Both the position numbers and the translations under genes were made by a program. This document shows positions 1 through 64,000 of a stretch of DNA of 64,000 nucleotides, in pieces (the first letter of the stretch is position 1; each line of letters starts with the position of its first letter). The stretch is from Spirosoma sp. SC4-14 (GTDB lineage: Bacteria; Bacteroidota; Bacteroidia; Cytophagales; Spirosomataceae): the NCBI RefSeq assembly GCF_037201965.1, contig NZ_CP147519.1, positions 62,001-126,000 on the forward strand. The letters are read 5' to 3'. Below the pieces are notes generated by a model. The model saw only the letters and a list, made by a program, of their open reading frames with translations, made no database searches and was not told the DNA's origin.

Positions 1-1049
1 GTCTGGCCTGGATAGGGTATATTCTGTTTCAGGTGCTGGCGCTGGATAAGTTTGAGCATCGGTATGTAGCCAATCTGCTGTCGGCACTCGCTCAACTGCC
101 CGCTCAACTGCTCTTTACCTATACTACCCTGTACTGGCTTATCCCGATTTATCTGTTAACCGGACGCTATAAGCGGTTTAGTCTGCTCACCCTTACGGCG
201 TTGGTTATCGGAGGCATTCTGTACTGGGAGGGGTCTTATTACCTGTACCTGGTTCCGTTTGAACCCCAACGAGCGGCCCAGGAATCGCCCTGGGATTGGG
301 GGTGGTTCCTCTTGTGCGCTTTTTATCTATTATCGACCTGTAGTATTCTGATTGGGTTCCAGATGATTCGGTACGGGTTTGGTCAGCAGCAACTCAATCA
401 GCAGCTCATTATCGCCAATCAGCGTATTGAATTAAAATCGCTGAAAGATCAGATAAATCCGCACTTTCTCTTCAATACGCTCAACAATTTGTACGGCCTG
501 ACGCGACAGGACCCCGAAAAGGCTGGCGAGGTGGTTTTGCGGCTTTCGCGACTGATGCAGTATATGTTGTATGAGAGCAACATGGCGCTGGTTCCCCTAC
601 GGAACGAAATCGATTACTTGGAGAATTACCTGGCGCTGGAACGGATTCGCTATGGCGACCGGCTACAGCTTTCCTGGCAGGTCAGTGGCGATACCGATCA
701 GCCCTATATTGCCCCCTTACTGCTGCTACCCTTTGTGGAAAACGCCTTCAAACATGGCATCAGCCGCCAGCTGGACCAGGCCTGGCTTCAGCTCCAACTG
801 AATGTTAAGCCTGATGAACTCGTGTTTAAAGTGGAAAATAGTAAACCAGAATTAGCTGCTGATGAATCCGCTACGGGTATAGGCTTACCCAATATCGCGA
901 AGCGTTTACAACTGATTTATCCCGGTCGTCATCAGCTTCGGCACCGAAGTGGGGTGGGCACGTATTTGGTAACGCTCAAACTGGATCTGGTTCGTAGTGA
1001 TTTTAGCCCTGTACATACCCATGAAAATCAAGTGCCTGCTGGTCGATGA
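1..1049 (+). CDS. LytS/YehU-type sensor histidine kinase, 5' end outside window
   Basis: Membrane sensor kinase of the His_kinase (LytS/YehU) family, expected to phosphorylate the LytTR regulator encoded directly downstream. The frame is open to the left edge of the window, so the start is missing; the GTG at 33 is probably internal. Counting from that GTG, hydrophobic helices lie at about 10-40, 50-75 and 90-112, followed by a short linker and the NPHFLFN motif with the phospho-accepting His at about residue 144. The ATP-binding domain shows the N box (PFVENAFKHG) and a glycine box (GIGLPNIAKRL). The last 29 bases overlap the next gene, indicating translational coupling. The signal sensed cannot be read from the sequence. 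Confidence 0.93.
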   Translation, partial: LAWIGYILFQVLALDKFEHRYVANLLSALAQLPAQLLFTYTTLYWLIPIYLLTGRYKRFSLLTLTALVIGGILYWEGSYYLYLVPFEPQRAAQESPWDWGWFLLCAFYLLSTCSILIGFQMIRYGFGQQQLNQQLIIANQRIELKSLKDQINPHFLFNTLNNLYGLTRQDPEKAGEVVLRLSRLMQYMLYESNMALVPLRNEIDYLENYLALERIRYGDRLQLSWQVSGDTDQPYIAPLLLLPFVENAFKHGISRQLDQAWLQLQLNVKPDELVFKVENSKPELAADESATGIGLPNIAKRLQLIYPGRHQLRHRSGVGTYLVTLKLDLVRSDFSPVHTHENQVPAGR

Positions 1050-1752
1050 TGAACCCATTGCGCTGAATGTACTGTCGGCCTACATTCAGCAGGTGGATAG
1101 CCTGGAACTGATGGGCCAATGTCGTTCGGGAGTGGAAGCGTTTACGCTGCTCCAGCATAAACCCGTGGATTTGCTCTTTCTGGACATCCAGATGCCACAA
1201 CTGTCCGGGCTGGCTTTACTGCGCTCGCTGACCAACCCGCCCAAAACTATCATTACGTCGGCTTACCGGGAATTTGCTCTGGAAGGCTATGAACTCGATG
1301 TGCTGGATTACCTGATTAAACCCATTGCGTTTGATCGGTTCATGAAAGCAGTGGGGAAGGCCTTTGCCCATAAGCACACCGCCTTGCCTTCCCTCCCGGT
1401 AGGGGCAGATGAACCATTTCTGTTTGTGAAAGAAGATCGTCAATTAATCCGGCTTGTTCTGAGTGATATCTGTTGGCTGGAGAGTAAGCGGGATTATGTA
1501 AAAATCATGACTACCGGTCGGGAGGTGATCACCCGTCAGACGCTGGGGTATTATGATGAGTTACTCCCTACGGAACAATTCCTGCGGATTCACCGCTCCT
1601 TTATGGTAGCGAAGGCGAAGATCGATTCCCTGACAGAAACGCAACTTAGGGTTTCGGGCCATTCGCTACCTATTGGCCGGAACTATAAATCGGCCGTGTG
1701 GGAGCAGCTACAAATCCGGAATCTGATTCGGTCAACTGGTCAGGGATCATAA
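1021..1752 (+). CDS. LytTR-family response regulator
   Basis: Cytoplasmic DNA-binding response regulator of the AlgR/LytR type, 243 residues. The receiver domain has the acidic pair in LLVDDEP, the phospho-acceptor Asp55 (LFLDIQMP) and Lys100 (YLIKP). A LytTR DNA-binding domain follows from about residue 135 (FVKEDRQLIRL, CWLESKRDYVKI, FLRIHRSFMV). The ATG at 1021 was preferred over an in-frame GTG at 997 because the receiver domain starts exactly at MKIKCLLVDDEP. It overlaps the kinase gene by 29 bases, so the two form one operon. Its targets are not evident in the window. Confidence 0.95.
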   Translation: MKIKCLLVDDEPIALNVLSAYIQQVDSLELMGQCRSGVEAFTLLQHKPVDLLFLDIQMPQLSGLALLRSLTNPPKTIITSAYREFALEGYELDVLDYLIKPIAFDRFMKAVGKAFAHKHTALPSLPVGADEPFLFVKEDRQLIRLVLSDICWLESKRDYVKIMTTGREVITRQTLGYYDELLPTEQFLRIHRSFMVAKAKIDSLTETQLRVSGHSLPIGRNYKSAVWEQLQIRNLIRSTGQGS

Positions 1753-1826
1753 CCCTTTTGACTAGCATATGCCCTGCTGTGTTCGTAGTTAAAAAGCCGT
1801 TTATTCGTGGATTGGCTAAAGAATAC

Positions 1827-2450
1827 TTAATGGCAGGTATCGATTACCAGATCAACCCGCCGATTCTTTTGGCGACCAACTGGATCGTCGGAACCGTCAG
1901 GCTTTTTGTTGGCGGCAACAGGGCGTGTTTCTCCGTACCCTTTAATGGCACTGCCTGGTGGTAAGCTCTGATGGGTAGCTAACCAGTCAGATACAGCTTG
2001 GGCGCGTTTACGACTTAATGCCATATTATAATCAGACGAGCCAATGGCGTCCGTGTGCCCTTCAATCAGCAAGACATGTTTACCTTCCCTGGCAAGAAGG
2101 GGTATCAGTGCTTGTAGCGTTTCTTCGGCCTGTGAGCTTAACGTAGCCTGATCGAAATCAAATAAGGCGTCGGCAACCAGGGATAGTCGATGCAAGCATG
2201 TTTTATCGTCAACTCGGATCGCCTGGATGCCCCGAGGTACCTGAATCTCGCCTGGTTTTTGCCAATTTCCTTTGGGTTGTTGAATTTCACCCGGCTTCTG
2301 CCAGTTGCCTTTAGGCTGTTGAATTTCACCCGGCTTTTTGATAGATGCCTGCGCATTGACGATTACAGCATTGAGCCAGCCAAGGCAACACCAAACGAGC
2401 AATAGTCGCCCAGTTGTTCTGAGAATACAGATACGTGACGATAATTTCAT
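1827..2450 (-). CDS. OmpA-family peptidoglycan-binding protein with N-terminal 13-residue repeats
   Basis: Exported envelope protein of 207 residues. It has a signal peptide (about residues 1-34, hydrophobic LLLVWCCLGWLNAVIV, cleavage near NAQA), then a low-complexity segment of two perfect KPGEIQQPKGNWQ repeats plus a partial third (about 39-74), then an OmpA C-terminal domain (about 85-205). That domain shows LFDFDQATL, IEGHTDAIGSSDYN, LSRKRAQAVSDWL and the GYGE and NRRVDLVI motifs typical of meso-diaminopimelate binding. There is no beta-barrel, so it probably links a periplasmic or outer-membrane partner to the cell wall. An ATG 18 codons further upstream (2504) is possible, but the signal peptide begins at 2450. 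It is convergent with the LytTR gene. Confidence 0.9.
   Translation of the reverse strand: MKLSSRICILRTTGRLLLVWCCLGWLNAVIVNAQASIKKPGEIQQPKGNWQKPGEIQQPKGNWQKPGEIQVPRGIQAIRVDDKTCLHRLSLVADALFDFDQATLSSQAEETLQALIPLLAREGKHVLLIEGHTDAIGSSDYNMALSRKRAQAVSDWLATHQSLPPGSAIKGYGETRPVAANKKPDGSDDPVGRQKNRRVDLVIDTCH
2229..2336 (-). repeat. 39-bp in-frame tandem repeat inside the OmpA-like gene
   Basis: Two full copies and one partial copy of a 39-bp unit encode KPGEIQQPKGNWQ twice and then KPGEIQVPRG. The first two protein copies are identical. Such coding repeats can change copy number by slippage without breaking the frame. Confidence 0.9.
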
Positions 2451-2496
2451 GGTCTTATCCAATCGATAGGTGGTATAGACTGGCGGATCGGTATTT

Positions 2497-2533
2497 GTTT
2501 GCAAAACTCAAAGAAGACCAGAGTTTTGCAAAC
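2497..2533. promoter_or_regulatory. 13-bp perfect inverted repeat upstream of the OmpA-like gene
   Basis: The arm GTTTGCAAAACTC (2497-2509) is matched perfectly by its reverse complement at 2521-2533, with an 11-base spacer. It lies 47-83 bases upstream of the ATG at 2450, a position suited to an operator or a leader hairpin. No regulator can be assigned. Confidence 0.45.
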
Positions 2534-3350
2534 TCATTTCGTAAACGGTAATTAGTAACGAATTTGATCCTATTTCGATACGTGAAGAAACCAGTGTGTG
2601 CAACTTAAAGAAACAGAACATTCTCTCGAAGATAAATTATGTCTTGTCTTAATGGAATCGGACGTTTTCGTGAACGATTTTGATTGAAGACGCTATCAAA
2701 GTAAGCTATTCACCTATAGGATGTTATACAGAGTAAAGCTAATTTTATATACCCTTTTATTGCACGAAAATCTCGATGATTCCAAAAGTGATAATTCGCT
2801 GTTTGCTGCAGCATAATAAGACGTCTTATGAATAGAGCGTATTTTTTAGAATATGCTTTTAGACTACTAGCCTAAATTAGTAATAGCTGTTTACACTAAC
2901 CCGTAACCTATACAATGGTCCTACCGATTGATTCTGGGCAGTTTCAATCAAAGGAAGGATTGGTAAGGTTAATCGGAGGACTGATTGCCCAACACACCAG
3001 TTCAATAGGCCGCTAATTCAAGTCCCACAAGCCGAGGTCAGATGTTCGACAGTAAGCCATTGCCCTAAGTAGTATGCCCGCCCAGAAACGGCAACGCCCC
3101 AGGCGGGTATCTCGTCTTAACCCCAGATATCGTGTCAACATTCGGTTGAAGTTCTTGTTGCGAATGCATTGCCTACCTTGCTTCTGCCCCCTTTTGTCTG
3201 ATTCTGGCAAAAGGGCAACGCTTTTTGCACTTTTCACCTATGGGCCGACCGCAATATGGTTCGCATCGCACATCTTTACTCGAATAACAATCCCGTTGAC
3301 TGTGTTGTAGTGAACGGGTAAACGTAGCAAAAATAGGATTACGACTGAGT
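2534..3350. other. Long intergenic stretch without a recognisable gene
   Basis: About 800 bases, AT-rich up to about 2960. No frame here has a recognisable domain or a start with supporting context; two short overlapping open frames around 3010-3310 look like chance frames. A motif at 2665-2681 (TTTTCGTGAACGATTTT) recurs in similar form at 32813-32829. The stretch may be decayed DNA. Confidence 0.5.
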
Positions 3351-4364
3351 ATGTTTAGCCCCATAACATTGATTCGCTATCAATGGATTAGTGTGGCAGT
3401 GACCCTGCTGGGTGGCTGCCGCACTGATCCTACAACGCCTTCGTCGGTAACCAGTACGACGGTTACTGCCCCGATTAGCTCATCTACTTCGACCGCTATT
3501 CCGACCGATACGTTACGGTGGGTCAGCTACACGGCCAACGATGCTCCCAGCGATACGACCCTGTTTGGGCAGCCCCAACGGGTGGGTACACTGACCGATC
3601 CGGGCTTGATCGAAGCGTCTGGATTAGCTCCCAGCCGCCGGAATTCTGGCTATTTATGGACTGAAGAAGATTCGGGCAATCCCAACCAGATTCAATTGCT
3701 CAGACGTGATGGAAGCGTAGCCGCCCGCTACACGATTGAGGGGGCGACCAACCGCGACTGGGAAGACCTGGTCGTCGGGCCGGGACCCGTAGCGGGTGAA
3801 TCGTATATATACCTGGCCGACATCGGTGACAACAAGCTGCGTTACTCCGAAAAGATCATCTACCGATTTCCTGAGCCTTCTATTTCCGGGCAGACTTTAC
3901 CTTACACTGGCTTGGTCACTAATGCCGAAGCCATCCGGCTGACGTTGCCCGACGGCCCGCAAAATGCCGAAGCGATTCTGCTTGACCCCTCGACACGAGA
4001 CCTTTACATCCTCTCTAAAGGCGACCGTTCGCAGCTCTACCAGGCTACCTTTCCGCAGTCGTTGACGCAATCCACACCGATAACTCGCCTGCTAGCGATA
4101 CCCTTTGATAAAGTTACTTCAGCGGGGATTTCGCCTGATAGTCGAGAAATTCTGGTTCGCACCTACGGTCAGCTATTCTACTATCCGCGCCGAACGGGGG
4201 AATCGATTCCAGACGCCTTTAAACGAACACCTCGACGGCTCCCCCTTGCCAACGAACCTCAGGGCGAAGCTGTGGGGTGGGCCATCGACGGTTCGGGCTA
4301 CTACACCACCAGTGAAAAACCCGACGCTAGCCCACAAGCCATTTATTGGTATCCGCGTAAGTAA
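3351..4364 (+). CDS. Predicted beta-propeller lipoprotein of unknown function
   Basis: A 337-residue predicted lipoprotein: hydrophobic N-terminus ending in the lipobox-like LLGGC (Cys at about residue 23), then a Ser/Thr-rich linker (to about 52). The remainder contains repeated strand patterns such as GLIEASGLAPSRRN, LWTEEDSGNP, IYLADIGDNK, AEAILLDPSTRDLYILSKGD and AGISPDSREILVRTYG. These resemble blades of an extracytoplasmic beta-propeller of the kind annotated as PE-PGRS-like or SdiA-regulated-like. No catalytic motif is visible. It stands alone, so context does not help; a signal-sensing or ligand-binding role is only a guess. Confidence 0.75.
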   Translation: MFSPITLIRYQWISVAVTLLGGCRTDPTTPSSVTSTTVTAPISSSTSTAIPTDTLRWVSYTANDAPSDTTLFGQPQRVGTLTDPGLIEASGLAPSRRNSGYLWTEEDSGNPNQIQLLRRDGSVAARYTIEGATNRDWEDLVVGPGPVAGESYIYLADIGDNKLRYSEKIIYRFPEPSISGQTLPYTGLVTNAEAIRLTLPDGPQNAEAILLDPSTRDLYILSKGDRSQLYQATFPQSLTQSTPITRLLAIPFDKVTSAGISPDSREILVRTYGQLFYYPRRTGESIPDAFKRTPRRLPLANEPQGEAVGWAIDGSGYYTTSEKPDASPQAIYWYPRK

Positions 4365-4664
4365 ACCGGTTAGCCCTGCGCACCTCACTTGCCGTGAGTC
4401 AATTTTTGTATGGCGACAGGCCTGCTTCTAATGGACGGTCAGCTGATGCAGGCAAATTTATACATTAGGGCTCTAAAGAATTAGTTGGCATCTGTTTATC
4501 CGGTAGTTAAAAATAGCTTATAAAAAGGAAGCCCTTCTTGATAGAATAAATGGCTCCTCATGATTAGCTAGAAACGCAACTAATTCTGACAAATGTCTAA
4601 TACCCTTTTTAGTAACTGACTGATCACTATATGAAGCCGATTATCTGTTTACAATTCAAATACT
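4365..4664. other. Intergenic region upstream of the orphan kinase
   Basis: Three hundred bases with no supportable gene. The last 150 bases are AT-rich and presumably carry the promoter of the kinase gene, but no confident -33/-7 pair was found. No trace of a response-regulator gene is seen here, which matters because the following kinase lacks a partner. Confidence 0.5.
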
Positions 4665-5957
4665 ATGAGTTTATTTAACAAAACGGCCCAGTACCTTTTG
4701 CTAACTGCTCTGATCATTGCACTGGTTGGGTCGGTGGGATTTTACACCCTCATTCACCGGAAAATTCGCCACGAAGTGGATGAGATATTGACCAGCCAGG
4801 TTGAGCAGGCTCAACGTCGGCTTCAGAAACAGGATCCCGTGCGGCTTGGTGAGGGAGACGATAACCCGCATATTGAACCCGTCAATGAGCCAATCCGTTC
4901 TCAATTTAGTACCCAGCTGACCCTAGATTTTTTAGAACACAAAAGGCAGATTCCTATTCGGCAGTATCAGACATCTGTAGAGATTCGTGGGCAGCATTAT
5001 TTAGTAAGAGTTCGGCAACCCTATGATGAGTTTAATGAACTAGCAAGGGATTTGTCGATCTGGGTGATTATCGGCTTTTTGGCCCTAATGAGTTTGTCGG
5101 TCCTAATTGGGCTGGGCTTATCCAGCCGGTTATGGCGGCCTTTTTACTTAACGATCAAGCAGCTTGGCCAATTTAGGCTGGATCAGTCCGCCAATCCCCA
5201 GTTTCCCCAGGCTCGGGTTCGAGAATTCGATCTATTGAACCGGTCGTTAGGCGAATTAACCCAGAAACTACGGCAGCAATTTTCCTTGCAAAAACAATTT
5301 ACCGAAAATGCATCCCATGAATTGCAAACGCCTTTAGCCATCGCGTCAGCTGAACTGGATTTTTTACTCCAGTCACAACATCTGAGTGAGACTGACCATA
5401 CTCATCTTCAACGGGCAACGGATGCCTTGAGTCGACTCAGCCAGTTAAACCGATCGCTCTTACTGCTCACACAGGTAGACAATGATCAGTTTGCCGAAGA
5501 TGAGCTGGTGGATCTAGGTGATGTACTGACAACATACCTACTTGATTTTGAGCCATTTTTCGATCATAAGCAATTTGTGGTTACGCTGGATATCCAACCA
5601 GGTGTTCAACTTCAGATGAATCGCCAATTGGTTGGTGTGTTGCTGACCAATCTGTTAAAAAATACGGCCCGTCATTGTAAGACGGGTGGGCAAGTTTCGA
5701 TTTCGCTAACGACAACTTCACTAACGATTCGCAATTCAGGAGAGCCGCTTCCTTTTGCTCAAAGTCAGTTATTTAATCGATTTGTCAAGGATCCGGCCAG
5801 GCCCGATTCCATTGGATTAGGATTGGCTCTGATCAAGCAGATCTGTGATCGGTACGGATTGCCCTTGACTTATCAATATGACTCAGCTCATCAGGAGCAT
5901 GCCTTCCAGATCGAATTCAAGGCTATTCAAGCCAATAACTTCAAATTTGCTTCATAA
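4665..5957 (+). CDS. Sensor histidine kinase (HisKA/HATPase_c), orphan
   Basis: Inner-membrane sensor kinase of 430 residues. It has a transmembrane helix at about 10-30, a short extracytoplasmic region, a second helix at about 131-153, a linker, the HisKA H box FTENASHELQTP (His218), an N box (NLLKNTARHC) and a G box (SIGLGLALIKQIC). It is clearly paralogous to the kinase at 28224-29489: same length class, same helix positions, and the shared pattern QKQFT(E/D)NASHE(L/M)QTPL. That paralogue has its OmpR-type regulator next to it; this one has none on either side. It may use the regulator at 27547 or one outside the window. The TonB receptor gene starts 35 bases after its stop codon. Confidence 0.93.
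   Translation: MSLFNKTAQYLLLTALIIALVGSVGFYTLIHRKIRHEVDEILTSQVEQAQRRLQKQDPVRLGEGDDNPHIEPVNEPIRSQFSTQLTLDFLEHKRQIPIRQYQTSVEIRGQHYLVRVRQPYDEFNELARDLSIWVIIGFLALMSLSVLIGLGLSSRLWRPFYLTIKQLGQFRLDQSANPQFPQARVREFDLLNRSLGELTQKLRQQFSLQKQFTENASHELQTPLAIASAELDFLLQSQHLSETDHTHLQRATDALSRLSQLNRSLLLLTQVDNDQFAEDELVDLGDVLTTYLLDFEPFFDHKQFVVTLDIQPGVQLQMNRQLVGVLLTNLLKNTARHCKTGGQVSISLTTTSLTIRNSGEPLPFAQSQLFNRFVKDPARPDSIGLGLALIKQICDRYGLPLTYQYDSAHQEHAFQIEFKAIQANNFKFAS
5939..5954 (+). promoter_or_regulatory. CTTCA-N6-CTTCA box upstream of the TonB receptor
   Basis: CTTCAAATTTGCTTCA covers the last codons of the kinase gene and ends 38 bases before the TonB-receptor ATG. The direct repeat with an 11-base period matches the usual geometry of OmpR-family regulator sites. 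The same element occurs upstream of four other genes in the window. Confidence 0.55.
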
Positions 5958-5992
5958 TTCATGGCGATACTTGTCGATAGATAGTGTTCCCG

Positions 5993-8194
5993 ATGAAACA
6001 ACTTATTTTTTTTAGCTGGCTGATGATCACAGCTGCACCGGCATTTAGCCAGTCTTCCCGAATTATTCGGGTGCAAGATAGTACGACACATGAACCTATT
6101 ATTGGGGCCACGATTCGTACGCCATCCACTATAAAACCACTCATAGGAACGGTTACCGATGCAAAAGGTGTAGCCACGATGCCCAGCACGCCCGCGAGTG
6201 TTACCGCGCTGACGGTAAGTGCTGTTGGGTACGAAACGGAATCATTTCCGATTACTTCCGGTAGCGATACATTGGTTTTTCAATTACATAGCCAAGATGA
6301 ATCGCTGGATGAAGTGACCGTTACCTCTACTCGAACGAATTCCCGCATTGAGGATTTGCCCATTAAAGTGGAAGTGCTGGGTCAGGAAGATATGGATGAA
6401 GAAAGTGCAGTCGTTCCCGGCAATGTAAGCAGTATTCTGGGCGATATTTCCATCATTCACGTTCAACGTACCTCGGCTGTCAATGGAAACCAGGCCATTC
6501 GTATGCAGGGACTCGACCCTAAATATACCCAGATTTTGCGTGATGGTCTACCGCTTTACGAAGGGTTTTCGGGGAACCTGGGCGTTTTGCAAATACCCCC
6601 GCTCGATTTAAAGCAAATTGAAGTCGTGAAAGGCTCGGTGTCAACGCTGTACGGCGGAGGAGCCATTGGGGGGATGATCAATATCGTTTCTAAATCGCCG
6701 ACATCGGAAACACCGGAATTTACAGCCCTGCTCAACCGGTCGAACCTGAAAGAAACGAACCTGAATGCCTACTATTCACAACGCTACGGCAAAACCGGCC
6801 TGACGCTCTTTACGGGATATACCAATCAACAGGCAGTGGATGTAACAGGTGACGGATTTACGGATAGCCCTGGCATCAAGCAATTTAATTTTCATCCTAA
6901 GTTTTTCTGGAATCCCACCGCTCATACGAAGCTGGACATTGGGTATGCGTTTACGACGGAAAATCGCACGGGTGGATACCTACCAGCACTTGAGGGGACG
7001 CAGCCTAATGCCTACAAAAACGTAACGGACTTACAGCGTCATACCGTCGATTTCAACGCCAGTCACAATACCTCGGAAGCGAATGCGCTGACATTAAAAG
7101 GAGCGGTTAGTACCTTTCACCGGCAAAATACGGATTATCAGAAACTATCTGACGGTCGGCAGTCGTCGATTTATCTGGAAGCCAATGACTTGGTACGATT
7201 TGGCAAGCACCAGCTGATCGCTGGGGCAAACCTGACGGTCGAAGCGTTTCGTAAGAACCCGGACAGTACTCGGCTGGTCGATTATACCTATAATACGATC
7301 GGTGGATTTGTGCAGGACGATTGGCAAGTTGGCCAGAAGGTTGCCTTACAAGCCGGGCTTCGATTTGACCGCCACAATACCTTCGGAAGTTTCTTTCTGC
7401 CTCGATTATCAGTAAAAATCAAACCCTCCGACCCCTTGACAGTGAGGCTGAGCGTAGGTACAGGCTACAAAACACCCAATTTGTTTGTTAACCAAACACC
7501 GGGTGCGTTAAACGTGAGTTTGATTTTCCCCCGTTTGCTGCCCATTGATGTCGCTACAGTAAAAGCCGAGCGGTCCGTCGGTACCAACATCGACATCGCC
7601 TATTCAAAAACTTTCGAGAGTGGTTTTTCGGTACAAGTGGATCAGGCATTTTATTACACTTACGTCAATTCGCCCGTAGTGTCAGCATTTTCCAGTTTGT
7701 CGAGTAACCTAGGAGCTTATACCCAGCTGATTAATGCCCCATACAATTTATACAGCCTTGGGACAGACACGTACGTTCGGCTTGAATATAAAGACTACGA
7801 ACTGTATTTCGGCTACAATCATACACTCGCCCGGCGGGATGGTCCAACGGATAATACGTACCTGCCGCTGGCTCCTCAGGACAAGTTTTCAACCACGCTG
7901 GCCTGGGAAAACGAACACTTCCGGTTTGGCATCGAGAGCAGTTACGTAGGCACGCAATACCTCTACAACAACCAGAAAGTGGCGAATTACTGGTTCTTTG
8001 CCGCAGCGGCTGAATACCATTACAATGATCACTGGCGGCTGGTCCTGAACGGCGAAAATATCTTCAATGTGAAACAGGCTAACTACGAAACGGTAGTGCT
8101 GGGTACTAATCCGACAGTACAACCCACCTTTCGTCCGGTCTGGGCACCACTCGAAGGTCGGATAGTGAATCTGGCGCTCAAGTTCACGTTATAA
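5993..8194 (+). CDS. TonB-dependent outer-membrane receptor
   Basis: Ligand-gated outer-membrane receptor of 733 residues. It has a signal peptide ending near AAPAFSQ (about residue 20), a carboxypeptidase-regulatory-like domain (about 23-100: DSTTHEPIIGATI, GTVTDAKGVATMP), a plug domain (about 105-230: DEVTVTSTRTNSRIEDLPIKVEV, IRMQGLDPKYTQILRDGLPLYEG, VVKGSVSTLYGGGAIGGMINIVSK) and a 22-strand-type barrel ending in the aromatic-rich LNLALKF-like terminus. The ATG at 5993 was chosen over a GTG at 5984 because the signal peptide begins there. The substrate is unknown; the size and plug resemble siderophore, metal or vitamin receptors more than SusC. A CTTCA box lies just upstream, and the gene ends at a strong terminator. 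Confidence 0.93.
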   Translation: MKQLIFFSWLMITAAPAFSQSSRIIRVQDSTTHEPIIGATIRTPSTIKPLIGTVTDAKGVATMPSTPASVTALTVSAVGYETESFPITSGSDTLVFQLHSQDESLDEVTVTSTRTNSRIEDLPIKVEVLGQEDMDEESAVVPGNVSSILGDISIIHVQRTSAVNGNQAIRMQGLDPKYTQILRDGLPLYEGFSGNLGVLQIPPLDLKQIEVVKGSVSTLYGGGAIGGMINIVSKSPTSETPEFTALLNRSNLKETNLNAYYSQRYGKTGLTLFTGYTNQQAVDVTGDGFTDSPGIKQFNFHPKFFWNPTAHTKLDIGYAFTTENRTGGYLPALEGTQPNAYKNVTDLQRHTVDFNASHNTSEANALTLKGAVSTFHRQNTDYQKLSDGRQSSIYLEANDLVRFGKHQLIAGANLTVEAFRKNPDSTRLVDYTYNTIGGFVQDDWQVGQKVALQAGLRFDRHNTFGSFFLPRLSVKIKPSDPLTVRLSVGTGYKTPNLFVNQTPGALNVSLIFPRLLPIDVATVKAERSVGTNIDIAYSKTFESGFSVQVDQAFYYTYVNSPVVSAFSSLSSNLGAYTQLINAPYNLYSLGTDTYVRLEYKDYELYFGYNHTLARRDGPTDNTYLPLAPQDKFSTTLAWENEHFRFGIESSYVGTQYLYNNQKVANYWFFAAAAEYHYNDHWRLVLNGENIFNVKQANYETVVLGTNPTVQPTFRPVWAPLEGRIVNLALKFTL

Positions 8195-8197
8195 GGC

Positions 8198-8234
8198 AAA
8201 CACCCATAAAGTCTCACCTTTTTGGGTGTTTTTT
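8198..8234. terminator. Intrinsic terminator between convergent genes
   Basis: AAACACCCA (8198-8206) pairs perfectly with TGGGTGTTT (8223-8231) and is followed by more Ts to 8234. It lies just after the TonB-receptor stop codon, and the T-run overlaps the stop codon of the convergent TSUP gene. Confidence 0.85.
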
Positions 8235-9348
8235 ATACCATTCTGCGGATGAACGGTAAGCTATATATATCAAACTTTTCGAGTCTTCCTTTCCGGTAGA
8301 CATACTCCTCATACGAATGCTTATGAATAGCAAATACTTCTTCCAAAACCACCTTGTCCGCTCCCCGACTGAGTGCTTTGGCTTTGATTTGCTTGTCTAA
8401 GGGAAGTTCATCGAGCGGAATACTGTGCTCGAATTCAAATCCTTCATCGTACTCAAACTCCAGTGAAAACAGGTTATTCCGCCACTGAAGCTGCGTGGTC
8501 ATACCGCTGGATAAGGGAGAATAATCAAGATCAATAGGGGTTTGAGTAACAATTTGGTCCGCAGCTTCGGTAAATAAACTCAAGCCTGATACAACCATCG
8601 CAGCATAACCGATTCGGCGGAAGAGCCCTTCACTCAAATGAGGTAATAGCCACTTCATGCCATAGGAGGAAATCATCGCTGCCAAAGCGATTACTCCACC
8701 CAGCGTGAGCGCTTTACCCGTTATTAGCCCAAAAGATGCATACAAGGACAGTTTAACTAGGTGTATTATAACTTCATTGGCCGCCCGGGTAGCAACAATT
8801 TCCTCTTTATTCATGCCATAACGCAGGTAGAATCGGTTGAATAGCAATCCAACGGCACCCGTTAGGCCCGAGACAAAACCTGCTGCCAAGCCTATAAGGG
8901 CCAAATACCCTTTCGGCAGGGGATGAACTTGGGCTAACTCCTTTGCAGAACGAAAAATCAACGGCAGGTTAGCCATCAGAAACAAACCCATTACTAGTTC
9001 CAGATAGAGTGGGTTGATATACGTCAGCAGCCTGGCACCTACATAGACGGCGGGTAGGGCAGGAGGGACAAACCAAGCCACAACCTCCCAGCGAATACGA
9101 GACCAGAAAGCCGTAATTCGGGACATGGAACTGGAAGCAATACCAATGGAGAGCGCAGCTGGAACTTGTGCGCTCGGTAGCAGAGAGCCTAATACGGGTA
9201 ATAATAACAAACCAGCCCCTCCTCCACATACGGCGCTGAGCGAGAAAGCCAGTAAGGCGCAACCACATAAAAATAATCCGGAGAAGAACATAAAAACAGG
9301 GCCTAATTTAGTATCAATTTTCTCGTTTAGGCGTATGCTGCCATTCAC
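8233..9348 (-). CDS. TSUP (TauE/SafE) family permease with C-terminal soluble domain
   Basis: Polytopic inner-membrane protein of 371 residues. About 8 hydrophobic helices occupy residues 15-265, with the TSUP half-repeats (ALLAFSLSAVCGGGAGLLLLP and GLAAGFVSGLTGAVGLLFNRFYLRYG). Family members export sulfite, sulfoacetate or other small anions. A charged segment of about 100 residues (270-371) after the last helix is longer than the usual TSUP tail and is predicted cytoplasmic. The 5' end overlaps the PAP2 gene by 35 bases; an ATG at 9291 would avoid the overlap and still keep the first helix. Both genes probably share one transcript. Confidence 0.85.
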   Translation of the reverse strand: MNGSIRLNEKIDTKLGPVFMFFSGLFLCGCALLAFSLSAVCGGGAGLLLLPVLGSLLPSAQVPAALSIGIASSSMSRITAFWSRIRWEVVAWFVPPALPAVYVGARLLTYINPLYLELVMGLFLMANLPLIFRSAKELAQVHPLPKGYLALIGLAAGFVSGLTGAVGLLFNRFYLRYGMNKEEIVATRAANEVIIHLVKLSLYASFGLITGKALTLGGVIALAAMISSYGMKWLLPHLSEGLFRRIGYAAMVVSGLSLFTEAADQIVTQTPIDLDYSPLSSGMTTQLQWRNNLFSLEFEYDEGFEFEHSIPLDELPLDKQIKAKALSRGADKVVLEEVFAIHKHSYEEYVYRKGRLEKFDIYSLPFIRRMV

Positions 9349-10063
9349 TCAGCACAATACCTACAATGAGCCAGCAGGCCCCTAATAAATAACCGCCCAC
9401 TACATCGCTCAAGAAATGAACACCCAGATAAATCCGACTAAAACCAACTACCAAAACCAATCCGACGGCACAGCTACCTACCAGCCATCGGCTTCGAAGC
9501 CGGCGACGGCCTCGAACCAGCCAGTAGCCCAGTAAACCATACAAGGTCATGGCCGTAGCCGAATGGCCGCTCGGAAAAGAATAACCAGATTCTGTATAAT
9601 AACCAACCTCTACAGGGCGCTTCCGAATGAAGGTTCGTTTGCCGACCTGAACGAATAAACCCACTCCCGCCATTAATAGCCATAGAATTAAAATGTTACG
9701 CCCTTTTTTCTGTTGGTACAGCACAAACGATCCAAGGAGAGTTAATCCAATCGTTACGTAGCCAGAACCTAGCCACGTTATAGTATAGAGCAACTGGCTG
9801 ATCGAGGTACTTCGTTCCCTAAACAGCCACTGAGTAAATCCTTGGTCGACCTGGACCATCGGCTCCGAATTGACCAGATTTTCGGCAATCTCAGAAAGAA
9901 TCATGACGTTGCCAATCAGTAATCCCAGGAGCACCGTAAGCGGTAAACCTCGGAAATGGTCTGTCGACAAACGTTCGGCAATCCAGCGAACTAATGCCGG
10001 GTACCGAATGCTTATTTGGCTAAATCGGCGATGAATAAGGTGTTGAATTCGGTCAGTTGTCAT
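9314..10063 (-). CDS. PAP2-family membrane phosphatase
   Basis: Integral membrane phosphatase of 249 residues with the complete PAP2 signature: KRTFIRKRP (motif 1), YSFPSGHSATA (motif 2) and SRIYLGVHFLSDV (motif 3, with catalytic His and Asp). Five to six helices surround the motifs. Family members dephosphorylate undecaprenyl pyrophosphate, phosphatidic acid or other lipid phosphates at the outer face of the inner membrane. Three directly repeated CTTs at an 11-base period lie upstream, facing this gene. A second PAP2 gene with the same upstream element lies at 26579-27316. The TSUP gene overlaps its 3' end. Confidence 0.92.
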   Translation of the reverse strand: MTTDRIQHLIHRRFSQISIRYPALVRWIAERLSTDHFRGLPLTVLLGLLIGNVMILSEIAENLVNSEPMVQVDQGFTQWLFRERSTSISQLLYTITWLGSGYVTIGLTLLGSFVLYQQKKGRNILILWLLMAGVGLFVQVGKRTFIRKRPVEVGYYTESGYSFPSGHSATAMTLYGLLGYWLVRGRRRLRSRWLVGSCAVGLVLVVGFSRIYLGVHFLSDVVGGYLLGACWLIVGIVLSEWQHTPKREN

Positions 10064-10101
10064 AGAATCAATTGGCCCATGAACAGGCCAGTTCTGACAG
10101 C

Positions 10102-10135
10102 AAACTAACGTAAGCTTTCTGAAGAGACTTTGAAG
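10102..10135 (-). promoter_or_regulatory. CTTCA-N6-CTTCA-type box upstream of the first PAP2 gene
   Basis: Read on the minus strand, 10135-10120 is CTTCAAAGTCTCTTCA, with a further CTT 11 bases on. The 34-base segment matches 27 of 34 bases in 27415-27448, which lies upstream of the second PAP2 gene in the same orientation. The proximal edge of the core box is 57 bases from the PAP2 start codon. Confidence 0.6.
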
Positions 10136-10233
10136 TGATCATTCATATGGAGTGTAGGAATACTTTACCGGCCTGAGAAAATCTCGAATCTATGTTATTA
10201 TAATGTAATTAATGAAAGGAGAAGTTGAACGGA

Positions 10234-10277
10234 TTTCAGAACAGCTTCATTTCTGAGAAAACTTCAGAATTGCTTCA
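10234..10277 (+). promoter_or_regulatory. Two CTTCA-type boxes upstream of a truncated outer-membrane gene
   Basis: TTTCAGAACAGCTTCA (10234-10249) and CTTCAGAATTGCTTCA (10262-10277) are two copies of the same direct-repeat element, 28 bases apart start to start. The second ends 26 bases before the ATG at 10304. Orientation is toward that gene. Confidence 0.55.
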
Positions 10278-10303
10278 AGTTTGACCAGCACTTTAGGGTC
10301 ATT

Positions 10304-10646
10304 ATGAAGACAGTACTCCGTCTTATTAATCTTTTTACGCTGCTTGCCTGGGCCACGCCAACCGTTGCACAACAACCTGTACCAAATAACCACCTAACGG
10401 GGAAAGTACTGGACGCGACAACTGCTCAGGCGTTACCTTTTGCATCCGTCGCGATTTTTAAACAAATAAACGGGAAAGATAGCCTGTTGACGGGTGCTCA
10501 AACCGATGAGCAGGGTGCTTTTATCATTACCAACGTGCCTACCGGATCGCTGTTGGCCAAGGTTACGTTTGTAGGCTATCAGAATCTGAATAAAGCTATT
10601 TTATAAACTATCGATTCAGTTGCCATTAGGCAATGATACCGTAAAA
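10304..10646 (+). pseudogene. Truncated outer-membrane beta-barrel protein gene (N-terminal fragment)
   Basis: The open part (10304-10606, 100 residues) encodes a signal peptide (ending near TVAQQ) and a carboxypeptidase-regulatory-like domain: HLTGKVLDATTAQALPFASVAIF, DEQGAFIITNVPTGSLLAKVTFVGYQ. This is how large TonB-linked or outer-membrane beta-barrel proteins such as the one at 30218-32746 begin. The frame then stops; just after, in the +1 frame, the residues QLPLGNDTVK look like a continuation, which points to a frameshift followed by loss of the plug and barrel. It may still make a short secreted peptide. Its upstream CTTCA boxes are intact. A genuine small secreted protein is the alternative. 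Confidence 0.65.
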
Positions 10647-10909
10647 TGTAACCAACGGAAAATGGAACGTCCCGACGTGGACTTCAGCAACTAACCAAAC
10701 CCACCATACTATCGCCATAACCGCGAGACCGTCTTAAAAAAACAGTCGAGTAGCTATGGCTTTTATTATAAAAATATTTAATATTAATTAATTGTAAATT
10801 ACTTATTATCAAATAGTTAAATTGACAAAACAATCCATTATATCTTAGAAATGCCCTATAGTTTTGTAGCTGAAAAAGGACGGGGTAGTTTCCTTTTTCG
10901 TACGAACCA
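10647..10909 (+). promoter_or_regulatory. AT-rich leader of the phosphatase/TonB operon with -7-like element
   Basis: AT-rich sequence with no gene. TAGTTTTG at 10859-10866 fits the Bacteroidota -7 consensus TAnnTTTG and lies 43 bases before the ATG at 10910. No clear -33 TTTG is found at the usual distance, so the promoter call is tentative. Confidence 0.35.
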
Positions 10910-11938
10910 ATGATCACTTTTATTAAGAAAATTTCGCTTGCAGTTTGCCTGACAGGTACGTATACCTTACCGATTTTAGCGCAAACGACGCCTAACTATG
11001 CTTTCATTGAGAAAATTAGTTTGCCTTCGGGTGATGGCAAATGGGATTACCTCAAGATGGACGGGGAGCGTGAACGCTTGTTCGTATCTCACTTCGACCG
11101 GGTACACGTCATCGACTTAACGACGAATAAGCAAATCGGTGAGATTACGGGTCTGAAAGGCGTTCACGGCATTGGCCTGGCGAAAGACCTTAATAAAGGG
11201 TACATCACCAACGGTACTGATAATACCATCACGGTTTTCGATTATAACACCTTTAAGGTGTTGCAAACCATACCCGTTACAGGCAAAAAGGCGGATGCCG
11301 TGATGTATGATAAGGGTACCAAGCGGATTTTTGTGTTTAACAATGGTAGTGGGGATGCTATCGCTATCGATGCGGTAATGGACAAAGTTGTTGGAACCGT
11401 CACGATGGGTGGTGCACCGGAGTTTGCAGTAGCTAACGAGAAAGGGAGCATTTTCAACAATAATGAAGATACCAACGAGATTTTCGAGATTGATGCTAAG
11501 GCACTTACCGTAAAAAATAAGTACTCGGTAGCCCCCAATGGCGGAGTACCAACCGGGATCGCTTTCGACGCCAGCACAAATCGGTTGTTTTCTGTATGTC
11601 GTAAGCCGCAGGCACTAGTGATATTGGATGCTTCAACGGGAAAAATCGTCCAGAGCTTACCGATCGGTAGTGGTGTCGATGCTGTGGTCTACGAGAAAGA
11701 GTTGAAGTTGATTATGACATCAAACGGAGAAGGAAACGTCACGATTATTCATCAGGATTCACCGGATAAGTATTCAGTTGTTCAGACGCTTACGACGAAG
11801 CCGGGTCTTAAAACAATGGTTCACCGGGGGACGACTCACCGGATTTATTTAAGTGGCGCCGACTATCAGGCCGACGGGAAAACACCTGCGCCTGGCACAT
11901 TCGGTGTGTACGTATATGGGCCAGCGGTAAAGCAGTAA
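10910..11938 (+). CDS. YncE-like secreted beta-propeller protein (copy 1)
   Basis: Exported seven-bladed propeller of the YVTN/YncE type, 342 residues, signal peptide ending near LPILAQT (about residue 25). Repeated blades include DGERERLFVSHFDRVHVIDLTTNK, GIGLAKDLNKGYITNGTDNTITVFD, MYDKGTKRIFVFNNGSGDAIAID and GIAFDASTNRLFSVCRK. The family binds ligands or DNA in the periplasm; no enzyme activity is established. It is the first gene of a plus-strand cluster with an unusual phosphoesterase, a TonB receptor and a purple-acid phosphatase, so a role in that uptake system is inferred. A close paralogue lies at 20174-21190 beside the RND efflux genes. Confidence 0.88.
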   Translation: MITFIKKISLAVCLTGTYTLPILAQTTPNYAFIEKISLPSGDGKWDYLKMDGERERLFVSHFDRVHVIDLTTNKQIGEITGLKGVHGIGLAKDLNKGYITNGTDNTITVFDYNTFKVLQTIPVTGKKADAVMYDKGTKRIFVFNNGSGDAIAIDAVMDKVVGTVTMGGAPEFAVANEKGSIFNNNEDTNEIFEIDAKALTVKNKYSVAPNGGVPTGIAFDASTNRLFSVCRKPQALVILDASTGKIVQSLPIGSGVDAVVYEKELKLIMTSNGEGNVTIIHQDSPDKYSVVQTLTTKPGLKTMVHRGTTHRIYLSGADYQADGKTPAPGTFGVYVYGPAVKQ

Positions 11939-11971
11939 GTCGCCGAGGAAATATCCAATATCCAAGTAGTC

Positions 11972-12946
11972 ATGTTGTCTTTCTTTCATAAGGCCTTTTT
12001 GGGAGCTTGTCTGGCGACGCTTTACTCATTTATTAGTCAGGCGCAGTCGAATACAAATCAGGCTGCCTTCAGTTTTGTGGCCTTTGGCGATATGCCCTAT
12101 AATTTGCCCGCTGACTATGGCCGCTTTGAAAATCTGATTCGGGATGTAAACAAGCAGAATCAGGTCTTTAACGTACACGTAGGTGATATCAAATCGAGTG
12201 AGAATGATTGCTCAGATGCCTACTACCAAAAGATTCTCGGCTATTTCAATCAATTCGAAAAACCGTTGATTTATACGCCCGGCGATAACGAATGGACGGA
12301 TTGCAATAAGCACACGCCGGGTAAATATGACATCGACGAGCGATTGGCAGCCATTCGTAAGGGTTTCTTTGACGGGAAGGCTAGCCTCGGGAAAACCAGA
12401 TTGACGTTGACAGCGCAGTCAAAAAATCCTGCATTTGCCAAATACGTGGAGAATAACCGCTGGCAGTACGGCAATGTCCAGTTCGGAACAGTTCATATTG
12501 TAGGCACCAACAACAATTTCTACCCCGATCCGAAGGGCAATAACGCCGAGTTCTATGATCGTAACCAGGCGAATCTGGCGTGGATCGACGAAGTATTCGA
12601 CCAGGCGAAAATAAGTAATGCGATTGCCGTGGTGCTGTTCACGCAGGCCGATATGTACAACTCGGCAAAAGATGCGAAAGAAGCCAACGCGTTCATAACG
12701 CTGAAGGAGAAGATTCAGGCCCGAACCGAGGAATTTAACAAACCGGTCCTGCTGGTCAATGGTGACTCGCATGTGTTTCTGGTCGACAAGCCGATCTATG
12801 TGAAAGGCGGCAAGAAGAAGGCGCTCGATAGGTTCACCCGACTACAAACCTTTGGCGAAGATAATATTCACGCCGTTAAGGTGACGATCAATCCATCAAC
12901 CTATGGGCTGTTTCAGATTGAGCCTCTCATGGTGCAGGGAAACTAA
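11972..12946 (+). CDS. Secreted metallophosphoesterase-like protein
   Basis: Exported protein of 324 residues with signal peptide (cleavage near SQAQS, about residue 25). The metallophosphoesterase order of motifs is present but altered: FVAFGDMPYN (metal-binding Asp), HVGDIKSS (GD), YTPGDNEWTD in place of the usual GNHD/E, and LVNGDSHVF near residue 270 in place of GHxH. The core is therefore a divergent calcineurin-like phosphoesterase; activity is plausible but not assured because the last His motif is only partly kept. It lies 33 bases after the propeller gene and 28 before a TonB receptor gene, on the same strand, consistent with one operon. Confidence 0.82.
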   Translation: MLSFFHKAFLGACLATLYSFISQAQSNTNQAAFSFVAFGDMPYNLPADYGRFENLIRDVNKQNQVFNVHVGDIKSSENDCSDAYYQKILGYFNQFEKPLIYTPGDNEWTDCNKHTPGKYDIDERLAAIRKGFFDGKASLGKTRLTLTAQSKNPAFAKYVENNRWQYGNVQFGTVHIVGTNNNFYPDPKGNNAEFYDRNQANLAWIDEVFDQAKISNAIAVVLFTQADMYNSAKDAKEANAFITLKEKIQARTEEFNKPVLLVNGDSHVFLVDKPIYVKGGKKKALDRFTRLQTFGEDNIHAVKVTINPSTYGLFQIEPLMVQGN

Positions 12947-12974
12947 TAACTAACAACCATTTGACACCATACCT

Positions 12975-15743
12975 ATGAAGTTTATTGTATACGCACTGCT
13001 CCTGGTGGGAGGCCTTTCAGCACAGGCCGCTACCCTGAAAGGCTCCGTGATGGATGCCAGTACCGGTGAGCCGCTTATCGGGGCAACGGTGGTTCTGGCC
13101 AACACCAAATTTGGTGCGACTGTCGGATTGGATGGAAACTACCAAATCAAAGACATTCCTGCTGGGACCTATACGTGTCTGGTACAGTATGTCAGCTACC
13201 AGAAAATGGAGAAAACAATTACCATTACATCTAGAGTAGTTGTTCAAAATTTTTCACTGGTGGAAAGCAGCCGCGACCTGGCCGAAGTAGTGGTGACGGC
13301 TTCCGGCGACCGGGAGAGTGAAACCAGCACTCGAAAAATTGAACAGAAAGCCGATAATGTCCTCAATATCATTGGTGCGAAAGCTATTTCGCTACTACCC
13401 GACGTGACGGTGGCCAATGTCTTGCAGCGTGTCTCGGGGGTATCAGTGGTCCGAAACGCGACCGGCGACGGGCAATTTGCCATTATCCGGGGCATGGATC
13501 GTCGGTATAACTATACGCTGGTCAATGGCATTAAAATTCCCAGTCCTGACAACAAGAACCGCTTCGTGCCGATGGACATTTTTCCGGCCGATCTGCTCGA
13601 ACGGCTGGAGGTGGTCAAAGCCCTCACGCCCAATATGGAAGGCGATGCCATTGGGGGGTCGATGAACATGATCATGCGGTCGGCTCCGGATTATCTGGTG
13701 GTGAATGCAACCGTCTCAGGCGGCTATAGCCAATTGTTCAGTAGCCGCCCATTTTCGGGATTTAGCACGGCGGGCATTAATTTTCGCTCACCTTCCGAAG
13801 TGGCCGGCAGCAATCGATACCCGGCTAAACCGAGTGATTTTTCAACGCGAACGGCACAGTTTCAGGACGTAAATCTGCCCATCAATGGCTTGATGAGCCT
13901 CTCCATTGGCAATCGACTACTAAATAAGCGGCTGGGCTTCCTGGTCGGCGGTTCCTATCAGCATACCTACCGGGGGAGTCAATCATCGTTTTTGCGGCTG
14001 TACGGCCAACCTTCGCCGGATCCAGTGCCGAACACGCCCATTTTCGAATTTGTGGAGCAGCGTACTTATTCCAATGAGCAGGCCCGGACGGGTGTCAACC
14101 TCAAACTGGATTATGATCTGGGTCGCAACGGTGGTCCAGCAGCCAATAAACTAAGCCTGTACGGACTGTTTATGCAATTAGACGACAAGCAGCACCGCAC
14201 GGTGCTAGGGAATCAACTGGTGCAAATCGGCGATGTGACCACTACCGATCGGTCGGTGTTTCGGCGCCAGAACATCTATAATGTTACCCTCCAGGGCGAT
14301 CATGCACTGATCCCAAACCAAGGCGTTGGCCGACTCAAACTGAATTGGTCAGCGGTGTATTCGCTGGCAAAAAGTCAGACACCCAGTTGGACGGACCTTT
14401 CGGTAACTAGCCGTACCAGTCAGGGGGCGGATGGGAAGTCTACGTCGACGCTGTACATCAACGACATGAGTTATATCTGGACGCGCAACAACGACCGTGA
14501 TCTGGCTGGCTATCTGAATTTTACCTACACGCTGTTTCCTACACTTGATGTATCGCTTGGTGGTATGTACCGAGATAAGGCTCGGGATAATTATTACAAT
14601 GATTATTCCTTATCCACGGTCCTACCGGGAGGAGATCGGCAGGTATTTACCAGCGTCGACAGGGCGATATTCTCGTTCCGTCCCGACTCCTACGCCTATC
14701 CAGATAGTACGAACGCCAACAACTATTCGGCCAACGAGCAGATCGCAGCGGGGTATATTCAGGGGAAGTTTAATCGTGGGAACTGGCAGGTTGTCGGGGG
14801 AGTGCGGGCCGAAAACACCAACCAGTCGTATGTGTCGCAGTTGCCCGTCACCGCCACCGGGAAAACGGGGGCTATCAGTTACCTGGATATCTTGCCCAGT
14901 CTGCACCTGAAATACCAGTTGTCGGCCCGGGAAAACCTGCGTTTTTCCTATTTCCGGGGTATTAGCCGACCCGGTTATTTTGAAATCGTACCCGCTTCGT
15001 TCCCCGGTGACTTTTTCACCGAATCGGGTAATTACAACCTTAAGCATACAGTGGCGGATAACGTCGATCTGCGTTACGAATTCTTCCCAAGAGGGAATGA
15101 GCAGGTGTTGGTCGGAGCTTTTGTTAAAAATATTCAGAATCCCATTGAATACGGGTTTAGCCAACTTGCCCAGAACAACATTGTGTACCAGCCTATCAAC
15201 TACGGTACGGCTGTCAACTACGGGGCAGAACTAGTGTTTGCCAAGTATTTCAGTAACTGGGGCGTGTCGGGCAATTATACCTACACCAAATCGAGCATCA
15301 CCACCAGCAAGCGGGTATACGGCCGCGATGCGTCTGGCAGTACTGTGGTGACCGACGTGCAGCAAACCCGGCCACTTCAGGGCCAGTCGGATCATATTGC
15401 CAACCTGTCGTTGATGTATAAAAATCAGCAGATTGGTTTCGATGCCCAATTGGCCTGGGTCTATACCGGCAAGCGAATCAATATCGTATCGGCTTACAAA
15501 GATCTTGACTATTGGCAGCGGGGTACGTCGCAGGTGGATTTCTCGGCGGAAAAACGCTTCCACGGCGGGCGACTGAGCGTGTTTACCAAACTGACCAATT
15601 TGCTCAACAACCCCATCATCGTCGACATTCTACGACCCAATACCCTGACGGGTTATCCCGATCAGGATCGTAGCGACCGGATTACGGTGCAGAAAGACAT
15701 CTTCCAGCAGAGCTATTTACTGGGCCTCCGCTACAAACACTAA
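12975..15743 (+). CDS. TonB-dependent receptor with carboxypeptidase-like N-terminal domain
   Basis: Outer-membrane receptor of 922 residues. Signal peptide (about 1-18, GLSAQA), carboxypeptidase-regulatory-like domain (about 20-100: LKGSVMDASTGEPLIGATV, GLDGNYQIKDIPAG), plug (about 115-245: LLPDVTVANVLQRVSGVSVVR, AIIRGMDRRYNYTLVNGIKIPS, VVKALTPNMEGDAIGGSMNMIM) and a long barrel. The plug resembles the TonB receptors related to the Xanthomonas/Caulobacter family, which take up varied organic ligands. Its position among three phosphoesterase-related or secreted proteins suggests import of a phosphorylated compound or of the released product. It is not SusC-like and has no SusD partner. Confidence 0.92.
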   Translation: MKFIVYALLLVGGLSAQAATLKGSVMDASTGEPLIGATVVLANTKFGATVGLDGNYQIKDIPAGTYTCLVQYVSYQKMEKTITITSRVVVQNFSLVESSRDLAEVVVTASGDRESETSTRKIEQKADNVLNIIGAKAISLLPDVTVANVLQRVSGVSVVRNATGDGQFAIIRGMDRRYNYTLVNGIKIPSPDNKNRFVPMDIFPADLLERLEVVKALTPNMEGDAIGGSMNMIMRSAPDYLVVNATVSGGYSQLFSSRPFSGFSTAGINFRSPSEVAGSNRYPAKPSDFSTRTAQFQDVNLPINGLMSLSIGNRLLNKRLGFLVGGSYQHTYRGSQSSFLRLYGQPSPDPVPNTPIFEFVEQRTYSNEQARTGVNLKLDYDLGRNGGPAANKLSLYGLFMQLDDKQHRTVLGNQLVQIGDVTTTDRSVFRRQNIYNVTLQGDHALIPNQGVGRLKLNWSAVYSLAKSQTPSWTDLSVTSRTSQGADGKSTSTLYINDMSYIWTRNNDRDLAGYLNFTYTLFPTLDVSLGGMYRDKARDNYYNDYSLSTVLPGGDRQVFTSVDRAIFSFRPDSYAYPDSTNANNYSANEQIAAGYIQGKFNRGNWQVVGGVRAENTNQSYVSQLPVTATGKTGAISYLDILPSLHLKYQLSARENLRFSYFRGISRPGYFEIVPASFPGDFFTESGNYNLKHTVADNVDLRYEFFPRGNEQVLVGAFVKNIQNPIEYGFSQLAQNNIVYQPINYGTAVNYGAELVFAKYFSNWGVSGNYTYTKSSITTSKRVYGRDASGSTVVTDVQQTRPLQGQSDHIANLSLMYKNQQIGFDAQLAWVYTGKRINIVSAYKDLDYWQRGTSQVDFSAEKRFHGGRLSVFTKLTNLLNNPIIVDILRPNTLTGYPDQDRSDRITVQKDIFQQSYLLGLRYKH

Positions 15744-15789
15744 TTACCCTCCAATCAATCAGTTACTTTTTATTTAACAACCAACTCGA

Positions 15790-17223
15790 ATGAAACGTCA
15801 GATTCAACTGAGCTTCTTAGCCGTCGTCATGATGGGCAGCCTATTGACCGGCTTGCTAAGTTGCAGCAAATCCGAAGATGTGCAGGTATCAGCTCCGCTT
15901 TACCAGGTAGGGCAAGCCGTAAGTACGAAAACACCGTTACAGGGATCGATCAAAGGAACGCTGAAAGCCGACTCGACCTACACCGTTACGGGCGATGTGT
16001 TCATCAATGAAGGGGATACGCTGCTGATCCAGCCGGGTGCAAAAGTGTTGTTCGATGGCAAGGGAGCCTGGTATTTTGTGGTGAAAGGCTCGCTGCTTTC
16101 GTTGGGCACCCAAGCGAAGCCTATCTATTTCACCGTTCCCAGTTCGGTAGCCGTCAAGAATGAAACGTTGGGCTCTGACCCTACCGCCGACCCAGCTTAT
16201 AAAGGCTATTGGGGTGGTATTGCGGGGGAAACCATGTTTAAAAATATTATTATCAAGTGGACACACCTGGATTTTGGCGGTGGTAAACTGGGTACCTCAC
16301 CCGTATCGTTCCTGGCCAATGGCGCCAATGCCTACACCTTGACCTCGAAAAACTCGGACGGTATCGTGGTTCTGGAAGATTCGTGGGTGTATGGGTCCAT
16401 TGACGATCCAATGCGTCCGTTTGGTGGCAAGTGGAATGTCATGCGGAATACCTTCGAGAAGTGTGGTTTTACCGGGGGCGAAGCCTGGAACGTAAAAGGG
16501 GGTACGGTTGGTAATTTTGCCTACAACCTGGTCATCGGCATGGCCACCAACGGCCCAAAGGCCTCGAATGACGGACAGGCCACCAACCAGCCTCAGACCA
16601 ACATCCTGATGTATAATAACACGATGATTGCCAACGGCTACCGCCGGTCAGCCGATGGTCGTGGTGGTTCGCTCAACTTCGAAAATGGAGCGAAAGGAGG
16701 GTATTATAATAACCTGATGGTCAACTGTAAGTATGGCCCACGGGTGGTTGGCGCTACGGCCAGTTATTCCGGTAATGCCCTCGTTGTTGCCGATACGGCC
16801 AACATCAAATATGGCTACAACTACAACTACGTCGATTCGCTGAAAATGGCGAACCAGATTTATCCGACGGGTTTCTATACCAAACCGCAAACGACCGATA
16901 TTCCCACCCCCTCCTCGTTCTTGCCTGTTGGTTACAAAGTAGGAGCGGTGTATGATGGCTCGGCCGTCGTACAGAAAAACAACCCCCTGTTTGTCAACTT
17001 CCCGCTGCCGTATGTGGCTACTAAAAAAGTAGCTGATGCCAGTTTTGTGGGTAGCTGGAATTTCCGACTTCAGTCCACATCACCCGCGCTTGGTAAGGGA
17101 ACGACCAGCTTTAGTCCGCTAACGGTAGTACCGGTAAGCGAGCGGTATGGCTCTACCGAGATCACGCCCCCCAGTGCCGACATGGGTTGTTATCCCGCCA
17201 ATGGTAAGGGTAATCTACACTAA
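15790..17223 (+). CDS. Right-handed beta-helix lipoprotein
   Basis: Lipoprotein of 477 residues with a lipobox-like segment near LTGLLSCSKSE (Cys about 25). After a short linker, the sequence has the marks of a parallel beta-helix: VTGDVFINEGDTLLIQPGAKVLFDG, FKNIIIKWTHLDFGG, SDGIVVLEDSWVYG, WNVMRNTFEKCGFTGG, NILMYNNTMIANGY and KGGYYNNLMVNCKYGPRV. No carbohydrate-active catalytic triad is evident. It follows the TonB receptor by 46 bases and ends at a very strong terminator. It probably acts at the cell surface with the receptor, for ligand capture, but this is inferred from position alone. Confidence 0.82.
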   Translation: MKRQIQLSFLAVVMMGSLLTGLLSCSKSEDVQVSAPLYQVGQAVSTKTPLQGSIKGTLKADSTYTVTGDVFINEGDTLLIQPGAKVLFDGKGAWYFVVKGSLLSLGTQAKPIYFTVPSSVAVKNETLGSDPTADPAYKGYWGGIAGETMFKNIIIKWTHLDFGGGKLGTSPVSFLANGANAYTLTSKNSDGIVVLEDSWVYGSIDDPMRPFGGKWNVMRNTFEKCGFTGGEAWNVKGGTVGNFAYNLVIGMATNGPKASNDGQATNQPQTNILMYNNTMIANGYRRSADGRGGSLNFENGAKGGYYNNLMVNCKYGPRVVGATASYSGNALVVADTANIKYGYNYNYVDSLKMANQIYPTGFYTKPQTTDIPTPSSFLPVGYKVGAVYDGSAVVQKNNPLFVNFPLPYVATKKVADASFVGSWNFRLQSTSPALGKGTTSFSPLTVVPVSERYGSTEITPPSADMGCYPANGKGNLH

Positions 17224-17231
17224 TCGATAAC

Positions 17232-17302
17232 ACCAACGCTTATTGTGCTTAACGACTATTTGCTCAAAGAGTCTGGCGCAATAAGCGTTGGTCGCTTTTT
17301 TT
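17232..17302 (+). terminator. Strong intrinsic terminator with 14-bp perfect stem
   Basis: ACCAACGCTTATTG (17232-17245) pairs perfectly with its complement at 17279-17292, and seven Ts follow at 17296-17302. It separates the beta-helix gene from the phosphatase gene, whose ATG is only 22 bases further on, so the phosphatase may be expressed at a reduced level or from its own promoter. Confidence 0.85.
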
Positions 17303-17323
17303 ATACTGATCGTCTTCTCATTC

Positions 17324-18769
17324 ATGAAAAGTACGTATATCCTTCTGGTGCTGCTGGGGCAGTTTTTAGCAGCACAGGCCTGTTCGGCGCAGGACAACAA
17401 AACGGATGATCCGTTTATTGCCCGGCCTTATCTCCAGATCGGTCATACCCCCTCAACTGAAACCCTTCAACTGCTATGGCATGCGCCAGACGCCAGCACG
17501 GACTGGGCGGTTGACTACCAACCCAAAGCGAATGGGCCCTGGAAGAAGACAGCGCTGCCTACATGGGTTCGGGTGGACGTGGCGGGTATTGAACCGCATC
17601 GGGTGTATGAAGCTACCCTTACCGGTTTGACGCCGGGCAGTAGATTCAATTATCGGGTGCTGAAAGCCGGAAAGGTCGTGTTTACGGCAGAAGGGCAGGC
17701 TTCTAAAAAAGCCGACCAGCTGTATCGATTTGTGGCCTTTGCCGATATTGGAGCCGAAACACCTGCCCAGAAAAAATTAGCCTCCCGAGCCTATTTGGCA
17801 AAGCCGGATTTCGTGGTCGTTCCGGGGGATATTGTATATGAGCGTGGATTGATTTCCGAATATCGCTCCCGTTTCTGGCCGATCTATAATGCCAATCAGG
17901 TCGATACGGCAGGAGCACCTTTACTGCGTTCGGTGCCTATGATTGTGGCACCCGGCAACCACGACACCGATACGCGTGATCTGGACAAATATCCTGATGC
18001 ACTGGCCTATTACTACTACTGGAAGCAACCCTTAAACGGTATTACCGGCACAGAAGGCGGTCCGCTAATACCCACTATGACGGCTTCGGTCGATAACCGC
18101 AAAGCCTTTCTGGAAGCGGCTGGCGAGGCTTACTTGAAAATGGCCAATTACTCCTTCGACTATGGAAATGCTCACTGGACCGTGATCGATTCGAATCCGT
18201 ATGTCGATTTTACGGATAAGGGGTTGCAGGAGTGGATTGCGGCCGATTTAGCCAGGGCGCAAAACGCTACCTGGCGATTCGTGATGTTTCACCATCCCGG
18301 TTTCAATTCGGCCCGGGAGCACTATGAACAACAACATACCCGGCTGCTATCGCCCATTTTTGAAGCGGGAAATGTTGATGTGGTATTCACTGGTCACGTA
18401 CACAACTACCAGCGTTCCTTTCCGCTGACATTTGTTCCCGACAAAAAAGGGGTACTGTTAGTATCGAGCATGGGCGCTAAAATGGCTCGTGGCCGGGTGG
18501 TGAACGACCAATGGGCACTCGACAAATCCTTTAACGGAACGACCAATACCAAACCGAAGGGAATTATTTATTTGGTGACAGGTGCGGGTGGTCAAACACT
18601 CTATAATCCTGAACAGAATAACGATCCCGATTCGTGGCAGCGATTTACGGACAAGTTCTTTTCAAATGTGCATTCGCTCACCGTTGCCGATGTGAATGGG
18701 AAAACGCTAAGTATCCGTCAGATTGATGTTAACGGTAAAGAAATTGATTCGTTTACCATAACCAAGTAA
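17324..18769 (+). CDS. Secreted purple-acid-type metallophosphatase
   Basis: Exported phosphatase of 481 residues. Signal peptide (about 1-22, ending near QACSAQ), N-terminal fibronectin-III-like purple acid phosphatase domain (about 30-115: LQLLWHAPD, YEATLTGLTPGSRFNYRV) and a calcineurin-like catalytic domain (about 120-400). All metal-ligand motifs are visible: FVAFADIG, VVPGDIVYE, IVAPGNHDTD, MFHHPG and FTGHVHNYQRS. The family hydrolyses phosphate monoesters outside the cytoplasm. The start at MKSTYIL was chosen because it begins the signal peptide; an upstream in-frame GTG at 17288 lies inside the terminator stem. It closes the cluster that begins at 10910. Confidence 0.93.
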   Translation: MKSTYILLVLLGQFLAAQACSAQDNKTDDPFIARPYLQIGHTPSTETLQLLWHAPDASTDWAVDYQPKANGPWKKTALPTWVRVDVAGIEPHRVYEATLTGLTPGSRFNYRVLKAGKVVFTAEGQASKKADQLYRFVAFADIGAETPAQKKLASRAYLAKPDFVVVPGDIVYERGLISEYRSRFWPIYNANQVDTAGAPLLRSVPMIVAPGNHDTDTRDLDKYPDALAYYYYWKQPLNGITGTEGGPLIPTMTASVDNRKAFLEAAGEAYLKMANYSFDYGNAHWTVIDSNPYVDFTDKGLQEWIAADLARAQNATWRFVMFHHPGFNSAREHYEQQHTRLLSPIFEAGNVDVVFTGHVHNYQRSFPLTFVPDKKGVLLVSSMGAKMARGRVVNDQWALDKSFNGTTNTKPKGIIYLVTGAGGQTLYNPEQNNDPDSWQRFTDKFFSNVHSLTVADVNGKTLSIRQIDVNGKEIDSFTITK

Positions 18770-18808
18770 TTCAAACCTAGGTAGCCAGTCTGGTAAGTCG
18801 AGTGATTT

Positions 18809-18858
18809 TAAAGTAAGAAATGCCACAACTCATATGAGTTGTGGCATTTCTTACTTTA
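18809..18858 (+). terminator. 50-bp perfect palindrome downstream of the phosphatase gene
   Basis: Two 25-base arms meet without a spacer at 18833/18834 (CAT|ATG centre) and pair without mismatch. It lies 40 bases after the phosphatase stop codon. The T-tract is short (TTT), so it may act as a terminator, an mRNA-stabilising end or a cruciform-forming site. The IS982 target site starts 21 bases further on. Confidence 0.65.
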
Positions 18859-18878
18859 GGATATCGATCATTTACAAG

Positions 18879-18887
18879 TAATTTATA
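18879..18887. repeat. Left copy of the IS982 target-site duplication
   Basis: TAATTTATA, identical to 19814-19822 on the other side of the element. Confidence 0.85.
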
Positions 18888-19813
18888 ACCCAAGTTGCGA
18901 GATAATTTAACCCTGTTAGTCTGGGGCGAGTTTTTAGAGTCTCTGAGGTTCTAAAACTACCATCCCCATGACTGACAAAGCTATAGCAATCTACTGCTTT
19001 TTGGACGACTTCTTCCAAAAGAGCGGCTACAAAACCGAGCCTCATTGCAAAGTCAATGATGCCCAAATCGCCACCACAGCACTAATGGCAGCTCTTTTCT
19101 TCTATGGTAATCATGCTTCGGCCATGAAATATATGCACGAACATCAAGGGTTTTGCCAGCTCCATAAGTCAAACTTCAATCGACGGCTGCATGGCTTGCA
19201 GACTCGCTTAGCGGCCGTATTCCGGGCAGTCGGAGCTACGCTCAAAGAACTTAATACGACCAGCCGCTACATTATTGATTCGTTTCCCGTATCAGTCTGT
19301 CGAAATTGCCGCATTCCGGTTTGTAAGTTACTGACAAACAAAGCTTATCGAGGCTATAATGAAGCCAAAAAGGAATATTTTTATGGCTTTAAAGTGACCC
19401 TGATTGTTGATGCTGATGGCCTTCCGGTCGATTACTACGTAAGTGCGGGTAGTTTTCACGACGCTACTATCCTGCAATCCATGTCCATTGACTTACCGGC
19501 TGGCAGTCTACTCTACGGGGACAGTGGCTATACGGACTACGAGCAGGAAGATTTGTACGCGGAATGCGAAGAGATTTTTCTGCGAATTCACCGCAAGAAA
19601 AATTCTCAGCGACCGGATCAACCTTGGGAAGCTTATTTAAAAAAAGTCTTCCGGAAGCCGATTGAAACGAAGTTTAGCCAAATTACTAACCGCTTTGCTC
19701 GCCATATCCATGCTGTCAGCCTGGAAGGATTATTGCTGAAATTATTCTTATTTGTCTTTGCCTTTAGCTTAGACGGGCTTACGCCTGATTCAAACTAATC
19801 TCGCAACTTGAAT
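18888..19813 (+). mobile_element. Complete IS982-family insertion sequence (926 bp)
   Basis: The left end ACCCAAGTTGCGAGAT (18888-18903) and the right end, read inward as ATTCAAGTTGCGAGAT (19813-19798), are inverted repeats matching at 14 of 16 bases. They enclose one full-length transposase gene. The 9 bases TAATTTATA occur directly outside both ends (18879-18887 and 19814-19822) as a target duplication, so the insertion looks recent and intact. End placement is uncertain by one or two bases because flank and end share As and Ts. A decayed copy lies at 55533-55681. Confidence 0.9.
18968..19798 (+). CDS. IS982-family transposase
   Basis: DDE transposase of 276 residues, the only gene of the element. 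The family hallmark around the first catalytic Asp is clear: YIIDSFPVSVCRNCRI (about residues 99-114), then YFYGFKVTLIVDADG, the second Asp in LLYGDSGYTDYE (about 178-190) and the Glu in RKPIETKFSQITNRF (about 237). Length and lack of frameshift suggest it is functional. It starts at the first ATG after the left end, 80 bases in, and its stop codon reaches the right inverted repeat. Confidence 0.93.
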   Translation: MTDKAIAIYCFLDDFFQKSGYKTEPHCKVNDAQIATTALMAALFFYGNHASAMKYMHEHQGFCQLHKSNFNRRLHGLQTRLAAVFRAVGATLKELNTTSRYIIDSFPVSVCRNCRIPVCKLLTNKAYRGYNEAKKEYFYGFKVTLIVDADGLPVDYYVSAGSFHDATILQSMSIDLPAGSLLYGDSGYTDYEQEDLYAECEEIFLRIHRKKNSQRPDQPWEAYLKKVFRKPIETKFSQITNRFARHIHAVSLEGLLLKLFLFVFAFSLDGLTPDSN

Positions 19814-19822
19814 TAATTTATA
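19814..19822. repeat. Right copy of the IS982 target-site duplication
   Basis: TAATTTATA, identical to 18879-18887. It includes the stop codon of the decayed EamA gene on the minus strand. Confidence 0.85.
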
Positions 19823-20085
19823 AAATAAGCACCAACGTTCCGCCGATAAGTAGGAGTGCACCGATAGACGCCTTCCATGTCAGCACTTCGCCCAGAAACA
19901 AAACTGACAGAATGATAGCGATGGCTACACGCAGTTTGTCAACTGGTGCCAACTCCGAAACCTTACCGAGTTGCAGTGCTTTGAACCGGGGCGCCGATGC
20001 GGTTGACCCCTTCGATCCCCACTTTCGCCAAAATTGCTGTCAAAGCGGCAAACAAAGCTGAGAGTAAGGCATAAATCCACCACAT
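19818..20085 (-). pseudogene. EamA/DMT-type transporter gene with internal deletion
   Basis: On the minus strand the 5' part from ATG 20085 reads MWWIYALLSALFAALTAIL and continues to GIEGVNRIGAPVQSTATR before a stop. In another frame the 3' part reads FKALQLGKVSELAPVDKL, VAIAIILSVLFLGEVLTWKAS and ends GGTLVLIL at 19818. These are the N- and C-terminal parts of a short (about 140-residue) EamA-domain transporter; the middle, roughly 50-60 residues, is gone and the frame is broken at the junction near 19985-20005. The IS982 target duplication covers its stop codon. Intact homologues belong to the drug/metabolite transporter superfamily. Confidence 0.8.
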
Positions 20086-20173
20086 AATTTAGACAGATAG
20101 AAGGGAGTTAGTTGTACCGAAGCTCTCTTTATAGTTCTTAGAAAAACCTTCTACAAAAGACAGTCTGAACTCT

Positions 20174-21190
20174 TTACTTAGCAGCATATTCAAGCACCAT
20201 AAATGTGCCTGGCTTTACTGCTGGACGAGGACGCGGGTTTTCCGTTGTGGCAGCCGGGGCAGGATCAAATTCAGCCGTTGTAACGAAAATGTGATGACTC
20301 ATTGGATCGATGGTAATCGTACGGGCACCGCGCATAGTCGTGACCGTTTGAACAGCTTCAAATTGACCCGGTTTAACTTCCTTCACCACCGTTAATGTAC
20401 CTTCCCCATTGGAACTGATGGCTGAGCCAGTCGATGTGTCAAATACAGCCCCATCGGTTCCGCTTCCCGTTGGTACTTCTGCCAGCACCTTGCCCGTTTG
20501 TGAATCCATCACGACCATCACTTTATTGCAGGTGCTAAACAGATGGTGGTGCGGTTTGTCAAAAGCCAGACCGGTCGGTTCTTCGCCTTTGCCTAATTTC
20601 CAATGGTGTTTGACTGATAATGATTTGGCATCAAATACCGCTACTTCATTTTTGTCTTCCAGATTGACGAAAATTAGGCCGTGATCATCGCTAATGGCAG
20701 CTTCAGGAGCCCCACCCAACTCGACCGTACCCACCACATTGCCAGTCGTTGCTTCTAAAACCGTTGCGCTGTTGCCGTCGTTGTTGAAGATGAAGATTCG
20801 TTTAGAGAAAGCGTCGTACATAATCGCGTCCGGCTTTTTGCCCGTCGGAATTTCCTTTAGGGCTTTAAACGACTTCGTATCAAACATAGTAGCCGTATTG
20901 GGCCGGCCATTGGTTGTGTAGCCTACGGTTGTGCCTGGCACAACGGCGATCCCATGAATACTCGGTGTCGGTGCGATAACGCCCACTTTTTGGTGACTTT
21001 TCAGGTCGAGCACTTCAACCTGCGTACCATGCGAAACATAGAGCCGACTAGTTTCGGCATCGGCCATCAGATAATCCCAGCTACCCTCGCCCCCGATAGT
21101 GGTTTTCTTGACGAGGTGGTAATTCGTCGATTGGGCAAACAACGAGCCCGTTAAACACAGGCAAACAGCGGAAATCCGGAACGCTTTCAT
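20174..21190 (-). CDS. YncE-like secreted beta-propeller protein (copy 2)
   Basis: Exported YVTN-type propeller of 338 residues with signal peptide ending near LTGSLFAQS (about residue 20). Blades parallel those of the protein at 10910-11938 almost position by position, for example WDYLMADAETSRLYVSHGTQVEVLDL against the sister WDYLKMDGERERLFVSHFDRVHVIDL. A Pro-rich tail precedes the C-terminus. The ATG at 21190 starts the signal peptide; an ATG ten codons upstream is less likely. The gene follows the RND permease by 39 bases on the same strand, so it is probably the last gene of the efflux operon. Confidence 0.88.
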   Translation of the reverse strand: MKAFRISAVCLCLTGSLFAQSTNYHLVKKTTIGGEGSWDYLMADAETSRLYVSHGTQVEVLDLKSHQKVGVIAPTPSIHGIAVVPGTTVGYTTNGRPNTATMFDTKSFKALKEIPTGKKPDAIMYDAFSKRIFIFNNDGNSATVLEATTGNVVGTVELGGAPEAAISDDHGLIFVNLEDKNEVAVFDAKSLSVKHHWKLGKGEEPTGLAFDKPHHHLFSTCNKVMVVMDSQTGKVLAEVPTGSGTDGAVFDTSTGSAISSNGEGTLTVVKEVKPGQFEAVQTVTTMRGARTITIDPMSHHIFVTTAEFDPAPAATTENPRPRPAVKPGTFMVLEYAAK

Positions 21191-21229
21191 ACAAGGTTGA
21201 TTTAGTTTATTAGTGATCACTGGGTTAAC

Positions 21230-24200
21230 TCATTTGTCTTTATAGGCTAAGCGTAATAATCCGGGGAAAATCAGGAGAAGTAGGGGCAACGCGGCACAAA
21301 ATCCACCAATCACGGCAATAGCTAAGGGTTGGTGGAGCTGGGCCCCTGTTCCAATACCTAATGCCAGCGGCATCAGGGCAATAATGGCACTGGTAGCCGT
21401 CATCAATTTAGGCCGGATACGCGCTGAAATGGCAAACGCAATAGATTCAGCAACCGGGGCCGTCTGATGGTGAATGGCGAACTGCTGAAACGTGAAAATG
21501 GCATTCTCGGCAATGATGCCCACAATCATAATAATACCCGTATAGCTGCCGACGTTGAGGGGAGTTTTGGTGATGAAGAGCGCCATAAATGAGCCCGACA
21601 CACCCAGGACCGAGATCAGCAGAATCAGCCCCGCAGCTTTTAAATCCCTGAACAGGAACAGGAGTACGATGAACACTAGCAATGAAGCCGATATCAGGAT
21701 AATCAATAACTCCCGAAAGGACTGTTGCTGCTGCGCGTACGCTCCTCCGTAATCGATGTGTTTACCCGCAGTCAGCGTGATACCACTGCTTACCTTTTGC
21801 TGAATTTCCTTGATTACACTGCCCAGATCGCGATTCGCCAGGCTGGCAGTAACGGCAACCATCGGTTGCAGATTTTCCCGTTGAATTTCGGCCGTTCCTG
21901 AGTCGATTCGTACAGTGGCAAAATCAGCCAGGAGACGACTGCGGCCATCGGCGGTAAAAATCGGACTTTGTTTGAGGAGTTGTAAATCGCTTCCCATGCC
22001 CGGATACTTCAACCGCATTTTGATGAATTGGCTGCCTTCCAGAATATTGCCCACGTCGTTGCCAACCAGGTAGGTTGTTAGCTGATTTTGTAGATCTAAG
22101 GGTACAAGTCCATATTGCAGTAAGGCGCTGGATTTCGGACTGAATATGACGGAAGGGCCGGCGATGGTGATGCCATTGAAGACATCGGCCGTGCCGGGTA
22201 CCTGGCTAACAATTCCACTGATTTTATCGGCCAGCGGGCGCAATTCGGTGGGCTGGTCGCCAAACACTTTAACTTCGACGGGATTGGGTTCACTCATCAA
22301 ATCGCCGAGCATATCGCCAATTACCTGCCCAAAGTCAACCGTTAGACCCGGCTGGGTAGCTTCGATTTTACCGCGCAGCTCGTCGATCACTTCGTTGGTA
22401 GGGCGGGTACGGTCTTTTTTGAGCGAGATCAGATAATCCCCTCCGTTGGGTTCGGTAATAAAAAAGCCCATCTGGGCCCCCGTTCGCCGGGAATAGCTGG
22501 CTACCTCCGGTATCGTCTTTATTAATTGATCGACCTCCGTGAGCATGACGTTGGTTTCATCCAGCGATGTGCCGGGTTCGGAGTGGTAGTCCAGAACGAT
22601 CGAGCCTTCGTCCATATCGGGTAGAAATCCTGTTTCTAACTGGCTATAAATCAGAAAGACAGCCAGCGCCATTGCGCTCACCAGGCCCAGGGCAATCCAG
22701 GGGCGATGAATGAACAGGGACAGGATGTTGCCAATGGCGGGATGGGTAGCGGCATCTTTCTGCTTTTTCCTGGAAGACCCCAGTAGGCTGTACAAGACGG
22801 GCAGTCCCAACCAGGTAATTAAAAACGAGCAGGTGAGGGTTACGACCATGGTTGTGGCCAGCACTTTGAAAAAAGCCCCGGCTACACCACTCATCAGTGA
22901 GAACGGAATAAATATGACAATGGTACTCAGTGACGAGCCGATCATGGCGGGAAATAGGTAGCGGATGGCGGTCTGAATGGTGTTGGCGTCAGACTGCCCT
23001 TCATGTTCTTCTTCTACCCGGTGAATTTGCTCTACAATCACGACCGCATCGTCGATAATCAGCCCAATACCCGCAGCTATTCCGCCAAGTGTCATGATAT
23101 CGAGCGTGTAGCCCATAACGTAAAGAACAACCATCGCGGCACCCAGAATGATAGGAATCGTAATAAGGATAACCGTACTGGCCTTGAGCGACCGTAGAAA
23201 CAAACTGGTGACAATAATGGCCAGTGCCAACCCAATAAAAATGCTGTCAGTCACGCTCTTAACCGCATCACTAACAAAGTCAGCCTGAACATACGTAGGT
23301 GTTAATGTAACATCGGCAGGTAGCAATTTGGTAAGTTCCTGTACTTTATGGTTGATGTCTTTACTGAGATTGATTAAGTTAGCCGACGGCTGTTTGACCA
23401 CATTGACGAGGACGGTTTCTTTACCATTTGCTTCGATTTTGGTGAATTCCTGCTGCTCATGCAGTTCCACCGTTGCTACGTCAGCCAGGCGGAGTACCCG
23501 TTGCCCATCGCTGCGAATGATGATGTTTTCGACATCCTGTTTCGAGTGAACCGTTGCGTCGGTAAGGGTCAGGTATAGACGATTATAACCCGAAACCATT
23601 CCGTCGGCCTGGATAAAATTGGTTGCAGCCAGCGCGGTCGTGATGGCCGCTGGTGTTACGTTCAGACTTGCCAGTTTATTGGGCTGGAGAACGATCCAGT
23701 ATTCTTTGGTACGCCCACCCATCACCTGTATGTTCGATACACCCGTTACCCGGCTCAAATAGGGTCGGATGGTGTACATAGCTAACTTTCGCAGTTCAAT
23801 CAAATCACGACTGTTCGAAGTCAGCGCAAAATCCATCACCGGCAGAATCGATGGCGACATTTTCTCTACAGACAGGTTCGTATTAGGCAATAGCGTATTC
23901 TGAATCTGGTTGATGCGGGCATTGACGCGCTGCAACGATACATCCATATCCACCGACCAGTTCAAATAAATCGACAGTTCGGAACTACCCCGACTGGTGG
24001 TGCTACGAACCATTTCAACCCCTTCTACTTGATTGACGGCATTTTCGAGCGGCTGGGTAATGGCGATCATCATGAGTTCAACGGGCTGCTCACCGGCATC
24101 GGCAATGACCTTAATTTTGGGAAACGTCTTTTCGGGAAACAAGGAAACCTGAATCTGCCGGTAGGCGAAAAGCCCTCCCACCAGCAGTAGGATGAGTACC

Positions 24201-24250
24201 CCCAGAATTGGCTTTCGATATCGGTAAAAACCAGGCTGTTCAGTGGGCAT
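21230..24250 (-). CDS. RND-family efflux permease
   Basis: Inner-membrane proton-driven pump of the AcrB/HAE type, 1006 residues. It has helix 1 at about 12-30, a first periplasmic porter domain, helices 2-6 at about 330-480, helix 7 near 520-540, a second porter domain and five C-terminal helices. The proton-relay acidic pair is in AAGIGLIIDDAVVIVEQIHR near residue 400. This pattern fits drug or organic-solute pumps rather than the heavy-metal subgroup. It overlaps the adaptor gene by 11 bases and forms the inner-membrane part of the TolC/adaptor/RND tripartite pump. Substrate unknown. Confidence 0.95.
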   Translation of the reverse strand: MPTEQPGFYRYRKPILGVLILLLVGGLFAYRQIQVSLFPEKTFPKIKVIADAGEQPVELMMIAITQPLENAVNQVEGVEMVRSTTSRGSSELSIYLNWSVDMDVSLQRVNARINQIQNTLLPNTNLSVEKMSPSILPVMDFALTSNSRDLIELRKLAMYTIRPYLSRVTGVSNIQVMGGRTKEYWIVLQPNKLASLNVTPAAITTALAATNFIQADGMVSGYNRLYLTLTDATVHSKQDVENIIIRSDGQRVLRLADVATVELHEQQEFTKIEANGKETVLVNVVKQPSANLINLSKDINHKVQELTKLLPADVTLTPTYVQADFVSDAVKSVTDSIFIGLALAIIVTSLFLRSLKASTVILITIPIILGAAMVVLYVMGYTLDIMTLGGIAAGIGLIIDDAVVIVEQIHRVEEEHEGQSDANTIQTAIRYLFPAMIGSSLSTIVIFIPFSLMSGVAGAFFKVLATTMVVTLTCSFLITWLGLPVLYSLLGSSRKKQKDAATHPAIGNILSLFIHRPWIALGLVSAMALAVFLIYSQLETGFLPDMDEGSIVLDYHSEPGTSLDETNVMLTEVDQLIKTIPEVASYSRRTGAQMGFFITEPNGGDYLISLKKDRTRPTNEVIDELRGKIEATQPGLTVDFGQVIGDMLGDLMSEPNPVEVKVFGDQPTELRPLADKISGIVSQVPGTADVFNGITIAGPSVIFSPKSSALLQYGLVPLDLQNQLTTYLVGNDVGNILEGSQFIKMRLKYPGMGSDLQLLKQSPIFTADGRSRLLADFATVRIDSGTAEIQRENLQPMVAVTASLANRDLGSVIKEIQQKVSSGITLTAGKHIDYGGAYAQQQQSFRELLIILISASLLVFIVLLFLFRDLKAAGLILLISVLGVSGSFMALFITKTPLNVGSYTGIIMIVGIIAENAIFTFQQFAIHHQTAPVAESIAFAISARIRPKLMTATSAIIALMPLALGIGTGAQLHQPLAIAVIGGFCAALPLLLLIFPGLLRLAYKDK

Positions 24251-25211
24251 GGGTGGGACGATTTATGGTGATCGATGCCTTATCAGCCAGGCCATACCCC
24301 CCTTTGCTGACAAAGCGATCCTGTGGCTTAAATCGGGGGCTAAGAATTTCAATACGTGTTTCGCGCTGGAGACCAATTTTGATGGGGACTTTAACGGCGG
24401 TGGTATCGTTAAGTAGCTTCATGACCCAGAATTCGGTCTGGAGTTCGTTGGCCAGAACGGCGTCCTTGGGCAACGACTGCGCCTGGTTATGCTGCTGCTG
24501 GGTAAACGTAATAGCCAGTTGAAGACGGGCTGGCAGTACCATCGGGTGGTCGGGTTTAATGACGAATCGCTCGGTTTGGGAGAGCGAATCAGCGATGGCG
24601 AGCGTGCGGAAAATTCGCCCGCCAATGCGCCGACCATTCGGCAATTGAATGCTGCATACGCTGCCCACATGCACCGCTGTGTCCTGTTCAACGGGCACCT
24701 CGATTAGAAAGACAAACATGTCGGGAGCCGAAAAGGTGGCCAGCACAGTGCCGTCCTGCACATACTCATTCTCCTCCGCCTGCACCAATGTAACCAGACC
24801 CGCGTCCGGAGCACGGATGGTCAGTTTGCCAATGTCTTTAAGCGTTGGATCATTGAGGTAATTTTTACCACCGAGCGCGTAGGTTTCCTTGGTTTCCAGG
24901 CCAAATAAAGGGGTTCCTTTCTGGAGCTTGTCACCAATTTTGACGTATACTTTAGTCACGTAGCCAGCAATCGGCGATTTAATATCGCCACTAGTGAGAT
25001 AGTACGTCATACCCCGAAACGTTTTTTCAACCCGAAACGAATCGGCTTTAACGGTCGTGATATCAACGGGCGTTTTGGGGTTCGGCGCGTTGGAGTCAGC
25101 CGATTGCGAACCTGAACTTGTATCGGTCGTTGACAACGAGCCGCAGCCGGTTAGAAGTAGCGCCAGAAGCAGTCCGAAGGGATACATTGGGTTTATCATA
25201 CGTTGAGGCAT
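24240..25211 (-). CDS. RND periplasmic adaptor (membrane fusion) lipoprotein
   Basis: Periplasmic adaptor of 323 residues joining pump and TolC channel. The N-terminus MYPFGLLLALLLTGCGS has a good lipobox (Cys about 23), a Ser/Thr-rich linker follows, then the lipoyl/barrel-sandwich halves (GDIKSPIAGYVTKVYVKIGDKLQKGTPLFGLE and APDAGLVTLVQAEENEYVQDGTVLATFS) with little coiled coil between them, and a beta-barrel domain. The short hairpin makes it smaller than AcrA. The start at 25211 is two bases after the TolC gene; Met5 and Met9 are possible alternatives. It overlaps the permease gene by 11 bases. Confidence 0.92.
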   Translation of the reverse strand: MPQRMINPMYPFGLLLALLLTGCGSLSTTDTSSGSQSADSNAPNPKTPVDITTVKADSFRVEKTFRGMTYYLTSGDIKSPIAGYVTKVYVKIGDKLQKGTPLFGLETKETYALGGKNYLNDPTLKDIGKLTIRAPDAGLVTLVQAEENEYVQDGTVLATFSAPDMFVFLIEVPVEQDTAVHVGSVCSIQLPNGRRIGGRIFRTLAIADSLSQTERFVIKPDHPMVLPARLQLAITFTQQQHNQAQSLPKDAVLANELQTEFWVMKLLNDTTAVKVPIKIGLQRETRIEILSPRFKPQDRFVSKGGYGLADKASITINRPTHAH

Positions 25212-25213
25212 GG

Positions 25214-26473
25214 TTAGAAATTACGATAGTTGAACGTGTTGATAAACCGTTGCCGCTGAATGATTAATTGATTCAGGGTTAGCTTACTATTCAGAAAGCG
25301 CTGCACAATGAGCAGGTAATCAATAGCCGATATGTCGCCCCGGTACAGTCGGGCCTGACTGATCGTCAATAAATTTTCGACGTCAGTATTTTGCCGTTCG
25401 GTGATACTTATCAGGTTCTGATTGACGCGTAATTGCTCATTGACCGTTCGCAGCTGCAAATTGAATCGGTTGAGGTACTGATTCCGATAATTCCGAATGG
25501 TTAGCTGCTCGACGTCGAGTTTCTGGTATTGCAGCTTTCGCTGATTTCCATTATAGATGGGCATGGTAAAATTCAGGCCGATGCTATAACCAAGCCGTTT
25601 GGTAATCAAATCTGAGCTGATGGCATTGGTCCCTGCATTGGCTACCAGATCCAGCGAGGGGCGATAAAAAATATCGATAACCCGGCGATTCCGTTCCACA
25701 ATCACGCTGTCGTACCGGTAGCGTAATAAATAGGGGTTGTCGTCGGGCATAAATCGGGCCTCTAGTGCGAGATCGGGTTTTTCAAGTCGTACGAGCCCCG
25801 TTTCAGGGATATTGCAGAGTGTGTTAAGGGTTAGAATATCCTGCAAAAACTGTACTTTGGCGCCTTCATAGTTCACTTCGCTCTGTTGCCAGTCGACCCG
25901 AAACGCCAGGTAGTCTGACTGATTGAATAAGGCTTTCCGAAGCAGTTCTTTCAATACCTCGTTTTGTCGAGAAAAAATCTGGTACAAATCCCCAAAAATG
26001 ACCATCTGCTGATAATCCTGATAGGCCGTCAGGTAGAGATCGACAATGGATTTCTGGAGATCATTCTGATTGATACGAACGGTATTGACTAGCAAATCGC
26101 GAAGAGCAGCATTTAGCGCATTCTGGATTCGAAGGTTTCGGCGGTAAAGCAGGTTTCGGTTCGCCTGAATTAGCCCCGTGTACGCTCCGCCATTGGTCGT
26201 CGCCTGATCGTAGCCCCAGTTTGTGCCAGCCGGTGCGTACAGGTATTGCCCGATGGCCTGCACAAAGGGTTTGTTGGTCGCAATGTTGAGTAGACTGTCG
26301 AGCCTGTTCAAGGTAATGGCGTTGCTATTCTCTTTCAGCAGTGGGCTGTTAGCCAGTCCCTGATCCAGGTAATACGCCAGGTTTCGGTGAGCCAGCGTAT
26401 CCTGTCCATAGCTGGAAATGGCTTGAAAGACAAACCAGAAACTTACCCATATGACTCGTTTATATAGTTGCAT
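25214..26473 (-). CDS. TolC-family outer-membrane channel
   Basis: Outer-membrane efflux protein of 419 residues. Signal peptide ends near AISSYGQ (about 23). Two OEP-type repeats of long amphipathic helices follow (about 30-215 and 235-415), with QANRNLLYRRNLRIQNALNAALRD and KLQYQKLDVEQLTIRNYRNQYLNRFNLQLRTV-type helix patterns (quoted in parts). It is the first gene of the minus-strand efflux operon TolC, adaptor, RND, propeller. No CTTCA box is seen in the 105 bases before it, unlike the neighbouring PAP2 gene. Confidence 0.9.
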   Translation of the reverse strand: MQLYKRVIWVSFWFVFQAISSYGQDTLAHRNLAYYLDQGLANSPLLKENSNAITLNRLDSLLNIATNKPFVQAIGQYLYAPAGTNWGYDQATTNGGAYTGLIQANRNLLYRRNLRIQNALNAALRDLLVNTVRINQNDLQKSIVDLYLTAYQDYQQMVIFGDLYQIFSRQNEVLKELLRKALFNQSDYLAFRVDWQQSEVNYEGAKVQFLQDILTLNTLCNIPETGLVRLEKPDLALEARFMPDDNPYLLRYRYDSVIVERNRRVIDIFYRPSLDLVANAGTNAISSDLITKRLGYSIGLNFTMPIYNGNQRKLQYQKLDVEQLTIRNYRNQYLNRFNLQLRTVNEQLRVNQNLISITERQNTDVENLLTISQARLYRGDISAIDYLLIVQRFLNSKLTLNQLIIQRQRFINTFNYRNF

Positions 26474-26578
26474 AGAACCTGTTTAAAAGGCTTCATTCCG
26501 TTGAACTAAATGGAGCTTTTTTCATGATAGTCATTTTTCTGGTTATCAAGCCTATCGCTAGTCGCCTATGCATCCAAA

Positions 26579-27316
26579 TCAATGAGGGGTAACTTTATGC
26601 CGACTGAATTTGCGTTTCAGCCATGGATAGGCCCGATACGCTACTTCAGTAGAGAGTAGCCCAATACCCGCTCCCACCAGTACATCTGAAACCCAGTGTC
26701 GATCATTCGTCATTCGTAAAAGGCCGGTCGTTGTGGCCATAGTATACCCCCCAATGGGAATCCAGGGGCTAACGTCACGAAACTCCCGATCCAGCAAACT
26801 CGCTCCTGTAAACGCATTGGCCGTATGACCCGATGGAAATGAGTACATATCCGTTCCATCGGGCCGTAGTTCATTCGTGGCATGTTTCAATCCGAAAACC
26901 GCGACAGTACTCATTCCATAGGCAAGCAGGCCAATAAACACCCGATCAAGGAGTTGCGAGTGACCTTTGATGCCTGCTACACTCAAACCCGCCCAGGCTA
27001 TAGCCGGTCCATATTGCAGATAATCGTCTGCATGCGTGCGGAAATGAATGGTAGCCTGCAGCTCACTCCGAACATAAAACCGATCGAAGTGACTGTTAGG
27101 ATAATTGGGGGATAAGGCTAATCCCGTACCGGTCAGCACCGCTGGAGCGACCCATCGAAATGTAGGGAAACCAGCAGAGAGGCTATCCTTGGACGCTGAT
27201 TGAAATTTGTTAGTTACGGGTTGCCCATTGGCGGTGACCAGTGAAAATAGAAAAAGCCAACTGAGCAGCAGCCAGTAAAAAAAAAGCGTATTAAATCGCC
27301 TGCTTGGTTTGGTCAT
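26579..27316 (-). CDS. PAP2-family phosphatase with signal sequence (second copy)
   Basis: Membrane-associated phosphatase of 245 residues. An N-terminal hydrophobic segment (about 10-32) looks like a signal peptide or anchor. The PAP2 motifs are present as ATNELRPDGTDMYSFPSGHTANAF (motifs 1 and 2, with KH..NELRP in place of the usual KxxxxxxRP) and NDRHWVSDVLVGAGIGL (motif 3, R-H-x3-D type). Such proteins act on lipid phosphates or on released phosphoesters in the periplasm. The ATG at 27316 was preferred to one 51 codons upstream because the hydrophobic segment begins there. It is divergent from the OmpR-type regulator gene, and the CTTCA-type box between them faces this gene. Confidence 0.88.
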   Translation of the reverse strand: MTKPSRRFNTLFFYWLLLSWLFLFSLVTANGQPVTNKFQSASKDSLSAGFPTFRWVAPAVLTGTGLALSPNYPNSHFDRFYVRSELQATIHFRTHADDYLQYGPAIAWAGLSVAGIKGHSQLLDRVFIGLLAYGMSTVAVFGLKHATNELRPDGTDMYSFPSGHTANAFTGASLLDREFRDVSPWIPIGGYTMATTTGLLRMTNDRHWVSDVLVGAGIGLLSTEVAYRAYPWLKRKFSRHKVTPH

Positions 27317-27421
27317 TCGAAAAGTCAGTTTATTTTCCTTTACTACGTACTCCGCGCCGGTGGGGTGGGGTCGATCAGAACAGATTACTCTGGCAGGGAA
27401 GGAATGGCGGGAGTAAACTAA

Positions 27422-27448
27422 CGGAAGAATCCTAAAGAGAATCTGAAG
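27422..27448 (-). promoter_or_regulatory. CTTCA-N6-CTTTA-type box between the second PAP2 gene and the regulator gene
   Basis: On the minus strand 27448-27433 reads CTTCAGATTCTCTTTA, with CTTC a further 11 bases on. The wider 34-base segment 27415-27448 matches 10102-10135 at 27 positions. It faces the PAP2 gene (117 bases from its ATG) and lies about 100 bases from the regulator ATG, so it could also serve for autoregulation. Confidence 0.6.
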
Positions 27449-27512
27449 TTTGTTAGTAAAAGATGCCAAATGGAGAGGCCGAAACCAACTTCAAAATGTA
27501 TTCAGTTTTGGC

Positions 27513-27545
27513 CCCTTCCTTTGGAAAAATAAGCCAAAGGAAGGG
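27513..27545 (+). promoter_or_regulatory. 12-bp perfect hairpin covering the ribosome-binding region of the regulator gene
   Basis: CCCTTCCTTTGG (27513-27524) pairs perfectly with CCAAAGGAAGGG (27534-27545) across a 9-base loop. The right arm ends one base before the ATG at 27547 and contains the only purine-rich Shine-Dalgarno-like sequence (AAGGAAGGG), so the stem would hide it. It could control translation of the regulator. Confidence 0.6.
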
Positions 27546-27546
27546 C

Positions 27547-28224
27547 ATGAAAATTTTGCTGATTGAAGATGAACCGTCACTACTGGGTGCTATGCGGCAA
27601 TATCTGGAGGGGGAACATTACAACGTATCGACCGCGGATAATTTCCGCGCAGCCTCCCTGAAGGTGCACGATTATGCCTACGATTGTATTATAGTAGATA
27701 TTACCCTGCCCGATGGCAATGGATTAGCGATTGTGAAAGAACTGAAGGAAGTGCATTCGCAGGCCGGAATTATTATCGTCTCGGCAAAGAATTCGCTGGA
27801 TGATAAACTATCAGGACTGGAACTAGGAGCTGACGACTACCTGACCAAACCCTTTCATTTGCCCGAACTCAACGCCCGTATTCGCTCGCTGATGCGCAGG
27901 CGACAGCACGAAGGGGAAATGAATCTCGTGTTTGGAGCGATTACGGTGATTCCCTCCCGCAAACAGGTTCAGGTAGGCAATCAGCCGGTCGATCTGACCG
28001 TGAAGGAATATGAACTGCTGCTATTTTTGGCCACCAATAAAAATCGTCTCTTATCAAAAGCCGTCATTGTTGAACACGTTTGGGGCGATTATATGGACGG
28101 ATTCGATTCCCACGATTTTCTGTATACCCATGTGCGGAATCTCCGCAAAAAACTACTTGATGCGGGCGGCCCGGATTACATCACCACGCGCTACGGGGCT
28201 GGCTACATTTTCACGGTAGGCTAA
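27547..28224 (+). CDS. OmpR/PhoB-family response regulator
   Basis: Cytoplasmic regulator of 225 residues. The receiver domain has acidic residues in LLIEDEPS, phospho-acceptor Asp51 (IIVDITLPDGNG), the conserved Ser/Thr in IIVSAK and Lys101 (DDYLTKPFHL). A winged-helix DNA-binding domain covers about 128-224 (DLTVKEYELLLFLATN, LLSKAVIVEHVWG, HVRNLRKKLLDAGGPDYITTRYGAGYIF). The ATG at 27547 was chosen over one at 27463 since the receiver domain starts there. Its stop overlaps the kinase start by one base (TAATG), so the pair is co-translated. OmpR-type proteins bind direct repeats with 10-11 base spacing, which makes it the best candidate to bind the CTTCA boxes. Confidence 0.95.
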   Translation: MKILLIEDEPSLLGAMRQYLEGEHYNVSTADNFRAASLKVHDYAYDCIIVDITLPDGNGLAIVKELKEVHSQAGIIIVSAKNSLDDKLSGLELGADDYLTKPFHLPELNARIRSLMRRRQHEGEMNLVFGAITVIPSRKQVQVGNQPVDLTVKEYELLLFLATNKNRLLSKAVIVEHVWGDYMDGFDSHDFLYTHVRNLRKKLLDAGGPDYITTRYGAGYIFTVG

Positions 28225-29489
28225 TGAAACTACTTCATAAAACCACACTCTATCTACTGCTGGCAGCCTTGCCGATTGCGTTGGCGGGTATTTTTGTGCT
28301 AAACGGGTTTATTCACCGGGATCTGGTACACGAGATTGACGAGCTACTGGCCAATGAGCTTACGCAGGTGCAGGAGCAACTTGGAAGGCATCCACCTAAT
28401 GCTGCAGATCTGCCCGGCTGGGACCCTAATGTTCAGATCACGCTGACATTAGTCCCCCGGCATTCATCTCCCATCTATATTGATACAGTTGTTACAACAT
28501 TAAGCGACAAAGAACCTTCCCTTGTTCGAATGCTGCTGGCAACCCACTCGGTGGGGAATCGCCACTACCAAATTGCGCTGCAACAGTCGTATCTGGAGTT
28601 TGATGAAATCGCCCAGACTTTATCCGTAGGGGTGATTGTCTGTTTCCTGGTTGTGCTGGCCCTATTGGTACTAGCCGATATTCTGGTGACTCGGCGCATC
28701 TGGCAACCTTTTTACGGAATTATCCGGCAATTGAAACAGTACCGGATCGACGGCCCGGATGACGCAGCCTTTCCGACCAGCGATGTTTACGAGTTTACAT
28801 TGCTAAGTCAATCCTTCGATGAGATGAGCCGCCGATCTCGCCGTCAGTACGCCCAGCAGAAGCAATTTACCGACAATGCGTCACACGAGATGCAGACGCC
28901 TTTAAGTGTGCTTTCATTCGAATTAGACTTGCTGCTTCAGTCGGAAAGACTAAACGAAGCGGACCTTGACCACATTCAGCGTTCCCAGCAGGCCGTTAAG
29001 CGACTCTCGGCCATGAATCAGTCGCTACTCTTGCTAGCCAGGATTGATAATCAGCAATTTATCCACAATGAATCCGTGGCGCTGGTAGAACTTGTCGATC
29101 AGATAATAACCGGATATTCCGACTATGCAACCCACAAAGGAATAACCCTTAAACGCCTCTTTACGCAGCAGCCCAGCCGTCTTATGAACCGGCAATTGGC
29201 CGATGTTCTCTTTTCAAATCTGATCAAAAACGCGATTCGCCATGGTGATCCGAATAGTTCGATCCTAGTTCAGATCGGATCGAACCAGTTCATGATCACC
29301 AATCAGGGCGACCCGCTTCCGTTTCCAGTCGAGCAATTGTTTGATCGGTTTGTCCGCAATCAAGCCTTGCCGCAGTCCACGGGTCTGGGCTTAGCCCTGG
29401 TCAAAGAAATTGCTGAGCAGTATGGCATGAAGGTACATTATTCCTACTTGGCAACCCAGCGTCGGCACCTGTTTCAGGTGGATTTCTGA
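28224..29489 (+). CDS. Sensor histidine kinase partner of the OmpR-type regulator
   Basis: Inner-membrane kinase of 421 residues. Transmembrane helices at about 9-30 and 133-155 flank a roughly 100-residue periplasmic sensor segment with no recognised domain. The H box is FTDNASHEMQTPL (His221), the N box NLIKNAIRHG and the G box STGLGLALVKEIAEQYG. It is closely related to the orphan kinase at 4665-5957, but the periplasmic segments differ, which suggests different signals. A CTTCA-type box and a PepSY-like gene follow directly. Confidence 0.94.
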   Translation: MKLLHKTTLYLLLAALPIALAGIFVLNGFIHRDLVHEIDELLANELTQVQEQLGRHPPNAADLPGWDPNVQITLTLVPRHSSPIYIDTVVTTLSDKEPSLVRMLLATHSVGNRHYQIALQQSYLEFDEIAQTLSVGVIVCFLVVLALLVLADILVTRRIWQPFYGIIRQLKQYRIDGPDDAAFPTSDVYEFTLLSQSFDEMSRRSRRQYAQQKQFTDNASHEMQTPLSVLSFELDLLLQSERLNEADLDHIQRSQQAVKRLSAMNQSLLLLARIDNQQFIHNESVALVELVDQIITGYSDYATHKGITLKRLFTQQPSRLMNRQLADVLFSNLIKNAIRHGDPNSSILVQIGSNQFMITNQGDPLPFPVEQLFDRFVRNQALPQSTGLGLALVKEIAEQYGMKVHYSYLATQRRHLFQVDF

Positions 29490-29512
29490 GTTAAGGCGCC
29501 TAACGGCTACAA

Positions 29513-29528
29513 CTTCAAAATTACTTTA
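29513..29528 (+). promoter_or_regulatory. CTTCA-N6-CTTTA box upstream of the PepSY-like gene
   Basis: CTTCAAAATTACTTTA ends 46 bases before the ATG at 29575 and points toward it. Same 11-base direct-repeat geometry as at 5939, 10120, 10262 and 27433. Confidence 0.55.
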
Positions 29529-29574
29529 GAATGCCTCGGTAGTTTTAAGGCAAAAACTTTAACAATAGACAGAA

Positions 29575-30030
29575 ATGAAAACGACCTTAATGAGTGCGCT
29601 TGTCATTTTCGCAATGGTCCATTACGCATCGGTTGCCTTTACGTTTCCTATCGTTTCGACTAAGCCTGCGCTAACACTGAGTACTATTGATGTTCCGGCG
29701 GCCGTGAAAGCTACCGTTGCCAAACTTTATCCCGGTGCGAAGGGAGTGAAATGGGAGAAAGAAGATGGGAATTACGAAGCCGGTTTTACCCATAACGGTA
29801 AAGAGTTGTCGCTAGTGATTGACGCAACGGGTAACCTGATCGAAACCGAAACGACCATTGCCGTTTCGGCATTACCGGCATCTGTCCGTGCGTATGTTGC
29901 CAAACACCATGCTGGTAAAAAAATTAAGGAGGCTGCCGAAATCGTCGATGCGAAAGGTAAGAAAACCTACGAAGCCGAAGTCGGTGGTAAAGATCTGATT
30001 TTCGACGAGAAAGGTCGGTTCATTAAATAA
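29575..30030 (+). CDS. Small secreted PepSY-like protein
   Basis: Exported protein of 151 residues with signal peptide (about 1-23) and two repeats of the PepSY-like (BLIP-like) fold: VPAAVKATVAKLYPGAKGVKWEKEDGNYEAGF-type segment at about 45-90 and LPASVRAYVAKHHAGKKIKEAAEIVD-type segment at about 100-135, ending in GGKDLIFDEKGRFIK. Lys-rich overall. In Bacteroidota such small periplasmic proteins often sit beside OmpR/kinase pairs and are expressed under their control; their ligand is unknown. The CTTCA box upstream fits that arrangement here. Confidence 0.88.
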   Translation: MKTTLMSALVIFAMVHYASVAFTFPIVSTKPALTLSTIDVPAAVKATVAKLYPGAKGVKWEKEDGNYEAGFTHNGKELSLVIDATGNLIETETTIAVSALPASVRAYVAKHHAGKKIKEAAEIVDAKGKKTYEAEVGGKDLIFDEKGRFIK

Positions 30031-30217
30031 CCACACGGATTGACTAGGTTGTGGCTCGCCGATCTACACCAACTAAGTGGGCTACGATTTTTATTCAGCC
30101 AGCCAAGAAGGGCATCCACCGGTGTAGTATCGGTATTCAGTCTATTTAGTTTTTAATCATAATGGGCTAGTGGCAAGTTTGTGCGATCTGGCAACTTTCA
30201 ATTTTTACTCTCACGTT

Positions 30218-32746
30218 ATGTGGCTTAAAATTACAGGGTTTCTTTCTTTTATAACTACGGGCATTACGTTGGCCCAAACCCCAACCGGCGTTTCCTCGCA
30301 ACCCGTTCCGGCTCAATCGAGCCAACCGGCTACTACGCCAGTAGGCGAAGCGGCATTAAAAGGGAACGCAAAAATTTCAGGGTATGTCGTCGATTCTACG
30401 CTGACCAAAGTGGTCGAATATGCCAACATCGCCGTCTATAATACGGCTACCAATAAACTGGTTGATGGTGCTGTCGCCGATGATAAAGGTAAATTCACCC
30501 TCACCAAAGTAGCGCCCGGTACGTACAAATTGCTGATCTCTTTTCTGGGCTACAACGCCAAACCCATTGATAACGTAGTAATTGCTAAAGGTCAGATCAA
30601 GGATTTAGGCGTTATTAGGCTTAGTGCCAGCACCCGCACACTCAACGAAGTAACCGTGGCTGGAAAGAAAGCCCTGGTGGAAGACAAGGTCGACCGGCTG
30701 GTCTATAACGCGGATGTCGATCTGGCCGCAAAAGGAGGAGACGCTACGGATATTCTTAAGAAAGTGCCGATGTTATCCGTGGATTTATCGGGTAATGTCT
30801 CCTTACAGGGTAACGCCAACGTACGGGTGTTGATCAACAATAAGCCCTCGTCGATTCTGGCTGGAAATCTGGCCGATGCCCTGCGGCAGATTCCGGCTGA
30901 TTTGATTAAAACGGTGGAAGTTATTACGAGCCCATCGGCTAAATACGATGCTGAAGGTTCCGGTGGTATTATCAACATCATCACCAAGAAAAACACCTTG
31001 CAGGGCTTGCACCTCGATGTGGATGGGGGTGTGGGTAACCGGGCCTCGACCCTGGGGTTGAATGGTAGTTTTCGAAAGGGTAAACTGGGCGTAAATTTGA
31101 ACGGTAATGGCCGCGGTGTGTATAACAAATCAGGCTCCGATTTAGCCCAGACGACCTTTCTGGGTGAATCCATTGCGCCCGTTCGAACTCGCCAGCATTC
31201 AGATGGCTTCGATAACGGCCTGTTTGGGCAATATGCCTTGGGATTGGACTACGACATCGCTAAAAACCAGTCGCTCACCGGCGGGGTTCGATTTGGGGTG
31301 CGCAATCTGAGCCGAGATCAGCATCTGGCCACCAGTTTATTGAGCGGGGACATCGTGAAAGCGCCAACGAGACGGGATGTGAATAGCCAGGATTTGTCGA
31401 ACTCGGTCGATATGAACATCGATTACCTGCATACCTATCCCGGCACAGGCGACGGTCCTACTCGCGAATTGAACATCTCCACGCAGTATAGCCAGAATCA
31501 CCTGACCAATAATTTTGATGCGAATAATTTAGATACATTGGGCATCCTGACCACTCGGCAACGGAACCTAAACTTCAATACCAGTCAGGAGTTTGTTTTG
31601 CAATTGGATTACCAGACGCCCATCAGTCAAACCCAGCAAGTGGAATTTGGGGCTAAAGAAACCTACCGGCGCGTGAACAGTCAGTACCAGTACTTACTTG
31701 CGGGGCCAACCTCCGAGTATTCAGTTGATAGTCAGCGACCAGATGGCTCTCTAGTATACGACCAGAATATTGGGGCTGCTTATGTATCGTATACACTGAC
31801 GACCTATGACAAGATCACGATTAAGGCAGGCACCCGTTATGAGTATACGAGTATCGAAGCATCGGCGGGAAAACAGGGAGCTATTTCGATTCCGAACTAC
31901 GGTAAACTGGTACCCAGCATCAATCTCTCGAAAAAGCTGAATGAGTCAACTACGATTAAACTGGCTTACAATCGCCGGATTCAGCGTCCGAACGTTCAGG
32001 ATTTGAACCCCAATTTCAACGCGGCCAATCCCTATAATGTTTCCATCGGTAACCCCTATTTAAAGCCGGAAATAACCGACCGGATCGAATTTGGCTACAG
32101 TACCTACGTCAAAAAAACCTATCTGAATCTGACGCTGTATACCCGCCTGAATCGGGATGATATTCAATCGATCAGCCAGCGCTCAGATACGTTGATTGGT
32201 GCAGTCGTGAGCCGTCGAACAAATATTGGTAAGGAATACAATTATGGTACCAATTTGTTCGCAACGGTAAATATTACCCCCCGATGGAGCGTTAACACGA
32301 ACCTGGATATTATGTACCGATACATCAGCGGGTTCGCTCTGGATGTATCGGGACTATCGATCCCGCTCAGTAATACGGGCATTCGCTGGGGTGGCCGGTT
32401 CGATAGCCAGATACAATTCGACAAAGGCTGGGCCATTCAGGCTAATATTGGCTACCGAGGGAAGGATATCGCGTTGCAAGGGTATCGGATTGGATTTGCT
32501 CAGTATTCGTTGGGAGCCCGTAAATCATTCACTAACAAACGAGGTAGTATTGGATTAGCCGCCGAGAATTTTCTGACTAACGGTATGGGCTTCACTTCGG
32601 TGTTGAACTCCGCGCAATTCAATCAGGATTTCCGTCAGTATATCTACAACTCCAGCATCCGGCTGACATTTAGCTATAAAATCGGTAATCTGAACGGAGC
32701 TAAGGTGAAGAAAGGGAAATCGGCGGGCGGTGAGGAGGAAAATTAA
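30218..32746 (+). CDS. Outer-membrane beta-barrel family protein with TonB plug
   Basis: Large outer-membrane protein of 842 residues. Signal peptide ends near GITLAQT (about 20), then a Pro/Ser/Gln-rich linker, a carboxypeptidase-regulatory-like domain (about 55-145: KISGYVVDSTLTKVVEYANIAV, DDKGKFTLTKVAPGTYKLLISFLGY), a plug (about 150-270: DILKKVPMLSVDLSGNVSLQGN, VRVLINNKPSS, VEVITSPSAKYDAEGSGGIINI) and the outer-membrane beta-barrel domain (about 370-840). This family is distinct from SusC and lacks a known substrate in most cases. The ATG at 30218 begins the signal peptide; an upstream GTG at 30170 is unlikely. It lies 187 bases after the PepSY-like gene. Confidence 0.9.
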   Translation: MWLKITGFLSFITTGITLAQTPTGVSSQPVPAQSSQPATTPVGEAALKGNAKISGYVVDSTLTKVVEYANIAVYNTATNKLVDGAVADDKGKFTLTKVAPGTYKLLISFLGYNAKPIDNVVIAKGQIKDLGVIRLSASTRTLNEVTVAGKKALVEDKVDRLVYNADVDLAAKGGDATDILKKVPMLSVDLSGNVSLQGNANVRVLINNKPSSILAGNLADALRQIPADLIKTVEVITSPSAKYDAEGSGGIINIITKKNTLQGLHLDVDGGVGNRASTLGLNGSFRKGKLGVNLNGNGRGVYNKSGSDLAQTTFLGESIAPVRTRQHSDGFDNGLFGQYALGLDYDIAKNQSLTGGVRFGVRNLSRDQHLATSLLSGDIVKAPTRRDVNSQDLSNSVDMNIDYLHTYPGTGDGPTRELNISTQYSQNHLTNNFDANNLDTLGILTTRQRNLNFNTSQEFVLQLDYQTPISQTQQVEFGAKETYRRVNSQYQYLLAGPTSEYSVDSQRPDGSLVYDQNIGAAYVSYTLTTYDKITIKAGTRYEYTSIEASAGKQGAISIPNYGKLVPSINLSKKLNESTTIKLAYNRRIQRPNVQDLNPNFNAANPYNVSIGNPYLKPEITDRIEFGYSTYVKKTYLNLTLYTRLNRDDIQSISQRSDTLIGAVVSRRTNIGKEYNYGTNLFATVNITPRWSVNTNLDIMYRYISGFALDVSGLSIPLSNTGIRWGGRFDSQIQFDKGWAIQANIGYRGKDIALQGYRIGFAQYSLGARKSFTNKRGSIGLAAENFLTNGMGFTSVLNSAQFNQDFRQYIYNSSIRLTFSYKIGNLNGAKVKKGKSAGGEEEN

Positions 32747-32998
32747 CAGACGCATTAAATTTAATACCACCAACCTAGTAGAAGGTTGTGTTGTCCGAAA
32801 ATCAAATCGAGGTTTTTGTGAACGGTTTCAAAAGAATATCTTTAGCTGACACAAATCATTCATTGAATGCCGATTAGGTACCAAATAAGTTCAATTAATT
32901 TACGCTTTATTTGGACGATTTGTTAGTAATAGAAGGTTACCGTTAGATTAGATCCGTTTTAATAACTGTCAACGTGTATCCGTGGCACACTACTTCGT
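32747..32998. other. Intergenic sequence left of the IS1 relic
   Basis: No gene seen. A 17-base motif at 32813-32829 (TTTTTGTGAACGGTTTC) resembles 2665-2681. A convincing left end of the IS1-type element could not be located. Confidence 0.4.
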
Positions 32999-33381
32999 TG
33001 GTTATGGTGGGTGGAGGATGCAGTGACAGGCGAGATTATTGCCTTCGTCTTTGGTCGCCGTATTTTCCAAACATTTCGCCACTTATTACATTTATTGGAG
33101 GCCAAATTGAAGTGTTCAAATGGATATCCGACTCTTAGTGTCGGGACGCCGGAGCGGGCTTACTTTGATTTCTTAGATCAATGTCTGCTCTTAGTTCGTA
33201 AAGCTTAGTGTCCTTACAAAGTCTAGAGTGTAAGCATTTGACCCTTCGAACGCGATTAAAACGACTAACCCGCCGAACCATTTTCTTTTCCAAATCATTG
33301 GTAGTCCTCGAAACTAAAATCGGGTTGTTTATCAATCAGTTTTTCTTCGCTGATCAACGCTATCAAGCTACTACCAACTGA
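32999..33381 (+). pseudogene. Relic of an IS1-family transposase
   Basis: Two fragments in different frames match the C-terminal half of IS1-type transposase (InsB). The first (from 32999) reads WLWWVEDAVTGEIIAFVFGRR then TFRHLLHLLE; after a frameshift near 33105 traces such as EVFKWISDS remain. The second ends at 33381 and reads KHLTLRTRLKRLTRRTIFFS followed by KIGLFINQFF. The catalytic core between them is scrambled by stops, and the N-terminal InsA-like part and left end are missing. This is a non-functional remnant about 325 bases before the anti-sigma gene. Confidence 0.82.
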
Positions 33382-33706
33382 TTTAAACCAGTACACTATT
33401 CTTAGCCACATAAAACCTATTTGCGAGTGGACTACTAGAAAAAGGGGACTGAACTGCCAAAATCACTTATTTTCAGCTGTTTCGTTTACTGGGGAGTTCG
33501 TTGGAGCCCATGAATACCGTTTTCCTCAACACTTTTCCTCCATTTTTGCTGTCCATTGGGATCCGCCTTCATCTTTCAATAAATGAGCGTGGTTTATCGT
33601 CATTCCTAAAATAACTCGATTGCTCCTAAATATTTTTTAAATATTTTGATAACCAATTTAGGAGGTTGGTTTCCTAAAACGTCTTTATGATGTAAGCCGC
33701 AAAAAG
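33382..33706 (+). promoter_or_regulatory. Leader of the polysaccharide locus with inverted repeat
   Basis: No gene seen. CTCCTAAAT at 33623-33631 and its exact complement ATTTAGGAG at 33656-33664 flank an AT-rich centre; the motif CCTAAA also occurs at 33605-33610 and 33673-33678. The group lies about 30-100 bases before the anti-sigma ATG and may be an operator or a leader hairpin. Confidence 0.35.
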
Positions 33707-34747
33707 ATGAGTCGTGAAATAAGTATAAAGGAAATGCACGAGATCCTCGATCGTTTCAAGAGGGGCGAGTGTAGTGCAGCAGAAAACGCCAAAATTATAA
33801 AATGGTACAATTTATTGGGCGAAAATGTAAATGACCACTTCGATGAGGAGACGTCAGCTCTTATAAAACAGAAATTATGGGTTGGCATTACGACTACAAT
33901 TGATGCCGGTAAAAATGAGCTTTTCGAAAAGAGACCTTTCTACTTGCGGCCATACTTCCAAATTGCGGCATCAATCTCCATAATTTTCTTGCTTTTAGTT
34001 AGTCTCCTTCAACTTAGCAATAACCAACTTCAAGTTACAAAATCTGAGAATTCTGTTTTAGCACCGCAGCATTCCCAAATGTTTGCCAACGATAGCAAGC
34101 GTGTTAAAATGGTGTTGCTTAATGATGGTACTTCGGTCCAACTGCAACCTCACGCGAGCATTTCATTTGCAACTGCCCCGAATACGAACCAACGGATTGC
34201 CGTTTTGGAGGGCGAAGCTTTTTTTGATGTTTTTCACGATAAAACCCGACCTTTTTCTGTGTATTCGGGAGGCATCGTTACCAGAGTATTAGGTACTAGT
34301 TTTTCGATAAACAAGAATAAGCGCAACGGTGAAATTGTGGTTAGTGTTAGATCAGGAAGGGTATCGGTAACAAAAGAAAACAGTCAGAAATCGAGCGCTA
34401 AAAAAGCGGAAGTAATTCTTACACCCAATCAAAAAGCAATTTACAGCGCCAAAATGGACAAAATTACTACTTCTATTGTGGCGCATCCGGTGATGTTGAA
34501 AGAAACGGATTCTCAAAAACTAATGGAATTTGATGAAACCCCAGTAAGTGAAATCTTGACAAAACTGGAAAACCTATACGGTATTAATATTGAATTTGAT
34601 AGGGCCAAGCTAATCGACTGTAGAATAACGGTAGTCTTTTTGGATGAGGATTTATTCGAACGCCTTACCCTTATATCCAAACTCATTGGGGCTTCCTATA
34701 CGGTAAGCAATACAGAAGTCGTGTTTGCTTCGCAAGGTTGCAAGTAG
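33707..34747 (+). CDS. FecR-type anti-sigma factor
   Basis: Inner-membrane anti-sigma factor of 346 residues: cytoplasmic N-terminal part (about 1-85), one transmembrane helix (about 86-106, FQIAASISIIFLLLVSLLQL), a FecR periplasmic domain (about 125-240: LNDGTSVQLQPHASISFA, VLEGEAFFDVFHDKTRPFSV, RVLGTSFSINK, GRVSVT) and a C-terminal STN-like DUF4974 domain (about 270-345). It binds its ECF sigma factor until the partner SusC receptor signals through its STN domain. Unusually, no sigma gene lies next to it; the only one in the window is at 54843-55418. Base composition here is AT-rich compared with flanking genes. Confidence 0.94.
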   Translation: MSREISIKEMHEILDRFKRGECSAAENAKIIKWYNLLGENVNDHFDEETSALIKQKLWVGITTTIDAGKNELFEKRPFYLRPYFQIAASISIIFLLLVSLLQLSNNQLQVTKSENSVLAPQHSQMFANDSKRVKMVLLNDGTSVQLQPHASISFATAPNTNQRIAVLEGEAFFDVFHDKTRPFSVYSGGIVTRVLGTSFSINKNKRNGEIVVSVRSGRVSVTKENSQKSSAKKAEVILTPNQKAIYSAKMDKITTSIVAHPVMLKETDSQKLMEFDETPVSEILTKLENLYGINIEFDRAKLIDCRITVVFLDEDLFERLTLISKLIGASYTVSNTEVVFASQGCK

Positions 34748-34879
34748 GCCAAGTGCAACCTCAATAAAATTGAAATTGATAAAATACGGGTAGGGTTCAG
34801 CCTATCCACACACCTCCTTGCTGCCTAGGAGGCCAACGTCCTAATTCAAAACTTTTTACATAAATAACTGGTCAAAAGT

Positions 34880-37800
34880 ATGAATAAAACTATATCTCTT
34901 CAGAAAAGGGTTCTTGCTTTTACAAAATTCACCGCCATACATGGCCTTCTGGCGGTGATATTTATGAGCATGTCGTATGGACATAAAGTAAAAGGACAAG
35001 AAGTATTAGAAACGAAAATCGTTTTCAAGGCTACCAATGAAAGCATTAAGTCGGTTTTACGTAAAATTGAAAAGCAGGCGTCAGTTACGTTTGCTTACAA
35101 AGCAGAGTTTATTAAAAACTTCCCAAACGTTACCTTACAAAAAGACAGTGCAAAACTAAAGGAAATCCTGGATGCCATTTTTGAGAATCGCGCTAGCTAT
35201 GAAGTAATCAAGAATCATATTTTATTGACTGAAAATCCCAAACATCAAGGCAGTATTGTGGTACCTACTTCCTCGTTGGCTCTTGAGGTTAGCGGGATTG
35301 TTAGGGGTGAGGAAAATGCTCCCCTTCCTGGTGTAAACGTAACGCTCAAGGGTTCTACCACAGGTACCGCTACCGATGCCGAAGGTAAATTTGTCCTAAG
35401 CGTTCCAGACGCAAATGCAATCCTTGTTTTTTCATTTATTGGCTACCTGAGTGAAGAAGTTGCTGTGGGCAACCGCAGTGTGATCAATGTATCGCTAGTG
35501 CCGACTTTAAAAAGCCTGTCCGAAGTAGTGGTAGTAGGCTACGGTCAGCAAAAAAAGGCGAGTGTAACCGGATCGGTAGCGACGGTGAAAGGAGAAAGCC
35601 TGGTTACTGCGCCGATGTCGAACATAAGCAATACGCTGGCAGGGCGTTTACCCGGCTTAGTATCTAAACAAGAATCGGGTGAGCCCGGAAACGATGCGGC
35701 TTCTATCAGTATCCGTGGGTTTGGGCCAGCATTGACCATTGTAGACGGCGTGCAATTGGATATCGCTAACCTGGATCCAAATACCATTGAGTCGGTTACC
35801 ATTCTGAAAGATGCTTCCGCTGCGATTTATGGCGCAAGAGCTGGTAACGGGGTTATCCTGATAACGACCAAACGGGGAAAAATAGGTAAGCCTACCATTG
35901 CGATAACTTCCTCCTACAGTTTGCAAGGCATTACCCGCGGCCCAAGACCCGTAAATGCGGGTCAGTACGCTGAGTTAATGCGCGAAGCACAACTTAATTC
36001 GGGGCAAGCACCTGACTTTACGGCAGAAGAAGTAGCCAAGTATTACGCAGGCACCGATCCTAATTATCCGAACACCGATTGGAGAAAAGTCGTTTTGAGA
36101 GATCAAGCACCTATGCAACAGTATGGCATCTCGCTTTCCGGTGGTTCTGAAAACATTACCTATAGAGGTTCACTCAATACCATAAATCAGCAAGGATTGT
36201 ATAAATCAGGCGACAACACGTATAAACGGTATAACCTGGTTACTAACTTAGATGCAAAGGTTAATAAGAATGTTTCCATTTCGCTTGATCTTTTGGCCAC
36301 ATCTGACCTAACTAATGCACCAAGCCGTCCACAAGAAAATTTTTGGGCTGATTTCTACGATGCGCAACCCATCTACCCAGCCTCGCTGCCCGATCCGAAT
36401 AAGTTGGCTTATGCGGGGGCAGCCATTAGCCCGATCTTGAATACCTACAGAAAATGGGGTGGCTATAACGATCGCCTACGGCAAACCATAAAAACCACCT
36501 TTTCTTTAACCTACAAGCTTCCAATCGAAGGCTTATCGCTGAAAGGTGTATTTAACTTCAACCAATATACGGAGGATACCAAGATATGGAGTAAGAGTCA
36601 GTCACTCTATGCCTATAATTACAACACCAAAGAGTATACACTAAAAAGCTCCACGCCAGCCACCAATTTAAATCAAAGCTATTATAAAAGCAGAGTATTT
36701 ACTCCGCAACTGTTCCTGAATTACCAGCGGACGTTCGGTAGCGTACACGACGTTACAGGGCTTTTACTGTATGAATCACAGGATTTCCTTGATGGATCCA
36801 TTTCCGGCACCCGCCAGAACTACTTAAGTAATGCAATCGATCAAATATTTGCAGGTGGGCAGCAAGACCAAAAAATTAACGGTACCGCGAGCCAGTATGC
36901 ACGGAAAAGTTACATTGGACGAGTAAACTATGCGTTTAAGAATAAGTATTTGCTTGAGGTAAGCGGCCGGTACGATGCTTCGGTTAATTTTCCTAAGAAC
37001 AAGCGCTGGAGTTTGTTCCCGAGTGCATCCGTTGGATGGCGACTCAACGAAGAGGCCTTTGCTTCCAAACTAAATTGGTTGACAACGCTGAAACTCCGGG
37101 CAAGTTATAGCAAGACAGGATACGATGCTACCGGCAGTTTTCAGTACTTGACAGGCTATACCTTTAGCGATCCCTATCTATTTAATGGATTACCAAGTAC
37201 GGGTGTGAATTCTACAGGTTTAGCTAACACTGATATAACCTGGGAGACTATGAAAACCGCTAACCTGGGGGTAGACTATGCCTTCCTGAACGGTAAAATT
37301 TATGGTGAGTTCGATATCTTCCGCAGAGACCGCACTGGTATGTTGGCAAACAGACTTGCCTCTCTTCCTTCTACCTTCGGAGCAACGCTACCAGCCGAGA
37401 ATATAAATAGCCAACTCACTCACGGGTTTGAATTTTCTATTGGTACAAGGGGTAAACTCGGCGGCTTTGGCTATGATATTAGTGGCAATGTTTCCAGAAA
37501 TAGAACCAAATGGACGCACTTCGATGAACCTGACTATACCGATCCAGATCAGATTCGTATAAATCAGCAAACGGGTAAATACGTTGGAACGGATTTCGGT
37601 TACGTGTCAAATGGGCTGTTTACCTCACAGGAAGAAATTAACAGCTTAGGGTTCGACCAGGATGGCCAGGGCAATAAGTCTCTGCACCCCGGTGATATCC
37701 GGTACGTTGACCTAAACGGCAATGGAAAGCTGGATATTTATGATCAAAAAGTAATAGGCCAGGGAACGGTTCCTCAAATGATATGGGGTCTCAACATGGC

Positions 37801-38257
37801 CTTTAACTACAAAAACTTCGATTTGTCCTGGCTGATCCAGGGGGCTGCTAAATACAATGTTAGCATCAAATTGGGCATAGACTCCAGACGTACTCCTTAT
37901 ACTGTATTGTATGATGAGCGTTGGACACCGGAAAACAATGACCGCGATGCCATCGTGCCTAGACAAACCTTTGGTACAACAGAAAACAACAATAGGCATT
38001 CTGACTATTGGACCAAAGATGCCTCGTATGCCCGTCTAAAAACCATTTCCCTTGGGTATACTTTTCCAACTACTCTCTTGCGTAAAATCCTGATTGACAA
38101 AGTACGTATTTACGTATCGGGTACCAACCTGCTGACCATCGATGGGATATCGCGGTATGGCATCGATCCGGAAATAGCAGGCACGCCTAACGCTACCAGA
38201 GGTTGGTATTATCCGCAACAAAGAACTGTTTCTGCAGGACTTAATCTATCATTCTAA
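34880..38257 (+). CDS. SusC-like TonB-dependent receptor with STN signalling domain
   Basis: Outer-membrane glycan importer of 1125 residues. Signal region (about 1-40), secretin/TonB N-terminal (STN) domain (about 48-118: ESIKSVLRKIEKQASVTFAY, VTLQKDSAKLKEILDAIF), carboxypeptidase-regulatory-like domain (about 137-215), SusC plug (about 218-335: EVVVVGYGQQKKASVTGSVA, GRLPGLVSKQ, SISIRGFGPALTIVDGV, VTILKDASAAIYGARAGNGVILITTK) and a barrel ending RTVSAGLNLSF. The STN domain means it signals to the FecR protein encoded upstream. The SusD-like partner follows by 11 bases. Confidence 0.97.
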   Translation: MNKTISLQKRVLAFTKFTAIHGLLAVIFMSMSYGHKVKGQEVLETKIVFKATNESIKSVLRKIEKQASVTFAYKAEFIKNFPNVTLQKDSAKLKEILDAIFENRASYEVIKNHILLTENPKHQGSIVVPTSSLALEVSGIVRGEENAPLPGVNVTLKGSTTGTATDAEGKFVLSVPDANAILVFSFIGYLSEEVAVGNRSVINVSLVPTLKSLSEVVVVGYGQQKKASVTGSVATVKGESLVTAPMSNISNTLAGRLPGLVSKQESGEPGNDAASISIRGFGPALTIVDGVQLDIANLDPNTIESVTILKDASAAIYGARAGNGVILITTKRGKIGKPTIAITSSYSLQGITRGPRPVNAGQYAELMREAQLNSGQAPDFTAEEVAKYYAGTDPNYPNTDWRKVVLRDQAPMQQYGISLSGGSENITYRGSLNTINQQGLYKSGDNTYKRYNLVTNLDAKVNKNVSISLDLLATSDLTNAPSRPQENFWADFYDAQPIYPASLPDPNKLAYAGAAISPILNTYRKWGGYNDRLRQTIKTTFSLTYKLPIEGLSLKGVFNFNQYTEDTKIWSKSQSLYAYNYNTKEYTLKSSTPATNLNQSYYKSRVFTPQLFLNYQRTFGSVHDVTGLLLYESQDFLDGSISGTRQNYLSNAIDQIFAGGQQDQKINGTASQYARKSYIGRVNYAFKNKYLLEVSGRYDASVNFPKNKRWSLFPSASVGWRLNEEAFASKLNWLTTLKLRASYSKTGYDATGSFQYLTGYTFSDPYLFNGLPSTGVNSTGLANTDITWETMKTANLGVDYAFLNGKIYGEFDIFRRDRTGMLANRLASLPSTFGATLPAENINSQLTHGFEFSIGTRGKLGGFGYDISGNVSRNRTKWTHFDEPDYTDPDQIRINQQTGKYVGTDFGYVSNGLFTSQEEINSLGFDQDGQGNKSLHPGDIRYVDLNGNGKLDIYDQKVIGQGTVPQMIWGLNMAFNYKNFDLSWLIQGAAKYNVSIKLGIDSRRTPYTVLYDERWTPENNDRDAIVPRQTFGTTENNNRHSDYWTKDASYARLKTISLGYTFPTTLLRKILIDKVRIYVSGTNLLTIDGISRYGIDPEIAGTPNATRGWYYPQQRTVSAGLNLSF

Positions 38258-38268
38258 ACCTAACATTC

Positions 38269-40044
38269 ATGAAAAGGCGTATATATATTTTCTTATTCCT
38301 ACTAGGATCTGTTACGGCGTGTAAAGATGTACTTGATAAGGAGCCATTAAACATCATTCCTGAAAGCACTGTTTGGTCGGATCAAGCCTTGATAAATGCC
38401 TATGTTAGCCAAGTATATTCGGAGCTAACGTATTTATTCAACGATGCTACCAATGACCGCAGCCGGTACGAAGGCCCCGGAAACCCGGAAGATTCCTTTG
38501 ATTTTAATTTACCCTCTGAATTATCGGATGAGTCGCGGTGTACCTATACCTGGCTGTACACCTGGTATTTGTTGAAGCCTGGTTTCATTGACAAACGAGG
38601 AGGCTTGATGGAGTGGTGGGGCTATTCTACTATCCGTAAGATGAACGAATTTATCGAGCGAATGGAAACGGTAACGGTGCTGGATGCACCCGTAAAGAAA
38701 AGCCTACTTGCCGAAATGCGGGTCTTACGTGCGATGACCTACTTCCAAATGGTGAAGCGCTACGGTGGTGTTCCTTTAATCACCAAAGTGCAAGCAATCG
38801 ACGCGCCTAAGGAAGAGTTGTTTGTGTCAAGAAATAAGGAAATAGAGATCTATGATTTTGTCAATGCTGAGATTGATGCTGTCCTTGCCGATCTGCCCGT
38901 AGGGAATGCTTCCAGCGGACATGTAACCAAAGGTGCTGCCCTGGCTTTGAAGAGCCGCTCGTCCTTATACGCAGCAAGTATTGCTAAATACGGTACTGTA
39001 CAACTCAATGGCTTGGTAGGCATTCCTGCCTCAGAGGCAACTCGGTTTTACCAGGCATCATACGATGCCTCCAATGCAATCATTACTTCCGGCCAGTATT
39101 CGCTCTACAAAAAGGAAGCAGACAAGGTAAAAAATTACCAGAATATTTTCCTTGATGAGAATAATGTAGAGGTCATTTTCTCCAAACAATACAATGGACA
39201 GGCAGCCGTTGGGCACAGTTGGGATCTGATGCAGGAACCCAATGGTTTCAATGCCTGGGGCGTTGGTAATAATTCGGCGGTATACCTGGAGATGGTAGAC
39301 GACTACGAAAATATGGACGGTTCGCCAACAAAACTGGACCCTACGATACTGCAGGATAAAGTTTGGTCAATGAATGAACTTCTTGGTAAAAAAGACCCCA
39401 GGTTCCATGCGTCCATCTATTATGAAGGAACGCCCTGGCAAGGCCAGATTTTCCGTCTATATAAAGGATTAAAAAAACCAGATGGAACCATTATTTCAGC
39501 GGGTGATTATAACGGAGTAACTGCCAACGGTGCCAATAGTGCATCCTCGAGTACGGGCTTTGGCGTAAAAAAATACCTGGATGAAACCTTGGTACAACCA
39601 GGCGGTGGCATGTCTCGTACAGACTGGATTGTATTCAGATACGGAGAAACTCTGCTTAATCGGGCCGAAGCAGCTTTTGAACTCAATAAACAAGAGGAGG
39701 CACTAACCGCTGTCAATCAGATCAGAGAGCGGGCGGGTATTCTTCCCCTGCTTACAATAGACCGGGATAAGATCCGACACGAGCGCAAAGTCGAGCTCGC
39801 TTTTGAGGGCCATCGCTACTGGGATTTGAGAAGGTGGCGCCTTTCCACGACCGCACTGACCAGAACGTTCACCGGCATCGAGCCAATTCTGGATTTTACC
39901 ACCAAAAAATACCAAATCAAGTTTTTAAATGGTGTAGATGGTGATAATAAGCCACGCTTCGATGCCAAATTCTATTATTTCCCCATTGGTGTCGCACGGA
40001 TTGCTAATAATCCCAAACTGGTTGAAAACCCAGGTTGGGAATAG
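38269..40044 (+). CDS. SusD/RagB-like glycan-binding lipoprotein
   Basis: Cell-surface lipoprotein of 591 residues; lipobox LGSVTAC (Cys about 18). It has the SusD features: N-terminal KDVLDKEPLNIIPESTVWSD-type start, the TPR-like helices (SLLAEMRVLRAMTYFQMVKRYGGVPLIT), and C-terminal RYGETLLNRAEAAFELNK, AVNQIRERAGI, IRHERKVELAFEGHRYWDLRRW. It caps the SusC barrel and captures the oligosaccharide. A 20-bp hairpin lies directly after the stop codon and may reduce read-through to the enzymes downstream. Confidence 0.97.
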   Translation: MKRRIYIFLFLLGSVTACKDVLDKEPLNIIPESTVWSDQALINAYVSQVYSELTYLFNDATNDRSRYEGPGNPEDSFDFNLPSELSDESRCTYTWLYTWYLLKPGFIDKRGGLMEWWGYSTIRKMNEFIERMETVTVLDAPVKKSLLAEMRVLRAMTYFQMVKRYGGVPLITKVQAIDAPKEELFVSRNKEIEIYDFVNAEIDAVLADLPVGNASSGHVTKGAALALKSRSSLYAASIAKYGTVQLNGLVGIPASEATRFYQASYDASNAIITSGQYSLYKKEADKVKNYQNIFLDENNVEVIFSKQYNGQAAVGHSWDLMQEPNGFNAWGVGNNSAVYLEMVDDYENMDGSPTKLDPTILQDKVWSMNELLGKKDPRFHASIYYEGTPWQGQIFRLYKGLKKPDGTIISAGDYNGVTANGANSASSSTGFGVKKYLDETLVQPGGGMSRTDWIVFRYGETLLNRAEAAFELNKQEEALTAVNQIRERAGILPLLTIDRDKIRHERKVELAFEGHRYWDLRRWRLSTTALTRTFTGIEPILDFTTKKYQIKFLNGVDGDNKPRFDAKFYYFPIGVARIANNPKLVENPGWE

Positions 40045-40055
40045 ATATAGCTGCT

Positions 40056-40105
40056 ATTCAGGGTATAGTCAGCACCACTTCTGTAGTGCTGACTATACCC
40101 TGAAT
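40056..40105 (+). terminator. 20-bp perfect stem-loop after the SusD-like gene
   Basis: ATTCAGGGTATAGTCAGCAC (40056-40075) pairs without mismatch with 40086-40105 around a 10-base loop. No T-tract follows, so it more likely attenuates or protects the susCD-type message than terminates fully. Confidence 0.7.
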
Positions 40106-40474
40106 TACGTATAACCGTTGCCTGCAACAGCGTTGAGCAAACGGAAAAAAACATCCCAAACCTATTTGGTCGGCATCAAATTTCTCGGGTAATCCATTCA
40201 GGTAAGTAATCTAACGGAAGAGGACGAGAAAAAATGGCAAAAAGTTAAGGAGTAAAAAGCATCAACATTTATAGAATTAATTGACGATTCGTAGATGGGA
40301 ATGGTGATAGCCATAAAATTCTGATTCCGAATTCTTGTGATAACAATGAATTAGTATGGCGGTGGAGCTTCTAATAGTTACCAGAATCTGTCTGTGCTTA
40401 CACCCAGTGAAGTGTTCCGCAAAGGTTGTTGTGTTAGAAAGAAGGCTTACTATAGAAAAAGCCATTGCATTCTG
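40106..40474. other. Intergenic region between the SusD-like gene and the enzyme genes
   Basis: About 370 bases without a confident gene. A short in-frame stretch at about 40199-40252 reads IQVSNLTEEDEKKWQKVKE before a stop and could be the tail of a lost gene, but nothing upstream supports it. A separate promoter for the downstream enzyme genes could lie here. Confidence 0.4.
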
Positions 40475-43400
40475 ATGAGTAAGATCGTATACAGTTTCAT
40501 CTTCCTGACTCTCCTGACAGCCTGCCAACCACCGTCGGAAAAGGAAGCAATAACGTCTGAAGAAAACACCTTATTTAAATCGCTATCGTCAACTCAAACC
40601 CATATTGATTTTATAAACCAGCTCCAGGAAGGCCTGAATGCCAATCCTCTGGTGTACGAATATTTTTACAATGGCGGAGGGGTAGCGCTGGCCGACTTTA
40701 ATAATGATGGCTTAACGGATATTTATTTCACTGCCAACATGACCGAAAACAAGCTGTATCTCAACAAGGGACAGCTGAGTTTTGAAGACATTACCCAAAA
40801 AGCCAACGTATCGGGTCGGCAGGGGCCCTGGAAAACCGGCGTTACCGTGGTCGATATTAATGGCGATGCAAAATTGGACCTGTATGTGTGCTATTCGGGC
40901 AATGTTGCAGACGAAAACCGTCGAAATCAACTCTTTATAAATGGGGGCAATAATGCCCAGGGCATTCCGGTCTTTTCCGAGCAAGCTCAGCGATACGGCT
41001 TAGACGATCCTTCCTTCAGCACGCAGGCTAGCTTTTTTGATTACGACAAAGACGGCGACCTGGATATGCTCTTGATTAATCATTTAAATAAAAGCCTGAA
41101 CAATTTAGATGAGTCGAGCATTGGAAAACTTCTCAGCCAGCAATCGCCTAAAAACAGCCCAAAGCTTTACCGGAATGAGCATGGAAAATTTAAGGACGTT
41201 TCCCTGGCTGCCGGATTGCCCGGCTCCATACTAAACTACGGTTTAGGACTTGGCATATCGGATATCAATGGCGATGGCTGGCCCGACGTATATATTTCCA
41301 ATGATTCGCACGCTCCGGATCTGCTGTTGATAAATGGACGCAACGGAAAATTCACCAACCAAAGCAAAGAGAGCCTCGGTCATACCTCTTATTTTTCGAT
41401 GGGCAATGAAGTGGTAGACATTAACAACGACGCCCTGCCCGATATTTTTACCCTGGACATGCTGCCAGCCGATAACAAGCGGCAAAAATTGCTATTGGCT
41501 CCCGACAATTACGAAAGCTTTGACCTAAACCTGCGCGTGGGCTTCCATTATCAATACATGCGCAATATGCTCCACATCAATAATGGCAATGGAAGTTTCA
41601 GTGAAGTAGGTCAGCTCGCGGGTATTTCAAATACCGATTGGAGCTGGGCCCCTTTATTTGCCGATTTTGATAATGACGGGTGGAAGGATTTGTACATCAC
41701 CAACGGGTACGTGCGTGATTACACCAATATGGATTTCCTGAAATACATGGGCGATTTCCTGACATTCAAAGGAGGCCATGTAATGCGAAAAGACCTCTTG
41801 TCGCTGGTTGAGAAAATGCCTTCTTCTCATGTAAGCAGCTACGCATTCAAAAACCTGGATGGCATCAACTTTACCGACGTAAGTGCGAATTGGGGATTTA
41901 CCACCCCTTTTAACAGCAATGGCGCTGCCTACGCCGACCTGGATAATGATGGTGACCTGGATCTTGTTGTCAATACGATCAACAGTCCGGCGGCCCTTTT
42001 TGAAAACAGAGCTAACCAACTCTCGAAAGACAATACCTATCTCCAGTTGAAACTGGTAGGTAATCAATTAAATACCCAAGGTATCGGAGCAAAGGTCTGG
42101 GTATATACCGGTGGTACGGTGCAATACCGGGAACAAATCCTTACCAGAGGATTTCAATCCAGCGTATCGCCCATTTTGCACTTCGGGATTCGTAAAGGCC
42201 AGCCGATTGATTCGGTACTTATCACCTGGCCAAGCGACCAAACCCAGGTTCTCAGGAACGTATCGGGAAATCAGCTCCTGACGCTACGAGAAGAGGAGGC
42301 AAAAAAGCGCCTGGAAAAGCCTTTTACAAAGCCTACAGTCCATTTTGCGGAGCTTTCGTCACCCATTGATTTTAGTCACAAAGATGAAAACGTAAATGAT
42401 TTCAAGCGGCAGCCGCTGTTAGTAAATCCTCTTTCTTTCCCCGGCCCCTGCATGGCAAAACGGGACGTAAATGCCGACGGCCTGGAAGATATTTTTATAG
42501 GGGGCGGCAGCGGGCAGCCTGGGGCGTTGTATCTGCAGCAAAAGGGCGGTAAGTTCTCTAAAAAGGTAACTAAAGCTTTTGCTGCCGATGCCAGGTGCGA
42601 CGACACGGACGCCCTCTTTTTTGATGCAAACGGCGACACCTTTCCTGATTTATATGTTTGCAGCGGTGGCTATGATAACTTCCTGCCCGCCGATCCGAAC
42701 TTGCAAGACCGACTTTATGTCAACGATGGCAAGGGTAACTTCACGAAGCAAGTACAAGCCCTACCTGCCATGCTTACCAGCACAAGCTGTGTCAGGGCCG
42801 CCGACGTAAATAAAGATGGTTACCTGGATTTGTTTGTAGGAGGAAGGGTTGTGCCGGGCCGCTATCCGGAAACGCCCCGAAGCTATTTGCTGATCAACGA
42901 TACGCGGGGAGCTTTCAAGGATCGAACACACGAACTGGCTCCTCAACTGGAGAAGGCAGGCATGGTAAGCGATGCGATCTGGCACGACATCGACGGCGAT
43001 CAAACAAAAGAATTGATTTTGGTGGGCGAATGGATGCCGATTACCGTAATGTCGCTCAGGAATGGAAAGTTGATTGCCAACACCGAAGCTTATTTTAGTA
43101 AAAGCTATTACGGCTGGTGGAATCGAATTCACCTGGATGATTTGAATGGCGACGGGCGCATGGATTTGATTCTGGGAAACTACGGCCTGAATACCCAATG
43201 CAAAGTCAGCGAGAAAGAGCCCGCCCGATTGTATGTCAAAGATTTTGATGACAATGGTTCGGTTGATCCCATTCTTTGCTTCTTTATTCAAGGCAAAAGC
43301 TATCCATACGTCACCCGCGATGAATTGCTGGATCAACTCAGCATGATGCGTACGCGCTTCCCGGATTATAAAAGCTATGCCGAAGCTACTATTCAGCAAG

Positions 43401-43810
43401 TCTTCACGCCAGAAGAGTTAGCGGGCGTTTCTGTTCTTAAAGCGACGCATTTGAAAACCGCCTACTTTCAATCGGATGCGAACGGGAAGTTTGTGGAAAA
43501 AGCCCTTCCCGTTGAGGCCCAGCTTTCACCCGTATTTACGATTACGACCCTTGATTATAACCAGGACGGCCATAAAGACATCTTTCTGGGTGGGAATATT
43601 CAGCATGCGAGGCTACGATTTGGCAAGTGTGATGCCAACTACGGCGTGTTATTGAGCGGAGATGGTAAGGGCAACTTTACCAATGTGCCATCTTTTAAGT
43701 CGGGTTTCAAGGTGCTGGGCGACGTTAGGAGTAGCATCTATATAAACCATACCCTCTTATTAGGGCTCAATCAGCAAAAAGTTAAAGCGTATACCCTCAA
43801 GCAGCTATGA
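40475..43810 (+). CDS. VCBS/FG-GAP repeat lipoprotein with ASPIC/UnbV domain
   Basis: Secreted lipoprotein of 1111 residues; lipobox-like FLTLLTACQPP (Cys about 16). It contains many calcium-binding FG-GAP/VCBS repeats (for example GVALADFNNDGLTDIYF, TVVDINGDAKLDLYV, ADLDNDGDLDLVVN, HLDDLNGDGRMDLILG, TLDYNQDGHKDIFLGG), which build one or two beta-propellers. An ASPIC/UnbV segment lies at about 520-600 (GIGAKVWVYTGGTVQYREQI, SVLITWPSDQTQVLRNV). Proteins of this CRTAC1-like layout are frequent beside SusC/SusD genes, but their role is unproven. The ATG at 40475 starts the lipoprotein signal. It overlaps the next gene by four bases (ATGA). Confidence 0.9.
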   Translation: MSKIVYSFIFLTLLTACQPPSEKEAITSEENTLFKSLSSTQTHIDFINQLQEGLNANPLVYEYFYNGGGVALADFNNDGLTDIYFTANMTENKLYLNKGQLSFEDITQKANVSGRQGPWKTGVTVVDINGDAKLDLYVCYSGNVADENRRNQLFINGGNNAQGIPVFSEQAQRYGLDDPSFSTQASFFDYDKDGDLDMLLINHLNKSLNNLDESSIGKLLSQQSPKNSPKLYRNEHGKFKDVSLAAGLPGSILNYGLGLGISDINGDGWPDVYISNDSHAPDLLLINGRNGKFTNQSKESLGHTSYFSMGNEVVDINNDALPDIFTLDMLPADNKRQKLLLAPDNYESFDLNLRVGFHYQYMRNMLHINNGNGSFSEVGQLAGISNTDWSWAPLFADFDNDGWKDLYITNGYVRDYTNMDFLKYMGDFLTFKGGHVMRKDLLSLVEKMPSSHVSSYAFKNLDGINFTDVSANWGFTTPFNSNGAAYADLDNDGDLDLVVNTINSPAALFENRANQLSKDNTYLQLKLVGNQLNTQGIGAKVWVYTGGTVQYREQILTRGFQSSVSPILHFGIRKGQPIDSVLITWPSDQTQVLRNVSGNQLLTLREEEAKKRLEKPFTKPTVHFAELSSPIDFSHKDENVNDFKRQPLLVNPLSFPGPCMAKRDVNADGLEDIFIGGGSGQPGALYLQQKGGKFSKKVTKAFAADARCDDTDALFFDANGDTFPDLYVCSGGYDNFLPADPNLQDRLYVNDGKGNFTKQVQALPAMLTSTSCVRAADVNKDGYLDLFVGGRVVPGRYPETPRSYLLINDTRGAFKDRTHELAPQLEKAGMVSDAIWHDIDGDQTKELILVGEWMPITVMSLRNGKLIANTEAYFSKSYYGWWNRIHLDDLNGDGRMDLILGNYGLNTQCKVSEKEPARLYVKDFDDNGSVDPILCFFIQGKSYPYVTRDELLDQLSMMRTRFPDYKSYAEATIQQVFTPEELAGVSVLKATHLKTAYFQSDANGKFVEKALPVEAQLSPVFTITTLDYNQDGHKDIFLGGNIQHARLRFGKCDANYGVLLSGDGKGNFTNVPSFKSGFKVLGDVRSSIYINHTLLLGLNQQKVKAYTLKQL

Positions 43811-45165
43811 AAAGGATTGTCCTCATCTTTCTTATGCTTATGCTGGGTGCTTGTCAGACAACACCAAAGGGACCAGTACCCAAACTGGGTTCCCGCCTTA
43901 TTAGCGAGCTCGTTTACCAGATGACGGATATAATGGTGCATGATGTAACCAATCCTCCTTTGGCGGCCCGTTTTTTCTCCTACGCATGTTTGGCTGGTTA
44001 TGAAGTGGTTGCACAAAACGACCGCAGTATGAAGCCGCTGAACCGCTTTTTGAGAAGCTATCCTGAGTTGCCACCTCCTACGGCTATCGGCGAGCATTCC
44101 TATGAATTGAGTGCCTTACTGGCTATGGTGGAGACGGGAAAGAAACTTCAGCCATCGGGTTTTTTACTAGAAAAGTACCAGAAAAGCGTGATCGACTCAT
44201 GCATGCGAAGTGGCTTTAGCAAAGACATTGTGCAAAATTCACTGGCCTATGCAAACTATGTGAGTGCGCATATTCTGAAATATGCCAAGGCTGACAAGTA
44301 CAATCGAATCAGCAATTATCCCCGCTACTCACCCCTCAATAAGGAAGGCTCCTGGTATCCAACTCCTCCCGGCTATTATGCGCCGGTAGAGCCGTACTTC
44401 AATACGGTTAGGCCCTTTACGCTCGATACGTGCAGTCAATTCAAACCGGTGCCTCCGGTTCCGTTTTCCTCGACGCGTGGGTCTGAATTTTATGCCTTGA
44501 TGGATAGCTGCTACCAAACGGGGTTGGATTTGAACGAAGAACAAAAGCAAGTGGCGGCTTTTTGGGATTGTAACCCGTTCGCTTTAGAAAACAATGGTCA
44601 CCTTTTGTATGGCGTGAAGAAAATATCGCCCGGTGCACATTGGCTGGGCATTACCGGAATTGCGTGTGAAAAAGCGGAAATGAGTTTTCCAATGGCCATG
44701 AAAATCCATACGGTTGTTTCCGTCGGTCTCATGGATAGTTTCATCGCGTGCTGGGACGAGAAGTTTCGGAGCAACCGGATTCGACCCGAAACAGCCATTC
44801 GGAAATACATTGATTCGGATTGGAAGCCTTTTTTGCAGACGCCCCCCTTTCCTGAATACCTAAGCGGACACTCCACTATTTCGGCAGCAAGCGCCACGGT
44901 ATTAACCTTTTATTTCGGGAAAGATTTTGCGTTCACCGATACGGTAGAAAAACGGTACGGGCTAACAGACCGGTCTTTCAATTCTTTTCATGAAGCGGCC
45001 AATGAAGCGGCTATATCGAGGTATTACGGGGGAATTCACTTTATGGATGCCATTACCAATGGTCTTTTGCAAGGGGAAAAGATGGGAGAATGGATTTTAC
45101 AGAAAGTGGAAAAGGACAGTACCGCGCTAACAACCAACAAAACAACATACAACAAACACGCCTAA
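43807..45165 (+). CDS. Vanadium-haloperoxidase-like (PAP2 superfamily) lipoprotein
   Basis: Exported lipoprotein of 452 residues; lipobox LMLGAC (Cys about 16). The C-terminal half has the PAP2/vanadium haloperoxidase set: KFRSNRIRP (K-x6-RP, about 318-326), EYLSGHS (about 350-356) and SRYYGGIHFMDA (about 398-409). The Ser-Arg and active His are in place, but the Asp comes two residues after the His rather than the usual four-residue step. It may be a vanadate-dependent haloperoxidase or a phosphatase. The start codon overlaps the stop of the VCBS gene (ATGA), so the two are translationally coupled; the GH31 gene follows by 18 bases. Confidence 0.85.
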   Translation: MKRIVLIFLMLMLGACQTTPKGPVPKLGSRLISELVYQMTDIMVHDVTNPPLAARFFSYACLAGYEVVAQNDRSMKPLNRFLRSYPELPPPTAIGEHSYELSALLAMVETGKKLQPSGFLLEKYQKSVIDSCMRSGFSKDIVQNSLAYANYVSAHILKYAKADKYNRISNYPRYSPLNKEGSWYPTPPGYYAPVEPYFNTVRPFTLDTCSQFKPVPPVPFSSTRGSEFYALMDSCYQTGLDLNEEQKQVAAFWDCNPFALENNGHLLYGVKKISPGAHWLGITGIACEKAEMSFPMAMKIHTVVSVGLMDSFIACWDEKFRSNRIRPETAIRKYIDSDWKPFLQTPPFPEYLSGHSTISAASATVLTFYFGKDFAFTDTVEKRYGLTDRSFNSFHEAANEAAISRYYGGIHFMDAITNGLLQGEKMGEWILQKVEKDSTALTTNKTTYNKHA

Positions 45166-45183
45166 CCGGGTTCAAATCAACGT

Positions 45184-47790
45184 ATGCATAGCAAGAGCCA
45201 ACCCTGCTTTTTTAGTAAAACTTTTCTTGTTCTATTCATTGGATCGCTTCTTTTTTCCTGTAAAAAAATTACCGATACCCGCTATGAAGTCAGTGGGTCG
45301 CAGGTTAAAATCCCGTTGAAAGGTGGCACGCTCTTGCTGAATGTGTACTCTGATAAAATCATTCGGGTGAAATACGTTGTAGGCGATTCTATTCCAGAAG
45401 ACGACAGCATACTGGTATTCAAAAAGCTTTCAGGGGCGTTCAAAGTAGCGGAGAAAGACAGTCTGATAAGCATCGAAACCGCTTTTGTGAAAGCGCAGGT
45501 AAGTCCCGACGGTACAGTTCAGTTCGTTGATACGAACAACCAAACACTGCTGTCGGAAATGAAAGACGGTCGCAAACTAACGCCAGTAAATGACCATGGT
45601 AAATCAAGCTTTTCCCTTCGGCAAACCTTCCTCTGTGGCGACGAAGCTTTGTACGGACTGGGCCAGTTTCAAAATGGCCTGTTCAACTGGAAAAACACGC
45701 CCCTGGTACTTAAGCAATACAACCAGGAAATTGCAGTTCCCTTCGTGATGTCCAGCAAAGGCTACGGAATTTTATGGAACAACTATTCCATCACCCAATT
45801 CAATCCTGCGGAGAGGGAAGTGACCTTAGCCACCACTGTAGATTCGGCGCGCAACATTCGGAAATCCTTTTTTATACCCGCAAAATCGGGCACCTACAAC
45901 TTTGCTATCGAAGCGCCGAATGCCGAAAACCGCATGCATGGCCCCGTACTCCTAACCATCAATGGCGATACGGTATTTCATTACAACACAGTTTGGGTAC
46001 CCGACTTCCATGTCGGAAGAATTGACCTGGAAGCGAACAAAAATTACGAAGTCGTACTGCAAAATAGCAACAGCCAGTCGCCGGGCAAGCTGGTATACAA
46101 TGAGCCTGACTACAACAAAACGGTTTTTCAAAGCCAGCTAGGCAATGCCATTGATTATTTCTTTGTCTACGGCGAAGACCAGGCCCAGCTTATTCACGGC
46201 ATGCGCGACCTGACTGGAACGGCACCCATGTTCAGTAAAAATATTTATGGTTTTTGGCAATGCCGGGAACGCTACCATTCGCAAAAAGAGCTTTTGGAGA
46301 ATGCCATGGAATACCGTAAACGCGGTATTCCGGTAGACAATATCGTGCAGGACTGGAACTACTGGCCGGAGAAAACCTGGGGTCCGGAATGGGATCGTAC
46401 GCGGTACCCGGACCCTAAAAAGATGGCTGCAAGCCTGGATAGTCTGCATATGAAGTTAATGGTTTCCATTTGGCCAAGAATCGATAATCCAGTACTGGAA
46501 GAGCGGTATCACCTGAAGGAGCACAAGTTGGATAAGAGCGGCAACCTGGATTTCTACAACCCTGCGGTACGCAACAACTACTACAACATGGTGAAAGACT
46601 CGATGTATGCGCTTGGCATCCATTATATATGGTTAGACGGCACCGAACCGGAAGTGTACCCGGCCAATGCGATCACGAACCAGGGTTCATTTGACCGCGT
46701 AGCACTTACCTATTCGCTGATGGTTACCAAGAGCATATACGACCGGAAACGGGAAGACTATCCTCAGCAGCGGGTTTTCAACCTGACTCGCTCGGCCTTT
46801 CTTGGGCAGCAGAAGTACGGTGCCGCCGTTTGGTCAGGAGATGTGCTGGCGAGTTGGGAGCAATTCAGAGAGCAAATTCTGGCGGGTCTAAACTATTCCA
46901 TGGCTGGATTGCCATACTGGACGACTGACATCGGAGGCTTTTTCAGGGATAGCAAATCATTCAACCCCCGGTTTAAAAATCAGTACACCAGCAACGAGTT
47001 TAAAGAGCTGCTTACCCGTTGGTTTCAGTTTGGTGCGTTTTGCCCCTTATTCCGCATCCACGGCTATGTGTCCGAGACGGAGGTGTGGCGGTACGGCCAG
47101 TCTTTTGAGACGATGGCCAGGAAATTTATTGAGCTTCGCTATCGGTTGATGCCCTATTTGTATGCACAAGCCTGGAAAGTAACCAACAGTGCCGGTTCTA
47201 TCATCGCACCGCCGGTCTACTATTACCCGAATGACAAAAAGACCTGGGAGCTCAAAGATCAGTTCTTCTACGGTCCTTCCATCCTGGTTGCCCCCATTAC
47301 CCAATACCAGGCTCGACAGAGGCAAGTATACTTGCCAGCAGGTGGGTGGTATAATTTCTGGACTAATGAAAAATTATCTGGAAACCAAACCGTTAGCGTC
47401 AAATCACCGCTCGACCAAGTTCCTACCCTTATCAGGCAAGGCTCCATTCTGCCCTTTGGGCCAGCCCTCCAGTATGCCAGCGAACCAAGTAAGGAAGGTC
47501 TTACCCTGGTTGTGTACCCCGGTGCTAACGCCGATTTTGAGTGGTACGATGATGAAGGGGAGAACTATACGTACGAAAAAGGCAGGCATGCCGTAGTGCC
47601 CATTCATTGGGACGATCAACAGAGAGAACTACGTATCGGGCAACGCAAAGGAACGTTTCCAGGACTACAGGAGGCCATTAAAATCAAGGTGGTCGTCGTC
47701 GATTCAACAAGCGAAGGCGGTTTGTCGGTCATTAAAAAGCCCAACACATCGCTTACGTACCGGGGCGCGGCCCAAAAAGTTAACTTCTAA
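45184..47790 (+). CDS. GH31 alpha-glycosidase with PA14-like insert (alpha-xylosidase type)
   Basis: Secreted glycosidase of 868 residues with a lipoprotein-type signal (SLLFSC, Cys about 26). An N-terminal beta-sandwich has a PA14-like insert at about 215-300 (FFIPAKSGTYNFAIEAPNAEN, GRIDLEANKNYEVVLQN), as in Bacteroidota GH31 alpha-xylosidases. The catalytic barrel follows, with nucleophile Asp in YIWLDGTEPEVYP (about 485) and acid/base Asp in AAVWSGDVLASWEQF (about 555), then C-terminal beta domains. Most likely substrate is alpha-xylose or alpha-glucose at a non-reducing end; the choice cannot be fixed from sequence alone. It is part of the enzyme series of the locus. Confidence 0.93.
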   Translation: MHSKSQPCFFSKTFLVLFIGSLLFSCKKITDTRYEVSGSQVKIPLKGGTLLLNVYSDKIIRVKYVVGDSIPEDDSILVFKKLSGAFKVAEKDSLISIETAFVKAQVSPDGTVQFVDTNNQTLLSEMKDGRKLTPVNDHGKSSFSLRQTFLCGDEALYGLGQFQNGLFNWKNTPLVLKQYNQEIAVPFVMSSKGYGILWNNYSITQFNPAEREVTLATTVDSARNIRKSFFIPAKSGTYNFAIEAPNAENRMHGPVLLTINGDTVFHYNTVWVPDFHVGRIDLEANKNYEVVLQNSNSQSPGKLVYNEPDYNKTVFQSQLGNAIDYFFVYGEDQAQLIHGMRDLTGTAPMFSKNIYGFWQCRERYHSQKELLENAMEYRKRGIPVDNIVQDWNYWPEKTWGPEWDRTRYPDPKKMAASLDSLHMKLMVSIWPRIDNPVLEERYHLKEHKLDKSGNLDFYNPAVRNNYYNMVKDSMYALGIHYIWLDGTEPEVYPANAITNQGSFDRVALTYSLMVTKSIYDRKREDYPQQRVFNLTRSAFLGQQKYGAAVWSGDVLASWEQFREQILAGLNYSMAGLPYWTTDIGGFFRDSKSFNPRFKNQYTSNEFKELLTRWFQFGAFCPLFRIHGYVSETEVWRYGQSFETMARKFIELRYRLMPYLYAQAWKVTNSAGSIIAPPVYYYPNDKKTWELKDQFFYGPSILVAPITQYQARQRQVYLPAGGWYNFWTNEKLSGNQTVSVKSPLDQVPTLIRQGSILPFGPALQYASEPSKEGLTLVVYPGANADFEWYDDEGENYTYEKGRHAVVPIHWDDQQRELRIGQRKGTFPGLQEAIKIKVVVVDSTSEGGLSVIKKPNTSLTYRGAAQKVNF

Positions 47791-47803
47791 TTTGACCTAA
47801 CAC

Positions 47804-47941
47804 GCTAATTCAGGCATAGGATATACAACTTCTTCATCCAATTGTATGAAACACATTCGTAAAAAAAATCGGCAAAATAGCTTACTCGTGTTTGTCTTTG
47901 TTATCAGTTCTCTACGGCTAGTTCAGGCACAGGATATACAA
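47804..47941 (+). repeat. Pair of 25-base direct repeats around a gene start
   Basis: Bases 47804-47828 and 47917-47941 match at 23 of 25 positions, 113 bases apart. The first is in the leader, the second encodes the signal-peptidase region of the following protein, in a different frame relation, so it is not a coding duplication. Confidence 0.6.
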
Positions 47942-49849
47942 AGGCGCTGGACTTTGGGTAAGGATAATGATATCATCTGGACTATAAGTCAGGACAAAAG
48001 TCTTCCCCACCAGGATAATGTGGAAATGAGTGGCTATGGCGTTTCTACGATTGTGACGTATGGAGTTGATAAGCAAAAGCACGCATCCCTGAACGCCCTG
48101 GTTATATGGCCATCCTACATCGTGAAATACGACTACCGCAGCTATCTTCAAAAAAGCTATCCCCTAGATAGCCTGTTCATCAAAGTAGATGGCCAGCCAG
48201 TTGCTGTTTCGTTGGTTTCACAGGTGAGGTTCAATGGCATTCTGGAGCTTCAGTACCAACACAGCCGCCTACGGATCAAACGCTTTATCTATCCGGCGGT
48301 GAATGATCCGGCAGTATACGACCGCGTAGAGATAGACAATACCGGGAAAAAAGATGCGCGCATTGAGGTCGAAAAGGCCAATCGGGAAGAATTGGTTGTT
48401 GGTGAAAACACTAAATGGACAATGGCGCTTGCCAGGACGGAAACCAACCAGGTGATTAAGCCGGGCGAATCAACGATTGTCACAACCATCCTCAGCGCTC
48501 GTAAAGCAGAGCAAAGCCCTGGCAAATACGACGCGGAGAAAGATTACCAGGGGCGGCTTGCGTTCATCAAAAAGATCAATCAAAATCTACACTTCAACAG
48601 CCCCGATCCAGAAATGAACCTGGCTTTTCAATTCGCTAAGTTCAGAACGTCCGAAAGCATTTTTGATTCTGATTTAGGAAGGGTGCATTCGCCAGGAGGA
48701 GGCCGGTACTACGGTGGTGTCTGGGCCAACGACCAGGTAGAGTATGCAAATCCTTTTTTTGCCATGCTGGGCTACGACGAAGCGGAGAAAGCGTCGATGA
48801 ATGCCTACAAAGCATTCATGGCCAAAATGACTCCTGAGTTTTCGGCCATTCCATCTTCTTTCGAGATGGGTGGCAAGATGGTCTTTTCGGGCGCTGGCGA
48901 CAGAGGAGATGCCGCCATGTATGCCTACGGAGCCTCCTTGTACGCACTTTTGTCCGGTGATCGTCAGGTGGCCGATACGCTCTGGCCAGCTATTGTCTGG
49001 TGCCTGGACTATTGCGAACGGAAAACAAATGAGGCCGGGGTTATTGAGTCAAAAACCGATGAAATGGAAGGACGAATCCCCACGGGCACGGCTAACCTTT
49101 CTACCTCCACGCTGGCGTATGCGGGCTTTACCTATGCAAGTCGACTAGCCAAAGCACTAAACAAAGAAAGGGCAATCAGTACGCATTATGAACAGAAAGC
49201 GAGTGATCTTAAAAAGGCCATTGAAACCTATTTCGGAGCTAAAGTAGAAGGCTATGACACCTATAAATATTATAAGGAGCATAACAAGCTGCGACACTGG
49301 ATATGCCTTCCCCTGGTAATGGGCATCGAAACGCGGAAAGAGGGTACGATAAAAGCCCTATTTGAAAAGCTGTGGACAAAAAATGGTTTGCTGGTAGAAG
49401 ATGGGCAGACGATCTTCTGGGATAGAGCCACGCTATACGCACTCCGTGGGGTCATTAAGGTAGGTGCAGTGGAGGTAGGCATGAGCAAACTCAAAGCTTA
49501 TTCTACGCAGCGTCTCCTTGGCGATCACGTACCCTACCCCGTTGAAGCCTATCCCGAAGGCAACCAGGCGCATCTGGCAGCAGAAAGTGCCTTGTATTGC
49601 CGTATCATCACGGAAGGCTTGTTTGGCATAGAGCCGCTTTCGTTGACTGAATTTCAATGCTTGCCACGCCTGCCAAAAGAGTGGAATAAAATGGAGCTTC
49701 TCAATGTCCAGGCGCTTGGAAAAGTGGTGGACATAAAAATAAACTCGGTTCCTGGAAATAAAGTACGGCTGGTAGTGGAGGAGGGTGGCAAGCAAATCTT
49801 TATCCAGGAAGCGATGGCAAATACGGCATTCACGGTTAAACTGAATTAA
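47846..49849 (+). CDS. Secreted (alpha/alpha)6-barrel glycosidase-like protein, family not recognised
   Basis: Exported protein of 667 residues with signal peptide ending near LVQAQD (about 29). The N-terminal part (about 30-235) is beta-rich. From about 250 it has the repeated helical pattern of six-hairpin glycosidases: PEMNLAFQFAKFRTSESIFDS, GGRYYGGVWANDQVEYANPFFAMLGY, GDRGDAAMYAYGASLYALLSGD, WDRATLYALRGVIKV and YPEGNQAHLAAESALYCRIITEGLFGIEP-type segments. Acidic residues in WANDQVE and KTDEMEGRIPTG are candidates for catalysis. No CAZy family can be assigned with confidence. It lies inside the enzyme series and its stop overlaps the next start by one base, so it very likely attacks the same glycan. 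Confidence 0.75.
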   Translation: MKHIRKKNRQNSLLVFVFVISSLRLVQAQDIQRRWTLGKDNDIIWTISQDKSLPHQDNVEMSGYGVSTIVTYGVDKQKHASLNALVIWPSYIVKYDYRSYLQKSYPLDSLFIKVDGQPVAVSLVSQVRFNGILELQYQHSRLRIKRFIYPAVNDPAVYDRVEIDNTGKKDARIEVEKANREELVVGENTKWTMALARTETNQVIKPGESTIVTTILSARKAEQSPGKYDAEKDYQGRLAFIKKINQNLHFNSPDPEMNLAFQFAKFRTSESIFDSDLGRVHSPGGGRYYGGVWANDQVEYANPFFAMLGYDEAEKASMNAYKAFMAKMTPEFSAIPSSFEMGGKMVFSGAGDRGDAAMYAYGASLYALLSGDRQVADTLWPAIVWCLDYCERKTNEAGVIESKTDEMEGRIPTGTANLSTSTLAYAGFTYASRLAKALNKERAISTHYEQKASDLKKAIETYFGAKVEGYDTYKYYKEHNKLRHWICLPLVMGIETRKEGTIKALFEKLWTKNGLLVEDGQTIFWDRATLYALRGVIKVGAVEVGMSKLKAYSTQRLLGDHVPYPVEAYPEGNQAHLAAESALYCRIITEGLFGIEPLSLTEFQCLPRLPKEWNKMELLNVQALGKVVDIKINSVPGNKVRLVVEEGGKQIFIQEAMANTAFTVKLN

Positions 49850-50916
49850 TGATGGCTACTAAATTTATTTCCCGACGCGAATTTTCGAAGCGTAGTCTGC
49901 TGTTGGCCGGAGCCTTACAATCACTGAATGGATTTGGCTTTTCGTCTGGTTCGAAGAAGTTAAGGTCAGATTGGATGGTTGGGAAATGGGGAATGATGGT
50001 ACACTGGATAGCGCCCGGACCCGCCCCCGAACGAGGGGCCCGCATTGACGACTTGAATGAAGCCGTCAACGCCTTTAACGTTCCCCGATTTCTGAATCAA
50101 TTTCAACAGAGTGGCGCTGATTTCCTGATGTTCACCATTGGACAGAATACGGGCTTTTATGCAAGTCCGAATAACGTACTGGATCAATTGGTAGGCGAAG
50201 GGCACGCTTCAAAAAGAGATTTGATACTGGAGTTGGCGAAAGGCGTTCATGCCCTAAAGAAAAAATTCATTGCCTATCTGCCCGGCGAGATTGCTGCTCC
50301 TAAAGCCTTGCACGAAGGGTTTGCCTGGAACCGTGACAATCAAGCTGAATTTCAGAAACATTACACTCAATTCATCAGGCAGTATTCTCTCCAATATGGA
50401 AAGCATCTGGACGGCTGGTGGTTTGACGGCTGCTACACCAAATGGCCCGAATACTATATTCCCAGAGATTGGGATTTATGGCTGAATGCCTCGCGAGCAG
50501 GAAATTCAGCCGCAGTGGTGGCGTTCAACGACGGGTGCTTCTACGTGGGTTCTACCCAGCCTCCCTGTCCGCAGCAAGATTACCTTTCGGGTGAAGCCTG
50601 GAAATTTAAAGATGGAAAAATTGCCATTGGTGACCGTGAGCCAGTCGAATTATTCCTTCCCACAGATCGCTTTGTGCCGGGCACGAGCTGTCAGTTTCAC
50701 GTTCAGTTGCCCATTGACTGTGATGGGCAATGGATGCACAATACGCCGGGACCGATGCCACCGCCCCACTATACAGACCAAGAATTGTTTCCTGTAGTGA
50801 AAACATGCTTACAGGTGGGTGGAACCGTAACACTCAACATGGGCATCTACCAGGAAGGTCATATTGCTGAAACTACGTTGGCACAACTGCAAAGAATGAA
50901 GCGTCAGCTTTCCTAA
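49849..50916 (+). CDS. Tat-exported GH29-like (alpha-L-fucosidase-related) protein
   Basis: Exported protein of 355 residues. The N-terminus has a twin-arginine signal (SRREFSKRSLLLAGALQSL), so it is secreted folded. The body is a TIM barrel resembling GH29: GKWGMMVHWIAPGPAP near the start (cf. FGxFxHWG), GADFLMFTIGQNTGFYASPN, and LDGWWFDGCYTKWP (about 183-196), where the Asp sits as the family nucleophile does. The C-terminal beta domain of classical fucosidases is missing. Sugar specificity may differ from fucose. It starts at the ATG overlapping the previous stop (TAATG); an ATG at 49852 is equally possible. Confidence 0.78.
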   Translation: MMATKFISRREFSKRSLLLAGALQSLNGFGFSSGSKKLRSDWMVGKWGMMVHWIAPGPAPERGARIDDLNEAVNAFNVPRFLNQFQQSGADFLMFTIGQNTGFYASPNNVLDQLVGEGHASKRDLILELAKGVHALKKKFIAYLPGEIAAPKALHEGFAWNRDNQAEFQKHYTQFIRQYSLQYGKHLDGWWFDGCYTKWPEYYIPRDWDLWLNASRAGNSAAVVAFNDGCFYVGSTQPPCPQQDYLSGEAWKFKDGKIAIGDREPVELFLPTDRFVPGTSCQFHVQLPIDCDGQWMHNTPGPMPPPHYTDQELFPVVKTCLQVGGTVTLNMGIYQEGHIAETTLAQLQRMKRQLS

Positions 50917-50968
50917 ACCGGCAGCCAATTTTAGTCACTAGTAAACCTGTTACTCTTAACCATCAAAA

Positions 50969-52858
50969 ATGATTCGCAACTATCTCCTTCCTTCCCTCCT
51001 CCTATTGCTGATCACATTTTGCGGTTTTGTGTGTTTAAAGAACAGTACGAAATCATCGAATCCGGGCACTCGCCTGGACTACATGCCGCCAACTGTTACA
51101 GCCTTTCAAAAGCTTCTCAAAAATTCCCCAGCGGTAGCCGAGGATGCGAAGGGGGCCGCAATTTCTGCCAGCCAACTGCTTGTTGATCGAAAGTGGACAG
51201 GCAATACCTGCAAAACTACCTGCAAAAACCTAGGAAAAACCCCATTGCAGGTCTCTACGGTTTTTTTGTTTTCTATTCCAGCGCATGGGCTGCCTCCCGA
51301 AAGTCCGGTATACGGAGAAGGGTTTCAGATGCTCCATCAAAACGGTGGTACGCTTCAACAGCATGAGAACATTGGCGTATATCCCGACAATAAGCACTAT
51401 AACATTCCCGATGTGCATGGCCTGCCTACGGTCTATGGCATGATGGTCATTAGTGTCAGGAAAAACGAATATATGCTGCTTGGGTTCACGTCCTGTAAGC
51501 GGTTTATTGGTCGGATTAGTTACGATAAACAGCAGATGCAGGTATCCGTAGACACCGAAGGGTTGGAGTTGAAGCCCGGTGAATCCTGGTCACTGGAAGA
51601 GTTTACGGTGCTGGGGAGTGCTGAGCGGGGTGCTTTATTTAAAAGGTTTGCTTCCCAAATTGCCGTGTATCATCCGACGCGAAAAACACCAAAAATACCT
51701 ACGGGCTGGTGCTCCTGGTATTGCTATGGCCCGGCAGTGACCAACAAAATTATGGAAGAAAACCTACAGGGTTTTAAAAAGGTATTGCCCGAAATAAAAT
51801 ACATCCAGCTAGATGATGGCTATCAGCCCTTTATGGGCGACTGGACTGACCCCAATCCTGCGTATGGCGATATACAGGAAACCATTGCGTCGATACGAAA
51901 AGCAGGATTTGAACCGGCCATTTGGGTAGCCCCTTTTATTGCTGAAAAAGGGTCCCACGTCTTCAGAGAACATTCCGACTGGTTTGTGAAAGATGTGGAT
52001 CAAACGCCCCTGGTGTCCTCCAAAATTGGTTTTGGTGGCTGGCGATCCGGGCCCTGGTACGTGCTGGATGGCACGCATCCCGAAGTGCAAAAGCATTTTC
52101 AGAACGTCATCAGTACAATGCGCGAAAAGTGGGGCATTAACTATTTCAAGCTGGATGCCAACTACTGGGGTGCGATCCATGGAGGAATACACTACGATCC
52201 AAAAGCTACCCGTATCCAGGCTTACCGGCGTGGCATGGAAGCACTGTTTAGCGGTTGTGATGCCAATTCTGTAATGCTTGCTTGCAATGCTCCCATATGG
52301 CCATCGCTCGGACTCGCTACGGCTATGCGTACTAGTGGAGACATTAGCCGCGAATGGGGGGTAATTCGTGGGACTGCGTATGAAAATCTTTGCCGGGCCT
52401 GGCAAAATGGTACGCTTTGGGATTCCGACCCCGATTGCGTGGTGCTTGCCAATGACACTGTTTTCTCAGGAAAAGAGCCAATCCGTAAGCAGGAATGGAT
52501 GTTCCATGCCACCTCCATTCACGCGGTTGGTGGCTCGGTGTTGAGCGGAGACAAAGCGGCCAATTTAAAGGAAAACGAGTTGGCGATCCTTAAAAAATTG
52601 CTTCGTACCAATGGCAAGGGCGCTACCTTTTCGGATGCGAAGATGGAAACCGGTTTCACCGACATGGGCGATACGCAGTACTATTATTTCTTTAACTGGG
52701 ATGACCACGAAACCAAAGACTTGACTGTCCGCTTGAAATCAAAAGCGCAACTCACCGATTTCTGGACCCATGAACGGCTCGGCGTTTTCGAAAATACCTA
52801 TACAGTAACCAGGCTCGCCCCCCATTCTGCCAGGTTGATTATGGCAAGCAAGAAGTAG
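50969..52858 (+). CDS. GH36-like alpha-galactosidase (clan GH-D)
   Basis: Secreted glycosidase of 629 residues with an N-terminal signal (about 1-22). An N-terminal beta-sandwich (about 60-230) precedes the catalytic barrel: GWCSWYCYGPAVTNKIMEENL, IKYIQLDDGYQPFMGDW, EPAIWVAPFIAE, then nucleophile Asp in NYFKLDANYWG (about 395) and acid/base Asp in AMRTSGDISREW (about 455). A short C-terminal beta domain follows. The motifs fit alpha-galactosidases of GH36/GH27 relatives; alpha-N-acetylgalactosaminidase activity is another option. It lies between the two GH29-type genes of the locus. Confidence 0.88.
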   Translation: MIRNYLLPSLLLLLITFCGFVCLKNSTKSSNPGTRLDYMPPTVTAFQKLLKNSPAVAEDAKGAAISASQLLVDRKWTGNTCKTTCKNLGKTPLQVSTVFLFSIPAHGLPPESPVYGEGFQMLHQNGGTLQQHENIGVYPDNKHYNIPDVHGLPTVYGMMVISVRKNEYMLLGFTSCKRFIGRISYDKQQMQVSVDTEGLELKPGESWSLEEFTVLGSAERGALFKRFASQIAVYHPTRKTPKIPTGWCSWYCYGPAVTNKIMEENLQGFKKVLPEIKYIQLDDGYQPFMGDWTDPNPAYGDIQETIASIRKAGFEPAIWVAPFIAEKGSHVFREHSDWFVKDVDQTPLVSSKIGFGGWRSGPWYVLDGTHPEVQKHFQNVISTMREKWGINYFKLDANYWGAIHGGIHYDPKATRIQAYRRGMEALFSGCDANSVMLACNAPIWPSLGLATAMRTSGDISREWGVIRGTAYENLCRAWQNGTLWDSDPDCVVLANDTVFSGKEPIRKQEWMFHATSIHAVGGSVLSGDKAANLKENELAILKKLLRTNGKGATFSDAKMETGFTDMGDTQYYYFFNWDDHETKDLTVRLKSKAQLTDFWTHERLGVFENTYTVTRLAPHSARLIMASKK

Positions 52859-52918
52859 TACTCAAAAAGACATCCTGAACCAGCAAACGCTAACCTACCT
52901 TATAATCCTCCTAAACCA

Positions 52919-54706
52919 ATGACCTACCTTCATCGCTTCGGCCTGGTATTTATTTTATTGCTGTTAAGTCTTCGTAGCCCTGCCCAAATCAAGGAGAAGT
53001 GGGATAAAAGCATCTCTGATAAAACCGCTGACGCTAAAACGCAATGGTTTAGCGATGCTAAATTTGGGCTATTTCTGCATTGGGGCTTATATTCTCAGCC
53101 TGCCGGGGTATGGAACGGCAAAAAATACTACGGAACTAGCGAATGGGTAATGCACCGTGGTAAAATTCCCGCTAAAGACTACGCTAAACTGATGAACGAA
53201 TTCAATCCTGTTAAGTTTAACGCGGACGAATGGGTGGTTCTGGCTAAGGAATTTGGCATCAAGTATATGGTTCTTACCTCCAAACACCACGAAGGCTTTG
53301 CGATGTTCAACTCAAAAGTATCTGATTTCAAGATCACCAATTCGCCTTTCAAGCGCGATCCACTTAAAGAGTTGTCGGTAGCTTGTCAGAAAGGAAATAT
53401 GAAACTCGGCTTTTATTATTCCCAGTTTCTCGATTGGCACGAACCCAATGGTGGCGGAAACGACTGGGATTTTGTGGAAAAAGACAAGAATTTCAAGGCC
53501 TATTATACAACTAAATCCATTCCTCAACTGAAGGAATTAGTCTCTAATTATGGGCCCCTGGGCTTGATTTGGTGTGATATGCCAGGCGGCCTTTCCAAAG
53601 AAGAAACCCAGGGTTTAATTGAGGAAATAAGAAATATACAGCCCAATTGCTTGCTTAGCAGCCGGGTTGGGCAGGGCTTAGGCGATTTTCGCGATTTTGG
53701 TGATGGAGAAGTGCCCTCCACGGTGGTGAAAGGTCCCTGGGAAGCTATTGCTACACACAACGATTCCTGGGGCTATTCAACGTTGGATTTCAACTTCAAA
53801 ACATCCAGTGAAATTATTCGGCTGCTGACCGGCATCGTATCCAAAGGCGGTAACCTGATGTTGAACATTGGCCCAAAGGCAGATGGCACTTTCCCTGAAA
53901 CATCCGTTGCCTGTTTAAAAGAAGTAGGGAAATGGCTGAATGTAAATGGAGATGCCATTTATGGAACCACCTACGGGCCTATCGCTCCGCAACCCTGGGG
54001 CGTTACCACATTAAAGCCTGGTAAGTTATTCCTGCACGTGACCGAGCGACCAGAAAACGGTGTATTGCTGGTGCCTGGTGTAGATGCGAAAGTTAAAAGC
54101 GTCGCGTTCCTGGCCGATAAAAAAACGCTTACCTGGGACCTGAGTAATAAACGGCTGACCGTAAAGTTGCCCAATGAATTGCCCGATAAGGTCAACACAG
54201 TACTTGTAGTTGAGTACGAAGGTAAAATAAGCGATTCATTCAGCGAGGATAAGGTGATTGTATCACCAGAGTTTAAAGAGTGTAAGCTGGACATAGTGAA
54301 AGCCAAACCGGCCGGCGCAACAAAAGTGGAAACCATTACGTACAGTAACTACTTTGGCGATTGGAAGCATACGCTTTGTGCCACCAATATGAAAGCACCG
54401 GCGGATAGTGTCGTTTACAATGTCGAATTTACCAGGCCCGGCGATTATAAGGTTTCACTCGAGTATAGTTCGCCCCTCGAAAACAGCAAACAGGAAGGTG
54501 TATTACAGGTAGGAAAAGAGGTGTACTACTTTGAAACCCTTGCCACGGGCGAGTACGACGCCTGGCGTCCCTTGATCTTTATAAAGCAATCCGTGGCAAT
54601 GGTAAGGATTCGGGAGGCAGGCATACAGCAAATTAGAATTGCCCCTATCAAAGAAGGAAAAGAGCTATTTAAGCTAAGCCGGATTAGCATAGAACCCTTT
54701 GAGTAA
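52919..54706 (+). CDS. GH29 alpha-L-fucosidase with C-terminal beta domain
   Basis: Secreted fucosidase of 595 residues. Signal peptide ends near RSPAQIK (about 23). The GH29 barrel covers about 38-345: WFSDAKFGLFLHWGLYSQPAGVW-type opening, MVLTSKHHEGFAMFNSK, GFYYSQFLDWHEPN, nucleophile Asp in GLIWCDMPGGL (about 223), and SKGGNLMLNIGPKADGTFPE. A beta-sandwich follows (to about 425), then an extra beta domain of about 150 residues (NYFGDWKHTLCATNMKAPADS, VEFTRPGDYKVSLEYSS) that may bind carbohydrate. It is the last plus-strand gene of the locus; the ECF sigma gene converges on it. Confidence 0.95.
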   Translation: MTYLHRFGLVFILLLLSLRSPAQIKEKWDKSISDKTADAKTQWFSDAKFGLFLHWGLYSQPAGVWNGKKYYGTSEWVMHRGKIPAKDYAKLMNEFNPVKFNADEWVVLAKEFGIKYMVLTSKHHEGFAMFNSKVSDFKITNSPFKRDPLKELSVACQKGNMKLGFYYSQFLDWHEPNGGGNDWDFVEKDKNFKAYYTTKSIPQLKELVSNYGPLGLIWCDMPGGLSKEETQGLIEEIRNIQPNCLLSSRVGQGLGDFRDFGDGEVPSTVVKGPWEAIATHNDSWGYSTLDFNFKTSSEIIRLLTGIVSKGGNLMLNIGPKADGTFPETSVACLKEVGKWLNVNGDAIYGTTYGPIAPQPWGVTTLKPGKLFLHVTERPENGVLLVPGVDAKVKSVAFLADKKTLTWDLSNKRLTVKLPNELPDKVNTVLVVEYEGKISDSFSEDKVIVSPEFKECKLDIVKAKPAGATKVETITYSNYFGDWKHTLCATNMKAPADSVVYNVEFTRPGDYKVSLEYSSPLENSKQEGVLQVGKEVYYFETLATGEYDAWRPLIFIKQSVAMVRIREAGIQQIRIAPIKEGKELFKLSRISIEPFE

Positions 54707-54842
54707 GCCTTCTGGTTAGCTTCTTTCTTCTAACGGGGCAGATTTATCCCAACTTTGTTAACTACCCCAAGAGGGAAGTACTCACTTGAGTAGTAGGGTA
54801 TAGCTGGTCTGGGTAACTTCCTGGTTCTGGAAAGAGAGGGGG

Positions 54843-55418
54843 CTAATGTAGTAGCGCGAGCAAAAGGAGGATATAGTCTTTCAAATAGACTCTTAAAAAT
54901 TTGAGGGCTTTGGTCAGATGGTATTGGACGGCCTTTTCGGATAATTTAATGCGGTTTGCTATATCAGCTAGTTGCAAGCCTTCGAGCCTACTCATAATAA
55001 AAACTTCCCTATATTTTTCCGGCATCTTTTCGAGACCTTGCTTAAACTGGTCTGAAAGCTCATTATACAGGACCGTATCCATATTGGACTCATGCATGCA
55101 CTCACTAAAGGAATGGCAATAGTCGGCATATTTGCTTCGTACGGCAGCCTTCCGAATATGGTCAATAAATTTATTTCTGAGTGTCGTATTTAAGTAGGCT
55201 GATAGATTAAGGATTCTCGTTTCGCTTCTTTTTTCCCAAAGTTCAACAAAAACAGCTTGCACCAACTCCTCTGCTTCATCATAAGAGTTTACCTTTCGAT
55301 ACGCAGTCTTGTAGAGCAAATCCCAATAGGTATTAAAAATTTCTTCAAAACATTTCCGATCTCCATTTTGGAGTTGCCTTAAAAGGAAATCTTCACTATG
55401 TGGAAACTTATTTTCCAT
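54843..55418 (-). CDS. RpoE-like ECF sigma factor
   Basis: Cytoplasmic sigma-70 factor of the Bacteroidota ECF group, 191 residues: region 2 at about 25-92 (FEEIFNTYWDLLYKTAYRKV, SYDEAEELVQAVFVELWEKR, YLNTTLRNKFIDHIRK) and region 4 at about 125-180 (LEKMPEKYREVFIMSRLEGLQLADIANRIKLSEKAVQYHLTKAL, quoted as one conserved block in parts). Factors of this group are held by FecR proteins and activate SusC/SusD genes. Here it is convergent with the locus and 20 kb from the FecR gene, an unusual arrangement; pairing of the two is inferred. The 136 bases between it and the fucosidase gene show no clear terminator. Confidence 0.95.
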   Translation of the reverse strand: MENKFPHSEDFLLRQLQNGDRKCFEEIFNTYWDLLYKTAYRKVNSYDEAEELVQAVFVELWEKRSETRILNLSAYLNTTLRNKFIDHIRKAAVRSKYADYCHSFSECMHESNMDTVLYNELSDQFKQGLEKMPEKYREVFIMSRLEGLQLADIANRIKLSEKAVQYHLTKALKFLRVYLKDYILLLLALLH

Positions 55419-55532
55419 CCTTCTAAAGTTTTAGCAATTAAAAATATATTTATATTTTTAAGTTTCCCAACTATTTTCAAAAAGAATAGAGAAAAACTGT
55501 TTTGTGGCGGGCTTTTGCTACGCTGTTTTGGT

Positions 55533-55681
55533 ATCGAGACCGTTTCCAGCGAAATCACCGCCTTGTTTGGCCGTAAAATTCACGCTGTGACAGCTGAGGT
55601 TTTCTGCTGAAAGTCTTTTTGTACTTATTCGCCTTTACAATTGATGGTTGTCTGGATTAGCTCTCATCTCGCAGCTTGGAT
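55533..55681 (+). pseudogene. Relic of the 3' end of an IS982-family element
   Basis: The translation IETVSSEITALFGRKIHAVT (from 55533), followed after a one-base frameshift near 55597 by GFLLKVFLYLFAFTIDG, aligns with the C-terminus of the intact transposase (IETKFSQITNRFARHIHAVS and GLLLKLFLFVFAFSLDG). It is followed by TCTCGCAGCTTGGAT, the counterpart of the right end TCTCGCAACTTGAAT. Everything upstream of the catalytic Glu region is missing. It sits between the sigma gene and the fucosidase gene, whose stop codon is 34 bases away. Confidence 0.85.
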
Positions 55682-55714
55682 TAACTATAGCAGTACAAGT
55701 CAGCCAATTTTACC

Positions 55715-57106
55715 TTAGTTGCCCCCTCCAGTCACTTTGTATACCCAGGCGTATTGACAAGGCATTGTGGTAGGGCTTAGGCTAGGGGCGGTAATGGTCA
55801 GCGTGTTCCCTTTTTTAACCGCACGTATTAGCCCGTTAAATCCCAGCAAACTCACTTTTGAGGATGCACTAACACCTGATAGTATTAATTTCTCCTGCCA
55901 GACGGTGGTGATGACATATAAATCAGCCCCCTTCGTGGTAAAAAACGTGGTTGTTTTAGCGTCTACTTTAGGGGCCTTCGACCAGGCACGGGTGCCGTAA
56001 ATACTTTGGCCATTCACGTTGAGCCACGCGCCCATGTCGTTCAACCGCTGCTGCATAATGACCGGAACCCGCCCGTCTGCGGTGGGGCCAATATTCAGCA
56101 GCAGATTGCCACCCCGCCCTACTTTATTGATGAGGATGTGTACCAACTCCTTCGAGGTAGAATAATCGTCCAGGATTTCGGCCCGGTTGTACCCGAACGA
56201 GCCAGCCATGCCCCGGCACTCCTCCCAGGGGTGGTTAAATTGTACGCTGTCGGCGTTTCCTTCGTATACCAGGTCGTACTCAGTAGTGTAATAGCCCCCG
56301 TGTTTCCCCCGCGTTTCTTTACCCCAGCGGTCGTTGATGGCTACGCTTTCCTTCACGGATGAGTCGTTATAGAGCCAGGCCAGAAACTCCGGGCTGCGCA
56401 GTTGTTCGGACGAATAATCCCACTCGCCATCGGTCCAGAGTACGTCGGGGTTGTAGGTGCTGACCAACTCTTTCATCTGCGGAAACATATGCTGGTCGAT
56501 GTAATCGTTAAGCGTTTCTTTTTTGTAAAGTGGATTGAACCACTCCAGCAGCGAATAATAATAGCCCATTTTCAGGTTTTTTGCCCGAACCGCTTTGGTC
56601 AGGCCGCCCAGCAAATCGCGATGCGGGCCAACGTCCATGACGTTCCAGTTCCAGGCATACTTCGATGGCCAGAGCGTATAGCCTTCGTGGTGTTTGGCAG
56701 TCAGCACGACGTATTTAGCCCCCGACCGTTCAAAGAGCGTTGCCCACTCGTCGGGCTTGAAGAGTTCTGCTTTGAAGTCGCGGGCCAAATCCTGATAGGT
56801 GGTACCCGGAGCGTAATTCTGCTTATGAAACTCCTCAAAAAAGTGCTGCGTTTTGCCCCCGTCGTAGAGCCGTCGCCAGTAATGTTCGGCATAGCGGTCA
56901 TAGATGCCCACGCTATCGCGAACGGTAGGGCTATAAGCCGGGACCGAATACACGCCCCAGTGGACGAAAATACCAAATTTAGCATCTTCAAACCAACCGG
57001 GGACGGGTCTGGCATCGAGTGATGACCAGGTAGGCTGGTATGATTTTTGCCCAAAACTCAGGGAAGAAAGGCTCGTCAGCAGCGTAAACAGAAGGAATTT
57101 TTTCAT
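55715..57106 (-). CDS. GH29 alpha-L-fucosidase (short form)
   Basis: Secreted fucosidase of 463 residues; signal peptide ends near SLSFGQK (about 20). GH29 motifs in order: WFEDAKFGIFVHWGVYSVPA, YVVLTAKHHEGYTLWPS, MGYYYSLLEWFNP, nucleophile Asp in DVLWTDGEWDY (about 230), and VGRGGNLLLNIGPTADGRVP, then a single beta-sandwich to the end. It has no extra C-terminal domain, unlike the enzyme at 52919. It is the last gene of the minus-strand operon and follows the SDR gene by 43 bases, linking fucose release to the catabolic genes of the operon. Confidence 0.95.
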   Translation of the reverse strand: MKKFLLFTLLTSLSSLSFGQKSYQPTWSSLDARPVPGWFEDAKFGIFVHWGVYSVPAYSPTVRDSVGIYDRYAEHYWRRLYDGGKTQHFFEEFHKQNYAPGTTYQDLARDFKAELFKPDEWATLFERSGAKYVVLTAKHHEGYTLWPSKYAWNWNVMDVGPHRDLLGGLTKAVRAKNLKMGYYYSLLEWFNPLYKKETLNDYIDQHMFPQMKELVSTYNPDVLWTDGEWDYSSEQLRSPEFLAWLYNDSSVKESVAINDRWGKETRGKHGGYYTTEYDLVYEGNADSVQFNHPWEECRGMAGSFGYNRAEILDDYSTSKELVHILINKVGRGGNLLLNIGPTADGRVPVIMQQRLNDMGAWLNVNGQSIYGTRAWSKAPKVDAKTTTFFTTKGADLYVITTVWQEKLILSGVSASSKVSLLGFNGLIRAVKKGNTLTITAPSLSPTTMPCQYAWVYKVTGGGN

Positions 57107-57149
57107 GGTTTAGGACGGATCAAGGACTATTTTTTACTGATAAGTTTGG

Positions 57150-57920
57150 CTACAACGCCCGGTCCAGATGCACATAGCCACCATCGACGTGTATCAGTTG
57201 CCCGGTGGTGTGGCTCGACCGTTCCGACAGCAGAAACAGGACCATACTGGCAATTTCTTCGGCAGTGCTCATGCGCTGTTCGAGGGGGATTTTGGCGATA
57301 ATCTGCTGCAACTGCTTCTCCGGGTCGGCAAAGGTTTGAATCCAGTTGGCGTAGAGGGGTGTGTAGCACTCGGCCACAATCACTGCATTGACCCGGATGC
57401 GGTAAGGAAGCAGTTCAACGGCCCATTCGCGGGTGAGCGCGTTACGCCCTCCGTTGGCTGCGGCATAGCCCGATGTGTTTCCCTGGCCGGTTTCCGCCGT
57501 TTTGGAGCCGATGTTCACAATTGACCCTTTAGCGGCTTTCAGATAAGGCAGGGCGTGTTGTGCCATCAGATAGTAATGCACCAGGTTTTTATGCAGCGAA
57601 GCCACAAACCCGTCGTAACTCCCGTGTTCCAGCCCAACCCCGTCATTTACTCCCGCATTGTTGACCAGTCCGTCTATACGCCCGAACTGCCTGACCACCT
57701 CCTCAACGGCCCGCCTGCAGTCGGCGGAGGCAGACAGTTCGGCCACCACCGCAAACCCGTTGCCGCCGATGCTGGCTAACGTCAGGTTGTTGTCGGCTTC
57801 GTTGCGTCCGATGATAACGGGGATTGCCCCTTCGGCGGCCAGCATCTGCACAATGCCCTCGCCAATGCCTTTGGCTCCGCCCGTTACGATAATGACTTTA
57901 TTCTCTAAATGAAGATGCAT
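57150..57920 (-). CDS. SDR-family dehydrogenase, probable L-fucose dehydrogenase, with altered catalytic motif
   Basis: Cytoplasmic short-chain dehydrogenase of 256 residues. The cofactor motif TGGAKGIG (about 13-20), NNAG (87-90), catalytic Ser139 (NIGSK) and Tyr152 are present, and the C-terminus GGYVHLDRAL is like that of SDRs next to fucose genes. The usual YxxxK motif reads YAAAN: position 156 is Asn (AAC at 57455-57453). Loss of this Lys normally impairs SDR activity, so either a different residue substitutes or the enzyme has changed role. Proposed reaction: L-fucose to L-fuconolactone. The FAH gene lies 116 bases upstream. Confidence 0.82.
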   Translation of the reverse strand: MHLHLENKVIIVTGGAKGIGEGIVQMLAAEGAIPVIIGRNEADNNLTLASIGGNGFAVVAELSASADCRRAVEEVVRQFGRIDGLVNNAGVNDGVGLEHGSYDGFVASLHKNLVHYYLMAQHALPYLKAAKGSIVNIGSKTAETGQGNTSGYAAANGGRNALTREWAVELLPYRIRVNAVIVAECYTPLYANWIQTFADPEKQLQQIIAKIPLEQRMSTAEEIASMVLFLLSERSSHTTGQLIHVDGGYVHLDRAL

Positions 57921-58036
57921 CTGTTTTGGGTAAGTATGCCGGTAAATCAGTCGTCAATTGTCGTTATAGAATCAATAAATAAGAAAGCGTTCACGCAACC
58001 GGTGAGGCTTTGCTGAAACCAACCTAAATTAAAAAG

Positions 58037-58906
58037 TTATACTGAAGAGCTGTAGGCCACCACCGATTGCCGGGCATGCCCCAGCCCGTCGATACCGAGT
58101 TCAACCTGGTCGCCGGGTTGCAGGTAGCGGGGCGGTTTCAGGCCCAGCCCTACACCGGGCGGAGTACCGGTCGAGATGATGTCGCCCGGCAGCAGGGTCA
58201 TAAACCGGCTGACGTAGGCAATCAACTGGGGCACCTTGAAAATCATGGTTTGGGTGTTGCCGTCCTGCCTGGTTTGCCCGTTCACGGTCAGCCACAGCCG
58301 CAGGTTGTCGACATCGCCAATTTCGTCGGGCGTGACTAACCAGGGGCCAATGGGCGCGAAGGTGTCGCAGCCCTTACCCTTGTCCCAGGTGCCGCCCCGC
58401 TCCAGCTGGTATTCCCGTTCCGAAACGTCATTATGGAGACAATAGCCCGCAATGTGTTTGGGTGCATCGGCTTCAGCAACGTAACTGGCCCGTTTCCTGA
58501 TCACAACAGCCAACTCTACTTCCCAGTCGGTTTTAGTCGAATCGGGCGGGATAACAATCACATCGTTGGGGCCGCAGAGGGCCGACGTTGCTTTCAGGAA
58601 AACGACGGGTTCGGTGGGAATAGCCGCGCCGGTTTCGCGGGCATGGTCTTCGTAATTTAGACCGATGCACACGATTTTGGACGGACGGGCCACCGGGCAC
58701 CCCAGCCGGGTATCGGGCGAAACAACGGGCAGTATGCCGTTGGTGATGCCGGGCCGTTCCAGGTGATGCCGTAGCCGCTCCAAGCCATCACCCGCAAAGA
58801 AATCATCGGTATAATCCGGCACAATGGCCGATACATCCAGCCAGGTGTTTTCCAGAATAATGCCCGGCTTTTCGGCTCCCGGTTCGCCAAATCGAATCAG
58901 TTTCAT
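58037..58906 (-). CDS. FAH-family hydrolase, probable 2,4-diketo-3-deoxy-L-fuconate hydrolase
   Basis: Cytoplasmic fumarylacetoacetate-hydrolase-family protein of 289 residues. N-terminal cap (about 1-70), then the FAH core: IVCIGLNYEDHARETGA, metal-binding Glu in DWEVELAVVI, HNDVSEREYQ, KGCDTFAPIGPWLVT, FMTLLPGDIISTGTPPGVG and the C-terminal LQPGDQVELGIDGLG. This subfamily splits 2,4-diketo-3-deoxy acids, giving pyruvate plus L-lactate from the fuconate derivative. Position between two SDR genes and a dehydratase gene supports that step. L-rhamnose-derived or related substrates are the alternative. Spacing to the upstream SDR gene is 8 bases. Confidence 0.85.
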   Translation of the reverse strand: MKLIRFGEPGAEKPGIILENTWLDVSAIVPDYTDDFFAGDGLERLRHHLERPGITNGILPVVSPDTRLGCPVARPSKIVCIGLNYEDHARETGAAIPTEPVVFLKATSALCGPNDVIVIPPDSTKTDWEVELAVVIRKRASYVAEADAPKHIAGYCLHNDVSEREYQLERGGTWDKGKGCDTFAPIGPWLVTPDEIGDVDNLRLWLTVNGQTRQDGNTQTMIFKVPQLIAYVSRFMTLLPGDIISTGTPPGVGLGLKPPRYLQPGDQVELGIDGLGHARQSVVAYSSSV

Positions 58907-58914
58907 GGGTGCTG

Positions 58915-59679
58915 TCAGGTGTTTAATTTACTGAATCCGCCATCCAGCGGGTAATCGCAGCCGGTGATAAAGCCCGCTTCGTCCGAACACAGGTACAAGG
59001 CCAGCATGGCTACTTCGTCGGGGGTACCCATCCGACCGATGGGCTGACTTTGGGCCAGCTTGTCGAACATTTCGGCGCGGGTATCGGGGTAATTTTCCGT
59101 CAGAAAGCCATCGACAAAGGGTGTGTGAATCCGGGCCGGCGAAATACTGTTGCATCGAATCCTGTCGGCCATATAGTCCCGCGCTACCGATAGCGTCATG
59201 GCCTGTACGGCTCCTTTGCTCATGGAATAGGCAAAGCGGTCGGGAATGCCGACCAGGGCCGCTACCGACGACATATTCAGGATGACCCCGCCCCCCCGGT
59301 GCTGCATGAGCGGCACGGCGGCAAACAGGCAGTTATACACGCCCTTCACGTTCACGCTCAGGATTCGTTCTACATCGGCTTCGGTTGTAGCATCGAGTCG
59401 CCCAACGTGGGCAATCCCGGCGTTATTGACCAGAATGTCCACGTTCTTAACTTTTCGGAAAACGTTCAGCACCGGGATTTGCTGGCTTACGTCGCAGGTG
59501 TGGGCATACGCCCGGCCACCCGCCTGGGCAATGCTGGCAACGACCGCTTCGGCGGCTGTAGCATTCCGTTCCAAAATATGCACGGCTGCTCCCTGCCGGG
59601 CAAATAGCTGTGCAATGGCCTGGCCAATGCCGCTGCCGCCCCCCGTGATAATAGCTGTTTTATTGGCTAAGGATAACAT
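58915..59679 (-). CDS. SDR-family dehydrogenase, probable 2-keto-3-deoxy-L-fuconate dehydrogenase
   Basis: Cytoplasmic SDR of 254 residues with all canonical motifs: TGGGSGIG (about 12-19), NNAG (85-88), catalytic Ser in NMSSVAAL (about 138), Tyr151 and Lys155 (YSMSK), and the DGG near the C-terminus. It most likely oxidises the C4 hydroxyl of 2-keto-3-deoxy-L-fuconate to the diketo acid used by the adjacent FAH protein. The intact YxxxK motif contrasts with the first SDR of the operon. It follows the dehydratase gene by 60 bases. Confidence 0.85.
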   Translation of the reverse strand: MLSLANKTAIITGGGSGIGQAIAQLFARQGAAVHILERNATAAEAVVASIAQAGGRAYAHTCDVSQQIPVLNVFRKVKNVDILVNNAGIAHVGRLDATTEADVERILSVNVKGVYNCLFAAVPLMQHRGGGVILNMSSVAALVGIPDRFAYSMSKGAVQAMTLSVARDYMADRIRCNSISPARIHTPFVDGFLTENYPDTRAEMFDKLAQSQPIGRMGTPDEVAMLALYLCSDEAGFITGCDYPLDGGFSKLNT

Positions 59680-59739
59680 AAATGGTGAGGGTTATTTGGC
59701 TATTGGTGTAAGGGATTTATCAGTCAGGCAAACGTCTGT

Positions 59740-61413
59740 TTACAGATTTACGCCCCGCTGCCAAGGGATAAAATCATTTTGGCCCAGGCACTCAGATTTG
59801 GTGTGGATAGAACCGGAAGCTACGTCAATTAGCCAGCGGAGAAGCCTACTGCCAGTTTGCACAATGGTTTCTTCACCCGCTACGATCAGCCCCGCATCGA
59901 AGTCGATGATGTCGGGCATCCGGGTGGACAGCCGGGTGTTGGTTGCTATTTTGGCGGTGGGCGTGATGGGGTTGCCGGTGGGGGTTCCCAGGCCCGTTGT
60001 GAACACAATCAGGGTAGCTCCCGAAGCGGCCATGCCGGTGGTGGCCAGCACGTCATTGCCTGGGGTACACAGCAGGTGCAACCCCGACCGGCTAGGAAGT
60101 TCAGTGTAATCGAGTACTCCGGCAATGGGTGCGTTGCCCCCTTTTCTGGCCGCCCCCGCCGACTTGATGGCATCGGTAATCAGTCCGTCTTTAATGTTGC
60201 CCACTGACGGATTCATGTCGAATCCTGCGCCAACGGCTTCGGCCTGCCGGGCGTAATCGGCCATGAGCCGCACGAAGGTTTCGGCATCGGCGAGGTTTTC
60301 GCAACGGTCAATCAGTTCCTGCTCCACCCCGCAGAGTTCGGGGAATTCGGCCAGGAGCGTGGTTCCGCCCACCGTCACCAGCACATCGGACAGATAACCC
60401 AGGGCGGGATTGGCCGATATACCTGAAAAACCATCCGAACCTCCGCATTTAAGCCCGACGGTCAGCTTGCTCAACGGCGCGGGTTGACGGGTAAACTGAT
60501 TGATGGTAATGAGTCCGGCAAAGGTTTGCCGGATGGCTTCGGAGAGCATGGCGGCTTCGGTGCCGTAGGTTTGCTGGTCGAAGTACAGCAGGGGCCGGTC
60601 GAAGGCGGGGTTACGTTGGTGTATTTCGGCCCGCAGTCCCTCTATCTGTGATTTCTGGCAACCCAGACTTAGTACCGTTACTCCGGCTACGTTGGGATTG
60701 ACAATGAATCCGGCTAGCAGGGCACATAGCCGGTCGGCATCGGCATTGGTCCCTCCACAACCCATTTCGTGGGTCAGAAACCGGATGCCATCTACGTTGG
60801 GAAACAAAGCCGATGTGCGCGGGACTTCGGCATTCGTAGCTTCCTCTGACACCGAAGCAACTTCTTGAGCATACGTACCCGTCCGTCGATAGGTCGTCGC
60901 CAGATTCCGTACCTGCTGGCGGTAGGTTTCGGGCTGTCCGTAGCCAAGTTCGCGCTCAAAAGCGTCCTGCATCATCTGGATATTGCGGTTTTCGCAAAAC
61001 ACCAGCGGCACCACAAGCCAGTAATTCCGTGTACCAACGCTACCATCCGACCGAACGTACCCGTTGAACGTCAGCGATTCCCAGGCCGACACATCGGGGG
61101 CGGTCCAGACATAGGATTTTCGCTTTTGCAGGGTGTACGGCTCGGCTTCGTGGCGGAGGTTGAAGGTAGTAAGGGTCTCGCCGGGGGCAATGGGGCGGGT
61201 GGCTTTCCCCACTAGCACCCCATACATAAACACTGGGTCGCCAGGGGCAAGCTGGGTCAGGGTAAACTTGTGTTTGGCCGACACTGGGCCGGACAGCTGT
61301 ACGGTTTGATTCTGATGGAAAATGACCTCGCCCGCTGGCAAATCCTGTAGGGCCACCAGCACGTTATCGGCGGGGTGAATGTGGAGAAATAGATGTCGGG
61401 TCTGGGTCAGCAT
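59740..61413 (-). CDS. UxaA-family sugar-acid dehydratase (candidate L-fuconate dehydratase)
   Basis: Cytoplasmic dehydratase of 557 residues with the altronate/galactarate dehydratase layout: an N-terminal SAF domain (about 8-85) and the UxaA catalytic part (about 110-550) with NGYVRSDGSVGTRNYWLV, THEMGCGGTNADADRL, TVLSLGCQKSQ, LKCGGSDGFSGISANPALG, NIKDGLITDAIKSAG and GNPITPTAKIATNT. Family members remove water from sugar acids using a metal ion. In this operon the expected substrate is L-fuconate, giving 2-keto-3-deoxy-L-fuconate; a UxaA-type protein holds this place in the Campylobacter jejuni fucose locus. D-altronate remains possible. Its start overlaps lutC by seven bases. Confidence 0.85.
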   Translation of the reverse strand: MLTQTRHLFLHIHPADNVLVALQDLPAGEVIFHQNQTVQLSGPVSAKHKFTLTQLAPGDPVFMYGVLVGKATRPIAPGETLTTFNLRHEAEPYTLQKRKSYVWTAPDVSAWESLTFNGYVRSDGSVGTRNYWLVVPLVFCENRNIQMMQDAFERELGYGQPETYRQQVRNLATTYRRTGTYAQEVASVSEEATNAEVPRTSALFPNVDGIRFLTHEMGCGGTNADADRLCALLAGFIVNPNVAGVTVLSLGCQKSQIEGLRAEIHQRNPAFDRPLLYFDQQTYGTEAAMLSEAIRQTFAGLITINQFTRQPAPLSKLTVGLKCGGSDGFSGISANPALGYLSDVLVTVGGTTLLAEFPELCGVEQELIDRCENLADAETFVRLMADYARQAEAVGAGFDMNPSVGNIKDGLITDAIKSAGAARKGGNAPIAGVLDYTELPSRSGLHLLCTPGNDVLATTGMAASGATLIVFTTGLGTPTGNPITPTAKIATNTRLSTRMPDIIDFDAGLIVAGEETIVQTGSRLLRWLIDVASGSIHTKSECLGQNDFIPWQRGVNL

Positions 61414-62009
61414 GGATTTATAGCGGTATGGGCCAGTAAAAAGACGGTAAGGCTCCGCGCCCCGTGCGCTCCAATGACCAGAGATTGTTCGATGTCTGCG
61501 GTTTTGGATGGTCCGGCAATGAACACACCATAGCTAAACGGGTTGCCCGACAGTCGCTGATAGGCTTCGTGCAGGGTGGGTACCAGCGCGGATTCGTCCA
61601 GCAGCAACGCCAAATGATCACAAATGAACGGCAGGGCGCGGTGCGGCAACGTTGTGTCATCGAGCCAGATGGCCCCGTTCTCAGCCACCCCAAACTCACC
61701 CCGCAGTACGGCCAGGTCAACCGTTTCGAGGTCGTGTCCGGTGGCGGTTCGGACGTGTCTGAATTCGCCGTATTTCAGTTCGGGCAGGGTATGAATGATC
61801 CGGTTCGGCCTCGGGAACCAGGTTTCTATATACTGCTGAACGGCCTGAATACCCGCTACCCGGACTACCAGACCGCCAATGGTCTCGACGCAGGTAATGA
61901 AGGTTTCCGCAACGTGCGCCCCAGCATAAACTTCCGGCAGGACGGGTAACGACCCACCTGGGGGCTGGCTGTGGGTAACGGCCTGTAAGATATGTTCACG
62001 GCTGTTCAT
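61407..62009 (-). CDS. lutC: LutC-type LUD-domain protein of L-lactate oxidation
   Basis: Cytoplasmic LUD-domain protein of 200 residues. Motifs: MNSREHILQAV start, LRGEFGVAENGAIWLDD (about 104-120), RALPFICDHLALLLD and GVFIAGPSKTADIEQSLVIGAHGARSLTVFLL, the typical LutC end. With LutA and LutB it forms the flavin-independent L-lactate dehydrogenase complex. It overlaps lutB by four bases and the dehydratase gene by seven, so all are translationally coupled. In this context the substrate would be the L-lactate made from fucose. Confidence 0.92.
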   Translation of the reverse strand: MNSREHILQAVTHSQPPGGSLPVLPEVYAGAHVAETFITCVETIGGLVVRVAGIQAVQQYIETWFPRPNRIIHTLPELKYGEFRHVRTATGHDLETVDLAVLRGEFGVAENGAIWLDDTTLPHRALPFICDHLALLLDESALVPTLHEAYQRLSGNPFSYGVFIAGPSKTADIEQSLVIGAHGARSLTVFLLAHTAINPC

Positions 62010-63394
62010 AAGCGTCGGCGGGTTTGGTTATACCAGTCACCAAAACTCTGCGCGGGCGGCTGGGGCATCTCTCGACCTTTATACCAGGGATTCAACTGGT
62101 TGCTGACGGCTCCCGGCCAGTATCGCATCAACCTGCGACCCGCCCGGCCCGCCACGCGGTACACCAGCGGGTGAGCCAGCACCCAGCCCATTAGCTTCAT
62201 CGATAGCGTTTTAGGCAGAGGAGCCAGTCCTTCGGCGGTCAGCGTCTGCCGCCAGTGCCAAAGCTGATCGTGGATGTCGATTTTAACGGGACACACGTTG
62301 GAGCAACTACCGCACAGCGTACTGGCAAAAGGCAGGTCGGCGTTTTTCCGCATATCAAGGTTGGGGGCCAGAATGGAGCCAATGGGTCCGGCTACGGCGT
62401 TATGGTAGCTGTGGCCCCCGCTGCGCCGATAAACCGGGCAGGTGTTGAAACAGGCCCCGCAGCGGATGCACTTAAGCGAATTGCGGAAGTGCGTGCGCCC
62501 CAACTGGGTACTCCTTCCATTGTCGACCAGCACCAGGTGCATGACTTTTCCCGGAGCAGGTCGTCGGAAATGGCTGGAATAAGTGGTGATGGGCTGACCC
62601 GTTGCCGAGCGGGTCAGCAGCCGCAGAAATACGCCGAGGTGTTCCTGCTGGGGAATCACCTTTTCGATGCCCATGCAGGCAATGTGTACGTCGGCTAAGT
62701 GGGCACCGAGGTCGGCGTTGCCTTCGTTGGTGCAGACCACGAATCCGCCTGTTTCGGCAACGGCAAAATTGACCCCAGTGATAGCAATTTGCGCGGCCAT
62801 GAACCGCTCGCGCAGATGCGTTCGGGCGGCTTCGGTCAGGTACTGCGGGTCATGGTTGCCCGCTTCGGTTCCCAGATGCTGATGGAAAGTATCACTCACG
62901 TCGGATTTACGCAGGTGAATAGCGGGCAGCACGATATGACTCGGCGACTCCTGCCGGAGCTGTACAATCCGCTCGCCCAAATCAGTATCGACCAGGTCAA
63001 CGCCCTGTTCGGTCAGAAACTCATTCAGGTGGCATTCTTCGGTCAGCATCGACTTGCTTTTGACCACCTTTGGCCGGGCTGAAGGGCTGTGCTGCTGAAT
63101 CAAATCCAGCACAATCCGGTTGTGTTCGGCGGCATCAGTGGCCCAGTGTACGGTAATGCCGTTGGCCGTTGCCTGCCGCTCGAAATTGGTCAATAACGTG
63201 CTGAGGTTGGCCAGCGCATAGTCTTTGATGCCCGATGCCAGGTCGCGCAGGCTCTCCCATTCGGGCAGGGTATGGGCGGCTTTGTCGCGTTTTTGCCGCA
63301 CGAACCAAAGCGTCTGGTCATGCCAGTCGGTGCGGGCTTCGTCAGCAATGAACTGCCGGGCGGCCTGGTCGTGGGGAACAACGGGTTTACTCAT
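62006..63394 (-). CDS. lutB: LutB-type iron-sulfur protein of L-lactate oxidation
   Basis: Cytoplasmic protein of 462 residues. It has an N-terminal LUD domain (about 60-285: KSKSMLTEECHLNEFL, ITGVNFAVAETGGFVVCTNEGN, GIEKVIP) followed by two 4Fe-4S clusters in CIRCGACFNTCPVYRRSGGH (about 316-335) and CGSCSNVCPVKIDIHDQL (about 366-383), then a C-terminal helical part. It is the electron-transferring core of LutABC. Its ATG overlaps the lutA stop (four bases) and its stop overlaps lutC (four bases). Confidence 0.94.
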   Translation of the reverse strand: MSKPVVPHDQAARQFIADEARTDWHDQTLWFVRQKRDKAAHTLPEWESLRDLASGIKDYALANLSTLLTNFERQATANGITVHWATDAAEHNRIVLDLIQQHSPSARPKVVKSKSMLTEECHLNEFLTEQGVDLVDTDLGERIVQLRQESPSHIVLPAIHLRKSDVSDTFHQHLGTEAGNHDPQYLTEAARTHLRERFMAAQIAITGVNFAVAETGGFVVCTNEGNADLGAHLADVHIACMGIEKVIPQQEHLGVFLRLLTRSATGQPITTYSSHFRRPAPGKVMHLVLVDNGRSTQLGRTHFRNSLKCIRCGACFNTCPVYRRSGGHSYHNAVAGPIGSILAPNLDMRKNADLPFASTLCGSCSNVCPVKIDIHDQLWHWRQTLTAEGLAPLPKTLSMKLMGWVLAHPLVYRVAGRAGRRLMRYWPGAVSNQLNPWYKGREMPQPPAQSFGDWYNQTRRRL

Positions 63395-64000
63395 GCCGGT
63401 ATGGTGTTTGGTTGATGGAGCGGGAGCGGGCAGGCTTCGTTAAGCAGTTGGGCCAGATGCAGTACCCGCACCGGTGATACCTGCCGCCGGAGAATTCCTT
63501 CGAGGTGCATCAGGCACGACATATCGCCCCCCAGAATGGCATCGACCTTGTTAGCCAGATGTTCGGCAAGGCGGTCTTTGCCCATTTTTACCGACAGGGT
63601 TTCCTGCGTCACGCAGAACGTTCCCCCAAAACCGCAGCACTCATCGGGCCGGGTGGGTTGGCAAACCGTTAGCCCGTTTATCAGGTTCAGCAGGATTTCC
63701 ACTTTGGAAAACGTAGGTTCGTTGCGTTCCGACATCGAAGCCAGCCGCAACCCCCGCTGCCCGTGACAACTCTGGTGCAGACCCACCCGGAGCGGCTTTT
63801 CGAGCGTACCAAACCGATTCGGTTGGTGCTGAACCTGGAGCCTATCGGTCAGGAATTCGCTCAGTTCCCACACCCGCCCCTGGATACCCGCGTTATGTTC
63901 GCGCAGGTGCAACACGCACGACCCGGACGGGCAAACGATATGGTCGAAGCCGCCGAATTGCCGGGCCATGTTACGGTCGCAGCCCGCCGACTGACTTGCG
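63391..64000 (-). CDS. lutA: LutA-type (Fe-S)-binding protein, 5' end outside window
   Basis: Iron-sulfur oxidoreductase subunit of the lactate utilisation complex. The frame is open to the right edge: residues SAGCDRN precede the internal Met at 63969 and match the SGC-type motif near the end of the first CCG domain of LutA. Visible parts are FDHIVCPSGSCVLHLREH, VGLHQSCHGQRGL and the second CCG motif PDECCGFGGTFCV, then KMGKDRLAEHLANKVDAILGGDMSCLMHLEG-type end. About 50-60 N-terminal residues are missing. Upstream genes of the operon must lie to the right of the window. Confidence 0.92.
   Translation of the reverse strand, partial: ASQSAGCDRNMARQFGGFDHIVCPSGSCVLHLREHNAGIQGRVWELSEFLTDRLQVQHQPNRFGTLEKPLRVGLHQSCHGQRGLRLASMSERNEPTFSKVEILLNLINGLTVCQPTRPDECCGFGGTFCVTQETLSVKMGKDRLAEHLANKVDAILGGDMSCLMHLEGILRRQVSPVRVLHLAQLLNEACPLPLHQPNTIPA

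Follow-up and report, generated by a model that had tools for sequence, protein, structure and literature searches.

The region analysed here raises the question of whether a short direct repeat, CTTCA-N6-CTTYA, which recurs upstream of envelope-related genes in Spirosoma sp. SC4-14, marks the operators of a two-component regulon, and if so, which regulator would read it. The window, that is, the whole 64,000-nucleotide stretch of DNA that was analysed, carries a two-component pair in which a receiver plus winged-helix regulator, RR1, adjoins a HisKA/HATPase kinase (Pfam).

Putative operator boxes and genes in the window

Five exact matches to the pattern are present in the window at the coordinates and on the strands reported in an initial annotation, against 0.19 expected by shuffling (sd 0.44, maximum 2). 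As described there, they face the genes for the TonB receptor, the PAP2 phosphatase, the OMP remnant, the second PAP2 phosphatase and the PepSY-like protein, and a near copy lies at 10234-10249. A further near copy, CTTCAAAATGTATTCA at 27489-27504, had been overlooked and is among the best-conserved sites. The boxes and surrounding genes are as follows, where model matches refer to a motif model, R1, trained solely on sites of other genomes, with none from this genome.

4665..5957, + strand: histidine kinase, PorY-family (NF052314 422.8 bits, cut-off 350)
5939..5954, + strand: putative operator box CTTCAAATTTGCTTCA, TonB receptor promoter (CTTG starts 15 bases past box)
5984..8194, + strand: TonB-dependent receptor, predicted target (Pfam; orthologs)
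8233..9348, - strand: TauE/SafE-type transporter behind PAP2-1, predicted target (Pfam)
9314..10063, - strand: PAP2 phosphatase PAP2-1, predicted target (Pfam)
10120..10135, - strand: putative operator box CTTCAAAGTCTCTTCA, PAP2-1 promoter (TTTG starts 15 bases past box; model match)
10262..10277, + strand: putative operator box CTTCAGAATTGCTTCA, OMP remnant promoter (model E 0.042)
10304..10691, + strand: OMP_b-brl_3 receptor gene remnant (Pfam; comparison with relative)
20174..26473, - strand: beta-propeller-like protein, RND permease, HlyD adaptor and TolC-type channel genes behind PAP2-2 (Pfam)
26579..27316, - strand: PAP2 phosphatase PAP2-2, predicted target (Pfam)
27433..27448, - strand: putative operator box CTTCAGATTCTCTTTA, PAP2-2 promoter (TTTA starts 15 bases past box; model E 2.4e-7)
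27489..27504, + strand: putative operator box CTTCAAAATGTATTCA, RR1 regulator gene promoter (TTTG at 27520; model E 5.8e-7)
27547..28224, + strand: RR1, OmpR/PhoB-family response regulator (Response_reg + Trans_reg_C, Pfam)
28224..29489, + strand: HK1, PorY-family histidine kinase (NF052314 404.9 bits, cut-off 350)
29513..29528, + strand: putative operator box CTTCAAAATTACTTTA, PepSY-like gene promoter (TTTA starts 15 bases past box; model match)
29575..30030, + strand: PepSY-like secreted protein, predicted target (PF11396)
30170..32746, + strand: OMP_b-brl_3 outer-membrane protein (Pfam)

The kinase gene 4665..5957 has no adjacent response regulator gene, and its product is 62.6% identical to a chromosomal kinase, HK2. 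The box at 5939 faces the TonB receptor gene and at the same time overlaps the final codons of this kinase gene, which had not been recognised; the model match there is C2:67935-67973 (E 2.1e-5). The box at 10262 scores weakly and belongs to a broken gene, which retains segments that correspond to residues 1-101 and 788-818 of a relative of 818 aa, with the middle gone. Promoters of this gene were absent from the training set, and related genes in four genomes have a box.

The box at 27489..27504 predicts autoregulation of RR1. As judged by spacing, the genes at 20174..26473 probably form one operon with PAP2-2 under the PAP2-2 box, and the OMP_b-brl_3 gene at 30170..32746 is probably co-transcribed with the PepSY-like gene. 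In three relatives, a box directly precedes the OMP_b-brl_3 ortholog with no PepSY gene between; a box also stands immediately upstream of the TauE/SafE-type gene in three relatives, and precedes TolC-HlyD in one.

Extended motif and promoter geometry

The full motif is longer than CTTCA-N6-CTTYA and consists of two tandem 11-bp copies of CTTCARAWTYN, which stand as direct repeats upstream of the targets and of the regulator gene. The repeated element is the entire 11-bp unit, T9 and T20 included: among 53 sites of other genomes, fixed positions outside those used for selection were T9 (53/53), T20 (52/53) and T33 (53/53). The 27/34 identity reported between the PAP2-1 and PAP2-2 sites was correct; the third CTT, said to follow at the 11-base period, in fact starts 10 bases past the second (positions 1, 12 and 22) and is lost in PAP2-1 orthologs.

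The YTTR of the Bacteroidota -7 promoter element usually starts 15 bases past the box (+15 in 45 of the 53 sites), and the complete TAnnTTTG was found in 6/7 PepSY promoters of the training set. The sigma-ABfr promoter of Bacteroidota is described as having TAnnTTTG at -7 and TTTG near -33 (PMC7366714). The promoters here resemble it in having a TAnnTTTG-like element at a nearly fixed distance, 11-12 bases past the box, and differ from it in that the putative operator occupies the place of the -33 element. No separate -33 TTTG common to the box promoters was seen; RR promoters have TTTTG after the box.

Specificity in the genome

Genome-wide, the bare pattern has 44 exact matches, whereas its reversed form has 25. 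Of the 39 bare-pattern matches beyond the window, 29 are inside ORFs, 9 are intergenic and 1 is partly in an ORF, the ORFs being greedy longest-ORF calls rather than annotation. Equal density inside genes had been named as a result that would speak against a regulon; this is partly what we found for the bare pattern (29/39 in ORFs), which was rejected on that ground as a genome-wide regulon predictor; the extended motif does not show such a density. R1 returned 8 sites at E ≤0.042 in the whole 8.1-Mb genome, with the next match at E 0.67; six of them lie in the window, and the others belong to a third PAP2 gene and a second TonB receptor gene on the chromosome.

Two chromosomal genes considered as targets have an exact match upstream that R1 does not find. 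The PepSY-like gene behind C1:5986781 is not claimed as a target. The other, an OB-fold-like gene (C1:6306010-6306801) and a candidate target, has the match upstream together with a -7 element; among its 24 ortholog loci, 1 is exact (its own), 6 differ at one position and 14 at two, and the corresponding counts for the reversed motif are 0, 0 and 7.

Conservation in Spirosoma and co-occurrence with the regulator class

Comparison with related genomes, which had been proposed as a check, revealed that the boxes are kept in orthologous Spirosoma promoters. Across nine regulator loci (the one in the window and eight orthologous ones, 84-88% identical), the RR1-side box (27489) is identical in 9/9, the PepSY box retains the exact pattern in 8/9, and the PAP2-2 box has at most one mismatch in 8/9. 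The PAP2-1 box is exact in 10/12 loci, and all four counts include the locus of this genome. In a scan assuming 1500-base flanks, the TonB box was exact in 15/24 loci and had one mismatch in 5/24; one more lies at a contig end (genome G035, L219), outside that scan. The same gene classes were found downstream of sites elsewhere in other Spirosoma genomes, in the part of the R1 matches that was inspected.

We then compared box and regulator across genomes, where the regulator class was defined by a best RR match at E<1e-85 and box presence by an R1 hit at E≤0.05. R1 hits occurred in 29/30 genomes with the regulator class versus 1/6 without it (Fisher p 9e-5, although such tests overstate independence because the genomes are related). 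Likewise, intact TonB orthologs (at least 78% identity, one locus per genome) had a box in 21/21 genomes with the class and 0/2 without. The exceptions are G031, which has the class and no R1 hit, and G025, which lacks the class and yet has one weak R1 hit (E 0.0045) as well as a weak, degenerate but well-placed site upstream of a 52%-identical TonB gene. R1 hits in G017 and G021 were weak only.

Occurrence outside the genus

A blind R1 search outside Spirosoma gave 25 hits, 16 of which adjoin a regulator homologous to RR1 or a homologous kinase, the kinases being assigned by homology to those of the window. A further 5/25 precede TonB, TolC-HlyD, OMP, PepSY or beta-propeller genes, and 4/25 lie inside ORFs (L354, L355, L366 and L380). 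L353 and L356 were taken as promoter sites by ATG positions, and their genes were named by eye from protein starts and the gene behind. With the reversed motif as control, 7 hits were obtained in 200 genomes, none of them in Spirosoma, and comparison of their neighbours placed 0/7 near homologs of window genes. DegP/HtrA is among the predicted target classes in relatives. In a set of nine Bacteroidota loci (L102-L110, 44-55% identity, out of 80 relatives listed), a scan allowing one mismatch mostly found no box at the expected places, and R1 gave weak, well-placed sites in 3/9 (L102, L104 and L108).

Comparison with known systems

The PmrA (BasR) box of enterobacteria has half-sites CTTAAT/CCTAAG (PMC3973317). 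PmrAB shares with the present system an OmpR/PhoB-family regulator and two head-to-tail, CTT-containing half-sites with an 11-bp period (PMC3973317). However, the half-sites here are CTTCA/CTTYA with a conserved RAWT tail, and RR1 scores 149.5 bits, below the PmrA equivalog cut-off of 330. QseBC combines an OmpR-family regulator, CTTAA-type direct repeats and self-regulation (PMC10714720); the regulator family, the direct repeats and the predicted self-regulation are similar here, and a small YgiW-like gene (by eye) follows the kinase in the Bacteroidales relative L108. In contrast, the half-site is unlike, and RR1 reaches 117.7 bits versus a QseB cut-off of 345. None of the six window sites has CTTAA-type half-sites as in PmrAB and QseBC; they read CTTCA and then CTTYA or ATTCA.

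PorX of the Porphyromonas gingivalis PorXY system has an alkaline-phosphatase-like PglZ part (PMC8050853). Both window kinases lie above the NCBIfam PorY cut-off (404.9 and 422.8 bits versus 350), whereas the kinase partner here is the adjacent OmpR-type RR1, with Response_reg and Trans_reg_C only and no PglZ. The genes behind the eight sites of this genome are PAP2, TonB, OMP, PepSY and RR genes, with no T9SS gene recognised among them in a general gene assignment. Membership in PmrAB, QseBC or PorXY was rejected on half-sites, equivalog scores and the missing PorX-type partner. The regulon had been called undescribed, which fits the open-licence literature searched: among the matches listed, no envelope-stress system of this kind was found in Bacteroidota.

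Discussion

The motif, its promoter geometry, its conservation, its co-occurrence with the regulator class and its linkage to the regulator gene are direct observations. The OmpR-type two-component reading put forward initially is supported because orthologous boxes are kept, a box stands at the regulator gene, box and regulator class co-occur, and the blind search outside the genus agrees; it was incomplete in that RR2, a chromosomal paralog of RR1, and the linkage to the -7 element were missed. We consider it highly likely that the boxes are operators of the OmpR/PhoB-family RR1, paired with a PorY-family kinase, and that this regulator would activate an envelope-homeostasis regulon common to plasmid and chromosomal copies. 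Specifically, two RR monomers would bind head to tail on the two 11-bp repeats CTTCARAWTYN, and the phosphorylated RR bound at the -33 position would recruit RNA polymerase and activate transcription. The window targets would be the RR1 operon with PepSY and OMP_b-brl_3, PAP2-2 with the RND efflux operon, PAP2-1 with the TauE-type transporter, and the TonB receptor; the chromosomal targets would be the third PAP2 and the second TonB receptor. We infer binding, phosphorylation, the direction of activation, the signal and co-regulation by RR2 from sequence.

A chance cluster of a short pattern would fit the 44 genome-wide occurrences of the bare pattern, mostly in ORFs, but it is refuted by the shuffles, the independently trained R1, the ortholog footprints and the reversed control, and we give it practically no credence. 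The nearly fixed distance to the -7 element would also be expected if the box were a constitutive promoter or UP-like element of the lineage and no regulator site. This is very improbable, given that only 8 good copies exist in 8.1 Mb, that the box stands upstream of a small set of gene classes and is almost confined to genomes with the regulator class, and that two TonB orthologs in genomes without that class lack it. OmpR/PhoB-family boxes at the -33 place often activate, which, together with the lack of a separate -33 TTTG common to the promoters, makes it unlikely that the box is a repressor site at which the RR covers the -33 region and blocks transcription, even though the box overlaps the expected -33 position. 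The box at the -33 place and the second repeat ending 15 bases before YTTR point to activation rather than repression as most likely, geometry being the sole basis for this direction.

As for which paralog reads the box, the recognition helix of RR2 is nearly identical to that of RR1, with conservative differences only, and RR2 probably reads the same box; with nearly the same helix and a common box, plasmid and chromosomal copies would share one regulon. The plasmid copy is present in S. linguale DSM 74 too. A third paralog, RR3 (C1:5587465), also has a similar helix, but it was rejected as a co-reader since no R1 hit lies within the surrounding 9 kb; helix likeness alone therefore does not fix the target. 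The RR1-RR2 likeness is also consistent with a box read mainly by RR2 (or another regulator of the class), RR1 being a minor or redundant plasmid copy, and four genomes (G002, G008, G015 and G016) lacking a close RR1 ortholog (their best match, at 58-63% identity, is of the RR2 kind) nonetheless retain boxes at PAP2 and/or PepSY promoters. On the other hand, conservation of RR1 is accompanied by that of the box in front of it and of the PepSY box following HK1, and several genomes keep both regulator kinds, so that we regard such predominance of RR2 as rather unlikely.

A two-component regulator very probably docks at the box; as regulator and box are conserved together in related Bacteroidota, one regulator is predicted to control a set of envelope genes. 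Judging from the target gene classes, and from DegP/HtrA in relatives, the response may be one of envelope homeostasis or envelope stress. Envelope-stress control is far less well described in Bacteroidota than in Proteobacteria. Tentatively, and with somewhat less than even confidence, a PorY-family kinase with an adjacent OmpR-type regulator may constitute an envelope-stress system that is widespread in Bacteroidota and uses a shared 11-bp-repeat operator, with a second copy on plasmids cross-wired to the chromosomal one through that operator, and with lineage-varying targets (DegP/HtrA, TonB and OMP_b-brl_3 receptors, PAP2, PepSY, RND efflux and possibly OB-fold proteins). If so, the system would be analogous to Cpx, sigma-E or PmrAB, and PorX would not have been the ancestral partner of the Porphyromonas kinase PorY. 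The regulator, operator, promoter geometry and short target list are now directly testable, and the operators that survive loss of the plasmid-type regulator offer a natural test of regulon sharing by two paralogous systems. The proposed regulon would tie PAP2, PepSY, TonB-receptor, TauE and RND genes into a single response.

Genes of the window and occurrence of the pattern

The genes under consideration are listed below, with the predicted targets marked.

4665-5957, kinase with HisKA and HATPase_c domains, above the NCBIfam cut-off for PorY-family kinases
5984-8194 (+), TonB receptor; predicted target
9314-10063 (-), PAP2-1, followed by a TauE/SafE transporter gene; both predicted targets
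10304-10691, remnant of an outer-membrane protein (OMP) gene; predicted target
26579-27316 (-), PAP2-2; predicted target
27547-28224, RR1, response regulator with receiver and Trans_reg_C domains
28224-29489, HK1, kinase with HisKA and HATPase_c domains, above the same PorY-family cut-off
PepSY-like gene and OMP_b-brl_3 gene; predicted targets

Downstream of PAP2-2, on the same strand and tightly spaced, lie TolC, HlyD, RND and beta-propeller-like genes. The kinase at 4665-5957 has no regulator gene alongside and is 62.6% identical to HK2, the kinase of the chromosomal paralogous pair RR2-HK2; the gene after it is a paralog of the TonB receptor gene associated with HK2. This region resembles a section of a duplicated RR-HK-TonB operon, here without the RR.

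The five exact matches to CTTCA-N6-CTTYA reported in the initial annotation (5939-5954, 10135-10120 on the minus strand, 10262-10277, 27448-27433 on the minus strand and 29513-29528) were all recovered, against a mean of 0.19 in 100 dinucleotide shuffles, none of which reached five. With one mismatch allowed, 13 sites were found where 7.5 were expected, including CTTCAAAATGTATTCA at 27489, before the regulator gene. The genome (8.1 Mb) comprises two contigs, and the smaller (348 kb), which holds the window, is probably a plasmid; the gene cluster of the window is also present on the S. linguale plasmid CP001770 and the S. oryzicola plasmid NZ_CP089544. Genome-wide, the pattern occurred 44 times and its reversed form 25 times. 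The genome-wide search that had been proposed as a check gave a divided answer: outside the window, 29 of 39 matches were inside ORFs, nine were intergenic and one partly overlapped an ORF, so that the bare pattern by itself lends no support to a regulon, whereas the concentration of five of the 44 matches within 64 kb (binomial p 2.6e-5) does support it.

Conservation in orthologous promoters

The same promoters in relatives, whose comparison had likewise been proposed, retained the boxes, that is, the candidate operators with two 11-bp repeats. The search for RR1 covered 36 genomes of the genus. In a set of nine loci (the window and eight orthologs with 84-88% identity), the PAP2-2/RR intergenic region contained two diverging boxes, of which the RR-side box was identical in 9/9 loci and the PAP2-2-side box had at most one mismatch in 8/9; the PepSY box was an exact match in 8/9, and the intergenic DNA around the boxes was visibly more divergent in the alignment. 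Among the other 21 RR loci, more distant or of the RR2 kind, a box with at most one mismatch was found behind the kinase in nine and facing the RR in one (L051), with one more match in opposite orientation at L055.

In the following counts, which include our own genome, PAP2-1 promoters carried an exact box at -71 to -73 in 10 of 12 loci, the remaining two being those of lowest identity (63% and 59%). TonB promoters had an exact box in 15 of 24 loci and one mismatch in five more; for PAP2-2 promoters these numbers were three of 15 and six. In the same promoters, the reversed motif gave 0 exact and 8 one-mismatch matches for PAP2-1, 1 and 5 for TonB, and 0 and 1 for PAP2-2, the eight at PAP2-1 arising because CTTC-N7-CTTC resembles its own reverse. 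The opposite strand gave 6 and 0, 0 and 0, and 0 and 9, respectively, and these matches, where inspected, were diverging partner boxes (10262-type and RR-side sites).

Full motif and promoter geometry

We collected 53 sites outside our own genome (19 TonB, 9 PAP2-1, 9 PAP2-2, 9 RR and 7 PepSY), selected for at most one mismatch to the pattern (two for PAP2-2, none for PepSY). Unselected positions were nevertheless fixed, namely T9 (53/53), T20 (52/53) and T33 (53/53). Since T9 and T20, outside the selected positions, are fixed too, the unit is the full 11 bases, CTTCARAWTYN, occurring twice. YTTR started 15 bases past the box in 45/53 sites and in 7/8 own-genome sites, and TAnnTTTG was present in six of seven PepSY promoters; a -7 element like TAnnTTTG is of a kind known for Bacteroidota promoters (PMC7366714). 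The own-genome site without YTTR at +15 is 10262, upstream of a broken gene, and intact relatives of that gene had TTTG at +15 in three of four genomes. This gene (10304-10691), initially annotated as truncated, is what an internal deletion has left: two segments, which match an 818-aa relative over residues 1-101 and 788-818, lie next to each other, and the upstream box is retained.

A sequence-only model of the 53 sites (R1), from which own-genome sites were excluded, gave eight matches with E <=0.042 in our genome, the next having E 0.67. Six were in the window (5939, 10120, 10262, 27433, 27489 and 29513). On the chromosome (C1), 4208489 precedes a third PAP2 gene (68% identity with PAP2-1), and 5456350 precedes a second TonB receptor (85% identical), the gene downstream of RR2-HK2. 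Note that the training set held orthologous or paralogous promoters for seven of the eight sites and none of the 10262 type. At C1:6306853, the gene for a secreted 264-aa protein without Pfam match (L028) is preceded by an exact box together with a -7 element, and its orthologs have a degenerate form of the box in the same place; this is perhaps a site for a related regulator. No good R1 matches were found at 33707-52858, which looks like a glycan-use locus and encodes a FecR-type anti-sigma protein, a SusC/SusD-like pair, an FG-GAP/ASPIC protein, a further PAP2 protein and GH31/melibiase-like enzymes.

Inspection of 27 R1 sites in other Spirosoma genomes found boxes also before PAP2, RR and kinase genes, in addition to the following.

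Table. Further genes behind R1 sites in Spirosoma genomes (G numbers)
TauE, directly behind the box: G008, G003, G013
OMP_b-brl_3 ortholog, PepSY not between: G018, G016, G002
Relative of the OMP remnant: G032, G004, G005 (818 aa); G013 (811 aa)
PepSY: G008, G003, G015
Receiver-only protein: G003 (Pfam), G016, G023
Single cases: G022, 276-aa protein without Pfam match; G006, LytTR protein
No convincing gene downstream (3/27): G006 45447, G003 99423, G022 36337

The receiver-only proteins (L331, L332, L338) are of ~150 aa and alike in three Spirosoma genomes; they possibly act as a phosphate sink or connector for this pathway.

Boxes and regulators across and beyond Spirosoma

The RR1/RR2 class, defined by a best regulator match with E <1e-85, was present in 30 of the 36 genomes. 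R1 matches with E<=0.05 occurred in 29/30 genomes with the class versus 1/6 without (Fisher p 9e-5), and those with E<=0.001 in 27/30 versus 0/6 (p 4e-5), p-values that are weakened by the shared ancestry of the genomes. As counter-examples, G031 has the class and no R1 match, and G025, without the class, has one weak R1 match; a TonB gene of 52% identity in G025 is preceded by a weak, degenerate site. Two further genomes without the class (G020, G034) kept the TonB receptor at 78-79% identity and had no box in the promoter searched; where it would be, a different repeat was found, with an 11-base spacing of its TTAAA cores (L233, L234), perhaps reflecting a change to another regulator.

A close RR1 ortholog is lacking in G002, G008, G015 and G016, whose best matches (58-63%) are of the RR2 kind and which retain boxes at PAP2 and/or PepSY promoters. 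At the RR1-type locus of G008, the regulator gene is gone and the kinase only partial, with all three boxes still present. The recognition helices of RR1 (DSHDFLYTHVRNLRKKL) and own-genome RR2 (DSHEFLYTHMKNLRRKL) differ by four conservative substitutions. From boxes kept without a close RR1 and these nearly equal helices, RR2 probably reads the same operator.

We also applied R1 to 200 family genomes (E<=0.002). It matched in 47; the 22 of these that lie outside Spirosoma gave 25 matches, all of which were inspected. Sixteen were within 200 bases of such an operon, five before an RR1-homologous regulator and 11 behind a homologous kinase; five preceded TonB receptor, TolC-HlyD, OMP_b-brl_3, PepSY-like and beta-propeller-like genes, and four were inside ORFs. 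The backward-read control (R2) matched seven times in the 200 genomes. The best E was 8e-4, every match was outside the genus, and none of the neighbours compared was homologous to a window gene. The gene downstream of box and kinase starts alike in five loci of another genus (L357, L358, L359, L367, L368); the two checked (L358, L359) encode trypsin-like and PDZ domains, as in DegP/HtrA-type proteases, and the one gene compared with the NCBIfam Do-family (DegP/HtrA) cut-off exceeded it. In more distant Bacteroidota, R1 scores were weak and placement was as expected in three of nine loci: two diverging sites before a regulator (L104, Bacteroidales), one before a TonB receptor (L102, Chitinophaga) and one before a small protein, YgiW-like by eye (L108, another Bacteroidales genome).

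Proposed mechanism and role

The sequences show the motif, its geometry, conservation, co-occurrence and linkage, and from here on we infer binding, phosphorylation, activation and a signal. Phosphorylated RR dimers would most likely occupy the two repeats in head-to-tail orientation, an arrangement described for PmrA (PMC3973317). The RR bound at the expected -33 position would then most likely touch RNA polymerase on the -7 element and activate transcription. Activation of this type occurs with PhoB at the pho box. The regulator is predicted to activate its own operon as well.

Identity with PmrAB or QseBC was rejected, since the half-site differs and the regulator scores below their equivalog cut-offs. 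PorXY was also rejected, the regulator partner being of another type. Searches of open-licence literature found no title or abstract start describing the operator or regulon. The system is an OmpR/PhoB-family regulon and not a new kind of system, and its gene classes point to a role in envelope homeostasis.
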